Translations under genes and position numbers: made by a program
Shown here: positions 1 through 64,000 of the stretch, one piece after another
Layout: every line of letters starts with the position of its first letter
Numbering within the stretch: position 1 is the stretch's first letter
Notes under the pieces: model-generated
Databases searched by the model: none
Seen by the model: the letters and a program-made list of their open reading frames with translations, nothing else
What the model was told of the DNA's origin: nothing
Assembly: GCA_032358255.1 (NCBI GenBank)
Contig: JAULBX010028714.1
Location: 124,001 to 188,000 of the forward strand
Direction: 5' to 3'
DNA: 64,000 nt
Origin: Heterotrichella gracilis
Taxonomy: Eukaryota; Sar; Xanthophyceae; Tribonematales; Xanthonemataceae

Positions 1-2088
1 CGGTGAAGGCGTATATGAAGGGGGATGCTGTAGACACCCTGGAGCAGTGTTTTATGCAGTTGGAGCATATTATGTTCAACAGGCCCTTGCAAGCGGGGAT
101 GGAGTAAGGGGCGTTTATTGCCCTTGGGTGGGTGAACAGGTGCGTCACTTGGGGCCGTCCTGGGGCACAGTACAGGGTGCGTTGGGTGTATGGTTTGGCA
201 TCCTCAATGTGAGCATTCTTGGGTAATTGATAGCATGTTGACACAATTATCAGTGCTGAGCACTGTCGAATATGTAACTTTTCAAGGGTCTAACGGGGCA
301 GGTGAACGGTGATAGGACACTGACCCTGTGTCAGTACACTGCAGTTGTCAACCATATTGCCCACGCCCATGCCATCCCTTTAAGCGGGGTTTACTGCAGT
401 CCAGTACTACTTGAAGGACCTGCAGGCCCTGCTGCCAATATGTTGCCACCAGGGTGCACTAGGGTGGGACATTAGGGTAAGACACCCTGCACCACCAAGG
501 GGCTTGGAAACTTGCAAAGCCTGCCGCAGTGACTTGAAAGTTCAAATATTGGGCAAGAGGGTCTCTTGAAGCCCAGAAACCTGATCCGCAGTGGTTTCGG
601 AAATCACTGCGCCAGTGTAGAAGTGGCGCAAATGTAGTCAGGTGGGCACTTGGGAACTAGGCTAGGGAGACAAGGGCACTGTCTGGCACTATGACATATG
701 TATGTAGGCAGTAGAAACCGGACGGTCCGGCTGCTCAACTTTGTCAAAGTTTGTCCAATGCGAAGTGAAAGTGACGCAAAGCTTCGAAGGTACAGTGCCG
801 ACGGTACGGTGCGCCAGCGGTACGGTATACCTCGCGGGTTGTGGTATGCCACCCTGCAACGACGCAACTGGGAACCAAATAGGGATAGGACCAGTGGAGC
901 AGGGGTTAGGAGGCATTGGAGGCAGGAGGCTTAACACCAGTGGAGGCAGGCTCAAGGGAAAGCATGCTGCAGATGCCAGCGTCTGTAAGTGGAGCGTTGA
1001 CAGGCACCGGTTCGGTCGGGGGCCACCTCGCAGGCGCCGGTTGGTGGTTCCGCGCAGGGTTGAGTGAGCATGGTTTCGTTGGACGGACCACATCTCGGGC
1101 GGTTGTGTCCTTGGACCGTTGAGTCGAGGTGTGTATTGATTTGAGGGAGCAGCGCATGAATCGAGCGCCTTGACTAGGGACATGGTTGGGCACTTGTCAG
1201 TGGGCTATTGGGCTGGCAAAGTCTGCCAAGTCGTACATTGAAAATGTGCCAAATATGCACCCTTGCCAACAAACTGACGTAATATGACGTTTCCTCTCAC
1301 GGGATTTCACCTGCGCCACAAAAAAAGATTTGTCACACCAGCAGATTTAACGCCCGTTCTCCTTCCGTAGCACACTCCAACATCCAGCGTCTGGTGAAGA
1401 ACCTTTTGGAAGCGGGCGAAGTTTGCCCGAAAGCAGGCTCGTGCAAAGGTGCAAGCTGTGCTTTAGCGGCACTACACAGTCCGCACCACGCCGCATGCAG
1501 CCGCATATTGCAGGATTTGTGAGGTGCAGGCAATAGGTCTGTGCGCTGGGTGGAAGATGGCTGTGCAGACCACACCCTACCTTGCTTAGAGCAACCATTT
1601 ATGTGCGGAGGAAGTTGTTCCTGAGTGTGGGAGCTTGTCTCTAGGTTTTCCCGTGTTGACTTTCTTTGAGCTTGCGTGGGCAGTGGGGTTTCCCTTGTCG
1701 GCCACAGCTGCCAGCCTCATTTCCCCTCCACAACTCCAGCCTATTCACAACGGGTCCCTCTGGATGGCGCAAAGGGCTGTCACAGCTAGATGAATAGGTC
1801 CCCACCATTGCGTCTCGCCACCTTGCTTCCCACGCTATGGAGCTAGCACACCCTCACGCAGACTATCTGGCGGGACACCCCACCGCTCGGCTTCAGTCTG
1901 ACATCACAGCATCACATTTGAGGTGGCACCACAACCTAACGGCGCCTGGCGCGGGGCTTGACGAGCTGGTCATGGCAGGTGCGGTGCGCGTGGTGGTGGG
2001 CCTTTGGAGGCCTCGCTACGGGGCAGAGTCGCCACGGTACCGGTGTCATGATGTGCTGGTACTGAGTGTGGGGATGCCAGCTAGAAAC

Positions 2089-2128
<40 letters not shown>

Positions 2129-2352
2129 GGCATACATTATCACGGCCGCTCTTGGGTTCCGTACGTTGCTGCACACGTCTCTTCGGAGGGCCGGGGTGGT
2201 GGCCGGCCTATCCCACAGAGCGTACACACTTCCCCAGGTGGGGCATGTACTCATACCTGGGTACCATTGAAGCTTCGCGCACAGCTAGGCAACCTTTCAT
2301 CAGGTTTCCAGGCCCTGTGACGACTCCAACTCACACCCATTTACCTTCCCAG
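1..2352. other. Left flank, no confident gene
   Basis: No open frame here has a recognisable domain or a convincing splice structure. The unlocated first exon(s) and promoter of the SPL/CRR1-like gene should lie in the right part of this stretch. A CA microsatellite lies at about 2087-2127, and several short GGTACGGT-type direct repeats occur around 790-830. Confidence 0.5.
2087..2127. repeat. (CA)n microsatellite
   Basis: An almost perfect run of about 20 CA dinucleotides, with one CG interruption near its start. It is probably in the 5' region or first intron of the SPL-like gene. Confidence 0.95.
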
Positions 2353-5300
2353 CAGCGGAAGAAAGGCACTGGTCCGCCGAGGACTGGCACTGGGATCCGG
2401 ACCGCTTCGCTGCCGAGCCACGGACGGGCCATGCTACCCACCCGTACCAGGGGAGGTCCCAGCTGGAAGCCACGAGGGCGTCCCTCGTCAAGCTTGGGGA
2501 AGCAACAGCCGCACTGACACGCTCCGTGCAAGGCGGAGGTAACGTGGACGTCGGCAGGACTGGGAGGGACTCGGGCAGCGACCAACAGGACGGTGGCTCG
2601 GGGGGGAGCGGTGACAAGAAGAGCGACGACGGAGAGGTACGCTTTGCCTGCCCGAGCGGCAGGGTTGCACCAATGGGCGTGGGTTTGGAGCTGGCTGCGT
2701 TTGAAGGGCGTCTCTTCTTATTGTGATGGGTTCATGTCTTGCTCTTTAGTGGGGTACACGTGCTCGAAAGGTTGGCGTGGCTGGGCACTGTCAGTGGCCC
2801 TTCAGGACCAGAGGTGGCCAACCTGGTTTCTTGACAAGGGTGTTGTGTCAACCAAAAGTGCAAGTCTTTGGTCCATCCACCAAGGCTCTCTTGTAGCTGT
2901 GTAAGGGGCTTGGTTTGGGAGAGTAGTTGCTTGCTGCAACATGGTACCATATATATGGGGGTGCTGCGCCTCAAGTGCTCTGTGTGTGGTTGCTGGGCCT
3001 CAACTGCTGTGTGTATGGTTGCTCCCTAGGACCAAGGCCAGGGCAGTGATGATCCGTCAGGGGATAGCAGGAGCAGAGGCAGCGATGGCAATGGTTCTGA
3101 CAGGCTTGAGTGCCAAGTGGATGGGTGCAACAACGACCTGCGCAACCTCACAACCTACCACCAACGCTGCAAGATATGCCAAGTGAGTTGGGTATACGGT
3201 GCCCAGGTTAGTTGGTGATAAGCGTAATGGTGACATGCGTCCCAGCCAGTCAACAAAAGTTTGGCAGTCAGCCGTGCATATAGCCAGAGGAAGCGCTGCC
3301 CTGCTTTAGGACACTGCTGGTTGCATTGAACGCAGGCACCCTAGGGACAGTCCCAAGAAGTCCACCCTTTACTCTGCACCTCCCTCTCACACGCTCCACC
3401 CTCCCCCTGCAACCCCATCTTCACACGCCCGCTTCACCCACGCTTCACACGCCCGCTCTCACCACGCGCAGGTCCACATTCGGGCCCCAATTGTGATGAA
3501 GGACGGCAAGCAGCAGCGCTTCTGCCAGCAGTGCGGCCGCGTGCACGACCTCAGCGCCTTCGACGCAGGCAAGCAGAGCTGCCGCAACCAGCTGGCCAAG
3601 CACAACGCGCGCAGGCGCAAGCGCACCGCGGGGCAGGGCTCGGTGGGCGGCCAGGGCAGCCCCGGTGGTAGGTCGGCAGACCGCGAGGACGGCCCCGCGG
3701 CCCCCGCCAACCCCCCGCCCCGCCAGCGCCAGCGCAAGTCAAGCGCGCGGGCCTCCGAGGGAGCAGAGGGCGGTGGCGGCGCCGCCGCCGCCTCAGGCGC
3801 CGGCGCGCTGTTCTCCCTACCGCCCTCGGCGCGGCCCGACGGCGGCGGCTGCGCTGGATATCCCGACCGCCAGCACCGCCTGCGCGCCATGGACCCCAGC
3901 GGGAGCATCCCCCCCGGCGGCATGGAGGACATCCCGCTCTCCTCCGTGGTGCACCCAGACATTGAGCTCCAGGCCATGCACCGCGGCGACATGGAGCGCA
4001 TGCACCCCGGCCTGCCGCCCTACATGTCGCCCTATCACCACCACGAGCTGGAGCGCCACGCGCACATGCTCATGGGCCCGGGGGCGGGCGTCGAGCCGCC
4101 GCCGGGGCGCGGCGGCTATGGCCGTGGCGGCGACCACTTCTTCCCACGCGGGGGCTACCCGCCGCACTACATGGACCACGAGAGGTACCGCGAGGAGATG
4201 GAGGGCGGGCCCGGCGGCCCCGGCGGGCCCACCAACCCCAACTTTGAGCACGCCATGAACCTGCTGATGCAGCACCGGGGCCTGGCGGCCGAAGAGTACG
4301 ACGCCGACAACATGCTGCTGCGTATCTCGGTCAAGCTGTTCAACTGCACGCCCGCAGACCTGCCGGTGCACCTCAGGTGGGTGGCGCAGCATGGGTGGCG
4401 TGGCGTGGCGTGCTGTGGTGTGGCTACGCGTGGTGCATGTATTGTGGAGTTGCGTAGGGCGGGGAGGCGTGGCGTGGCGTGTTGTGATGGGGCAAGGTCA
4501 TGTGGCATGGTTTGGCATGGCGCCTCAGCCTGCACCCACTGTGTGGCCATTCTCCACCACCCCTGTTGCACGAGGGGACCAGCACTGCCGCCAAGATGCC
4601 ATTGTTTGCAGACCGCACAAACGCTGCTGCTGTGCATACTACTTATCTCCATACAAAAAGGAGACGAGTCCAGGCACTCATCCATGCAGCAGAGACGCAG
4701 AGCAAGCGCCCAAGTGACTAACACCCCGTTTTTCTGCCCCTTCCCCCCGCAGGCACCAGGTGATTGCTTGGATGTCAGCCATGCCCGCAGAGGTGGTGGG
4801 CTTGATCCGTCCGGGCTGCGTGCACCTGACCGCGCAGGCGCTGGTGTCGCCTCCAGTGCTGGAACAGGCCAAGGCCATGGGGGTGGAGGGGCTGCACCAG
4901 GCGCTGCTGGCAGGTGAGGGTCGGTGGGGGAGTGGGGGGTGGAGGGGGGGCAGCGTGTGTGTGGGTGTGACAGGGGAGGGGGATGACCAGTGTGTGTGGG
5001 GGGATGAACATAAGTGGGGTGACAATGAATGGGGATGGGCAGGGGAGGTGTGGCACCTGTGTGGGGATGGCCAGGAGGGGGGTTGCATTGAGACCATTGT
5101 GACCAGCCCGGTTTGGGTGGGGAAAGCAAACCCTGGTCAGACAAGTGCGGCAGCTGTGTGCATGCAGCATGGCGCGCTGGCATGTGTTCAGATGCATACG
5201 GCATGGTGGGGTCCGTGCGCAGATCTGCCTGGCACCTGCATCTTGCATCTTGCACTTGAGGTTGCCAGGCCTAAAGCGGGATGCATGCACCAGTAGTGGC

Positions 5301-8180
5301 CACCCGCCATGCACTCCATTGGTCACTAGCCGCTAGCCAAGGGCCTGCAATGCAGCAAATTTGCAGGTCACATTTCCAGTGAGTTTATATGGCTCATTGC
5401 TCCAGCTCCAGGACCACGAGCCCCACAGGCACACCTTGATCTCATTGTTGTGATGTTTCAATACGTTATCACCTTGATCGCATTGTCATCATGTTTTGAC
5501 AGTTGATCATCATCATATTCATTGCTGTACGCAATGCCGCAGGTTCCGGTTCTGAGTTCTGGCGGGGGAAGACGCTGATGCTGCAGATGGTGGGCCAGAC
5601 GCTGTCGGTGGAAATGGGCCAGGCGGGGCGCAGCCTCACGCCACGCGAGCTGGGCTCCTGGGCGCCAGAAGTGTATGCACTCGGGGAGGTTTGCGTGGCG
5701 GCTGAGGCTGAACAGGTGAGGCAGTGGAAGGAGGTTGCGCACGACTGTGGATATATGCTACAGGAAGCATCGCGTGGCGACGAACGGTGGATATGTGAGA
5801 GGCTATTGTTTTGGTAGGGTGATGGGCAGCTCGCTGGCCAGCCACACGATTGTGGGCTGTATTGAAGGGGTGTGGTGGGGGTACCGGAGAGGAGGTTTGC
5901 CCAGGGCTTTGAGGAGGCAATGCATTGCGGGTGGTGTGGGAGCTGCAAGGGTGCGGTGGATGCATTCCAGCACTGCAGCCAGGCCAGCATCATGGCTTTC
6001 CCAGCGCTGACATATACTCCTCCCCCTGGTCCTGCCGCAGGTGATCAGCTTGTTCACCAACTGCTTGGTTGGGTCCGGCAACGAGGTGCTGTGCCGCGCG
6101 CACGGCGCCCCTGTCCTGCCCACCCTCGTCGCCTCCACCCCCTCGCCCAACTGCCGGGCCTCCCGCCATGCCACCTCCCTGCGCCTGCCGCCGCGCCTGC
6201 GCCCCGGCGTGCACTTTGTCGAGGTGCAGTGCGGCGAGTACATGTCTGAGGCGCGCGCCTTTCTGGTTGTGGATGACGCGGCGCTGGCGGCGGAGCTCGG
6301 CGGGGTTTGCCCTAAGCTAGGGTCGCAGGAGGCGTCGGAGGGCCTGCTGGCTGATGTGGCGCAGGTGCTTGGGTACAGTGCCAAGGCGGATCTGGGGGCG
6401 CAGCGCCTCAAGGGCACGGCAGCAAAGTACGCACTGACCATAAACCCTAAACCCTATACCTTTGATCCTAAGCCGTCAACCTGAAGGGGCGACGTACATG
6501 CGTGCTGGTACATTTCCACTATCCATTAAAAGCGGACGACTGACATACCAATTGCCAATGTTCTGCCACTTTCTGTTTTTCTGAAAGCCCTAGCATCACA
6601 ATGCTCCGGCCCATGTCACCAGCTTTGCTGCATGCTGTCGCGGGCGCCCACCCTGCCCTGCCCTGGCAGGCTGATGCGCTTGCTGTGGCCAACATCCTTG
6701 CCTCCCTAGCAAGTCGTTGCTGGCTGATCTGGACATTAAGCACAAACCCTGAACCCGCAGGCTGATGCGCTTTGCTGTGGCCAACATCCTTGCCTCCCTC
6801 CCTAGCAAGCCCTTGGTCGTTGATCTGGACCCTAAATCTATAACCCTGAACCTGCAGGCTGATGCACTTTGCCGTGGCCAAGGACCTTGCCTCCCTAGCA
6901 AGCCCTTGGTTGTTGATCTGGACCCTAAAGTGAAAACCCTAACCCTGCAGGCTGATGCGCTTTGCTGTGGCCAACAACCTGCCCTCCCTGGCGGGACACC
7001 TGGTGCCCCAGCTGGCTGATGTGGACCAGGACGCACTGCTTGGGCTGCTGCTGGGAGAGGAGGAGGGGCATGGCCAGGACCAGGGGGGCCAGCTGGTGCT
7101 TCAGAGCATCCTGCTGGGCCACTGGCAGGTGCTGGAGGTGCGCACATGTAGATGGAAGGGGTTTGTCGGATGGAGGGGTGTGGTGGGGCGTTATGTGGCG
7201 TTGTGTGGTGGGGATGGTGGTGCCCCGCTCGCACCTGTTGCAGTGCGCACGTGAGGGTGTTTGTTTTTGGGGTGTGGCGTGCGGCATGTGGGTATGGCCA
7301 GGGTGTGGCGTCTGGGGTGCGTTCAGCTTCTACCGTGTCCGCCCTGTGCGGCAGTGTGTGCTTGCTCGTATCTTTATCCAGACCTTCTTCCACGGGCATG
7401 TCCAGTTCAAGTTGGTACACGGGCCCTGGCATTACAGCCAGGTGGGCTGGCCTTGCGCAGCTTGTGCAGGCACCTGATTTTGTCCACATCCACGCAAGCT
7501 GATGGATCGCGCCCTCCCTGCAGGTCCTTCTACAGCTGCTCACCCTGGCATCCCTCCCCTTTGACGCCTCCCAACCCTCCCCCCTTGGCTGCTCCTACCT
7601 GCACGCGGCGGCGCTGGCTGGCCACCTGGGGTGCGCAGAAGCCCTCCTGGACACCTGCGCCACAGATGCAGCCTGGCTCGTTCCCTGGGAGGAAGCTGGG
7701 GACGGGGTTGGGGACGGGGGCGCCGCCCCCTCGCCAGCGGAGTATGCACGCCTGGCAGGCCATACGCACCTCAACGGTTTGCTGGGGCTCGAGGCAGTCA
7801 GCGGCGCTGCAGGTGGCGGTGTGGAGGGTGGTGCGGCAGTGGTGCCTGAGGGTGCGGCCGCACAGGTTGCGGGGGAGAATGCGACGCGATTTGACGGTGG
7901 CCATGGTGTGGCGGAGCAGTCACATTCTCAGCCTGTGTTAGTGGCCGGCACCAAGGCTGCTTCCATGCCGTTCGCCACTGGCGAAGCCCTGGAGGATGTG
8001 AAGGGTGGGGGCGAGGGCAAGGGTGTGGAGGCGTTGCCCTACGTGTGGGTGGGGGAGAAGCCGGCCGTGGGGGGCCTGTCCACAGCGCGCCAGCTGGCGG
8101 CGCTTGCTGCCGCGCCGCTGGTGGCTGCCCATGTGGTCATGCTGGTCAATTTCCTGATGGAGCGCTGGGCCACGGTGTAG
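2353..8180 (+). CDS. SBP-box transcription factor, long SPL/CRR1-like type with ankyrin-like C-terminus (5' end unresolved)
   Basis: Predicted nuclear DNA-binding protein. Exons I can join in phase: 2353-2636, 3030-3182, 3472-4376, 4753-4913, 5543-5715, 6041-6426, 6951-7137 (or 7128), 7524-8180, about 968 codons. The start exon lies further upstream. An N-terminal acidic/Trp motif (WSAEDWHWDPDRFAAEP) resembles the one in plant SPL1/SPL12. The SBP domain is split by an intron and has both zinc sites: C-x4-C-x16-C-x2-H, then CQQC-x3-H-x11-C, followed by the basic stretch KHNARRRKR, a likely nuclear localisation signal. A Pro/Gly/His-rich linker follows, then the long-SPL core (RISVKLFNCTPADLP, GLIRPGCVHLTAQAL), a segment starting KLMRFAVANNLPSLAGHLV, one clear ankyrin-like repeat (SYLHAAALAGHLGCAEALLD) and a hydrophobic C-terminus. 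This matches the family containing Chlamydomonas CRR1 (copper/hypoxia regulator) and Arabidopsis SPL1/7/12. SBP proteins bind GTAC cores. A copper role is inference. I see no clear Cys-rich tail like that of CRR1. Confidence 0.9.
6667..6985 (+). repeat. Four tandem copies of a 3' splice site plus exon start (exon echoes) in the SPL-like gene
   Basis: The motif CAG|GCTGATGCGCTTTGC recurs with exon-like starts at 6670, 6761, 6858 and the functional one at 6951, a spacing of 91-97 bp. Each copy carries about 35-50 bp of exon-like sequence, then a spacer reading like GTTGATCTGGACCCTAAA and CCCTGAACC before the next CAG. Only the last copy continues into the conserved SPL coding sequence. Confidence 0.9.
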
Positions 8181-9921
8181 GGCGGCCTGAACCCTACGCC
8201 CTGAACCCTAAACCCTAAGGCAGTGGGGCCGAGGGGTGGAGGTTCAGCGGCGAAGGGGAGGGGGAGGAGCATGGTGGCCTTGTGAGGGTACGGGCAGCGC
8301 ACGCTTTTTGGGAAAGCTGCGCGTGGCTCTTGCGCCGTCCCTGCAACGTTGTGAGTTTTTACTGGTTTCTTGTACATTTTTCCCCTTGCTTTTCCCCCCC
8401 TCTATGGTGCAGTTTAACTTATGGCTTCCTGCTCTCAGTACTGCCAGCACTGGTTTAAAGTCTTTCAATCCAACCCTGTGCTTTTTGCTTGGTAGGTGCA
8501 CAACAAAAGGTGTGTACTCATCCAAGTCATGTCTCCATAGCTCGAGGGTGGTGGTGCAATGTTTTGGCTTACCATGTTTTTGTTGCCGTCCCTGCTGCGA
8601 AGTCCTGATGTAGGTACACCCACTTATGGGAGCCTTGCCATGCACGTTGCTTGTGCCATGTCCCAGGCGTTCAGTACTTGCTACAACTATGCTTGAACTT
8701 GGTTTGGGGGGTTGTCGGGGTTGTGTGAAGTAGCGTCCCATCTTATGTGTGACGGGGTCCTTGAAGAGTCTAGGCTGAGGTGGTGGAGTGGTATGCACTG
8801 CTATCAGTTGGCACTGCCGGTTTGGCAAAACAGTCGCAGAAATGCTTGTCTGTGGGTGAGTTTCTCTTAGGCTGGTGTTTAACCACCTTGCTCCTAGTGT
8901 CATTAGCTATGGTAGTGTCCCATGATGTGGTTGGGCCTGGCGCTCGAGTTACTGACTTGCTGTGTTACCACACTTGCTTGCTGCCAACTGCACACTGCAG
9001 TGCCTAGTGGTACCAGTGTACCACCCAAATGAAGCCAACCACACTCGTTCACGTGTGGGCTTCCTCGTGTTTTTTATTTGGGTTGGGGTTTTATTTATAA
9101 TGGAATTGTAGAGGTGGCCTCCTTTGCAGCTGGCACTGGCCTTGTGTTTGGTTTGGAATGGGTGGTTTCCCATGGGTTTTGGGGCAACAGTTAACAAGCA
9201 AGCCCCATGATGCTTTGCCGCAGCAACATCCAACCTTGGGTCGTGGTCTGCGCTTTGAGCCAAGTTACTGTTGGACTTGTATTCAAAGGCAAGGTTTTGT
9301 AACGTTCTTAACCGGCAACTTCACCTATGCCGCCATTAGCTACTAGACTGGAAGGTGAGCTCTCCCCAAGCAAGGGTTTTAACCCCTCTAGGGCGCATGC
9401 CTCTGTACACTTGCCAAAGCCTTGAAAGCACTTGGAGACTGAGGACCGTCTGTAATATGCAGTGGTCTGAGAATCGGCACCTAGGTTTCTGGGCAGTATG
9501 CTGGCGGTATCAAGAGTAGCCACCCGCCAGAACCCCACAGGTGAGATCGCTAATGCATGCATTATGCCTTATACGAGTTGGTAGGTTGAAACAAGCCTGT
9601 AAAAAGAGGTCGTGACAGGCGTTTTCAATCCCTTTGCAACGAGCCCAACACTCCTAACCTGTGAAAAACGAGATTTTATTCCCATTGGGAGTGGCAGTGC
9701 ATGCATTGCATGCACGTTGCACTGCACGAACTTGGCAAGATTGGCCTGATTCTTCTATGGTCACAGCCCCTGCTAGGAGTGTCAGTTGCAATGCATGTCG
9801 TAAACCTAGCCACTGTACGTGTCATTGAAAGTGGTATAACCCTAGCTATTTGCAATGCACATCAAGTGCACTTGTTGTTGCTCGTTATCTAGGTGTTTGA
9901 ACTAGCCACGCACGTGGCATA
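8181..9921. other. Intergenic / probable 3' UTR of the SPL-like gene
   Basis: AT-richer sequence with no supported coding region. It begins with CCCTAAACCCTAA-like sequence at about 8206-8219. Open frames are short and have no recognisable domain. Confidence 0.5.
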
Positions 9922-10594
9922 ATGGTACAACAAAGAGGTGGTGGTGTTCTTCGCACAGGAAGGGCAAGTTCACAGAGCACTGGTTTCAGAAGGGGCTTCC
10001 AGGTAGTGGCACGGCAGTCTGGGGGCAAGCGCAGCGAGAATGGTGTGGCATATGGCCAAAGCTGGTACAAGCAGACACGCGAGGCCTCCAAGGCAAGGAC
10101 TGTCAAAGAGGAGATAGGTAGGTAGAGCACATGGGGTCCTTGAGGGGTGTTCACTTCCTTCAAAGGCTGCCTTTGAGTTGGATTGAGCCAAATACGTCTC
10201 GGTTACTTTCTGCACTCACACCTCCACCAAGAGTTGTGGTAGCAACCCTTGCCAGGGTCGGATATGGGTTGCTGTATCTGTGTTGTTGCCGCCTTGGCAA
10301 GGGTCACGCTAGCACCTGCAGCCCATGCATGCCAAAGAGCTGTGTTAACCTAGGGTTTGGATTTAGGGTTCACCAACGCCATTGCTATTTTCTCACGCAG
10401 AGTGGCGGCGGCAAGCCAACCTGGTAGCCAACAACGGCAAGGAGCGCAAGGACCTCTACACTGACAACTGGGACGGGGGCGTGTACAAAGGCAGCGGCTT
10501 CAACATCCTCACGCTGCTGGCTGCCCTCTTCATCCTCACGCCCCTGGTGGGGCTGGCCTTTGCGTACTTCACCTACGGGGTGCTGTGGGGGTGA
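9922..10594 (+). CDS. Predicted plastid-targeted small single-pass membrane protein, function unknown
   Basis: Two exons, 9922-10117 and 10401-10594, join in phase (GT-AG) to give 129 residues. The N-terminus is rich in Arg, Gly, Ser and Val and nearly free of acidic residues for about 35 residues, like a green-algal chloroplast transit peptide. A hydrophilic middle (SWYKQTREASKARTVKEE) leads to a motif YTDNWDGGVYKGSGFNIL and one hydrophobic helix near the C-terminus (TLLAALFILTPLVGLAFAYF), ending YGVLWG. This arrangement suggests a thylakoid or envelope anchor with the bulk of the protein on one side. I believe similar C-termini occur in uncharacterised plant plastid proteins, but I cannot name the family. 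The start is the first ATG of the open exon, and a further upstream exon cannot be excluded. Confidence 0.65.
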
Positions 10595-11724
10595 CCCGTG
10601 GAGCCTGGTGCGGGGTGCAGTAGCCCAGCACCACCACCGCAATACTGGGGGCGCGGCAGAGGGTACAGCCACGTGTTTGGAGCCTGGTGCAATAGTGGCT
10701 TAGCGCAGCGCCACACACCGCGATGCTGGGCCACTTCAGAGTGGGCAGCTGCGCGCATGTCACCCAACAGCACAGGGTGTCCAGTTGGCACCCACTCGCA
10801 ATTTAGCAGCCAGCTGACACTGACCACTGTACAGTTAATAAATATTTTTACTCAGAGGCGCAGCTGCACCTGGCTGGGTTGACAGCAGCCTGAAGCCCAA
10901 CACATTGGAACAGCGCACTTGAGAACCCACAACAGTCACCCCTGCCTATGCATTGCAGCATTTCTTCCTGCTATGGTGGCGTTCGCTGTTGTATTGTGCT
11001 GTGTAGAGCGTACTGTCTAGTGGCAGCGTTGCTAAGTTTCCCTTGCCCTTGTCAACATACAATGTTGAAGATGTTGTCTCAAATGGAAACGTCTCAAGTG
11101 GTGAAAAATGCAAAGGAGGCCTGTTCTAGCTGTTTTTGCCGAGCTCTTTGTAGTGCACCCTCTGTTGTGGCAAGCTTTGGCTCATGGTGGGTGGTGCACA
11201 GGTGGGTTTGGCAATCATATGAGTGCCCCCTTGCAAGGGGTTGCTATAGCCCAACAGGCGCCTTCCATAAGAAGACTCGTTGCGCAGCTTGTGACAGTAT
11301 TTCTGACCTGCATACCTAGCGCTGTACACACCAGCCGAGCTGATATCCTTGCCGCAACCTGTTTGCTGTATTGTTGGACGCTTGCAGCTGCTGTCCCGCC
11401 AGGATCGAGTGACTCGCTAGCTAGTAAGACCACTTGCTTTGCGATTGCCACGTCGCCCTGCCCGTCAATCACTGCCAGAGCTGCCCAAGACGCGACCTGC
11501 CGAACAAAATTACACCGCACAAAAGAAAAGAGCTTTTTACACCAGTTTCCTGTGCCCGGTACGCCTGTGTTTGCTCGTGGCCCACTCGGTGTCCCCAGTG
11601 CCTGCTCGTGGACATCTTTCAAACTTGTCTGGTGCATCGACACGCCTGTGGCGGGTGCAGCACGTGCGACTTGTTTAAGTTGCCACTGTTTCCTGTAGTC
11701 CTCTCACTGTTGGTGTTGTCTGCA
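10595..11724. other. Spacer and upstream region of paralogue A
   Basis: No supported gene. The stretch from about 11,210 to 11,570 resembles, in inverted orientation, the region upstream of paralogue D (about 43,500-43,720). Both contain CCCTTGCAAGGGG followed by ATAGCCCAAC. A probable non-coding leader exon ends near 11,550 at a GT donor, matching the leader exon of paralogue B. Confidence 0.5.
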
Positions 11725-13928
11725 GCAACTGGCCACGACGCCCTGCTGGGTGCCCACAAGGATCAAAAGAGCGCCGAGCGTGTTAGGATCCAACTCCGCC
11801 CCGAGACTGTAAGAAGGGTGGCAAGAAGAGCCACTTGAACTCCACCAGATCACACAGGTCAGTGCCTCTACACTGAAACTCGCAAAGTGTCTGTGTTTCA
11901 CCTCGCTGTGTCATGGGTCGCGCCGGGGGTCCCCGCGCCGGGGGTCCCCGCCATCCTGACACGGTTTGAAAACACATTTGAACGGCTCCAATTGCTTGAT
12001 TGTCGAAGGAAGGGCCTGGTTTTGTGCCGTTTTGCCCATAAAATTCCCTTGTATATCCAACACTTGCGTTGCTGTGTGCGTTTTGTTTGGTTTTGCCGGT
12101 GCGCAAGCATGCAGCGAGGGTGCAGCACCCGCCTGGAAGTTACTAACTTTGCCCTTGTGTACCTTCCAGGGCACACCTACCGCAAACGCGGCTCTCGCAA
12201 CTGCCATGGAGACTCTCGACGAGGTTCTCGGCTTCAACTGCTATGCCCAGTGCCCCGATCCCCCAAGCTGGGGTCCACCAACCAGGTGCAAGTGGTGCAG
12301 CCCAAGGGAGAGGAGACTCGCCACCAGTCCTATTCATCCAGCTCCAGCGTGCAGCTGTGGGACCAGGCAGACCCCCTACAAGGCCTCCGCCTTTGCCAAG
12401 CACCAGCGCAAGGCGCAGCCCCCAAGCGCGGGCCCCAAGCAGTGGCCCAGGCATGGGCTGGCCTCCAGGGCCACCGCCCGCAGCGCCACCCACTGGCCAG
12501 TACCCACCTGGGTTCCCCCACCCACACCAGTTTGCAGTGGCACCAACGCTGCCCCCAAGCCCACCGCCAGCCCCAGCCAGCCCACCACAGGCCACCCCCT
12601 GCAGGCCCGGCGCAATCCGCCATGCACCTGTCCTGGGTGCCCTCTTCCCCTACACAATTGCGCACTGGCGTGCCCTGCACCCCGCGCTCACCGCTGATGT
12701 CCTGCAGCAGCTCACCATCAGCGCTGCGCAGCCAGGCGGGAAGAAGAACCACCTCACCGACCTGGCTACCGTTGCGCAGCTGCTGGTGCTGACAGATGAC
12801 CCCAGGGAAAGGGAGGCTGCAGCCGCCTTCCTCAACCTCTACGACTCTGTCAGGGACTTCCATCCGCCCATGATGAGGGCGCTGCTGGCACAGGTAAGAA
12901 CACCCCAGGGACTGACCAGCAACTGACTCCCGCTCTGCCTCTTCCAACGCCTTGTACTTGAGATGAGGAGAGTGCATGTTTCCTGATGAGGTGTTTTGCT
13001 GGCGCAGGTGGAGGGGCTGGCCAGTCGGCAGGGGGAGGTGGTGCCCGGGGGTAGCGCCTGCCAGGCCATCATGATGTGGCTGGATGTGGGTAGAGCCAAT
13101 GCCAGCCCAGCGGTGCAGCAGGCCTTTGCCAACCTGCTGGCCATGACCACCTCGGAGTACCCACAGGCAGCGCAGGGCCTGGACCACCTCAAGCTGTTCT
13201 GCCATCCCGCCAACTGGGAGGTGGAGGTGTTCCAGCCCCTGATGCAGCAGGTGCTGGGCAGGGGCGCTCACACAGACTACACCGACGGCTCCCAGTCCCA
13301 GGCGGCCCTGCACGCTGCGTACGCCGCGGCAGGCGCGCTGGCCGGCTGGATACTCCTGCAGTTGGAGCACCAGGTGGAAGTGCAGGAGCTGGAGAGCTAC
13401 GCAATGGGCCTGCATAGTTTTGAGATCGAGGAGCTGATCAACTGGCTGGTGCACCACATTGCCATTTTAGCACAGTACCCAGTCACTGAGGCCATCCAGC
13501 GCTGCATCCAGCTGCTGAAGGCCATCGCCAAGTTGCACCTCAACCACAGGTCCCGCAACACCCTGCACCTGCTCCGCTGGCAGCAAGCCCTGCTGCCCGC
13601 CTTCACCCGCCTGCTGAGCGTCCCCAGGTGCCCAGCTGCAAAGGAGGTGGCTCAGCTGCTGCTGGTGCTGTTGAAGCACGACTGGGAGTATGCGGGACTG
13701 GGGGGGCTGTTCCGCTCACCAGATACGCTCGAGCTGTGGAAATACCTGTGTATCACGTGCTGGGAGACAGGGAAGGTGCAAGCCAAGGAGGTGTCGGATC
13801 TGTTCAAGTGGTACCACCCTGTGGTTCAGTGTGTGGGAATGGTGCCCCCTGCTTCTAGGCTCCAAACGCCTGGCATAATTCCCCAGGCTTCCCTGGGTTT
13901 TCGTGTGTTTCCCTATGTTTCCGGGTGA
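11725..13928 (+). pseudogene. Solenoid-family paralogue A (frame-damaged)
   Basis: Three blocks align with paralogue C: 11725-11853 (leader-like exon), 12170-12893 (proline-rich exon) and 13008-13928 (solenoid exon). Against C, the proline-rich exon has two separate 1-nt losses, near 12,250-12,280 and 12,470-12,480. The C-like frame therefore continues first in one frame, then another, and finally in the frame that encodes the conserved part. The final frame is itself open from 12171, so a protein with a different N-terminus remains possible. The C-terminal exon is open for 307 codons. It contains the family signatures SPAVQQAFANLLAMTTSEYP, AAGALAGW and AKEVAQLLLVLLKHD, and it extends past the point where C stops. 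Predicted all-helical, armadillo/HEAT-like. I call it a pseudogene because its N-terminal half has lost the ancestral frame. Confidence 0.6.
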
Positions 13929-14400
13929 TGCTGCAGTTGAACTCAACCCTGAAACTTCAAGAACAGTACTGGGGCCCACTTAGGGCTAGTGGGCATCCCC
14001 AGAGGCATAAACATGTATATTCCATTTTAGAAGTGTGGAATAACCCAGTGATAAGTATAGAGTAAGGGTTTCTGCTGTGGTGCATGAGAAACAAGTTGAT
14101 GGTTGACAGTTGGTGCAGCCACCGTTGCGTAGCACAGAAAACGAACCAGTTGCTTAACTATCTTACAAACACAACACAGCCAGACTAATATTTGACTTGA
14201 ACTTAGTAGTCTGGGAGGGAACAGGTCAGTTAAAGGTTGCCCTCAACGTGTTTATGCATCGGCATGCCTTAATATACATGGGCTTAGTTACATACCGTTT
14301 GGTCTCACCCACCGTTGACTGGCGTTTTTTCACTGGTGTTGTCATCCGTTTGAGACAGCAAAGCCCAGCCAGCTTGTGCTAGGTCCAATTTAAAGACTTG
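13800..14400 (+). repeat. Segmental duplication arm downstream of A, inverted copy at about 34,060-34,640
   Basis: The sequence after the A solenoid exon matches, as reverse complement, the sequence after the C solenoid exon. Matching landmarks include ACAAACACAACACAGCCAGA, TCTGGGAGG and GAGACAGCA. Identity looks high with small indels and continues across non-coding DNA, so this is a genomic duplication rather than protein conservation. Confidence 0.85.
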
Positions 14401-15201
14401 GAAGTGATTGCAACCCAAAGTCGTGATCCTGAGGAAAACGTTTCTGATTCTCCACCAGCAAAACACCAATACAATCTGATAGCCGCAGTGGGTCTTAACA
14501 CAGAGAGAATGGAAGCTCATTGTAGTTGCAACTCGGTGTTGCTCGAGCTGTTGGTCGCTTTATCTGCTTGATTATATGAAATACAACTATTTCAATTCTT
14601 TTCTTTTTCACCCAGTTTTCCTACTTCAGGCAGCTGTGTGCAGGCACTGGCAGCAGTTTGTAGCAACAGAAAAGCAAAATAGCAGGGTTTTTTCGATTAC
14701 TTTTCTTGAGTAGCCTTGCTTGAAAGAGCCAAGGGCAAGGGGCTCATCTACTACGATAGGGAGAATTTTGGTTGACGTTGACTGTGTAGTTCTGCAGAAG
14801 GACAGAGGCTGGTGTGTATATACATACGGAGCCATATGGCAAGCTTTTTGTATTACAACGGACAGGAATATACCCGGGCTCAGGGCTTAGCAGCATCCTC
14901 ACTAAAAATAGAAAAAACTCGCCGTGATGTCAGACAGCGTGATGACAGACAGCGTGCAATGCATGCTTAAAAGCCAACAGTACAACTTCATTTTTTGGAC
15001 CTGTGTAATAGTCGATGATAAGAATTGGCACATGCAGCTGGCAGCAGATTTGATCATGTTGAACATCGCCCAATTCATTCAAGTCTTGAAGCCTAACAAC
15101 TCCACAGCAGTAACTGTGCCTCCCACAATTGCGGTGGGGCAAATGGTCGCACCATGTTGGTCGCCAATGCTGTCCAATCTGTCTTGTCTTTCAACATTGC
15201 T

Positions 15202-15317
15202 GGCGTGCAGTGTGCCGCTGTGTGTGGGGCGTGCAGTGTGCCGCTGTGTGGCGTGCAGTGTGCCGCTGCGGGGCGCTGCGTGCAGTGTGCCGCTGTGGGG
15301 CGTGCAGTGTGCCGCTG
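15202..15317 (+). repeat. Short tandem repeat, five units
   Basis: Five copies of a 21-25 bp unit built on GCGTGCAGTGTGCCGCTG, with small GTGTG or GGGGC length differences between units. No gene is associated with it. Confidence 0.9.
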
Positions 15318-15899
15318 TTTTTATTCTTACTTCCTTTCTTTCTCCACAAAAAAGGTCACCAAAGTTGTTGCATATGCCCACAACGAGCATTTTGCCAACA
15401 CATATGCCCTGCTGGTGCCATGTGCACTCTGGTACAGCCTCAACAGCTCCAAGGCAGTGCCTGCATCTGCCACGAGGTGCTTGCTTTTGTGAATGAGCTT
15501 GCCAAGATGTGACCAGCTGGACCGCGTGCCAGAGGGTGAATAATAGCTTCTGATCACATCAGATAGTATCTAACGTAGTTCCTGCACATTCAAGAAGCGT
15601 TGCTGCCATCCACCATCCCTCAGCGTCAGAGTTATGATTGAGCCTGAGCAGCCGCAAGAAGTGCACTAGGGGCTGCATAATCCAGAGGGACATGTGCACG
15701 TTCCCCAGTGGACACATTAAAGTGACCCGCTGCAAAGGTCTCGCAGGTTGCTATGGCGTGGGAGAACGCGAGGACATAGTGTGCGTGCATGAGGTGGAGA
15801 ATCCAAGGGTTAATGGGGGGTAACATGGCATTCGAGGAGGTGGTCGGCTGCCAGATTGTGCTGATGACGTTGTGCTGCAACACTCCACATGGGGGTCAA

Positions 15900-17000
15900 A
15901 AGAAGCACTGTACAGGTATGGAACTGCATTTGGTGGCGGAGGCCGAGGGTACAGACAGGATATGATCCTGAACAGAAGACTGTCACATGCAGTGCATGTA
16001 CTGAGGTGACCTAGGCATGTTGCATGCACCTTGGGAAGCTGCCACGGCGTAGTAGGCCAAGGCAAGGAAACAGGCGGTATGTCTGCCATGCAGGTGAAGA
16101 TCCCAAGATTTTTGGGTTGAACCAGTGAAGGGCCCATTGCTGGAGTCACTCCAGGAGAGCCCATAAGCTCACATGGACACACAGATCCCACAGAGCTTGC
16201 GCTGAACTCTACTGGCGAGTCCCACAACTGTGCAGCAGATGAAATGACGCTGCAAACGCAGTGCAAGTCTACATACCTTGGCGTTGGCGCCCTAAGTGGC
16301 GCCAGTTGCCACTTTTGTGATGCATGCATGCATATGCACATGCACATCACGACGACGTCGCAGATGTGCTGCAGAACCAGCCTCCATAGCCTCTACAAGG
16401 CATACCCATTAAGTTCTTTGTGCAGATCCGTCGTGTGACAGTCTTTAGACTGTTGTCCAACAGCACTTACCACAGATCACAGCTGCCAAATCTGACAGGA
16501 GTGCAGCGCCATTACGAACGGTCGAAACACGAGCTGGGTATAAGACAGCCAAGGCTGCCTGTCACACTCTTGCAGGAAATTTCTGAGCGGAGTTGACGTT
16601 CCCATAGTTTCAAAGGCTACAAAGCTGGTGGCTGTGTTATCCACCCGATATTATCACCAGTGCAGTGCCACTGGCAGTGGCCTCATCTGCACTCCCGCCA
16701 AATTTGTCCCAACAGGTCCGTCAAAAGTGTTCACACGTTCAGATAGCTGGGTTGAAGATTGGTTATAGATACTCGAGGTTCGTAATCCCAAAAGCTTCAA
16801 GCATAGTGCGAAGTATCCTGCCTTGGAAACCATTGGGGTGCAAAGCATGCACAGCAGGGCTTGACCTTGAACTGATTAGGTGTCCCATCTGCAGACCTGC
16901 AACTTCGTATCATCCTCACATGGCCGGGTTGACGTCCATGCAACGTTTCAAGGTGGTATGCTGACGAATCCACTTCCACTCAGGTTAAAAGGTGAACCAT
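15900..17000 (+). repeat. Segmental duplication arm upstream of B, inverted copy at about 38,900-40,020
   Basis: Long stretches match as reverse complement. Landmarks include AGATCCCACAGAGCTTGCGC, CTGTGCAGCAGATGAAATG, ATGCATGCATGCATATGC-type palindromic runs and GCTGACGAATCCACTTCCA. The match is in non-coding DNA. It places B and C as inverted copies of one ancestral block. Confidence 0.85.
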
Positions 17001-17552
17001 GTCATATATGGCATTCAATGAGATTCTGACAGTTGGTGGTTGAGTGCACTGAGTCCATGGCCCTTGGGCGTGGCCAAGTCTGAGACAAAGCTTTCCATTA
17101 TAATTTAGTATTGCTGTGTAACAGTTTATGAGATTGACACTCCAATCTCTGTCATGAGACCTTGCAGTTAGTTTTGTGATCCAGTGTCATATGGAGCAAA
17201 CTCTCAAGGTGAATTGATGGTCACACTCAAGGTTGATGTCGCTGAATCCTATTGTTTGATCGTTGAATGCAATATAGTTTTTTGCACATATATATTTGGT
17301 AGTGCGCATCATTGTGGGTTTACAGGAAATGGGCTTGCAATATGAACTCATCAGATATATTTGCTGGTTTTAGAGTTGTTTTATGCCATTGCAGCAAGTG
17401 GTACTGCAGTCCCTGGCCATGTTGCCGGTAAATGGCCCATTTTTTCATTACAATGGAGGTTGCATCTGTTTGTGTACCCCTTTGCATGCTGCGACTATCC
17501 GGATCAGCACCATTCAAATCCCCACTTCTGACAGATGTGCCCATTCCTGCAG

Positions 17553-19648
17553 GTGGTGCATAGACAGTGCCAGAGCAACCTCATGACCAACGATATTGCC
17601 CCAATGCCCATGGAAGGCGCCCAGCCTGCACCTCCTGACTGGTCCCGGCTGCCTGCGCTGGACATGATAGCAGAGCATGCAGGAGCGGGTGCCGCCCCCG
17701 CCATGTGAGGGGTGTGCACAGCCTGGCGTGCAGGAGTGGACATCGGCATCACCAGCCTGCACACCCGCGCAGGGGTGATGGTGCCCACCCCAGGCACAGC
17801 CTTCCTTTCCCCTGGCATCCTGCACCTGGGCCAGCGCTTCCCCAATGTGCGCCACGTCAGCATAGCGCAGGAGTGGGCAGACAATGCTGCCTATGCAAGC
17901 AGCATGGATGCGCTCCAGTCCTGCAGCCAGCTGCGCAGCTTATGCCTCAAACGGGCCGTCACGGCTTGTGGGTTGGACTTTCTGTGGTGCTTGACCAACT
18001 TGACAGCGCTGCAGCTAAGGGGCCCAAGGCTTATGCGCAGGGTCCCAGGATCTATCAGCTGTCTATCCCTCATGACCCAGCTGCAGGTGCTGAGCATCAC
18101 CCGCCTGCTCCCCGATCACTTCCCCATCTTCCCCATCATCGCTCCCCTCACCAAGCTCATCTCCCTAGCACTGACTGACATCGTGATGGAGGCTGGTCCA
18201 GAAGACCCAGAAGAGGACGGTGTAGACCTCATGTTGCGGCTCACCAGCCTGGCATGCCTACAGCTCGGGGCAGGTGTCAAAGTCAGCGTGGCACCTGACT
18301 TCCTGAGCTGCCTCACAGCGCTGGAGGACCTGCAACTAAACATCCAAAGCGAGGTCAATGCTGCCCAGGGACTGAGGCGAATGGACCAAGCAGTTGCTGT
18401 CATCACAGCTAACCTCACCCACCTCACCAAGCTGGCTCTGTTTGGGACTGCTGGGGAGTATGCGCCGTGGAACTGCGCCACTCTTCAGCGCCTGTCCACC
18501 CTGCCACACTTGCGCCATCTTGAGGGGCCTGTATTAGAGCTGTTTCAGCCGGAAAACATGGCCCAAGTGGGCTCATTTCCTCTCCTCACCCGGCTAGGAG
18601 GGGGTTTGGACGATAGGCCCCTGGTTCTATGTGCAGCTACCATGCAGCAAATGCCAAGGGTTCTGCCTGGCCTCAAGGTATTGGGCATGCACGTATCGGG
18701 GAGTGTGGATGATGCCCCATCTGAGGATCAGCTGGCGCAGCTGACAGGATTGGAGTGTTTGAGCTCATTTGGGCGCGACAGGACATTTGGCCCAACCGGC
18801 TACCTGCCGCGCTTAACATCGCTCACCCGGCTGTGCATCAAGGCCAATTGTACACTGACCGCACCAGTTGAGCTCCAACTTGCACCGCTCACCAACCTGC
18901 GCCACTTGGAGATTGTTCCAACTTCATATGATCTCCAACTTGCCCCCCCCACTTTGGCGATGGATACCTTGCAGTCATCACAAGTTATCTCACGCAGCTG
19001 ACCCACCTGAGATGCGGAGGCCTATCGCTCATGCCAAACGCCCAGAACAGTGGCATGCACGCTAATGCAGCCATCATGCAGCTGACTCGCCTCCAGCACC
19101 TGTCTGAGTGCCACCTGCGTGGTTATATCACCCTCTTACCAGGCGTGGTGCCCACACTGGAGCAGCTTATTGGCTTGACATTTCTTGGCCTCCTCAATGT
19201 CCCACACGCAGTACACCCAGATTCAAGAGACTATCCTCTGGCCCACAGCTTGTATGCCTCTCTGGCGCGCCTCACCCGCCTGCATTGCTTGAGTATCTTA
19301 GGAGGACCAGGTGTGGACCATGCAGCAATTGCTGCCATGTCGACCCTCACTGCCCTAGAGGGTTTGCGGTTGAACTGCCAATTCTATCCCTCGGATATTA
19401 TATCTCAAAGTACCTGGGAGAGTCTGCTGTCGGGAACCCCACGCATGTTGGCGTTAGACATTATGGGCGCGCGCATATTTAAGGAACCCTGTTGGCCCCC
19501 GGGCCCAAGATATTGGTCTTTCGTTCCTGGCATTCCCCCTATCCTTGAGAATGTTGAGGGCTTTTGTGCTAATATTATGGTGACAGATGGTGACAGGGAG
19601 TACCTTTGCCAGAACAGTGCAGGGCTTGTTTGCACCGTACTGAGTTGA
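17553..19648 (+). pseudogene. F-box/leucine-rich-repeat protein gene with a nonsense codon and a frameshift
   Basis: The exon opens after a CAG acceptor. An F-box-like start (DWSRLPALDMIAEHAG) runs into PAM, then TGA at 17706-17708, then GVCTAWRAGVDIGITSLHTR. In the green-algal F-box type I know, this place usually reads AMRGVCRAWR, so the TGA probably replaces an Arg codon such as CGA. LRRs follow with LxxLxxLxL spacing (LTNLTALQLRG, LTKLISLALTD, LTHLTKLALFG, LTSLTRLCIKA, LTNLRHLEIVP). At about 18,945-18,951 a C7 run shifts the frame: the LRRs continue in another frame (TSYLTQLTHLRCGGLSL, LTRLQHLSECHL) to a stop at 19648. The C7 change is consistent with loss of one C. The original product would be an SCF substrate adaptor. 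Two lesions make it a likely pseudogene, although assembly error at the C run is possible. Confidence 0.75.
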
Positions 19649-21236
19649 CTAGCCATTGACCAAAGGGGTGCGTAAGAGCCATTTCTTTCAAAGAGGCTAT
19701 ATGGCCCATGGGCTACCTGAAATATTTTGCTGAATTCAATCCTGTTTTGTGACAGATATTGCACTACCTATCACAACAGAGTTGTGGAATAGACATTTTG
19801 TCTTCAACTGTAATTTGCACAGCAATGATCATAATTTGAATATTATGTGTTTACTAATATGTCTCAAAATTGCCCAGGGCACGGCAATCGTCAGACGATA
19901 GGGCGTGCCGGCTGAAAATGTTTTGCGCAGCAAAATGATTGATAACATCTGCATACCGTGACTGCTGAGCACAGCCTGAGGCCTGTGGTGGAGGTGACCT
20001 ACAATACACACAGATTGGCCCTAGTTTATAACAGTCCATGACACACATTGCGTTGAATTGTCGACATGCCATGCGGCGCATATGCAATTGTTGGGAAACA
20101 ACAACAGCCTGCAGGTCAACCCTAACCAGCTATTTGTGCTGCTTGCATGAGTCCATGGGCACACTCAAATCTCCAGAGCTGTACGTAATGCAATATAAGT
20201 TGTGGTTTACAACCTGAATTTACCGTTGTGAGTAGTGCTATACAGAACGTTTACTTGAACAGGTTGTTAAACAATTTTTTCTGAAGAATAGATTAAAATA
20301 CTTATTTTGGTAATATGCATGCGTATGCAAACACACCGCAGCCAAGGTGGGCGTCAGCAACCCTGTGTCATAGGGCTGCAAAAATGGGTACCTCAGGAGA
20401 AACGCCTTGACCCCAGCTGGTTTTGTTTGCCACCAGCAGCTCACCTTGCCATGGGGACATCCTTATGTTGATCAATGTGGGGTCTTTGAGAGCTGTCCAA
20501 ATGACCTACCCTCCAAGCACTGTAGCAAGAGTGCTCTTACCATGTTCGCACCCTTATGTGCAACGACTGGTCCATCTGGCAGCACTGTTAGCCTAGCTTG
20601 CCTTCCCATGCCTGGCGTGCAACGTGCAATATCAAGGTCATGTGCTGAACCGTCTTGGGTGGCGAGGGTGCACCGAGAATCTGCTCTAGCACTTCCTTGT
20701 GTTTTTAAGGGCAACCATACATCCAGCTGGTGCATTCAATTAATTTGGCACTGCATCGTTTGTGACAAAATATTTCCCCCTTTGCACCCTTGCGAAGGGT
20801 TTCGTGCCCAACATGTGCTTGCAAGCTTTGACCCCTTGCGCAACGCTTTTTAGCTGCATATATAAGCGCAGTACACGCCAACAGGGCTTATCAACTCACC
20901 TCTACCTCCTTGCTGACACGTCCAACCCTTGCGGGATCCCGGACACTTGCAACTGTCCGAATTTATATTGCGTCTACAGTCAGTTGCTGCTACCCACCAA
21001 GCCCAATAGGCCGACATAACACTCCAAATCTGTCAGAAAAGACCGAAGAGGATCAGTTTCCAGTGCCTGGTAAGGTATGGGTCGCATCTGGGCTGCCCAA
21101 CTGGTCGCGCTCAGTTGCATGCATGGGTGAACCTGCTTCGCGGTGCGACACTCTTTACAGCAACAGCTATAGAGCGCGACCCTTAACCCTTCAAACGCCT
21201 CTCCTTTGACCCTGACTACAAGTGTGCCTGCAACAG
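19649..21236. other. Spacer and promoter region of paralogue B
   Basis: No gene supported. From about 20,260 onward the sequence matches the inverted region upstream of paralogue C (about 36,920-37,740). Shared landmarks are GCTCACCTTGCCAT, AAGGTGGGCGTCAG and AAGTGCTAGAGCAGA (as reverse complement here). A leader exon probably runs from the start site downstream of the TATA motif to 21069, ending at a GTAAGG donor. Confidence 0.55.
20859..20866 (+). promoter_or_regulatory. Candidate TATA box of paralogue B
   Basis: TATATAAG lies about 200 bp before the GTAAGG donor at 21070, within sequence conserved upstream of paralogue C. The start site is inferred from position only. Confidence 0.4.
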
Positions 21237-23219
21237 GCACCTGCTGGGTACCCACAAGGACGAGGTCTGCACCAAGTGTGTAAAGTGTGCCAGGACAGCT
21301 CTGCCCCCAGGACTAAAAGCAGAGTTGCACGAAGACCCACCTGCCCGCAAACACGTACAAGATGACGCAGGTCAGTAGCTCGACCTTCTGACCCTCTGAG
21401 GCTACTGCACTGCACCTGTGTGTCATTGGTGTCTGATCGCTTCGCTGCCACGGGGTTCCCAGGGCCCCGCATCTCTGACGCGATTTCAAGCCATTCGAAC
21501 GGCTCCAGTTGCTTGATTGTCGAAGGATGGGCCCGATTTTTGCCGTTTTGCCCATAAAAGTCCCTTTCATATCCACACCTTGCGTTGGTGTGTGCGGTTT
21601 GTTTGGTTTTTCCGGTGCGCAAGCTGCATGCACCCTGCATGCAATTAGTAAACTTCCCCCGAATGGTACCTTCCAGGGCACACCAGGTGGCAGCACGGCT
21701 CCCGCAGCTGCCACGCAGATCCCAGTTTGCGGCCAGAGCCCCGACATCCCCCAATCGGGTCCCACCGACCAGTTGCAACCACCCAGGGAGCTGGTGGCGA
21801 CCCTCGTGGGTGCGCACCTCTTCAGCTCGAGCTGCAGCGTGCAGCTGTGGGGCCAAACCGACCCTCTCCAAGGCCTCCGCCCTGACCAGTGGGCGCCTGG
21901 GTCCCCCTACCTACACCAGTTTGCAACGGCACCACCACCGCCCCCAAGCCCACCCCCCCCACCAGCCAGTCCACCACACCAAGCCTGCCACAGGCCCGCC
22001 CATAGCCCAGCACTTCCCTCACCCACTCGCAACGCCCACCTCCTCCTTGCCCAGTACCCACAGGTTGTTGCTACCACTATGCTGAACCTCGCCGCCAAAG
22101 CCGCAGACGCGAGCGGCCTGAAGAACCACCTGCACTACCTGGCTGTGGTCGCTGAGCTACTGGTGAAGACCCAGGACCCCATGGAAAGGGAGGCGGCGGC
22201 AGCCTTCCTCAACTGCTATGACAGCGAGATTGCGCAGGCGCGCGACCCCAACTATCAGGTGCCCATGCTCAAGGCGCTGCTGGCGCAGGTAGGAACATGC
22301 AATGGAATGACCAGCACTTGAACCTCAGCTCCCTCCCACTCTGTTCCTTGACTTTCCTACTCCGTCCTCTGACGTGCTCATATGTGAGATGAGGTTCGCA
22401 CATCCTGTTTTATTTGATGTGCAGGTACCACCGGTTGAGGGTGCTCCATCCTTCCCGGGCCAGCCACGCTCCCTGGGCGGCGCCTGCCTGACCATCCTCA
22501 AGTGGCTGGAGGTGGGCCGTGCCACCACCAGCCCCGCGGTGCAGCAGGCCTTTGCCAACCTGCTGGCCATGACCATCTCAGAGTACCCACAGGCAGCGCA
22601 GGGCCTAGTCGACCTCAGGGACTTCTTCCCCTTGTGCGACTGGCAGGCGGAGGTGTACCAGCCCCTGGTGGCGCAGGTGCTGGGTGGGGAGCTGCATGCC
22701 AAGTGCGCTGCGGCGGGCGCGCTGGCCGGCTGGATGCACCTGCAGTGGAGGCTGTACCTGAACCTGCCTCAATTGATGGGTTTCGCAGTGGACCAGTTTG
22801 GCTGTGGGCGCGGGCCTTTGGTCAACTGCCTGGTGGCCCAGCTGTGCCTGCACCACGCCAGCCCCGCTGTTCACAACTGCCTGACGCTGCTGGCGGTCAT
22901 CGCCTACTTCCAGTTCCAGCAGCGCTCCGCCAGCACCCACCAGCTGCTCTCCTGCCAGCCGATGTTGCTGCCTGCGCTCTGTGACCTAATGTGCAACGAG
23001 CGCTGCGAGGAAGGGGTGGCGGGGCTGCTGCTGGTGCTGCTGAAGGGAGACACTGAGGGCGCCGGGCCGCGGGTGGTGCTGCGCGCCCCCGCTGGGCAGC
23101 GGCTGTTGTCGATGCTGAAGGACATGTTCCTGAGGACGGGGGATCAGTGTGCCGGGAAGGTGCTGGACCTGGTTGATGCGTACTTGGGCAGAAAAGTGGC
23201 TGGCACTGGGCCTAGTTGA
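21237..23219 (+). CDS. Solenoid-family paralogue B (start unresolved)
   Basis: Exons: a leader-like exon 21237-21370, then 21677-22288 and 22425-23219. The last two join in phase for 468 codons before the stop. The leader-like exon has one open frame (LLGTHKDEVCTKCVKCART) whose phase does not match the next exon, so it is probably untranslated. In the proline-rich exon the first ATG is at 22079. An ATG at 21527 is in frame if the preceding intron is retained. The protein has a Pro-rich linker, then a helical repeat region (HYLAVVAELLVKTQDPME, EREAAAAFLNCYDSE, SPAVQQAFANLLAMTISEYP, AAAGALAGWMHLQW, EEGVAGLLLVLLKGDTEG). It resembles armadillo/HEAT solenoids but I cannot assign a named family. 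It is immediately followed by a minisatellite. Confidence 0.6.
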
Positions 23220-23220
23220 A

Positions 23221-23740
23221 GGCATGTGGGCCTACAGGAAGGGTGTGTGGGTGCAGGTATTGGGCGTAGTTGAAGGGTGCAAGAGTTTGGTGGTGTTGGG
23301 CCTATATGCAGGGTATGTAGATGCAGGAGTTTGCTAGTATTGGACGTATTTAAAGGGCATGCGGGTGCAGGATTTTGCTGATATTGGATCATTTTGAAAG
23401 GGCATGTGGGTGCAGGAGTTTGCTGTATTTGGACCTGTTTGAAGGGAGTGTGGATGCATGAGTTTGCTCTTATTGGACGTATTTTGAAGGGCTGTGGGTG
23501 CAGGATTTTGCTGTTATTGGACGTATTTTGAAGGGAATGTGGATGCAGGAGTTTGCTCTTATTGGACGTATTTTGAAGGGCTGTGGGTGCAGGATTTTGC
23601 TGATATTGGACCACTTTAAAGGGTATGAGGGTGCTGGAGTTTGCTGGTATTGGGCCTATTTGAAGGGTAATCGAGTACAGGAGTTTTCTGGGTTGAGCCA
23701 ATCTGAAGGGTGTGTGGGTACAGAAGTTGCTGCCGGGTGC
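23221..23740 (+). repeat. Minisatellite abutting the paralogue B stop codon
   Basis: About twelve diverged tandem units of roughly 43-46 bp, each built like GGTGCAGGATTTTGCTGATA then TTGGACGTATTTTGAAGGG. The array begins within a few bases of the stop codon at 23219. Confidence 0.85.
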
Positions 23741-25725
23741 TAGGCTGCTTTGCATGGCCGCGCTTTCTGAAGTACCATATGGTCCCGTGGCTGTTCGCTG
23801 GCGATGATTCATGATTCCGCTTTTCTGATGTTATGGCAGAGCTGAAGCTAGAGCATTTTATCTGGCGCTTGTGGAGAGCTGGTGTATGCTTGTGTGCCGT
23901 GTATGGCCTTGTGTGCATATATTGGTTTAGGGTTTAGGGTTCAGGGTTTAGGGTTTAGCCACTGAATCATAGATGCAATACTACTGCTGGCTAGTTTGGC
24001 AAGGAAAGGGAGAAGTTTACGCAGCGTACCAGTGATTAGGCACACTGCCCGCTTTGCCTGTGTGAAAGTGAGGACAGATGCAGTGCTGGCTACTCCAACG
24101 AAGATTAGATATGGCGTTTTGAACCAGTTTAGACCAATAGGATTGACAGCCTAACCGAAAGAATCTAGGAATCTCCTATGTCCCCCACTATTTGGGTGGG
24201 GTGCACTCCTTATTGTGTAGCCACCAAGTGGGTCAACCTATGTCCCGCCCTGATGTGTGCTGTGTGTTGTGTTTGATGTGATCTATGCGCATGTATGTGA
24301 CGTGGCTGGGCCAGGTGTGTATGTGCGTTTGTGTGATATGTATGATGTTTCTGTGTCTGTGTGTTGCACCTTAGTAGAAGGCCAGACCAATAAGCGGCAT
24401 GGTGTGGAGTAATGTAATGTGTAACACCCAAGTAGCCTCCAACTTGCGTAGGAGGCAATAGGTGTCCAACTAGGGCTAACCTAAGGCACAACAGGTGCTT
24501 CCCACCTCCTTGTTGACACTGAATATCAGGGGTTGCTGGCTTACCTTCCTGTGGCTCCCTGAATTTGTTCCAGAGCTGGGTCTCACTGCTCCGATACCGA
24601 CAGGCAACAGTGTTCACACCGTCTATCACCGCGGCTGCCCCCTTTGCCGCTGAAGTGCTATCAAGCTGGTTTCCTGTAAGGTCTAGCCCCTAATCACTGA
24701 TGCATGCATTCCATGTGCACACTCCTGGTCATGGCTGCATCAGTTGATGCATGCATATGCTGTGAGCCCGTCCGAACCATAGGGCTTTATTTGTCAAAAG
24801 CGATAGTGGGCTTAAGGCAATAGCTCCTTCTTCTTCAACCCATTAACCCTGCCGAGTTTTGACACCCCTCCCCTAAGAGGCTCTCACCCGTGACGTCACC
24901 CTGACAGGGTCCCTGTTTTGCCTAGCCCTATCGATAGTCAAGGGACCTTGCGGCATAATGTGAACCTTTTCACTGCTCTAAAGCGGCAGCCACCGCCTCA
25001 AGGGCAGAGTGTGTGCAGTGAGGAGTGTGTGTATGGTGGCAAGGCTTGGCGTTCACACGTATGAAACTTGCCCCTAGCAATTGCCTCGCCGTTCGAGCTG
25101 CTCCACTGCATCTTAAGTGTATCACACGAACCGTTCTGGCTGCTCTGGACAACAACCTCCAAGGGTTAAACAGGGCCGACTTGAAAGCCCTATTACCTTT
25201 ATCCACGTTTTAATAGAGGACAGCGAGGTGAGGCAAAATGGGTTGAATAATTGCCTGCCAAGGAGGCATGTCCGTGCACATGTATGCTCAGAGCCCGCCG
25301 AAACCAGCCGCAGTGACACCTTGGTGGCCGCAGCATGCTGCCAAACGTGTCAAAATCTGCATCCTTATGTGCGGGCTGACGCTTACCGTGTTGCAGGGTG
25401 GTAGATTGAGCTGGGGCGTAACCATTGTGGGGGGCAAGATGGCCATGTCAGCGGGGCAGTAGCTACTCGCCTTTGAAGCGTTCGACGGGTGAGTCAACCA
25501 GCTTCTTCCTCGTACCACCTGTCAACCTACTCATCTGTTGCACTGCGTGTCAAACCGTAGTGCAGCCCACCTGTACCTGCCATCTTGCATCGCCGCGCCC
25601 ACCTGTGCCGCGCGCTGTGTACTGCCCCCCCACATGCTATCCCCTCATTGACGCCCACACTCGTCCCCTCAGGCGTGACTCCCTAGCAACTGTCAACCTC
25701 CACTCCTTGGCCTCGGTTGGTGACG
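23741..25725. other. Spacer upstream of the RING/U-box gene
   Basis: Apart from the telomere-like run, I see no supported feature. The last few hundred bases are CT-rich and probably hold the promoter and 5' UTR of the next gene. Confidence 0.45.
23927..23958 (+). repeat. Interstitial telomere-like repeat
   Basis: Four to five units of TTTAGGG, one of them TTCAGGG. The plant-type motif matches the CCCTAAA elements seen in many introns here. Confidence 0.85.
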
Positions 25726-27189
25726 ATGGCTTCTCCCATGGCTCCCATGGCTATGCCAGACTACATCCAGTGCCCCATCACCTATGAGCTCATGCTCGAT
25801 GCAGTGTGCCTCTACCCCTGTGGCCACTCCTTCAGCGAGCAGCCCATCAGGGAGCACCTGGAAACCCTGCACGAGTCAGACCAGGCACACACCTGCCCCG
25901 TGTGCCGAGCAGCCACCCAGGGCACTGCACCCAACTTCGCCCTGAGGGCCGCAGCAGAGGAGTGGGCCACCCAGCACTGCCCCGAGGCGCTCCTTGACAC
26001 CACCCCATCAGGCGGTGCCCAAAGCGGTCAGGATGCACTGGCACCAGGCATCCCCAGGCCAGGCGCGTCGCACAGACCCGGCATCGAGGCCAGCATCGCC
26101 ACCATCTCCAATGCGGGCTGCGCAGAGGAGCATGAGCATGCGGTGATCGGCGCGCTGCGGGAGGTGGCCCGCATCGCCATGCACCGCTGCGGCCGGAGCC
26201 ACACCAGCGCCGCGCCAGCCCTGGCGCCAGTCGCCGGGCTCTTCCTGCGCTCCGGGAGCGTCTCTGTGCGGGACGCCTGCGCGCGCATCCTCAACGCCTT
26301 TGACTGGTGCGAGGCCCACCGGCGCCAGATGCTGGGCGCTCTCCAGTCCCAAGCCGCGGCGCTGGGCGGGCCCTGCATGACCGTCATGCGCTGGATGGAG
26401 GTATGCGACGCGGGCGACGTCAGCCCTGCTGTGCAGTTCACCTTTGCCAACCTCCTCGTGGTGGTCCTCCCCGACTGGGAGCACGCACACGAGCTGGGCT
26501 TGCTCAAGGAATGCCACCCAGACCTCGACTGGGAGGACGACGTGTACAACCCCCTGGGGCACACCGTGTTGACGGGGGGCGTGCGCGCGGCGTGCGCCGC
26601 CGCCGAAGCCCTGCTGGCCTTCCTGGAGCTGCAACGGAAGCTGCGGCTGAAACGCAGCGCCGCCGCCGCCTATGCGCGCGCCCAGTTCGCCCTCGCGGGG
26701 GAGCGCAGGCCCGCCCTGGTCACCCGCCTGGTGCAGCTGCTGCAGGACCACCACGCCGCGCCCGCCATCAACGGCGCGGTGGGCCTTCTCGCCATGCTGT
26801 GCCGCAGCTCCAGCACGCGCGCCAGCGCCCAGCACATGCTGGACCACGAACCGGGGCTCGCGGGCGCCCTCGCCAGCCTGCTGCGCAACCCCGTGGCCAG
26901 TGCTGCGGCCTCCAACCTGGTCCACTCCCTGGTGAAGAAGAGCCCCGCCATGCTGCGCGCGTGCATGGTGTCCTTCGACCCCGAGGGCCACAAGCTGTGG
27001 GATTCGCTGGCGGTGTACTACCAGGCCTCTCGGGACTCGGTGGCAAAATGTGCGCTGGACATGTTCAGGGAGCATCATACTGAGGTGATGCTGCGGGTGC
27101 CGCAGGGGGGGTGCGGGGATGCGGCGGGGGGGACGAGGGGTGGGGGCAGGGGGGAGCATGCGCGTGCGCGCACCGCACGGCAGCAATGA
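25726..27189 (+). CDS. RING/U-box protein with family solenoid domain (paralogue E)
   Basis: Single exon, 487 residues, start at the ATG giving MASPMAPMAMPDYIQCP. Residues about 10-75 form a U-box/RING-like E2-binding domain: IQCPITYELMLDAVC, CGHSFSEQPIREHL, CPVCRAATQG, ending in a U-box-like helix (NFALRAAAEEWA). The retained Cys/His residues leave RING versus U-box open. The rest is Ala/Leu-rich and helical, and aligns with paralogues A-D: LGGPCMTVMRWMEV, SPAVQFTFANLL, DWEDDVYNPL, AACAAAEALLAFLELQ. Predicted E3 ubiquitin ligase with an armadillo-like substrate-binding solenoid, comparable in layout to plant PUB-ARM proteins, though the repeats are not canonical ARM. The C-terminus ends in a Gly/Arg-rich tail. 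It is the only intronless member and the only one with the N-terminal domain. Confidence 0.85.
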   Translation: MASPMAPMAMPDYIQCPITYELMLDAVCLYPCGHSFSEQPIREHLETLHESDQAHTCPVCRAATQGTAPNFALRAAAEEWATQHCPEALLDTTPSGGAQSGQDALAPGIPRPGASHRPGIEASIATISNAGCAEEHEHAVIGALREVARIAMHRCGRSHTSAAPALAPVAGLFLRSGSVSVRDACARILNAFDWCEAHRRQMLGALQSQAAALGGPCMTVMRWMEVCDAGDVSPAVQFTFANLLVVVLPDWEHAHELGLLKECHPDLDWEDDVYNPLGHTVLTGGVRAACAAAEALLAFLELQRKLRLKRSAAAAYARAQFALAGERRPALVTRLVQLLQDHHAAPAINGAVGLLAMLCRSSSTRASAQHMLDHEPGLAGALASLLRNPVASAAASNLVHSLVKKSPAMLRACMVSFDPEGHKLWDSLAVYYQASRDSVAKCALDMFREHHTEVMLRVPQGGCGDAAGGTRGGGRGEHARARTARQQ

Positions 27190-29203
27190 GGGGTGGGGTG
27201 GGTAGGTGGTGGGCCCTGCTAGTTGCAGGAAGGGTTAGGGAGTTAGGGTTTTTGAAGGGTTTAACAACAGGTTGTGGAGGAGACATTGGTTTCCATACAG
27301 GGTAGACTTTGCTGGTTCAGGGTTTGGCATGGCACATTTGGAACCAGAGGTTTGACTTTTTCGCACACCCCTCTCATAGACAAGAATTTGCATCCCAGGG
27401 AGTGTGGCGCTCGAATACCTCCCCGCAGCTGGCATAAGTGCTCCATGGGGATGCTGCTGGTCCTCAGCCCAGCTTGGTGTTTTTCAAATCAACATTCCGT
27501 GAATTCGTAGACTCGTAGCCGTCATTGCGTTTTGAGTGCGTGCTCTTCCCCAATTCCAATATATTTTTTAAACCACAAATATCATCATTTGGTGCTAGTA
27601 AGTCACCTAGGCTAGGTTCAATCCGTGTGCTTAATTTTAGCAGCAACACATAACAGTCAGCGTATCACTTGAAATTCAGCGCCCTTGGGCTTGCAGTGTT
27701 GCCAATAAAACGTTCAATTCTTTTGCAACACTCTATTTCAGGGCTCGTTCTGGATTGAATGCATCAGACCAAATCCGTTTTGCATTCAAAAGTTTCGTTG
27801 TGATAATGCCAGTGTGACTGGTAGTCGCTTTTCACGCACATAGGGTGGATGGGCAGTGGTTCGTTGGGGCTTCAAAGGTTTTTAGTTTAGGCGCGGACTG
27901 TCGCGTGGATGCGCCTTGTTGCGTGGTTTATTCCTTCAAATTGTGTGCGGACATTCGTTTTATCTCCTTGTATTTTTCTTCATCAAGTCAATGCGCACGC
28001 TGTAGCTTCCTTCAATTTGGCTGATGGACAGGCAGGGGCCATAGATGACACCAAGCCTTAACCAGTGGTTTCCACATGGCGTTTTTGTGTGCCAGACCTA
28101 TCATATTTGTCATTGCCATTCCACCACTGTAACATGGAAATTACAGTCCTGAAACGCTTCCGACGTCGGCCAGTTCCAAGTCGCTTCAAGCGGTTGGACT
28201 ATGGTTGTGCATTGCCCCCCAAACCCTACACAAACCCCAGCCCAAACCCTAAACCCAATGATCTGGAGGTGGTACCCTCCCCACCTAATATAGTTTCCAT
28301 TGAGTCAGGTACAAAACTTGCACGTTGCATTAGCTATCAGTGGCCACGAAGCTGCGACTAGACTTGCTAAGCACCAATTTGCCCTAACACAATACCCTAA
28401 AGATAGGGTAACAGAAGCCCACTGGAAACCCACTCAACAGTGTGAATCAAAGACGCTCTCACCAAGCCAAAGTGCCTGGCAGTACTGGTGTCGCGATGTG
28501 TTACGATAGTTCTGCTATTTCTCGGTGCTCAATCAGCCAGGCACATATACACACATAGAAGGTTCAATGCATGCATGCATGAAATGCCCTTTGCTTTCAG
28601 CCGGTCAACCTTTGGAGGACATCGTGCTGGGGTTCACGTACACTAAACCGCTTAATCGGATAGGAGTGTCAGCAAATTCCTACGCCTGAGGTGGTCCCAC
28701 TGTTGTAGCGTCCCCCCCCGGTTGAACGAGTATTCCGCTTGCCTTCTCGAAGCGTCACAGGAGAACCCCACCCTGTCACAATGAAGTAGGTCCAGACACC
28801 AAACAACCCAGTTTCCAGCACCTGGCCTACTGCACAGATCTGTCGTTGTTCATCCCTTGGTAGATGGTTAAGTGGAAGTTTGGGTGGCAGCACACCCAGG
28901 CCTTGCACAGCAGCACACCCCTCCAACGCTCACTCCACACTACCCCCTGTAAAAAGAACAAGTCTTTTGCAAATACTGTGCAAGGTTGGTGGCTTCCTGC
29001 ATTGCCACAACAAATATGGCACCCCCAGTGCTAACGCCTGGGCAACTGCTGTCATGCCCGACATCATCCACCATGCCACGCTCAACTGTACAGCGTCCCC
29101 CTCCCCTCCCCTGCCTGCAGTTACAACCCTATACCTACACCCTTAACCCTCCCCTGCCTCCTGCTACAACCCTAACCCTAAACCCTTGACCCTCCCTTGC
29201 CAG
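27190..29203. other. Spacer upstream of the exonuclease gene
   Basis: No supported gene from 27,190 to about 28,900. First exon(s) of the zinc-finger exonuclease probably lie between 28,900 and 29,200. A CxxC-type frame (FCKYCAR) at about 28,965-28,985 is followed by a possible GT donor, but I could not connect it with confidence. Confidence 0.45.
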
Positions 29204-32200
29204 CAGCTACAACGACAGCTACAACGACTATGGCTACTATGCATCCGACTCAGACTTTGACTACGCATACGAGGAACCCAGCTACTACCCCCCCGCCCCT
29301 AGCCACCCCTGCCCAACCTGCGGCAAGACCTTTGCACAAGAGCACAGCCTGCGCCAGCATGTGCGGGACGCTCATGGGCAGGTCAAGTGCACATCATGCG
29401 AGCGGGTCTGCAACACAGTAGTGTCCCTGCTCCAGCACAGGTGTGGTACACATGTTGTAACCTGGACTGGTACTTTTGCAGTGATGCATGCTTCACCCAC
29501 AAGGTGCTCCCCACCACACATTCATGGTGGAAGTATAGGGTTTAGGGTTTTGAGCGTGAGCACAGCCTGTGCCAGCATGTGCGGGACGCGCATGGGCACG
29601 TCATGTGCAAACCATGCGAGCGGGTCTGCAACACAACAGCGTCGCTGCTCCAGCAGAGGTGTAGTGCACAGCTTTGCCTATAATTACATAGTTGCATTAA
29701 GAAAGGGCCTGTGCCCCTGCCACCCATTCCCGCTTGTCCACCGCCTCACCACACACACCTGCCTCACCGCCCACCACTCACCACCCTCTATCCACCTTCC
29801 TCCCTAACCCACCTACCGCCCATCCACACCCACCACCACCCTGCCTCCCCACCCGCCATATGGATGCATCCCGCCATATAAATGCATACATCGCCATATG
29901 GATGCATCCACCATTTTCCCCCCTCCCTCCCACCTGTCCACCCCCCACCCTGACGCCCTCTCCCCCCCTCTTCCCATTCCCCAGGAGGGACAGGCACGGG
30001 TGCCCATGCTGCCTGTCATGCGTGCTCGAGTTCAACTCCGAACTCGAGCTCGAGTCCCACGACCGCCAGGTGCACGGCTACCTCCCCGAGCAAGAGGACG
30101 AGGAGTACCACCCCTGCCCAAGCTGCGAGAGGAGCTTTGCGCAGTGGTCCTCCCTGCGCCAACACGCGTGGGACGCGCACAGCCTGGCCATGTGCAGCGC
30201 GTGCCCGCGGATGTGCGGCTCCTACAAGGCGCTGCTGCAGCACAGGCGGGACGCGCACGGCTGCCACTGCTGCCTGTCATGCCAGGTAGGGGAGGGGAAC
30301 AAAGGGGCGGGAGCGATGAAGGAAGGAAGAACATATTCACAGGTGACACCAGGTGACAGCTGGTCAGGCACCTAAAACGTGTGGGTCTAGAGTGTAGCAG
30401 AATGCGTAGTACATGTCACAGTGGGCATGGTAACAATTTGGCTACAATAAAATGACACGATGTGTAATTAATCTACATATTTTTGTATGTTTTCAAATGA
30501 AATTTTCCTGGCCTCAAGGTTGAGTTTGACACCGCGGGCATGCTGAACGCCCACCAAGGCAGCCAGCACGGCCAGATCGAGCAAGAGGTGTACAGCGAAT
30601 CCGACGAATACGATGAAGAGGGAGGGTATATGGCCTATGAGGACGGGGGCGATGGGGATGACGCATCCAGCTACGTGACCGAGGAGGGGTGTGAGGTGGT
30701 GGGGCTGGATTGCGAGTTTGTGGGGGTGGCGCCCACCCGGGAAGACAAACAGAGGGGCGCCAGGCCAAACACTGCGATGGACTTCCCGGCGCATGTGGCG
30801 GTGGTCAGCGCCTCAGGTGGGGCTGAAACCCTACACCCTGCACCTGTGAACCCTACAGTGGTGGCGGTGTGGCGCATGTGGCGGTGGTCAGCGCCTCAGG
30901 TGGGATTGAAACCCTACACCCTGCACCTGTGAACCCTACAGTGGTGGCGGTGTGGCGCAGGTGGCGGTGGTCAGCGCCTCAGGTGGGGCTGGCTCAGAAA
31001 CCCTACACCCTGCACCTGTAAACCCCTGAAGATGGCGTTGCGCTTTCCCTGCGCATGTGGCGATGCAGGTGGTCACTCGCAATTGCTGTTTCTTCTGTAG
31101 TAAAATTGGATTCGGAACTGGTGTCAAATCGCCATAGTAATCTCAGTGACAGTTGTATAGTGTGCATGCAATGTAGGTAATGCATTTGTCTTACACCCCA
31201 TATTTCCACCCTGTTTGCTGCAGGTCGTGTGCTGTATGAGGAGTTTTGCTGCCCCACGGCCCGGGTGGTCCAGTGGCGCACGTGGGTGACAGGCTTCAGG
31301 CGCAACGATGAGAGGGTGATGGGGGGCCTGGCACTAGAGGATGTGAGGTGCGTGGCATTTGAGATGGTGTGTGCATGGGTAAGGAGGGTTTTTTGGACGT
31401 GGGGATTTGAACTGCTGGGAGACTGGGATTGCATATTTGAACTGCTAGGAGACAGGGATTGCAGAACTTGTTAGTATTGATATTGTTGACTGCGTGATGC
31501 GTGGGATGCCTGTAAGGGACTGTGGGTGTCTGCATGTGGTGCATCCATGGGGCTGCGAGCAGCGGAGGGACCTAGACCCTTAAACCCTAAACCTGGACCC
31601 TAAACCCTTGCTGGACAGCAAGATGGCATTTGGTGGCTCCGTGGGCAATGAACAAAGATTCAACACCTCAAAACCCTGAACCCGGCAACTGTGAACCATA
31701 ACCACTTGCTGCCTTCCCAGGAGGGAAGTGGAGCTGCTGCTGGCTGGCATTCTGTGGTGGGCAATTCAGTGGGCGGTGATCAAAGCCCCAGTTCCCCAAA
31801 AGAACCCTAATCAACCCATCCCTGTGCTTATTCCAGGAGGGAGGTGGCATGGCTGCTGGACGGGAAGTCGGTGGTGACCGATACCCTAATTTCCAAAAGG
31901 AACTTTAATTACCCCATCCCTGTGCTGTCTCTCAGGAGGAGGTGTGGTGACTGCTGGACAGGAAGATGCTGGTGGACCCTCTGCAGGACCCAACCCAATC
32001 CCTAGATCCTAAACCCCTGAAACCCTAACCAGCCTGCCCCTCTGCTGTGTTTTCAGGAGGGAGGTGGCATGGCTGCTGGACCCAAACCCTAAAACCCTGA
32101 CCCTTGAACCCTAATGACCCCATCCCTGTGCTGTCTCTCAGGAGGGAGGTGGCATGGTTGCTGGATGGGAAGGTGGTGGTTGGCCACTCTGTTGAGAGCG

Positions 32201-32785
32201 ACCTACGGGCGCTGGGGCTGGAAGAGTACCCAGTTGGGGTGGTGGACATTGCACAATGGGAGGTGTACCAACGGGTGAGCACGAGGGGAGGAGGTGAAGG
32301 GGAGGGGGCGTGGATTAGAGGGGGGGGGCATGGATGGGGTGGGTGCTAGTGTGAGAAGGGGTGGGTATGGACTAGCGGGGGTGACATGCAGGTACTGGGG
32401 CTGGAGTGCTGGCCATGGGGGTGGTGGGCACCTTGCATTGGTAGCTGCACAGCTGGGTGGGTGCATGGGAAGTATATACCGGTGGTCGGGGTGGATTGCA
32501 AATGGTTTATACATTAACACACCTGATGCAAACAAAACATGTGTGCCCCCCACCATGCCACATCTGATCCCATTCAATCCCCGCGCGACCCCCGTCCAAT
32601 CCCATGTATGCGTGACCCCATCCCCTCCCCTCTCCCCGCAGCTTGACGGCAGCCGCATCAGCCTGCGTGACCTGGCAGCCGACCACCTGGGCAAGTACAT
32701 CCAGGAGGGCACGCACGATCCTGTGGAGGATGCAGCCACTGCCATGGAGCTGTTCAGGCTGCACCAGCACTCTGACTGGCGCTGA
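29204..32785 (+). CDS. C2H2-type zinc-finger protein fused to a DEDDh 3'-5' exonuclease domain (REXO4/ISG20-like)
   Basis: Exons in phase: 29204-29440, 29985-30285, 30519-30816, 31224-31347, 32142-32274, 32642-32785, about 411 residues, with the start exon not found. An acidic Tyr-rich segment comes first, then six zinc fingers spanning exon joints (CPTCGKTFAQEHSLRQHVRDAH, CTSCERVC...H, CPCCLSC...H, CPSCERSF...H, CSACPRMC...H, CCLSCQVEF...H). The nuclease domain has Exo I (GLDCEFVGV), the conserved VLYEEFCCPT segment, Exo II (VVGHSVESDLRAL) and Exo III (HDPVEDAA, His-x4-Asp). All DEDDh catalytic positions are therefore present. REXO4/ISG20 relatives trim structured RNA, for example in rRNA processing. 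The fingers suggest double-stranded nucleic acid binding, by inference. Three of its introns hold exon echoes. Confidence 0.85.
29551..29661 (+). repeat. Echo of zinc-finger exon 1 inside its own intron
   Basis: About 105 bp duplicates the end of exon 29204-29440, including the GT donor region. It still encodes EHSLCQHVRDAHGHVMCKPC in frame. The final finger His is changed to Gln (LLQQR). It is preceded directly by TAGGGTTTAGGGTTTTGAG, a telomere-like run. Confidence 0.9.
30790..31030 (+). repeat. Three tandem 5' splice sites (exon-end echoes) in exonuclease intron 3
   Basis: The exon end GTGGTCAGCGCCTCAG|GTGGG occurs at the functional junction (ending 30816) and again at about 30899 and 30982, with a period of 82-83 bp. 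Each unit carries AAACCCTACACCCTGCACCT and a GTGAACCCTACAG spacer. Confidence 0.92.
31590..32175 (+). repeat. Tandem 3' splice-site/exon-start echoes in exonuclease intron 4
   Basis: CAG|GAGGGAGGTGGCATGG-like starts occur at 31721, 31837, 31936, 32057 and at the functional exon start 32142. A weaker fragment (TTGCTGGACAGCAAGATGG) lies near 31,599. Spacers read AACCCTAA...CCCCATCCCTGTGCT and CCTAAACCCCTGAAACCC. The units are unequal in length and diverged. Confidence 0.9.
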
Positions 32786-33190
32786 GGGGTGGCGGGTGGC
32801 AGCACAGCGTCTTGAATGTGTAGGATGTATTTAATCGATGATTCCAAATTCTTGGATCGGAAGTTCCGACTGGTGCTGAGGCAGAAGGGATGGCGGGTGG
32901 GCAACATGGCAGCAGCAGGGCATGCGTTATAAATAGCAACGGGCCCATTGTGGAGCAATGATCGTCAGCTGCCCCACACCCTGTTGCACCATGGGATGGA
33001 GGATGCAGCCACCGCCATCGTCCTGTTTGGGCTGGGACCGGTACTGCGGGTGCCGCTGAGGCACTGGGTGATGAGCGGGTGGCAGTGGGCCATGCGTTCT
33101 ATCAATTGAAGCGCCGTTGTGGAGCATTTGATGTCTTGGTGGCGCTAAGGCAGCTGGGTGGACAGCAGGTGGCAGCAGGGCATGTGCCAC
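32772..33190 (+). repeat. Four diverged repeats across the exonuclease stop codon and 3' flank
   Basis: The sequence around the terminal codons (ACTGGCGCTGAGG followed by GCGGGTGGCAGCA) recurs near 32,866, 33,047 and 33,133. A fragment of the Exo III coding part (GGAGGATGCAGCCACCGCCA) recurs at about 32,998-33,017. No recurrence keeps a useful frame. Confidence 0.8.
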
Positions 33191-34060
33191 AGCGAGGCGT
33201 TCACGGTTAATGTGACCTGCCAAGCCCTGCTTCAGTTTCTTGACGCAGTGGCATGGTCTGTGCCCCACTGCGCCATTGGCGTTGCATGGTCATTGGCGTT
33301 GAAGATCTGGTGCCCCCTTACCAATCAATAGCTGCATTTGCCACTATCTTACCTACATGCATTCAGCAGTACAATTAGGCTAACAGCCTGAGGCTGTCCT
33401 ACATGGCACTTGCCTTGCCACTTTGTCCTGGCGCTAGTGACCAATACTGCTTATACCCTTTCTCCACCGTCGGGTGTCAAATGCTGCAGCAGCTAAACCA
33501 CTATCATCTGCTGTATTACACATTTTTTTTACTGTTCTCTGCAATACCTATCTAGGGGGCTCTAGGCCTGTGCTGATCTACTGTGGCCCACAATTGCGTT
33601 GCGCGCCACCAGGTACGTTGTTATTTCTTGTGTGTGTGAGGTACAATGACCCTTAGTGCCGCTATGGATACCGAGCCTGGGTGGTGATTTGATCTTCTTG
33701 GCTTTTTTTTGCTACAAACGTCTGGTCACTCTTGCCATGGCATGACAGTCGCCATCCTGGCAATAATTGAAAGGAAAAAGAGAGGAAAATAATAGAAAAT
33801 CTGTCTGCAACGTTTTGCCTCCCCTGCCTGTGACTCGGCTGCCTGAGTGAAAGAAAAGAAATGAAGTGAAAAATAGGTGGTGTTTTGTGCATCAAGCATG
33901 CAAATTTGCTGGCAGCGCAGTAAAAAGACCTCAACAACTCAACGCACCTACCATTAGCTTTTAACCTCCCTGTAAGAAGACTCACTACTGCTATTGCACT
34001 GGCGTTTATCTGGTGGAGACTCAGAAACGTTTCCGCAACATCACGATTGGGCTGCAAACA
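33190..34060. other. Spacer
   Basis: AT-rich non-coding sequence between the exonuclease 3' repeats and the duplication arm next to paralogue C. Nothing recognised. Confidence 0.5.
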
Positions 34061-34642
34061 AACTATTTTGGAGAGGACCTAGCACTAGCTGACTGGGCTC
34101 TGCTGTCTCAAACAGGTGACAACACCAGTGACTAACGCCAGTCAACGCTGGGTGAGACCTAACGGGAAAATAACTAAAGGTTGCACACTCATGCATGCTG
34201 ATGCAGAAACACTTTGAGGGCAACCCTTCAACCGACCTGTTCCTCCCAGGCAACTGAGTTCAACTCAAATATTAATTTAGTCTGGCTGTGTTGTGTTTGT
34301 AAGGATATATAGCAACTTGTTCATTTTCTGTGCTAGGCATCGCGGCTGCACCAACTGTCAACCATCAACTTTTTGCCCTTGCTGCACAACAGAAACCCAT
34401 TCTCTATAGTTCTCACTGGGTTACTTCACACTGCAAAAATCTGCTATACGTGTCTATGCCCCTGGGGATGGTCCACTAGCCCTACGTGGACCCCAGGTAC
34501 TGTTCTTGGGTGTTCGAAGGTTGAGTTCAACTTGCTGCATCACCCGGGGAACACAAGGCAACGAAAGGAAAATCTAGGAAAGGCCCAGGGAAACAGACTT
34601 GCCAGGCGTTGGAGCCTAGCAGTAGGGGCCACCGTTCCCACA
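34060..34642 (-). repeat. Segmental duplication arm downstream of C (partner of about 13,800-14,400)
   Basis: Reverse complement of the region after paralogue A. It starts directly at the C stop codon. Confidence 0.85.
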
Positions 34643-36754
34643 CTACACCAATGACTTACGGTACTCATCAAACAGCTCCAGCACCTCCCTGGCGTCCTCG
34701 TTCCCTGTCTTCACGCACATGTGGTACAGGTTGTTCCACAGCTGGTGCACAGCCGGCGAGCGGAACAGCTGCCACTTTCCGGCATCCTCTAAGTCCTCCT
34801 TCAGCAGCACCAGCAGCAGCTGCGCCACCTCCTTTGCGGCTGGGGAGCTGGGTTCGCACAGCACGTGGGCGAACTCGGGCACCAGGGCGGGCTGCTTGTG
34901 CAGCAGGTGCATGGAGCTGCGGGACCTGTGCTGGAAGTGCAGCTGGGCGATGGCCCTCAGCAGCTGGATGCAGCGCTGGACGGCCTCGGTGACTGGGTAC
35001 TGCGCCAGCATGGCGATGTGGTGCACCAGCCAGTTGACCAGCTCCTCGGTCTCAAAGTCATACTGGCGCTCAGCAAAGCGCTCCAGTCGCTGCACCTCCA
35101 GCCCATGCTCATATTGCAGGAGCATCCAGCCGGCCAGCGCGCCTGCCGCAGCGCACGCAGCATGCAGGGCCGCCTGGGACTGGGAGTCGTCGGTGTAGTC
35201 TGTGTGAGCGCCCTTGCCCAGCACCTGCCGCACCAGGGGCTGGAACACCTCCGCCTCCCAGGTGTGTGGGGGGTAGAACAGCTTGAACTGGTCCAGGCCC
35301 TGCGCTGCCAGTGGGTACTCCGAGGTGGTCATGGTCAGCAGGTTTGCAAAGGCCTGCTGCAGTGCTGGGCTGGCACCAGCATCCCTCCCCAACACCCGCC
35401 ACATCGTGATGGCCTGGTAGGCGCCACCCACGCGCACCACCTCCCCCTGCCGACTGGCTAGCCCCTCCACCTGCGCCAGCAAAACACCTCATCAGAAAGC
35501 TGCACTCTCCTCATACCAAGTACAAGGGCGTTGGAAGAGGCAGAGTGGGAGTCAGGTGCTGGCCAGTCCCTGGGGTTTCCTTACCTGTGCCAGCAGCGCC
35601 CTCATCATGGGCGGATGGAAATCCTTGACAGAGTCGTAGAGGTTGAGGAAGACGGCGGCTGCCTCCCTTTCCCTGGGGTCATGTGTAAGCACCAGCAGCT
35701 GCGCAATGGTAGCCAGGTCGGTCAGGTGGTTCTTCTTCCCCCCTGGCTGCGCCGCACTGATGGCGAGCTGCTGCAGGACGTCAGCGGTGAGCGCGGGGTG
35801 CATGGCACGCCAGTGCGCAATGGTGTAGGGGAAGGGGGCACCCAGGACGGGTGCACGGCGGATTGCACCGGGCCTGCAGGGGGTGGCCTGTGGTGGGCTG
35901 GCTGGGGCTGGCGGTGGGCTTGGCGGCAGCGGTGGTGGCATGACAAACTGGTGTGGGTGGGGGAACCCAGGTCCCCACTGGCCAGTGGGTGGCGCAGCGG
36001 GCGCTGGGCCTTGGGGGCCAGCCCATGCCTGGGCGACGGCCTGGGGCACGCGGTTGGGGGCTGCGCCTTGCGCTGGTGCTTGGCAAAGGCGGAGGCCTTG
36101 TAGGGGGTCTGCCTGGTCCCACAGCTGCTCGCTGGAGGAGAAGGACTGGTGGCGTGTCTCCTGTCCCTTGGGCTGCACCACTTGCACCTGGTTGGTGCAC
36201 CCCAGCGGGGGGAATTCGGCGCACTGGGCGTTGCAATCGAAGCCCTGAACCTCGTCGAGAGTCCCCATGGCAGTTGCGAGAGCCGCGTTTGCGGTTGGTG
36301 TGCCCTGGAAGGTACATACGGGCAAAAGTTAGTAACTTCCTGGAGGGTGCTGCACCCTCGGTGCATGCTTGCGCACCGGCAAAACCAAACAGAACGCACA
36401 CAGCAACGCAGGTTTTGGATAGGAAAGGGATTTTTATGGGCAAACCGGCACAAATAAGGCCCGTCCTTCAACAGTCAAGCAATTGGAGCCGTTCGAATGT
36501 TTAAAACGCGTCATGGATACCTGCCCCTGGCCTCCGTATCATCGAAACGCGGTCAGGGACACAAGACGATCAGGTGGACTACGGTAGCCTCAGAGGGTCA
36601 GAAGGTTAAGTTACTCACCTGCGTCAACTGGTACGTGATTGCAGGTGGGTCTTCGTGTCACTCTTCTCACAGTCCTGGGGGCTGAGCTGTCCTGGCACTG
36701 TTGGCGCAGACCTCGTCCTTGTGGGTACCCAGCAGCGTTGGTTGGCCAGGCGTC
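34643..36754 (-). CDS. Solenoid-family paralogue C (intact)
   Basis: Minus-strand exons: leader-like 36754-36619, then 36304-35585 and 35470-34643. The last two join in phase. The first ATG in the open frame is at 36268 and gives 503 residues. The leader-like exon carries two TGA codons in the phase-compatible frame, so it is probably 5' UTR. The protein begins MGTLDEVQGFDCNAQC. A Pro/Gln-rich linker follows (WGPGFPHPHQFVMPPP), then helical repeats: KKNHLTDLATIAQLLVLTHD, EREAAAVFLNLYDS, SPALQQAFANLLTMTTSEYP, HAACAAAGALAGW, LVNWLVHHIAMLAQYPVTEA, AKEVAQLLLVLLKEDLEDAG. It ends AREVLELFDEYRKSLV. No catalytic motif is seen, so a scaffold or adaptor role is the likeliest reading. This is the best-preserved non-RING member. 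Confidence 0.7.
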
Positions 36755-38900
36755 CTGCAGACATATTGCCAGTCAGTTGAAAACAGGCAGAAGACTTCTT
36801 TTAGGGGTGTAGGGCCTACACTGGGACTGTCGGTGCACCACGAAACACGTTCACGCACAGGCATGCATGCATTCACCCACACCCTTGCAACCCAGAGGCT
36901 TACCAGGGACTGGAGCTGATCCCTTCAGGTTATTGCCTACGAAGTTATGTCGGCCTCGAGTGGCAGCAACTGGTGCGCAGGACGATCGCTGGTGCCACTG
37001 GCTCGTAGCTGGAGAGACCAGTCACTCGATGGTTATGAGACAGTAGTTGCAACCGCTGAACTTGTCAGCGAGGAGGTGGAGGCTAGAAAATAAGCTTGGC
37101 TGGTGTTGATATGGCAGCGCTGCGTGGCACCACTGCGCGGCATCACAGCGCTAAATATGGCAGCTCAACAAGGGGCTCCGCAAGGGGGCCAAAGTTTTGC
37201 AAGCACCTGTTGGGCACGAGACCCTTGACAAGGGTGCAAGGGGGAAAACACACAAGGTCACTGCCGGCAGGCCTGGCATGGCCTTTTAATGGTTTGCCAC
37301 AGTGGTATCATATATTTACCAAGGAAGTGCTAGAGCAGATGTGCACCCTTGCCACCCAAGATGGTTCAGCGCGCTATTGAACACACTACCATGGAGACTG
37401 GATGTTGCAAGCCAGGCACCTTGCGGGAAGGCTAGCAGCGCTGCCAAACGCACACCTCACTGCAGCATGTAGCAAAACAAGGGCGCGGACGTGGTTAAAA
37501 GAGCTGTATTGTTTTGGAGCGGCAAAGGCTTGCGGCAAAGGACCCACAAGTATGATGCCCCAATGGCAAGGTGAGCTGTGGGCGGAAAACAAAGCCAGCC
37601 GGGGACATGCTGTTCTTCCTGAGGTACCAGGTTTTGCAGTCCTGTGACAAATAAATCTGACGCCCACCTTCGCTACGGATGGTTTGCATATGCATGCATA
37701 TTGCCAACTAAGTTAGTTATTTACTACATGTAAAAAATAACAAATTACCCTGGTTTGTCCCAAAGTTAAATAGTTCCAGAGTGGTCAACCTGGAGGCGTA
37801 CCTAGCGTGCCGCTTTGAAATGGAATTGTTTTCTTGTATACGCCCTGCATACATGACCTGCTAAGGTCACCCGCCGGTTACCTGAGATAGCTGTCTCAGC
37901 CCCAGGCATATATGTATTGGTGGTGTCCACTGGTCCAATTACCAGTGACTGGATCAGCTGCAAGGTAAGCACTAAAGTGCCAGTATCGTAGCGATTTGCA
38001 GACTCTGACAGCCTGTTCATAGCAACCGGCTAAGTGTTGTATGTGCATATTTTGATTACAATGATGTTGCAGGAGCAGAGAGAGTGCATGCTCTGGCGGG
38101 AGAGTGCGTGCTTTGCTTGCAAACCACCTTTCCCCAATCCCCTGACAGGTGGCCGATGACAAACGGCAAAAATATATATCACCACACGTAGTAACCAATT
38201 TACTTACTTAATACGCAATGCACGCCTAGCCTACATAGTTGTCACAAACATGTTGCACCAAATTTGCCCCACCTGAGCTATAAGAATGCGCATGGCCAGC
38301 CTGATACCAGCTCTAATAGTTCACGGGTGTGCCCTGACGATATTGAAATTTTGAACTTTCGCTTCCAGCAATCTTGAGTTCAGTAAACACATAAAAAAAC
38401 ACCGTTATGCCAATGGCAAAAGCTGCTGCCGCGCCACCGTTGAAGACCCGCAACCTTGATACAGTTCCGTTAATGCGTGAAAATATAATACTATGGTTGT
38501 GCAGCACCAGCTCCATGGCTGGAGACCTCAAGTGACAAATATGATTGTGTTCTGAGTGACATATAATGTCACAGGACGGTACATACATCTTGCAAAAATG
38601 CATATGTTTTGCGTTTTACAAAGCAATCATTGAGCAGCTCTTGGTCATTTAGAAGTCACTCCGTACGGTACAGAGAAGCCCTGAACTGTTTCGGCAAAGG
38701 TACTCCATAGAAGGCACTAAGTACGTTGCTACAAGTTGGACTGCAACACTTTGCAGGCAAGGTACTGGTCACCTGACCACGCCACACCATGAGGAGCACC
38801 CACTGAGAGATGGTAGGGACAGAGTGCAACAGAAGGGTGACGCTCTATTCTTTGCTAAGTTCTCCAAGACTGTACACCCTCTCAAAAGGTTGGAGTGCAT
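36755..38900. other. Upstream region of C, inverted partner of the B upstream region
   Basis: No gene supported. About 36,920-37,740 matches 20,260-21,070 in inverted orientation, including a leader exon ending at a GTAAGC donor (minus strand, near 36,900). The remaining stretch to 38,900 is AT-rich. One minus-strand frame at 38,313-38,603 has a hydrophobic segment, but nothing supports it as a gene. Confidence 0.5.
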
Positions 38901-40020
38901 CTTGCTGCAGTGTGGCTTACCTTTCGTCTGAACTGGAAGTGGGTTCGTCAGCATACAACCTCAAACGTTGATTGGACGGCCCTGTGATACTATGTTGCAG
39001 GCCTGCAGTTGGGAAACTAAATCGCAGTTCAACCATCTGCTGTGCATACTTTGCACCCGAATTGGCCAGTTTCCAAGGCAGAATAGTTCACAACCCTGCG
39101 TAATGCGGGTGGAATAATGAACTTTAAGTACTTTAAGTACCTGTGTCCAATCTTTAACCCAGCTATGTGAACGTGTGATCTATGTGAACACCTTTCTACC
39201 CGACACAAAATATGGCGGGAGCAGGTGAGGCACTGGTAGTATATTGGACGGGTTAACAGAGCCACGAGCGTTTTAGCCTTTGCAAAGTTTGGGAGCTTCA
39301 ACGCCACCCAACAGCCTCCCGAATAGAGTGTGACAGGTAGCCTTGCCACCTATGTGGAAATCTATACCCAGCTCGTGTTTTTACTGTTCGTAACGGCAGC
39401 TGCACCCCTGTCAGATTTGCCAGCTGTGATCTGTGGTTAAATGCTGTTGGACAACGGTCTAAAGACTTTCACACGAGGTAGCTGCACTAAAAAGTTAATG
39501 GGTATTAACTTTGAAAGGCTATGCTGGCTGGATTTGCAGCACATCGCGGTGAGCACACGCATGCATGTGCATGTGCATGCATGCATCACACGTGTGGCAA
39601 CTGGCGCCAATAAGGGCGCCCACATCGAGGTATGTAGAGTTGCACTGCGTTCATAGCGACATTTCATCTGCTGCACAGTTGCGGGACTTTCCAGTAGAGC
39701 TTCAGCGCAAGCTCTGTGGGATCTGTGTGTCCATGTGAGCTGGCGCAGCAATAGGCACTTCATCGGTGCAAACCGAAATACTTGGGATATTCACCTGCGT
39801 GCCAGACGTACCTCGCCTGTTTCCTCGCCCTTGGCCTTCTTGAAGTATGCTGTGCCATAACAGCTTCCCAATGTGTATGCAAAATTGACTAGGTCATGAC
39901 CACCTCAATACATGCACTGCCTGTGACATTCTTTTGTTCAGGGTCATATACTGTCCATACCCTAGGCCTCCACAATCATACTCAGTTCCTGTACCCGTGT
40001 AGCCACAGTTTATGCAGCCA
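38900..40020 (-). repeat. Segmental duplication arm (partner of about 15,900-17,000)
   Basis: Inverted copy of the B upstream arm. See the landmarks given for that feature. The F-box/LRR locus that follows the arm in B has no counterpart here. Confidence 0.85.
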
Positions 40021-41289
40021 TCCCTAGCGTGTGGTGGGTGGGTGGTGAAACATACATACCACTTGTGTCTCCGCTTGTTATGGTTTGTATCACGTGGCGA
40101 CCATCCCAAAATGCCCTGGCTTTTTCAGTCAAGCAGCCTTACAGGACCAACCGTTTGGTAACCTGCACATGGAGCATACATAGGAATTGCTGCAATTATC
40201 TGAATATTGACACTGCCCGTTCCGCAATGGCTTATTTTCTTCATTTTCCTTACAGACTGGATTACAATCGATCTTGCCTCAGGGTGAAGAGTACTGAATC
40301 AAAGAGGTCTTGGAGATTCTTGCCGCACGGTCAGGGCACTGTATACCATACAAGAGCACTAAGGAAAATACGCTATAAAATATTTCTGCCTCTGGGTTAA
40401 GTCCACCATCTTGAAGCCTTGGTGTCCAGGCTGAGCAACTTCTTACTGGACTACAACTGTCCTAACCTGCAACCACTGGACTAATTACTGCAATGTGAGC
40501 TGGTCTGGGGTCACATCACAGAACTGCCCACAAAACTGAAAAAGGTCACGATGTGTCTTGGTTAGTGTGGATAATTAAAACTAGGACTTCATATTTTGCT
40601 CAATTCCGCACCGGATACTGCACCGGCCACACTGTGCAAAAATAGCATTTGAGCTTGGATCACGTATGGCACATGTTAATTTTTGGTTGAAAATTGGTGC
40701 AGGACTGTAGATAGAAGTGCTTGCACTTTTGGATTCAAACTGAGTAGGTAATGCTTCATTCGACAGTGTGTTCTATATTTATAGTTTTGAACGCTTGCCA
40801 GCGCGTTTAAAATAACGGGCTGTAAATGCCTACATCTTACCATAAGAATGACACCACACTGCGCAGGAAACACGGGAAAAAATCTTGGCCAGCCATCGCA
40901 GCCCTTGCAACCCAGGGCGTGGAAATCATGGAAACCCCATGGGCCACTGGCCTCATTTTCTACAGCATCTGCCTGGACGCACCCTTCAATCATGCGAAAC
41001 AACGCATACATGCCCATTTGCTGCAACACCTCCCTGGCATTGCACCCCCCCAACCAACCATATGGCTTCTGCAGGTGCTGTGTGTATACATACATAGCGG
41101 CAGCCCCCTCAGCTTAAGCTTCGCACCCTCCATCGTCAGCACCAGCAGCATCAGCTCTGATCAGCACCAGCAGGGGACGCACCACTGTGACAGCACTCGA
41201 GATATAAGTAGCACAACTTGGAATGCAAAGCAGGTTTCTCGCAACGCCAGTCATTTTAGCCTGATCATGATACTAGTGCTGGCGCCTAG
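40020..41289. other. Spacer with a displaced 3' fragment of paralogue D
   Basis: Mostly non-coding. On the minus strand at about 41,050-40,960 a frame reads NAREVLQQMGMYALFR. This resembles the C-terminal AREVLELFDEYR of paralogue C. It may be the tail of D, separated from it by about 200 bp of unrelated sequence or used as an extra exon. Confidence 0.45.
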
Positions 41290-43199
41290 TCAAGCCCGAT
41301 GCAGCGCGGACTGGAAAACGGCCAGGCGGTCAACGTTCCTGGCCAGGTTGGGAGGCACATTGCGTTGGGCAATGTCATTGAGCCTTAGGAGGCAGCGGTA
41401 CATGGCATCACTGCTTGGGTATAATTCCTCCAATCGCACCAGGCTGCCAACCAGGCCCTGCTGCTGCCAGACCACATTCATACCGGGTAAGAGTCCAAAC
41501 TCATACCGGAGCGCCGGTCGGGCGTAGTCCACCAGCTGCCACCAATCCAGCACTGCCGGCAGCCTCCACTGCAGTTCCAGCCAGTTGGCCAACACCTCTG
41601 CTGCAGTGTGCGCTGCCTGCGGCTCCCCATCCCGTAGGCAGCGCATCACCTGCTCCGCCAGGGGCCTGTACATAACTGCCTCAAAAGCCACGTACGAGCG
41701 GAGGGACCAAAATTCAAACATGCCACAAGGAGCTAAGTCCCCATAGTTTTCCATCGAGGTGGCCTCGTAAAGCAGATTGACAAAAGCATGCCGCACTGCG
41801 GGGCTGGCAGCTGCACTATTGATGCTGTCAGAGGTGATGGAGTCCACCGCCATCCACTTCAGGACAGCCATGCATGGGCCACCCAGCTTCAACACCTGCG
41901 CCAGCAAATCATGAGTAATAAGATTAGGATTTTCATCACATAATGTTTCTAAGTATGGTTGGTTGAGAGACAGCCAAAGGGAGAGAGTGCCAAACTGAGA
42001 AGCTGGTGAGTCCCTACCTGTTCGTTCAGCGCCGTCAGCATGGACAGCCGCAGCTGGGGGTGGATTTTGCAGTCATACAGGTTGAGGAAGGCTGCGGCGG
42101 CCGCCCTTTCCTCGTGATCCTGGGTCTTTACCAGCAGCTTTGCGACTATACCCAGGTGGTGTTTTTGTTGCTGCCGGCCATCCAGGCCAAGTTTGGCACT
42201 GTTGGTGATGCCCTCGAGCTCGCGCATGAGCTTCACATGCTGGCCCTTGAGCTTACTTGTGAGCTCCACACGCTCGGCCTCGTTGCGCATTGCATCTGAA
42301 GCATCCAGCTGCAGGGCCCTGGCCAGGGCGCCCTGCAGGGCCAGGGCGTGTGATGCCACTTCGTCCAGGGTGGGTGCACTGGTGGCGGGTGCAGGCCATG
42401 GAGGTGTCTCCTGTGGAGGGCTGGCTGGTGCTGGTGTAGCTGGTTGTGGGCTGATGGTTGGAGTTGGTGGTGGTGGTGGCATTGCAAAAGGCCAATCAGC
42501 CATGGGTGCAAACTGCACTGCAGGCCCTGGAAAGGCCTGCACTTGTGGCCCTGCAAACACCACCGGCGCTCCTGTGGGCTGCTTTCTGCTCTGTGTAACG
42601 CTCTCCCACTATTCCCACTTCCCACAGCCGGCGGCGCGGAGGTCGACCCTGTGCGTCCAGTGGGTGCTGCAGCTGCGTCGGTTGTTGAAGGTCTGCAGGG
42701 TCCCGGGGTTCTGGCCAAAACGTTCGAAGCCAGGGATCCCCATGCCAGCCGCGCTGCCATCAGCTGGTGCGTCCTGGAAGGTACACACGGGCAAAGTTTA
42801 GTAACCAGCTGCCGTGCAATTGCAATGCTTGCGCACCGGGCTGCATGCAGTCATCAGCAATTCTGACAAGGGGGTATTATGGCCAACAGGGAACAGGCCT
42901 CGCCCTTCCGTTAACAATATTTTTTGCGCACTAGCTCGCAAAACTGTTGGAGTTTGAACGTGGTAGTGTCGCGGGGGTGGGTCGGACTCGCAGTCAACGC
43001 CACCACGGCCCATGGGGGCGTTGTCGTGACAACCGGGTGAAAGCAGGCACACAGGTCAGGCTACTGACCTGCGCCATCTGAAGGTTCAAGTGGGCCTTCG
43101 CATCACTCTCCTCCCAGTCCTGACACATCCTGGGGGGAGCTGTCCTGGCTCGCTCGGCGCTGATCCTGTGGGCACCCAGCAGCTGCGGGGACCAGGTTG
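41290..43199 (-). pseudogene. Solenoid-family paralogue D (degenerate)
   Basis: Minus-strand blocks: leader-like exon 43199-43069, a proline-rich exon starting at about 42778 and ending 42018, and solenoid exon 41895-41290. From the CAG acceptor the second exon reads DAPADGSAAGMGIPGFERFG and reaches a TAG at about 42,609. The conserved frame (FAGPQVQAFPGPAVQFAP onward) opens only after that, so the 5' coding part is broken or carries an unrecognised intron. The conserved section keeps KHHLGIVAKLLVKTQD and EERAAAAAFLNLYDCK and adds a helical, charged insert (ELTSKLKGQHVKLMRELEG). The last exon keeps LGGPCMAVLKWM and SPAVRHAFVNLLYEATS but stops about 75 residues earlier than C. The missing tail may lie near 41,050-40,960. 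Confidence 0.6.
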
Positions 43200-44516
43200 C
43201 TGCAGACACACCAAAACTCGGGTTACAGAAGAAACAAGGGGCAACGCATATAGAGTTTCGGGTCGCGCGTACTTACCGCCAAGAAGGGCTACTCAAAACA
43301 CCACGGAACCCACGGAACAGGTCACAATGCATGCATGCATCTGAACCCCCGTTTGGGCCTCCCCGCTGCAACACAGGCTTATCTGGAAGTGTCTCAAGCC
43401 GATTGATCTTGATCTATGGTAGACTGCAATTCGGCCGAAGGTTTATTAGTAGCAGCAGTTGACGCGCAGGACAAGTTTGGACGCAAACGTGGCATTCTGT
43501 ACTGTCACTTCCGAACGGCCAGTCTTATAAGTCACCACTGCGGGTGCCACCTTAAAGTGTCAGTTCGACTAGCGTGTACAGCGGTGGTCAGAAGCTGTGT
43601 CACAGCTGCGGCAGCCGTCATAGTGTGCCAACGCACCGGTTGGGCTATGAAACCCCTTGCAAGGGGAAGTTATACGAGGGTCAACCCCACAGGCCCACCC
43701 ACAACTTTCAGGCCCACGCAGAACTTTGCAAAGGCTGTTGACACCGAGAGAAAGCCACCACCAATACACAAAGAAGCTGCAACACTTCCGTTGCATGTCC
43801 CACCACCACCCAAGGCGGATCAACAGCGTTATTCACCACGCCCAGGTGCATGGCATACTATGGCGTGGTTAGCAAGTTGACAGCACAGGTGGCGTTCCAA
43901 ACAGGTGTGACAACGTTGATATTGGAAAGCACAGACACAAGAAGTTAGAAAACCGTTTGGCAAAAGCACATCACATGAGCACAGCAGTAGTGCCATTGTG
44001 CAGCTGCGTATGGAGTGACTGACTGTTCCAGGTTTTCAGCAGTGACCCCCTTGCAAGACTGTTGGCACTATTGGGTGCGGATTGCTACCAACACTGCCAC
44101 GCGAGTACTGCACAAGGCTACTGAGCTGTTGGCCACGTGGGATCACACCAATCTCACCCAGTACTTAAGTGAAGCGGTGGTCATAAGAATAGGTCTACCC
44201 ATTGCCAATCGCTGCCCCGCCATGAACATGCACCCTTTGGCATATTTGACACCCCACTGCAGTGGCATAACCTCCCTCCCAGTGTGCAATACGTGTAACA
44301 ATAAAGAAAGAATTCACCCACACAGGATACTAGGCGTGGGAAACAGAACTGACAACTCTCGACCAACTGAAACATCTTCAGATAGAACAGCTCTTAAAAT
44401 TAGTAGTAACCCCGTCCCATATGACTAGCACGATGCAGCACCGTCCAATCCACCATCTGGGCAACAAACTCTCACAACGCTACCCCCCCACACACCCCAA
44501 AACAACGCGCCACCAA
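43200..44516. other. Upstream region of D and spacer to KTI12
   Basis: About 43,500-43,720 is related to the A upstream region in inverted orientation. Beyond 43,900 nothing is recognised. KTI12 ends on the other strand at 44,517. Confidence 0.5.
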
Positions 44517-47143
44517 TCAACCTGTCCCCAGGTTCTCCCTAAGGTAGTCCACAAACATGCGCTTGGCGGTGGCGGCGTCTTGTATCCGGGAAAACGTGAT
44601 CTGGGTCGCCAGCTTCATAAATGCGCGCTTGTGCCTTCGGACCTCGGCCACATTGAGGGGCACCCGCAGGTCCAAATCTGGGATTTCACCGCCAAAATGC
44701 ACCACCCCCGGGGCCCCGCCCCCCGCGTTGGCCTGGGCTTCGGTGATGGCTGCGATGACCTGGCGGCGGGGAAAGCCCTAGGTTAGGGTATGTGTATGTC
44801 GGGGTGGGTGGGGAGCGTGCATGGTTCTACCGGGATGCAGTGGTGGCGGTGTGGTAATGGTGCATGCGATTATTAGGAAGGTACAGCAATGGCAGCGGCC
44901 ACTTGGTACTGTCCCGATTCTCAATCCATTTGTTATGAACCCTGCCATTCTATGGCAATGGTGTGGGGACGTGCATAAAAGCACAAATCGTGAAGTGAAC
45001 CCAAACCAGGATTGTTGCTCAAAACTTCATTAATGCCACGCGCATGCCTGCAACTAGATAGGTATCTAGTACCCTCAAACCCTTATCCCTGCTCCACCCA
45101 TCCATACCACAAACCCACCTCCTGCGTCGCGCGGTCAATCTCATACTGCAGGTTGGTGGTCGCAAGGGTTGCGTTGGTGGTGGCACAGGTGGGGGTGAGT
45201 TCCCTCCCCACACCCCCGGGCTGCACCTGGCTTACCCCCTTGGAGGTCACCGCCTGCACCACCTAGGGAATAGTCAGTGAATTAGTGGATTAATTGAAAT
45301 TAGTATATCTATTAGCTCTGGTAGCTCACACCAGCGCCAGCCTTGCACAATCAGTACCAAGCAGTCACATCCTGGCGCCCCTGCCCGATTATGCAATTGA
45401 AATGGCAACCAATGCCACAGGCGTGCATACGGCGGCATAGCAATTAACCCAAACGCCAGTGGAGGAAATCATCTCGCAGACGGGTGCAAGGCAATCCCAG
45501 CCGCGTGTTGCGCGGGATCAATTAGCAAGTTGAGTTCCCGCAGGAAAAATGGAGGGGGAAAAAACCCAGCTGCCATCTGCTCCGCCCAAGCTATTGCCTT
45601 ACGTCTCTGTGAAGAGCTTACCTGTTGCAATACATCGCTGGTATCCTCCCTGCCCGGGTGGGCGGTGAAGAGGGGGGCATCCCAGCGCTGGCGGGAATCG
45701 GGGCGCTCATACCTGCAGGCAAAACCCTAGGTTAGGCATACAGAAGCCCTGGAGTAGGGTGCATGAAGATGACAGACTAAAGTGCATCCCATCGCTGGCG
45801 GGTGTTGGGGCGCTCATGTCTACACACAGATGCGCAGAATACCCTAATTAGGGTGCACAGAAATCCTAGAGTAGATGCACCCGTATCCAGCAGAGTACGG
45901 AATCATGCAAGCATCCGCCAGAGCTACAAAAAAGGTAATCAATGCAATTGCTTATATTTTTTGTTAAGCCACACAGAGGGTCTTGCCTGTGCCTCAAGCC
46001 TTCGCCAGCGATGGATGCACAATGCACTGCACCTCCCACGCGAAACCCTGCCCCCACCCCACACACACCCACCCCCCACACACAGACACCCACCTGCACG
46101 CCAGGTCCTCAAACACCTCCGAGCTGTACCCCCCCTCCCCCCTCCCCTGGTTCCACCCCCGCGCCACCTCCACCCCCACATCCACGTGCAGCACGCAGTA
46201 CTTGGTGGCCAGGGCGCGCGCGATGCACCACACCTCGTAGCGGTACCCCTTGATGCCGTTCAGGGAGTCGAAGAGGACGGTGCGGTTGCGGGAAAGGGCT
46301 CGATCCAGGGCGGCCTTGAGGGCGCCGCGCGTGTTCTTCTCGCTGGCAGCATCTGCGGCGCCGTGGGGTGTTGGTGGGAGGAAATCCAGCAGCCTTTTTC
46401 AGGCGTAGGATCTAAGGTTCAGGGTGTAAGGTATAGGGCGTAGGATCTAGGGTCCAGGACGCCGCACGTTTTTTTCTCCCCTGGCAGCGCTGTGGGGTTG
46501 GGTTGGGTTTGCCTGTCCCGGAGGGTTTAGGGTTTAGCGTCTAGGGTTTATATTTAGGGTTGCGGCACAGGCAGGGCGCGGTGGCCCCAAGAAAGCGCTC
46601 AGTGAATCGACGAGGGTGATGTGGTAGCAGGAAAGCGTGCTGTCTAGGGCGGCCAGTTGGGTGACTGTGGATGCGTGCGTGGGCGCTTGGGTGCTGGGCG
46701 GGAGCCATGCCTCATATGGCGACACCGCTCTAAGTATATGTAACGTGTATACGTATTTTGTAAAAAATCGTACACAAGTTAATAGTAGATGCCCCTGCAA
46801 TTCTCGTGCATCACCCGGTGGAAATGCTTGTGGATGTTGGAAGCATGCGTGGTTGGCACATGCATGCACAAGCAAGCTGAATGCAAAGTATATTTTATAC
46901 CACTTTAGACCTAGCTCGCATAGCTAGACATCATAAACATGTGCAAGACAAGTGACACAACGGCAAAACATCCACCATTGCCGCCGCTGCAGCACCTTTG
47001 TACGCCGCATTGCGGTCGAGGTTGCAGGACGGCTCGTCCACCACCACCACCTCCTCACCGCCACCCCTTAGCAGCGCCGCCAGCTCCGCCACCAGGGTCG
47101 ACTTGCCGCTGCAGGGGTGCCCGGTTATGACCACCAGCGGCAT
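44517..47143 (-). CDS. KTI12: KTI12 / DRL1-like Elongator-associated P-loop protein
   Basis: Complete. Minus-strand exons 47143-46996, 46352-46094, 45712-45622, 45262-45119 and 44759-44517 join in phase to 294 residues, the usual family length. The start MPLVVITGHPCSGKST carries the Walker A P-loop at residues 8-15. VVVVDEPSCNLDRN follows, then the family block FDSLNGIKGYRYEVWCIARA, the C-terminal motif YERPDSRQRWDAPLF, LQYEIDRATQE, and the end PLNVAEVRRHKRAFMKLATQ. In yeast and plants KTI12/DRL1 works with Elongator, which modifies wobble uridines in tRNA. KTI12 is a tRNA-dependent ATPase found in cytosol and nucleus. Exon 2 to exon 3 splicing is bordered by an exon echo at 45,783-45,823. 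The third exon acceptor choice follows the plant sequence. Confidence 0.93.
45783..45823 (-). repeat. Echo of the KTI12 exon 3 start in intron 2
   Basis: On the minus strand, ATGAGCGCCCCAACACCCGC and the bases after it repeat the exon 3 start at 45712. The copy is separated from the exon by about 70 bp containing AACCTAGGGTTTTGCC-like sequence. Confidence 0.85.
46500..46562 (+). repeat. Telomere-like motifs in KTI12 intron 1
   Basis: Several TTTAGGG-like units (GGGTTTAGGGTTTAGCGTC, ATTTAGGGTT) lie in the first intron. Confidence 0.7.
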
Positions 47144-48262
47144 GGAATTAGCGGGTGAGGGGCATACCCATGGGCCTACCACCTATTGCCAAGTGCATCT
47201 ACATGGGCGTGTGCCCTGCGTCGTGGGGCCAGCAAACCAAACAAGAGTGACAAGGCCAAAACACTTGTCTTCGATCAAGTTCAGTTGCTTACTATTTCAC
47301 GGATATCAATTGAGGTACAGTAGCACAAGCTAGCTGTTCCCCTAGGGTTTCAGCACTCCCCTGCCCAGGCCCTAGCAGCAATGCCCCTTGACGAAGAAAG
47401 ATTTGGTGGTGGGGGTGCACAGCTAACAGTCGCCGCAAGGAATGCTGCTGCCTGATGAACACACCCTGGTGCTTTGCAGGGCTGCATCGCAAAGCTTGCA
47501 GCTGCCCATTGGTGTGCACATTGGCCTGCTCCCGGCATCGCTCCATCATAGCCCTTCTGTAAGGATATCCAGGACGGCATTACAATGCCAGTGGGCACAC
47601 GCCACGCCAGAGCAAAGGTTCACGCTGCAGGTAATGAAAATTCTGACTGAACAAAACAAGCAAATAAGAAGGCCTACGCTACTGAGTACAGTGGTTCCTG
47701 ATATGTCACGGCAAAAGAATGATGGTTGCTATCACACAGGTCCAAGCAGCACGTGTGTTGGCAACTGCTTCAGAGCCATTGTCCTACAATGTATACCTTC
47801 TAATGCGGGCAAAGTCAGCAGTTAAAAACAGAAAACGCAAGAAAGAAACAGGACGAGCTGTAGCCAACGAAACCCGATTTGAACCTATGCCACATGCGTG
47901 TCATGCAGTGCACAGGGAATATAAAAGCTGACGGCACAGTGCATTGATTTGTGCTGTAGCATCAAAAATACAATAAACAGAAAATAGGATGCAACATATC
48001 ACCCTACTGTAACCCCAATGCTTGGGGCGCCATATCATGCAGGTCCTTGTGTGTGCAGGCCAAACAGCAGTGCTAACCCCCCTTCCCTGCCCACCAGATG
48101 GCTCCTCCCAGTGACCCGCAAAATACCCCAGTTGATACCCAATGCCACGTGCACCATGCGGGCCGATAAATCAGTGGCCCTGCTGGCCGCCAGGTGGAAC
48201 CTCCCCATGGCCCGCAAAGAACTCCAGCGCCTGGCGCTCGACATCACCTCTAGGTGAATCAA
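47144..48262. other. Intergenic between KTI12 and the TatB-like gene
   Basis: Holds the KTI12 promoter and the 3' end of the TatB-like transcript. The right end includes the TatB exon echo. No coding region supported. Confidence 0.5.
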
Positions 48263-48330
48263 TCACTTCTGCCCGCCAGGCGGAACCTCCCCTTGGCCCG
48301 CAAAGAACTCCAGCGCCTGGCGCGCCACCT
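48095..48330 (-). repeat. Downstream echo of the TatB-like gene 3' coding end
   Basis: The terminal coding sequence at about 48,272-48,333 recurs at about 48,188-48,250 (shared GCAAAGAACTCCAGCGCCTG, offset near 83-87 bp). A weaker third trace (ACCCGCAAAATACC) lies near 48,113. The downstream copies fall after the stop codon at 48263. Confidence 0.88.
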
Positions 48331-50308
48331 GCTCCTCCATGAGCGCATCCAGCATGATCTCAGACCCGGTGGGCGCACCCTGGTCGCGGCGCGGGGCCAG
48401 GCCCGCAGCCACCGCCGACACAGGCAGCTGTTGGGGCATGAGCCCCGGCGCATGTGGCGATGCGGGGTGCATGTGGTTGGGGTTGCCGGGCGTATGTGGC
48501 GGCGGCGGGGACATGTGGTTGGCGCTGTCCGCCGCATGCGACGGGGCCATGTGGTGGCTGGCGGTGGGCGCATGGGGCAAGCTGGGTGGGCTGTGCGAGC
48601 TTGATGTATGGGGAGGAACGTCTGTGGACTGTGATGTACCTGCCTGTAGGCCATGCTGCATGTGTGACGCTGCTGCATTGTCGGGATGTGTGCTCCATGT
48701 GAGCGGCTGGCCTTGTGAGCCCTGGTGGTGCTGGTCCGGCACTGGCTGTGGCTGCTGCATCGCGGCCTGTGCGGCGAGCGGGGAGTGTGCGTGCGAAAAG
48801 GGCTGCGGAGGCTGCCATTGGGGCGCCGAGGGGCCATGTGCTTCCCCTTGCTGCATGCTGCCAGATGGCATTGCTGTACTGCTGCCATGTGGCGTTGCCG
48901 TACTGCTGCCAGGTGGCGCTGGTTGGCTGCTGCCAAATGGCGGCTGGTGGGGATCATACAGCGTGGATGGGTCCCGGGGATTTGGCGCTACCCGCATGGC
49001 GCGCTGGAGCAGGGGCCTGCGGGGGCGGAGGGGGTGGGGGTTGGCGGGGTCTATGCGTCAGCGCAGTGCGTGCGTTTTGGGAAGGAAGGAAGTGCAATAC
49101 AATGCACTATTGGTGGGCGCACCCTGTACCGGGTTGTGATGCTGATCTGTGCAGGCAGGGGGTGCAGTTGGGTACACGCAGAAGGTAGTGCGGTGTGGTG
49201 TGCTTGCAGTGCGCACACTTGCACATGTAGACATGCAGTTGCGGAGCTGTGTGCGGGATGGCGATGCGGAATGCTGTGTGCAGTGGGGTGTGCATGATGG
49301 CGGTGCGTACCCTGGGTTTGTGATGCTCAGCCCCGAGTTGAGCTCGCTGCGAATGGCGTTCAGCTGGTGGAGGGTGCTCCGCATCTCGCGGTGGAGCTGC
49401 ACAACGGTGGTGGGGGTTTTAGGATGGTGCAATTTGCATGCACTGCATCTCGAGCTATGCAGGAGGATAGCGGGGATTGGGGGGGGGGGTAGGATGGCGT
49501 GGAGGACATGCTCTGCTACACAGCTGAGGCTGCGCCAAAGGAGGATACATGAGGGGTAGGGTCATGGGAAGGGATGGTGCTGATCAAGTGTGTGCCCTTC
49601 CAATGTGCCGTACAACATAGCTTACAACCATATCGCTGTATTTTATCTCATGTATTTCATTTATTTACTATCGTTCTATATTTGTCCTTTTTCTATTTTT
49701 GGAGTGATATTTGTTGAGTGGGAAAGTAGTGTGCAGTGAGGCAAGCAGCACGATGTCCCGGCCAGGGAGACTAGAGCAGGACCTGTACTTTCCTAGTCTG
49801 GTACAGGCCCCATGTCAACTTTACAGCCAGCAGGCGAGGTGAGCGGCATTAGGAGTGGGCAGGTGCGGGCACACCTCGGTGAGCTCTGTTTGTTCAGCAA
49901 ATTGAGAGAATTTTGTCCTGGCCATGGTGAGGTAGCCGGCAGCCCGGCCAGTGATGAGGCCCACAGCACGCGCCACCCGGGGTAGGTCTTTGGGCCCTTG
50001 GAAACGGGGAAAAGTGGTCGTGTTTTTGTAAGCTGTGTTCCCTTTGGCTTGCATCTTATCCTCTGGAGAAATGGGTCAGCAACAGCCGGCAGCAATGCTC
50101 AGAGGGTGGTCATATGTGTATTGGTGCAAGGCGGAACTGTCACCATATCAACGAGGTGAGGTATGAGTGATAAAAGGGCATATGCATGCATATGCTGAAA
50201 ACACTCAGGCTTGCTGATGGTGGGTGGCAGGACACCCGCCTCACCTAGCACGGCGGCACCAACCCCCAGGATCACCACCCACTCTCCTATGCTGACCCCA
50301 AACACCAT
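48263..50308 (-). CDS. TatB-like protein, plant mitochondrial type, with long Pro/His/Gln-rich tail
   Basis: Minus-strand exons 50308-50245, 49996-49875, 49396-49311 and 49016-48263 join in phase to 341 residues. Residues 1-25 (MVFGVSIGEWVVILGVGAAV) form the short TatB/TatA membrane helix. GPKDLPRVARAVGLITGRAAG follows, matching the hinge and amphipathic helix of TatB. HREMRSTLHQLNAIRSELNS and GLSITNPGPL match the plant protein I know as the mitochondrial TatB (At5g43680). TatB acts with TatC to move folded proteins across a membrane. In plant mitochondria the proposed substrate is the Rieske iron-sulfur protein of complex III. The last exon adds about 250 residues rich in Pro, His, Ser, Gln and Met, absent from the short plant protein, ending in a helical stretch (LDALMEEQVARQALEFFAGQ). 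Divergent from ORMDL. Confidence 0.85.
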
Positions 50309-50940
50309 GGCTGCTGGCTCCGGTGAGGTGCTACAGTGGGTGTGATTTAGCTGCCCATCGTGCCCAGGTCAGTGCCATTGCGCCTCAGACAAACAGCTGC
50401 GTTGTTAAAGCTGCTGCACGCCACTGGCTGGTACGCCCGAAACATTTACGACATCCAGGGATGGGCAGTGCTGATCACTGTTTTGGGCACCGTGCTTGAG
50501 CCCTTATTTAAACCTGAGAAAGAACAGAACTGGTTCAGTTGAGCAGGACGGAAACAGCAGCCTTGCAAAAGTGTGAGGGTCTTGCGTTCTTGTACTGTTT
50601 CTTGGACGCTTTGTTGCCTGTTCCCGCCATTTTCCCGCCCGATTTTGCGCTGTCCCACGACTGAAAGCTGTGATAGGTATAATAAGCAACTCCGAAGCAT
50701 GGCAGCAGCAGTAGTAAACTGAACACATTGCCAGCACTCTTCTTCCCTAGTTCCTTGCATGAGCCTGTTGGCGTTGAGTATTTCGTATTGAGTGTCGCTC
50801 CAAAGGAGATGCTGACGAGACAAGCTGAAAAATCAGCAAACTAGAAACCTAGCAAGGAGAACTCCTTGAGTTTTCCTGCACAAGCCACGGACTCCTTACC
50901 TATTTATCTCTTTGAGCCTGGTCCCTGACCAAGAGACAAG
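50309..50940. promoter_or_regulatory. Shared divergent promoter region, TatB-like / ORMDL
   Basis: 632 bp separate the two divergently oriented start codons, so both promoters must lie here unless 5' UTR introns are present. No clear TATA box. TTATTTAAA at about 50,505 is the nearest candidate. Confidence 0.4.
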
Positions 50941-51423
50941 ATGGTGGTGCCTTTGTCGCCCAGGGCGCCTGTCAGCCCAAAATCAATGCCAGCAAGAGTG
51001 AACCGAAACGCAGAGTGGGTTGGGTCCACCGGCTTCAAGGTGTACTACATCGGCCTCATCCTGGTCAGCTGGCTGATGTACTCCGCCTGGGTGGACGCCG
51101 GGTTGGCGTGGACATACGCCCATCTCACCCACGGCATCATCACCTACTTCCTCCTGCATTGGACAAAGGGCTCCCCCATCGAGTCTGACCAGGGCAAGTA
51201 CGACGCCCTGACCTTCTGGGAGCAGCTGGACGACGGCATCCAGTACACCAGCACTCGGAAGTTCTTCACGATAGTCCCTGTGATCCTCTTCCTGCTGGCC
51301 ACCCACGGTACAGACTACAGGAGGCAGCCCCTGGGGCTCAACCTGGTGGTGGTGGTGGTCCTGGTGGTGGCCAAGCTGTCCAGCATGCACAAGGTCAGGA
51401 TCTTTGGGATCAACAAGTACTGA
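50941..51423 (+). CDS. ORMDL: ORMDL-family protein, regulator of sphingolipid synthesis
   Basis: Single exon, 160 residues, close to the family's usual 153-160. Four hydrophobic segments: YYIGLILVSWLMYSAW, LTHGIITYFLLHWTKG, FTIVPVILFLLATHG and the Val-rich LNLVVVVVLVVAKL. Family motifs are TKGSPIES-DQGKYDALTFWEQ, the QYTSTRKF block and the invariant C-terminus VRIFGINKY. ORM/ORMDL proteins sit in the ER membrane and restrain serine palmitoyltransferase, the first enzyme of sphingolipid synthesis. The start ATG gives a short Pro/Ser-rich N-terminus before NRNAEW, as in the family. A TGTAA motif, the usual green-algal polyadenylation signal, lies at 51,954-51,958 and would give a 3' UTR of about 530 nt. 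Confidence 0.95.
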   Translation: MVVPLSPRAPVSPKSMPARVNRNAEWVGSTGFKVYYIGLILVSWLMYSAWVDAGLAWTYAHLTHGIITYFLLHWTKGSPIESDQGKYDALTFWEQLDDGIQYTSTRKFFTIVPVILFLLATHGTDYRRQPLGLNLVVVVVLVVAKLSSMHKVRIFGINKY

Positions 51424-52819
51424 GCCTTGCGTCAGCGGAAGAAGGCTGCGGCATTGAGTGAGCACAAAACGAACCGAGAGAGCACACCAGGCTGGAAGCA
51501 CCAATGGGGGAAGGGGGTGCACTGTTGTGTCCCAAGTCTACCTTCTACCGGATCAGCATAGTTGTGAACGCATGCAATTCTAGTGACAGTATTTCAACTC
51601 TATGTGTTTGCCGGCCCTGTCCCTGATGACCTTTGGTAGTGGGGAAGCCAATATTGCTGGGTGAGGTGGTCTTGTTCACACCGTGGTGTGTTGTTTTCAT
51701 ATGCCTGGTGGCGGGCAGGATTCCAGGGTATAAGCAGGTTGCTGCTGCAGCTTATTATTTCTCAGGTTGTGCCACAGGTGGCGGCAGGCGGGTGTCAACC
51801 GAACATAACGCATGTAGCATCGTAGGTTCCTGTGTCCTCGACAATACTTTTGGTCAGCGTTTATTATGTTGGATTTGACACAGAACAGCCTTTATGAACT
51901 TCTTTGTAGCACCAATGTACGCATTGTGCTGGAAATTGTTTGCACCCTGCTGGTGTAATGTTTTGTATTTTGCCCGGGTGCTAGTTCACAGGCACTAACA
52001 GCAGTTAGTTGTTGCTATGCATAGCTTTGCCCTTCATGTAACTTGCCATCCTCGAGGTTGTTTAGCTTGTCAATGCAACTTGTCATACCTCTGGGTTATG
52101 AGTTGGGCATTACCCCTAGGCTGGGCGGTGTTTGGTACAGAGCATGGGTCACATAAGCAGCTTGCGCCGGGGTTCCAAGCCAAAGCAAGGCTTGACTAAA
52201 CTTCCCATATGACTGAAATTTCCAAATAGCCCTATACAAAGCTTGGAGAAGGATAAGGGCTGGTCAAGTGATGATCATCATTATGGCCTGGTGCATTTGG
52301 GTGGTGGGTGGGCTGGGCACTCGAGCCATGACCGGCAAATACCTAGGTATCCAACACATCTTATTTGACATCGCTTGCAACGACACCCAGCAAATCGCAT
52401 TCCCGCCCCCCTCAGCACAAAGCTGCACTTGTGTACACCGTGGCTTCCTCGAGAGGTGGCTTCCTCAACAACACCCCTTCCGAGACAGGTGCATGCCCAA
52501 TTGGCCGACAAAGGCTTCCGCTAGGAGCACCCGTCGCTGGAATAGGTCATATTGCTTGCGTTGCTTCTTAACAGCAAACAGTGTCCGAAAGCAATATACA
52601 ACGGCCAGTTTTGCACAGCCAACCGGTTTGTGACATTTGTGTTGGTCGCTACTGCGTTGACATCAACTTGACCAGGCGCCTTGGCCAGCAATTCAGCACT
52701 ACATTAATATTATCCGGGGATAAAAGCCCATGTGAGACGCTCGTTCCTGGCTCTACACCGCTTGCTCTGTTGCAACTCCGAGACAAGTGCACGCTCGCCC
52801 CTGAGGGAGGGGGAAAGCC
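51424..52819. other. ORMDL 3' UTR and spacer
   Basis: No gene recognised. Contains the probable ORMDL polyadenylation signal near 51,954 and, to the right, the promoter of the Rieske gene. Confidence 0.5.
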
Positions 52820-54721
52820 ATGGCGGACTGGATAAAAGCGGCTGACACGGGTGCCCTGACAGAGGCCTCTGAAAGGCTGCACTTACATCTCGAGGTAGAG
52901 CCTTGCAGCCTTGTTTAGCCATGTTACTGTCAGTGAATAATGCAGTCACAACTGCATGACAGCACCCCTACTGGAGTGGGTCCCAGACTCCCAACATCTT
53001 CCCTTCCTGTTGGTCTGCAGGGAAGATACGTCTCAGTTATCAGGCACGAAGGGAAGGTCCACTGCCTAGACAGCATTTGCCACCATGCTGGAGGACCACT
53101 GGTAAGAATCTCCAGCTAGATAATCTCCAACATCGAGCACGCTCCACCCAAGCTCTGTCCTGGCAGTGCTCACATCTCTGGTTGTGTGGCCACCTCAACT
53201 CCTTTGCAAAGGTCTCCTTTCAACCACCCCATTGCACCACCTACTGGACACACCAGCCCTGCCTTCCTGCGCACTCACCTGGTTCAGTGGTGCCCCAGGC
53301 CCTGGGGGACATTGAGGAGCTGCAGGGCCACTCGTGCCTGGTGTGCCCCTGGCACTACTACAAGGTTGCCCTGGAGACGGGTGACAAGTACTACCAAGGG
53401 GTGAACAAGGAGGCCGACGGAAAGCTGGTCCCCGGGCCGTGGAAAACGTGCGCTCCCACCCGGTGCACCCCCCCGGCTGTCCACACAGTTGCACCACGTT
53501 GTCCCTACCCCCGCCTGCCTGCAAGCTCACTGTTGCTTGTACATTGCTTTGAACCTGTTGCTCACCCGGCTCCTGCTGGCAGCCCATATATGCTGTGTTT
53601 GAATGGGGTGGTGCGTATTGCAGGGTTGGGCAAAGACAGCGGGTACACGACGTGGAGGAGCGGGAGGATGGCATGTAAGCTGCTTTGCATTTCAATATTG
53701 GCAGTAAAACCTGCACAAAACCCTTGACACAGGCATTAGGTCACCATGATGGGATGTCTTGGCATGGGCTGCTTGGCGCACATAGTAAGGGTTCCTGTGC
53801 AACTGTAGCCAGGATTTGTGCATCCACATGCGCAGCCACCTTGCAGCGCCTGTGACGTCAAAATCCAAACGCTGGTGGTATCGCACTAACCAAGGCAGTG
53901 TCTGTAGTGAGGTTGCACAAGCTGTGCGACTGCGACTGCTAGCCTGGCACGCACACCCCAGTAGCAAAGGCTGAAAAGCGGCTTCACATCCAAGCAACGT
54001 CTTATGGCATACCACAGACATGTACAAAGCTTGGCGGTTGAACCATGTCCCATTATTGCACGCCATGAGCCACCCACTCCCCATTCCTGTGCAGCTACGT
54101 GCGGCTGCGGCTGGATGGCAAGGTGGCCAGCGACGAGTACGCGTGCAAGGCGGAGTGCGGGGAGCGCGTGCGCAAGGGGTCGCTCAGGGTGCACACGCTG
54201 ACCTCGGGAGACAGGCGCACACCCTCGCCGCCCGGTGAGTTAGGGTTTAGGGTGATGAGGCCAACCCTGTAGGGTGTAATTGGCTTGCTAGGCTGGCATG
54301 ACATGTACTGCTGTATGTAGGCAGGGTTTCATGGCCTGCCTTGCAGATGAATGCTGCATAGTAATCTTCTTCTTGTCCAGCAGGGCAGGTGTTAGGGTAG
54401 CAACCACTTCTGCACAAGTGCGAGTGCCTCCCTCCCCGCCCCCTGCACCACCACCCACTCCCTTCCGGTCCCACAGGCCACCGCAGCGCATCCCCGCCCC
54501 CCGTGCTTCGGCCGGGCGAGGGCGAGGACATGTGGGTGGATGACCTCGTCACCTACGCAGCCGACCACAGCTCTCGGCTGCGGCAGAGCAGGTCGCGGGG
54601 GCGCAGCAGCCCAGGGGGCGCCAGCCCCAGCCGCCAGGTGGAAAATGGGGTGGAGATGACCGTGGAGGGGAGGGAACCGTCCATTCCGGAGGGTGCCAGC
54701 AGCAGCGGGGACAGCATGTAA
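52820..54721 (+). CDS. Rieske [2Fe-2S] domain protein, RFESD-like
   Basis: Exons 52820-52894, 53021-53101, 53299-53447, 53636-53674, 54095-54234 and 54477-54721 join in phase to 242 residues. The start MADWIKAADTGALTEAS leads into GRYVSVIRHEGKVHCLD. Then come the two Rieske cluster motifs, CHHAGGPL (Cys-x-His) and CLVCPWH (Cys-x2-His), followed by YYKVALETGDKYYQG and IYVRLRLDGK. Together they ligate one 2Fe-2S cluster. The order matches the small soluble Rieske protein family of animals and algae (RFESD), a presumed electron-transfer protein of unknown partner. There is no membrane helix or oxygenase domain. The C-terminal 100 residues are Ser/Arg/Pro-rich and look disordered. The exon of 39 nt was placed because it restores the QRVHDVEE strand and phase. 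Confidence 0.88.
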
Positions 54722-56387
54722 GAGGAATGCACTGGGGTTGGGCCGCTGGGGACTGGTTCGGTGTAGGGATTGGGGGTTCGGTGTTGTTCGGATCTGGTGC
54801 AGATGGGGCCAACGCGCCCATGTACACAGCGACTGAAGAAACGCACACTTGTTGGAACGTGCTGTAGAGGAGAACCGGGGATGGGGGTGGGTGGGGAGGA
54901 GGACAATTACAGTGCCTATATGTGTTCAGCCGTGGAACCTTAAAAATGATCATCAACAGATTGCTGCAATTTGGTGGGACCATGGGCAATTCCTGGGCGG
55001 GTGGTGGGTGCAAGGTGCGTGGCGGGGGTGCATGCCGTTGCTGCACAGCTGTGCCGTCCAATTAAGGTGATGGTGTGGCGGTAGGTGATTAGGGTTTTGC
55101 GCTTGTGGGACAGACTTTCAAAGTTCAGCGAGGGAAGCTTGGGCTTGCACCTGTGCACGCACAGCCTGACACTGAATGATTGAATTTCAAACGCCCTCGG
55201 AGTGGTTTGCAGGCGCCTGTGGTTTTGCTAAAGTTGTATTGCTCTAGTTGGCCAGCTGACCTTAGCTGGCCCTGTAGCATGCGCTCAGGCATGTAATTAT
55301 GCCAAATTGCATTACATCCTATAATAGATGCGAGTTCAAACGCCCAGTAAAAGTTTCATTGTCATGTCGCATTGGCAGTGGATAGGGGGCCGCCCGCCAG
55401 TTACCTACTAGACTTCTGTAGTGGCTGCATTCAATTAATTTGCGAGCTTCGTAGCGCGAGTTCACGAGCACCAAGGCCATTTAATTGGCCCTTCAGGTAT
55501 AGTCGGTGGGATTAGTACCCGCTCGACTGCTCACCTGGGAATGACGTAGGGTCCCTTTCTGGATGGGTCGCTTAGCTAAAGGGTGCACAGTTTCGTGGCT
55601 GATGCCTCCTCGGGTTCGTCCCCAAAGTTACGCGTCTCGCGTAGGGCTTTACCTTTTTGTTGATGATGATCATGTGCAACGCTACTGGACCAGGTGTCAT
55701 TGGCGTGACGGCTGTGGCGTGATGCTACCCCATGGCCTGAGCATGAGTCGGAATTGAACCTCATGGTGGCATGCATGACTTGCGGCGCACTTATAATAAT
55801 TGCCAGTCTGGGACCGTCACGGTCTGCAAGTGGCCAGCCCAGCAGTGCTCAACAGGTTTAAATCACTAGTACTGACAGTGTATTACAAGTGGTGCCTTTG
55901 CAGACTGCAACTTGCAAATTTGGAATTAAATTCTCCATGAAATTCCTGGACCACAAGCTGCAGAAATCTGAAACAGATAGGGTTCTGATGCTGGGCCATG
56001 CCAGACCCATGGGGTCTGCATGCAATGGACAAAGAGGGTCAAACCTAGCAAAAAATGTCTGGCAGGCCCTGCATCACAGGCCCAAGGTTCTAAACTAAGT
56101 GCACGGACCATCCGCATAACTCTACAGGCCAAGTTCAGGCCCTGGCAAACCACTGTCTTGCATCCCCACACGCAAACACTCCCTTGCGCGCACACACACA
56201 CACAGACTCAACTCCCAGCCTGAGACCAATCCATGCATCCCTACACAGTATACCCTAAACACTCTACAGGCTACAACCCGCTTGCCATCCACCCCTGGCG
56301 ACACCCCCAAAACCCCGCCCTAAAGAACCAGTATCGCCTCTTGGCCCAAACCCCAAAGTACCAAACCCCATCCCCAGGGCACCACTA
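54722..56387. other. Convergent intergenic region, Rieske / Raptor
   Basis: 3' flanks of two convergent genes. No coding region supported. A stretch at about 55,490-55,560 has a weak tRNA-like look but was not accepted. Confidence 0.5.
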
Positions 56388-59300
56388 TCAGCTCATGGCC
56401 AGCGGAGGCCGCTGCGAGCTCCCCCCCACCGACCCCGCTCGCTGCGCACCCCCTGCCTTCTCAATGTTATAGAGGGCGATGATGGAGTCCCCGCCCCCCG
56501 CCGCCAGGGTGAGGAGGTGGGGGTGGAAGGCTGCGGTGGTGATTGGCCCCATGCGGCTGGACAGGAGCTGCGGGTGGGTGCGGATGGTGGACAGCTCGTT
56601 GCCGCGGGAGCCCTCGTGGAAGGTCCACAGCTTGACGGTCTGCGCAAGGGTGAGCGGGGAGGTTTTCGGTGGGGCTTTCGACAAGGGTTGGGGGGTGCGC
56701 TTTGGTGTTGATATGAAAGGCAGCGGCGGGTGGTGGTGATGCAGAAATGCTAGAGGCATTGGGTGCGTATGGTGGACAGCTCACGCCCCTCACTCCACCT
56801 ATTCCATGCCCTGTGCCACCCACCTGTTTCACCGTAGGCCCCACACCCCCACACCTCCACCACCCCCCACACCTCCCCACCCCCACCCACCCACCACACC
56901 CACCTGGTTGACAGTGGCGGTGGCAAACAGGGGCGCGTGCGGGTGCGCCAGCAGCACCTTCAACCCCCCCTTCTGGTGCGCCTGCACCTGGCGCACGCAC
57001 TGCACCGACCCCACCCCCTCCCCCATCATGCGCACATCCAGGTAGGAGATGGCGCCCCCAGCCACCCCAGTCACTGCGATGTTGCGGTACGCGCCCGAGC
57101 CCAGGGCCAGCCCTACCAGGCGCTCCTTGTGGGCTTGCTGCAGGGGGTGGGGGAGTGGTGGGTAAGGGGAGGGCAGTGATGATGCAGTGGGATGATGGTA
57201 TGGCCCACACGGCGCAGCCAGTACCCTCATCACCACCCTAGGCGCACCAGCCTCCCTCCTAGAACAGTCTGCATCTTACCGCCAATGGCTCAGCATATTG
57301 CTCTGGCCAACACCCCAGCAAAACCCTCACACCAACTGTGGTAAACCCTAGCTCAAACCCTAGTCCAAACCCTGCACGCACCAGGCTTCCCGCCTCCTTG
57401 CCAGAGCAGCGCAAGTCAAACAGCTTCACCGCCCCGTCGCTGCATGCCACCAGCATCAAAGGCTCCTCTGATGCAAGCGCGATGTGGTCCACGCCGGGGG
57501 GGCCGCCTCCCCGGGATGAAGATGTGGCGGGGACGCCGCCTGCGAGTGAGGGGAAAAGGTGGAGACTGTTTTTGTCACAGCTTCGTTTTAATTACAAGGT
57601 CTGCTCTACAAGATGGAACCAGCAACTTGTCCTGGTGAACGTCTAGTAATTGACCGTCCTCACACTCACTCAGCTCCCACACACACACATACCACCCCAT
57701 ACACCACACGCACATCCACAACAGCCACCACCCCCTTTCCCACCAACACCCCACAGCCACCCACCGCTGTTCCCGTTGCTTGACCCTTGCACCACCACCT
57801 GGTCTGCGCACTTCTCCTGGTGCAGGTCCCACAGGTGAACCACGTGGGGTGCGGCACCGCCCGCCGCAAACAGGGTGCCAAGGGGGCCGGAGTAGTTGAA
57901 CACCGAGGGGCGGAGGGGGGAGAGGCCGGTGGGGGGGGCAATGGGCACCGCCTGCCAGGCGGTCGCCAGGCGCTGCGCACCCTGCGATAGGGTTTGGGGT
58001 GTTTTGGTCAGACTTTGGGCAGATGGAAGGGTTAAGATAGGTTTAGGCACCTGCATCAGGATTTGGTGGGGTCTGGCATGGGTTTGGGTTTGGGTTTGGC
58101 TGCACGGACTAGGAATTCAAATGAACAAGTCTCGGCAAGGAGGGCTTGGCGCCGCATATAACAACCGTCCAATTATGGTAGTGTAAACACATGCATTGCT
58201 TAATTTTGCCTGTCTTGCTGATGCATGTAATTACGGTGATTGGAAGCAGCTGTGTTCTGTTAGGCTCTGTGCTTTCCCACATGCTCTGGGAACCCCCTCC
58301 ACTGCCACCAATGCCACACTACTAAGGGTTTAGGGTTTGCATTCCCCACCTGTTTGGCAAACCCCCTCCACAGCCGCACCCCGCCGTCCGCCGAGCAGGC
58401 CATGAGCAGGGGGCAGTACAGCTCGTTGATGAGGTAGGAGGAAACGATGGTCACCGGTGGGCCCTCGTGACGCCGCTCCGAGGTCACCGACTCACCGCTT
58501 GCCACGTGGAAGCGGTTCTGGACAGGCACACGCACACACCAGGCTGATTTCCTTGTCTTTAATACCGTATTATGGTAGCTCATTTGCAGCAAACAGGGTT
58601 CATCATCATCTATTATCACATGCAGTACTGCCATGATGAATGATGGCAGGTGCTGACTGACCCTCCGCTGGCAGCATGAAAAGGAAACCATCCACCATGC
58701 CCTAAACCCTACACCAGGGTCCCCTCACACCCACCTGCATAATGGGGGGTGCGGTAGTTGAGCGCGCGCACCAAACCCTACCCAAAACCCCCGACAAAGC
58801 AGCCACTACCACAAGGAAACCCTACCAGACACTACAAACGGCTTACAAAGGGCCTCTCCCCCAAAACCTTAGAAAATACCCCATTCCGGAGCTCCCTTTT
58901 CCACCCACCTGCACCCCACTAACCTGCATGGTGGAGGCGCGGTAGTTGAGCGTGCGCACCACCCCCCGCACATCGATGGCGGTCACCAGGGGGGAGTATG
59001 CGTGCAGGAGGATGGAGGAGGTGGCGGGCGCCTCGGTTTCAAATGTGACGACATGCTCCGATAGGCGGGCGGTGTGGCCCGCCTGCCAGCACCGGTCAAT
59101 GGCCTCCTCCCTCTGCGGAAGCAAGGGGGAAAAGGCGATCAGGCCAATTAATATACAGGACAGGAAGGAATACTGCTATGCAAGTGGTGATGTGGCAATC
59201 CGCCACGCGGGCGATGCACACAGCACACGACACCCCCTCTTCCCAAACCTTGGCCAGATCATCATGCTGCATGCACCTGGGGCGCCCCACAGGTACCCAA

Positions 59301-62300
59301 GTCAGCATACCCCTCCACCCCCCAAAAGTAAACGGCACACACACACCACGACACCCACCATCCCCGCCCCAACACCCGCACCTCCTTCACCATGCTTGCC
59401 ACCTTGCCCAGGTCATGCTGCATGCACCAGGGTCCCTGGGACGCCGCGCACGTGTCCACTTCAGCGCGCCATGAGGATGCCTGGGGCTCCAGCAGGGGCC
59501 TTGAGAAGTACTCACACGACATCTTATAGATGTGGGAGGGGGGCAGGGGGGGGCGGGAGGCCGGGGGGGCGTCGGAGGGGGCGGGGGAGGGGGGACGCAT
59601 GGGGTGGGGGCGTGGCTGCAGGGGAGGTGATGGGTGTGGGTGTGCTATGGCTTTAGAAACACGCAAATGCCATTACTAATATCTTTACAAGCCAGGTCAA
59701 TTGGGTTTACAGGGTGTTGTTGCCCTTATCACCTGGTCAAGGTTAGGGTGCATGAATAGGGTGTCATGTTTAGGGTTTTTTGGGTTTCGTTGGCCTTACC
59801 GCCTGGTCCATGTGCTCGTCATGTGACCCAACCGAAGCACCCGAGGCTGAGCGACGCATTGTGGGGCGCAGGGGGGGCGTGTCCAACTGGTACAAGGAGG
59901 AAGGAGGAGGGTCAGTGACTGAGAAGGGAGGAGTGAGGAGCAGTAGACAAGCAACGATGATGTCTTTCTTTTCCAGGAACTCCAACCACGTATGTTCTTT
60001 TAGCAAATTGATGGATGTCTGGGAACAGGATTAATACACTAGCTGCATCTGCACAGTATTCAGATATCTTCAGTTGCATGATCCCAACCTGTCTTTTCCT
60101 AACTCTTGTTGCCACCTTACTACATCCATCCATGCATACTCCTCAACTCCAATTACCAGCACCACCACCACACCACCATCACCACCACCACCGCTGCCGC
60201 CACCACCACCACACCACCACTATCATCACCACCCCCACCCCCACCCCCACCCACCTTCCGCAGCACAAATGAGGCGCGGGTGCACCACTGCTGGGCGGGC
60301 GCCCCACTGCCAGGGGGGGAAACACTGGGGCTGTTTCCCGCTGAGGAGGGGAGGGAACGTGCCAGGTGGCGCAGGCTGAAGGCGCTCTTGCCTGACTTGG
60401 CGGATTGGAGGGAGGAGAGGGGAACGGGGTGGGGGAGGGAGGGGGTGGAGGTGGAGGTGGAAGGGGCAGACCCTGGAGGGGCGGGGGAGAGGGGGTGTCA
60501 TTGCGGCGGCAGTGGCGGGAACAGAATATGGTACACTTGAATTGCCAAAAAAAAAGAAAAAGTGGTATAACGAAAATGAAATGCATGGATAGAGCGTCAC
60601 AACTGGGTAAATCTTCGTCACATACGGCAGTTAGACAGTGAACATAATGATGGAAAGAACATAGCCAAATAGTAAACACCCCATGTGCGTCCCCCCTCTC
60701 CCCCCCCCCAGCCCCTCCCCCCCCGGTCACCTGGCGCAGGCGGCTGCACCCCCCCCCTGGCCTCCACAGCCACCAGCTCCACCCCCACCAGCCGCAGCGC
60801 CCCCCTTCCCAGCCCCGCCACCCGCTGGGAGGGGTCCGTAGACAGCATGCAAAGCGCATCCAGAACGTGGCTGTACAGCCCACCCCCCACCCGTGCAGCG
60901 TCAGCGGATGCGAAAAGCGCCCCCCCTGCATCGGAGGTTGTCTGGAGTCCTAGGTTGATGAGCGCTTCGAATCCCCCCCTTGCAGGGGAGGCGCGCACGC
61001 CGGGTGAGGAGGGGGAGTAGGAGGAGGGGGAGGAGGCCTGGGGGGCGGTGGCGGCGGCGCCTGCGGGTGGGTGTGGGTGTGAAGGGGAGCGAGGGAGTGG
61101 GGACTGGGGTGCTAGGTGTGTACCAGGATGTGCAACCACACATTCCCCTCTCTGCAGGAATGCGTCACGCTACTAGGGGACTTGACGCAACCCCAAACCC
61201 TTGCCGAGGGTTCACACGCGCAGCAGGATCCACAAGAAAACGCACACATACAGCCCCCCACCCCCACCAACACTACACCCCGCACATTTCACAGGTTCGC
61301 ACTCACACCAATAAATCCTTGCCTAGGCTTAGAAAACACATGCACCCCTTGCCCTTTCCACAGGAATTGCATCACTCACCGTTCGCCGGTCCCCCCACTG
61401 AGTGTGCAAAGCTTGGCTTGGTCCCCGCCATCGCTACACCCACGCTCCCCCCCACCACCACCGACGCCTCTGCTGGTGCTGATCGTGCCATGCCCCCCTC
61501 GCCGCCACCCCGCACGCGCTCCACCCGCCGCGCATACCCAGACACCGCATCCTATAAGGAGATCACGTCAGCGAGCTGTAATGTGCAATCAAATGCAATG
61601 GAGGAAGCTACCCTTGAGCTTCACTGTTTAGAACATAGAGGGAGGAATTTCATGTGGTGTACAGGATCAATGCAAAGCATAACTTGAAACTTTAAGGCAC
61701 TAAAAATTATAGCAGCACTGGATCTTTTTCCATCATCGGTTGAATTACATACCTTGCTTCTTTTTGTACCTGGGGTGTATAAACAATCAAAACTAAAAGA
61801 AATTAATTTAAATTACATACTTCCTTAATTATTTCCTCCTTTTCTCTTACCTGCAGCAGCAGCTGGTGGCCGGCAGCCAGCCGCGCCAGCGCCACCGCCA
61901 CCTCCCCGCGCACCAAAGGGGACGCGTCATACACCGCCTGCAGCAGGTGGCAGGCAACCATCCGCTCCCCCGCCAGCCGATCCCCGGAGGGCGGCTGGGG
62001 GATGCGGGAGGGGGGGGAGGCGTCCGCAGCCAGGGGGCGGGGGGGTGAAGGGGAGGCGGAGGCGTCCCCGTCCCGTGAGGAGGGGGGGGAGGAGGGGTCT
62101 GGCTCGTAGGCTTGGATGAGGCAGCCTAGGGCGAAGACCGCTGCCGCGCGCACCTCTGGGTTGCTGTTTTGGAGCAGGCGGGCAAGGATCTCCGGCGCTT
62201 CTTCTCGGAAGGCGGAGGCGGCCACCTGTGGGGGATGGGGAGGTGGGTGGGTGGTGGACGTTGCGTGTGGGTGTGAGGGGAGTCATAATAGGAAGGTACG

Positions 62301-63946
62301 AAAATCATAATCTTGAAACCTGAACCACGGTCTGTTCAGGGTGGCTATATGTGCGGCCATGTGCAGCGGCGGCATGGCTTTCAATCCATTTCTGCATCCG
62401 CGCCGATAAAATTCAGAAACCACCCTGCATGGCACGCTAAGCAAACTAATACCACAATAACTGTCACACAGTGATTTCTCCTCCTCTTTGGAAACGGGCA
62501 CCACCACAGCTTGTTTCCATTCATTGACTACTACCACCTCTGAATAGGAATAAGCGTGGGAGTCCTGTTTTAAAATATGGAGGACAAATCAATGTGTGAC
62601 AATTATCGCAGCATTAGTTTGTTCTGCGTGCCATGTAGATTTTTTTTGACATCACACGTAATCCCTTCCCCTTGTCCCACTTCCCCATCTCCACAATCAC
62701 ACCAACACCCCCTAGCCTATCCACCTTTACTAAAAACGCACCCTCATTATCCACAACAAGGATCCTCACACTTCCCCCTCTGCCACCGCGACCTCCCCCT
62801 CACTCTGGCACGTTGTCACACACCTTGCCCAGGCACAGCAGCAGCCACTGCACCATCGCCCACTCCCACCACCACCACCACCACCATCCCCTCACCTCCG
62901 CCACGTTCTCGCACACCTTGCCCATGCAGCACCCAAAAGTCCTAAACCCTAAACCCCTCACCTCAGGCACATTCTCGCACATTTGACCAGCAGAAAGGAA
63001 CCACTGCACCATCGTCCATCTCCTGACACCACCACTACTTTCCACCACCACCATCCCCGCACCTCGGGCACGTTCCCGCACACCTTTCCCACGCGCAGCA
63101 GCAGCCCTAAACCCTAAACCCCTCACCTCGGGCACGTTCTCCCACATCTTCCCCACGCACTGAGCAGCCACGCATCACCACCAACACCACCACACCACCA
63201 CTACCACAACCACCGCCTCCTCCTCCACCCCCACCACCCTCCCACCCGCACCTCTGGCACGTTCTCGCACATCTTGCCCACACACAGCAGCAGCCATTTG
63301 ACCAGCAGAAACGAACCCCCAGCCGCTGCTGCAGCCGTGGCCCCCGGCAAATGGCTGAGGCATGCGGGCAGCAGCTGGGCGGCCGCGCACAGGGTCTGGC
63401 CCCGGGGGTGCCCGTCGCAGATGACTGCCAGTATGAAGGCCGCCTGTGCTCGCGACTCGGGCGTGACTGAGGGGTCGGGCGAGTCGAGGCACTTGAGGAA
63501 GTAGATGTGGCCGCTGTCCTTGACCAGGTCAACCTGCGAGAATCAAGTTAAAGTTGGACCAAATTTGAATCAAAATTTGAATGAGCATTGGGTCAACAAT
63601 CGTGACCGAAGTGGGGAGAGTTGGCAGCAGTGGTCTGGTGCAGTGAGCACATGAACGCTGCCAATACGCTACCAATCCCCTACCAATCCCCTTGCAAATC
63701 ACCCAGGAAGCAGCCCTGCATCTTCCCATCCACCACCCCCACCTGGCACGTCTTGTCCAGCGCCAGTATCTTGGTCCAAATGAACACCAGCGTGTGGCGC
63801 AGGTCTGCGGCAGTGGTCTGCAGCAACTTGAGCACGTAGGGGAAGATGCCCACGCTCAGCGCCAGATCCACTGCCCATGACCCAAGGTCCAGAAAGCGAC
63901 CCAAAAGGACCAGGGCGCGCAGTCGATGCACCTGGCTCAGAAGCAC
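56388..63946 (-). CDS. RPTOR: Raptor (RPTOR), TORC1 scaffold subunit, 3' part; continues beyond the window
   Basis: Minus-strand exons 63946-63743, 63533-63252, 62225-61851, 61551-61380, 61060-60731, 60472-60255, 59886-59800, 59615-59382, 59112-58924, 58517-58350, 57981-57765, 57539-57382, 57137-56904 and 56639-56388 join in phase to 1039 residues plus stop. The N-terminal caspase-like RNC domain lies outside the window. HEAT repeats come first, with the hallmark [56 protein letters not shown] and [21 protein letters not shown] long low-complexity linker follows, then [13 protein letters not shown], then about seven WD40 repeats ([36 protein letters not shown]), ending [20 protein letters not shown] and [11 protein letters not shown]. 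Raptor binds TOR and recruits TOS-motif substrates in nutrient signalling. Several introns contain echoes of the flanking exon, and one holds reverse-transcriptase fragments. Confidence 0.93.
56758..56790 (-). repeat. Echo of the last Raptor exon in the last intron
   Basis: On the plus strand, GTGCGTATGGTGGACAGCTC repeats, with one mismatch, GTGCGGATGGTGGACAGCTC inside the final exon at about 56,578-56,597. Confidence 0.8.
58270..58310 (-). repeat. Weak echo of a Raptor WD40 exon end
   Basis: GGGAACCCCCTCCACTGCCA resembles GGCAAACCCCCTCCACAGCC at the donor end of exon 58517-58350. A TTTAGGGTTTGC run lies between them. Confidence 0.55.
58734..58785 (-). repeat. Echo of Raptor exon 59112-58924 end
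   Basis: CACCTGCATAATGG...GGTAGTTGAGCGCGCGCACC repeats the donor and exon end at 58,922-58,962 (CTGCATGGTGG...GGTAGTTGAGCGTGCGCACC) and runs straight into AAACCCTACCC. Confidence 0.9.
59235..59300 (-). repeat. Echo of Raptor exon 59615-59382 end
   Basis: CTTGGCCAGATCATCATGCT then GCATGCACCTGGGGCGCC resembles the exon text at about 59,400-59,445 (CTTGCCCAGGTCATGCTGCA, TGCACCAGGGTCCC). Confidence 0.75.
59712..59811 (-). repeat. Duplicate of Raptor exon 59886-59800 end and donor
   Basis: GTTGTTGCCCTTATCACCTG at about 59,722-59,741 repeats TTCGTTGGCCTTACCGCCTG at the functional donor. TTAGGGTGCATGAATAGGGT and GTTTAGGGTTTTTT lie between. Confidence 0.75.
62390..62650. mobile_element. Inverted pair of non-LTR reverse-transcriptase fragments in a Raptor intron
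   Basis: On the minus strand, at about 62,530-62,390, a frame reads [16 protein letters not shown] then [19 protein letters not shown]. This is the block that precedes the catalytic motif in LINE reverse transcriptases (usual form: PIPKKGD..CDNYRGISLL). On the plus strand, at 62,577-62,645, a second fragment reads [20 protein letters not shown]. The two point away from each other with about 45 bp between. Neither has the catalytic Asp motif, so both are dead remnants. Confidence 0.8.
62796..63275 (-). repeat. Six copies of a 5' splice site plus exon end in a Raptor intron
   Basis: The motif CACCTCGGGCACGTTCTCGC, which is exon end plus donor on the minus strand, occurs at the functional site (63,250) and, diverged, near 63,124, 63,059, 62,962, 62,894 and 62,803. 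Several copies keep the following TTGCCCACACACAGCAGCAG. One keeps TTTGACCAGCAGAAA. TAAACCCTAAACCCCTCACC separates two pairs. Confidence 0.9.
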
Positions 63947-64000
63947 CTGCAAAGGGGTTTTCCAGGGTTTGTAGCGGTCTTTTTCGTGTTGGTGGGTGTC

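Follow-up and report, generated by a model that had tools for sequence, protein, structure and literature searches.

In the genome of the alga Heterotrichella gracilis, about one intron in nine in the sampled parts contains a degenerated duplicate of an adjacent exon edge, and these copies, here referred to as echoes, are probably scars of double-strand-break repair in which an overhang was duplicated and the gap often filled with telomeric sequence. The window, i.e. the whole stretch of 64,000 nucleotides analysed here, corresponds to positions 124001-188000 of contig C618 within an assembly of 68.5 Mb in 903 contigs. A preliminary description of the window had claimed such echoes at ten or more junctions in at least four genes, affecting 5' as well as 3' splice sites and reaching six copies, partly beyond the stop codon, often with telomere-like spacers.

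The presence of exon-edge echoes is confirmed by a scan of introns against their flanking exons with shuffled controls, performed at sampled loci (310 predicted introns with 620 flanking exon edges, 323.8 kb in total). Introns shorter than 60 bp and inter-exon gaps of at least 1200 bp were left out of this comparison, and loci L001-L008, chosen for their telomere motif, are excluded from every count. At a score of at least 22, same-orientation intronic copies were found for 47 of the 620 edges versus 1 in antisense orientation and 2.4 with shuffled pairing, which exceeds chance, and at a score of at least 25 this amounted to 39 edges versus 0 antisense and 0.8 re-paired, 28 of the 39 copies extending to 3 nt or less from the exon boundary. 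Strict echoes (at most 13 nt from the edge, score of at least 22) comprise 38 edges in 35 of the 310 introns. Of these, the window contributes 10 of 92 edges, its flanks (L009 and L010) 9 of 70, and 24 other 10-kb places 19 of 458 (229 introns), the positions of these places having been chosen unseen on contigs from the match list of a telomere search. Hence, echoes are not limited to the window, and their rate differs among places (chi-square per degree of freedom of 2.04). Local direct repeats in general, 25-800 bp apart and with a score of at least 20, were counted 98 times in 263.8 kb after masking of telomere-like motifs, compared to 2.0 after local shuffling, and four equal-width bins at larger distances contained 10, 8, 3 and 3 of them. 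As exon and echo copies differ by about 15%, at all codon positions, the echoes are unlike assembly duplicates.

All gene models are predictions of a splice-aware coding predictor, which was written in Python for this analysis and trained partly on the same sequence, including the SBP-domain and REXO4-like genes of the window. The predictor recovers the inner exon borders of these two hand-spliced genes, both members of the training set, and it also inserts small false exons, some of them within echoes. Therefore, predicted exons below 45 bp were ignored. Some echoes of the RAPTOR-like gene are read as additional exons as well. In the gene models, exons and introns have median lengths of 165.5 and 292 bp, respectively, and Pfam confirms SBP, KTI12, Raptor_N, DNA methylase, HEAT and C2H2 domains. 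The genes present resemble those of a green alga. For an ORMDL protein encoded at 50.9 kb, the best named relatives among the best 120 of 226 matches are from the trebouxiophytes Coccomyxa, Micractinium, Parachlorella and Myrmecia, with 61-74% identity, which points to a trebouxiophyte-like alga and no closer.

Within the window, 13 of 92 edges possess a copy at a score of at least 22, in 10 cases no more than 13 nt away from the edge. They belong to the SBP-domain, C2H2/REXO4-like, KTI12-like and RAPTOR-like genes and to a weaker model at 10.6 kb, and include 5' and 3' splice sites alike, so that the number of junctions and genes given initially is upheld. The respective features are as follows:

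2353-8180, plus strand: SBP-domain gene with nine exons in one open spliced frame; predicted, 5' end provisional (Pfam PF03110, E = 1.2e-30)
6666-6989, plus strand: four copies of a 3' splice site and exon start of the SBP-domain gene, unit of about 93 bp, CCCTAAA/CCCTGAA spacers
8186-8219, plus strand: telomere-like cluster immediately after the stop codon of the SBP-domain gene (TAG, 8178-8180)
23159-23732, plus strand: minisatellite with a unit of about 44 bp, which starts inside the last part of a coding sequence and continues beyond its stop
29204-32785, plus strand: C2H2 zinc finger and REXO4/ISG20-like exonuclease gene with six exons in one open spliced frame; predicted, 5' end provisional
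29558-29670, plus strand: copy of an exon end and 5' splice site of the REXO4-like gene (29340-29452), 88% identical
30788-31025, plus strand: about three copies of an exon end and 5' splice site of the REXO4-like gene, 83-bp unit, CCCTACACCCTG spacers
31707-32191, plus strand: five copies of a 3' splice site and exon start of the REXO4-like gene, used exon start at 32142
32986-33085, plus strand: copy of the last exon end and stop region of the REXO4-like gene (32713-32802), 71% identical, beyond the stop codon
44522-47108, minus strand: KTI12-like gene (PF08433, E = 2.7e-60)
56388-64000, minus strand: RAPTOR-like gene, HEAT part; its Raptor_N domain lies in L010
58728-58958, minus strand: 5'-edge echo of the RAPTOR-like gene, 58728-58770 being a copy of 58917-58958 with a telomere-like cluster in between
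59247-59465, minus strand: 5'-edge echo of the RAPTOR-like gene, 69%, span free of the telomere-like motif
62803-63291, minus strand: six copies of an exon end and 5' splice site of the RAPTOR-like gene, used exon 63246-63533; copies counted by eye

In the SBP-domain gene, which we take to be CRR1-like, the exon parts of the array begin at about 6670, 6761 and 6858, followed by the used copy at 6951. The REXO4-like gene was assigned as an exonuclease on the basis of an ISG20 alignment, and a search with its protein gave 5 distant matches. Its first echo is preceded by a telomere-like cluster at 29533-29552, the used junction of the approximately threefold array lies after 30816, and telomere-like clusters are located at 31803, 32006 and 32081 within the fivefold array. 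Echoes past a stop codon, as proposed before, are represented by the copy at 32986-33085 and by the minisatellite from 23159 onwards, the unit of which resembles the stop-codon region. Two introns of the KTI12-like gene are concerned: 45713-46093 with an edge echo of score 26, and 46353-46995 with an echo of score 30 that lies 37 nt off the edge, together with a telomere-like cluster at 46521-46562. The RAPTOR-like gene, which presumably also comprises a WD part, harbours the largest array, where the reported copy number of six was found again by eye and CCCTAAA clusters occupy 62940-62957 and 63103-63122. In the alignment of the spliced RAPTOR-like protein with Arabidopsis RAPTOR1, a gap of two residues near the six-copy junction is far below the length of one copy, and the alignment of the exonuclease with ISG20 has no gap at the five-copy junction. 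In both genes, homology thus fits the use of a single copy in the predicted protein.

The flanking loci L009 (C618 114001-124000) and L010 (1-5000) contain the Raptor_N-encoding part of the RAPTOR-like gene as well as a DNA-methyltransferase-like gene. Here, 17 local-repeat groups were found in 19.8 kb, several times the average. An overlapping direct-repeat tract at L010 1631-3001, inside the RAPTOR-like gene, shows 63% identity over about 1.2 kb at an offset of about 200; it was excluded from the comparison of exon and intron parts given below. Apart from this, related long open frames are present in the window at 12.1-13.9 and 21.5-23.2 kb and, on the minus strand, at 34.6-36.3 and 41.3-42.6 kb, which by eye share variants of a SPAVQQAFANLLAMT-like stretch.

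The telomere repeat of the genome is very probably CCCTAAA, since (CCCTAAA)8, found in 11 contigs, is oriented as at a chromosome end in every match; in 6 of the 11 contigs it lies at most 200 bp from the contig start, and the other 5 are reverse-strand matches judged by orientation only. A 21-base CCCTAAA query gave 834 genome matches (428 + 406) versus 0 for the reversed control, and three CCCTGAA units gave 16. As in interstitial telomeric insertions, the motif accompanying the echoes is hence very probably the genome's own telomere repeat. The echoes themselves have the form of repair-type tandem duplications, that is, two local direct copies with a short non-duplicated filler. Of 34 edge echoes, 31 align properly; their copies measure 37-184 bp (median 86), typically 53 bp of exon plus 30 bp of intron (medians), and the filler has a median length of 20 bp. 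A telomere-like motif was found in 10 of 34 spacers, with 3 misaligned rows (negative exon part) retained in this count, in comparison to 1.8 (s.d. 1.4) at matched places in echo-free introns, so that the claimed telomere-like spacers hold up against this control. Telomere-like clusters reach a density of 2.38 per kb in edge-echo introns versus 0.57 per kb in others. At least one cluster is present somewhere in 28 of the 34 echo introns, a count made without a control, and some motifs lie inside the duplicated unit.

The association is also seen when starting from the telomere-like clusters. Flanking direct repeats with a score of at least 20 were detected at 35 of 117 clusters of at least 14 bp, compared with 4.6 at random noncoding positions and 0 inverted repeats, which amounts to a direct target duplication at some insertions. 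Among 40 repeat-flanked clusters at a score of at least 18, 10 are separated from either copy by no more than 5 bp, for example L026 3258-3279, L024 457-483, L009 7280-7310 and window 6829-6852, where the copies align over 72-81 bp. Likewise, 29 of 61 local-repeat groups contain a telomere-like cluster versus 19.3 expected. The window alone holds 46 clusters (30 + 16), compared to 7, 15 and 19 in three shuffles. None of 57 clusters of at least 20 bp is located in a predicted exon (17.6 expected), and 46 fall in introns (25.2 expected). An attraction of telomere motifs to splice sites as such was considered and found unsupported, 28 clusters of at least 20 bp lying within 60 bp of a splice site versus 22.7 (s.d. 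3.5), and their orientation relative to genes follows no rule (24:22).

These observations can be combined in a repair scheme, which we regard as the probable origin of the echoes. A staggered break, or a pair of closely spaced nicks, would be filled in on both sides and then joined, leaving the overhang of about 40-180 bp as two direct copies with a short filler in between. The filler would often be telomeric in this alga, supplied by telomerase or by captured telomeric DNA, and duplication and filling may have occurred in one step, as one combined event. Since splicing can retain one copy, duplications spanning a junction would survive: splicing to the outermost site would remove one copy together with the filler and leave the mRNA unchanged, thus ignoring the echo. 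The spliced-out copy would then drift into an echo with a spare splice site, wholly exonic copies would break the reading frame and be lost, and some units may later have been re-amplified into arrays. As likeliest enzymes, we propose the end fill-in machinery common to telomeres (CST-polymerase alpha-primase), because it would connect the duplication to telomere chemistry. A polarity as expected for telomerase extension from a broken 3' end was not seen (20 of 39), for which reason captured telomeric DNA appears as likely as telomerase; the result is weakly informative since many clusters abut both copies. This missing polarity, the 24 of 34 spacers without a telomere-like motif, the small number of young pairs and an exon-edge bias that is not reproduced by the simulations described below count against the repair scheme. 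Nevertheless, among the origins put forward in the preliminary description, break repair with telomere-type patching is the best supported one, in view of the spacer motifs, the repeat-flanked clusters and the cluster density.

That description had suggested, as the other option, replication slippage at CCCTAAA tracts, which together with unequal exchange would give minisatellites incidentally including exon edges. While the arrays of three to six copies with a telomere-like motif in units of 93, 83 and 98 bp are in line with this idea, most edge echoes consist of two copies and one spacer without a tract on both sides, and the motif is missing from most spacers even though most echo introns hold a cluster somewhere. 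A tract at every unit boundary, as slippage would leave, is found in some arrays only. Slippage as the origin is therefore improbable and limited to array growth at most, so that the earlier interpretation is supported in its repair part and falls back, for slippage, to a possible later amplification. Birth of the introns themselves by tandem genomic duplication, or by introner-type insertion, would agree with echoes that are intronic and contain splice sites, and at a score of at least 18 an exon copy at the opposite intron end occurs in 6 of 71 matches; at a score of at least 22, however, it occurs in 1 of 47. Here, 43 of 47 echoes lie in the intron half adjoining their own edge (25 of 29 on the donor side and 18 of 18 on the acceptor side), and by eye the fillers contain no obvious common element beyond the telomeric motif. 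Intron birth is thus the least credible of the explanations considered, and the pattern is indeed distinct from the classical tandem-duplication route, as had been suggested. Finally, echoes could be retained as decoy or alternative splice sites. Among 28 edge-exact echoes with a score of at least 20, GT is kept in 12 of 15 donors and AG in 11 of 13 acceptors, and 9 of the 15 donors and 8 of the 13 acceptors (17 of 28) have scores exceeding the 95th percentile of the remaining intronic GT or AG sites. Yet, by our estimate, a drift of 15% would leave about 20 of 28 intact, the echoes show no coding constraint, and the spacing is a multiple of three in 7 of 38 cases, which makes retention by selection very improbable. 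The anticipated cryptic splice sites accordingly exist as in silico candidates, the use of which is a prediction; they are plausible cryptic sites and nothing more.

Exon-echo mismatches amount to 12.6, 13.7 and 19.2% at codon positions 1, 2 and 3, respectively (38 echoes). As mismatches are found at all codon positions, the echo drifts everywhere with the exon being largely held. Less than 5% divergence is seen in 3 of 38 echoes, a small share that would suit a process with its peak in the past; in view of so few young pairs, duplication may have slowed, or ages may be misjudged. The inter-copy distance equals 2 modulo 3 in 22 of 38 edge echoes (about 13 expected), which may be due to chance.

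The most serious competitor of the repair scheme in its simple form concerns the place of birth of the duplications. They might arise preferentially in or at exons, e.g. by transcription- or splicing-linked breaks, by an estimated factor of about 3 to 7 over noncoding DNA, with a repair chemistry that may be the same; we regard this as possible, albeit doubtful. Both copies are exonic in 1 of 54 genic pairs versus 6.1 expected, a near absence that agrees with purging by frame damage, as duplicated exon DNA breaks the reading frame. Simulated duplication in the present introns, with subsequent drift and protected exon copies, gave 35-50% intronic pairs in six settings (46-50% in three earlier ones), compared to 7 of 53 non-exonic genic pairs seen. 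The 46 edge-touching pairs (31 junction and 15 mixed) against 7 intronic ones likewise differ from simulated ratios of about 1 to 1.9. With two looser exon filters, 38-39 strict edge echoes compare with 10-15 pairs lying entirely in noncoding DNA, of which about 239 kb were covered, and at a score of at least 25 there are 33 edge echoes against 5 introns with an internal pair only (13 with any internal pair). By hand count, 16 of 20 usable pairs include a longer exon than intron part, where simulations give about half; this comparison, in which some intron parts are shortened by telomere masking, omits overlapping copies and pairs whose two copies both lie in predicted exons. GC content was rejected as a driver, being 0.631 at edges with echoes and 0.646 without, and differential decay alone proved insufficient in the simulations. 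On the other hand, the case for exon-targeted birth depends on assumed decay rates, a sample of modest size and a home-made predictor, part of whose training set came from the sequence analysed and which may be biased towards calling exons in duplicated coding sequence. The strictest exon filter, which also drops short true exons, yields 24 edge versus 31 noncoding cases, placing complete pairs at random into the gene bodies as they are today leaves a mild junction excess (31 versus 23.1 expected, with 7 intronic pairs versus 13.0), and pairs of at least 84% identity show a weak one (10 of 20 versus 6.2). In these tests, an exon-edge preference of several fold persists after purging and decay. 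Because random placement with purging and decay fails to reproduce the bias, some further factor favours exon edges.

Several related systems have been described. In rice, tandem duplications make up about 70% of events below about 125 bp, a share that drops to 5% by 200 bp, and are attributed to the repair of adjacent nicks (PMC7971508, which refers to Vaughn & Bennetzen 2014 and Schiml 2016); these patch-type duplications resemble the echoes in being direct and short, as a rule not exceeding about 125-200 bp, but are described as perfect tandem copies, whereas spacers are common and often telomeric in the alga, with a preference for exon edges. In mouse and human cells, CST-guided polymerase alpha-primase fills 3' overhangs and thereby generates small tandem duplications (PMC8355091), which is alike in that overhang fill-in by a telomere fill-in complex duplicates sequence, and different in that telomeric filler is not mentioned in the parts covered of that paper on mouse and human cells. 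Repair-mediated duplications in human and other vertebrates comprise local copies of up to 619 bp with filler (PMC2671141), with 4 partial exon/intron donors among 824, while edges dominate in the alga. Interstitial telomeric insertions at breaks in the horse come with direct target duplication at a few loci (PMC7215372), compared to flanking direct repeats at 35 of 117 clusters, aligned over 23-125 bp, in the alga. Intron gain in Drosophila (PMC3296678) and interstitial telomeric repeats of Chlamydomonas linked to end fusion (PMC6549138) have been treated as well, and the accessible part of PMC12636532 contains nothing on exon-edge duplications with telomeric filler. Repair duplications and interstitial telomere insertions are thus known singly, and no paper combining them at splice junctions this often (35 of 310 introns) was found in a literature search that mostly did not extend to subscription papers. 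While the general kind of event is already known, the coupling of splice-junction duplication to telomeric filler, together with the exon-edge preference, is what sets the present case apart.

A more far-reaching reading, which we consider rather unlikely, is that telomere-style repair, i.e. telomerase and end fill-in, itself prefers breaks at exon edges in this lineage, and that introns grow by edge copies with live decoy sites; if true, much of intron growth and many new splice sites would come about by this major route. If the repair scheme is right, splicing would absorb repair scars throughout this genome, telomere sequence would be coupled to local duplication, and the genome would hold a datable supply of cryptic splice sites. 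As the exon-edge bias is measurable, a steering of breaks by transcription or splicing becomes directly testable in one small genome.
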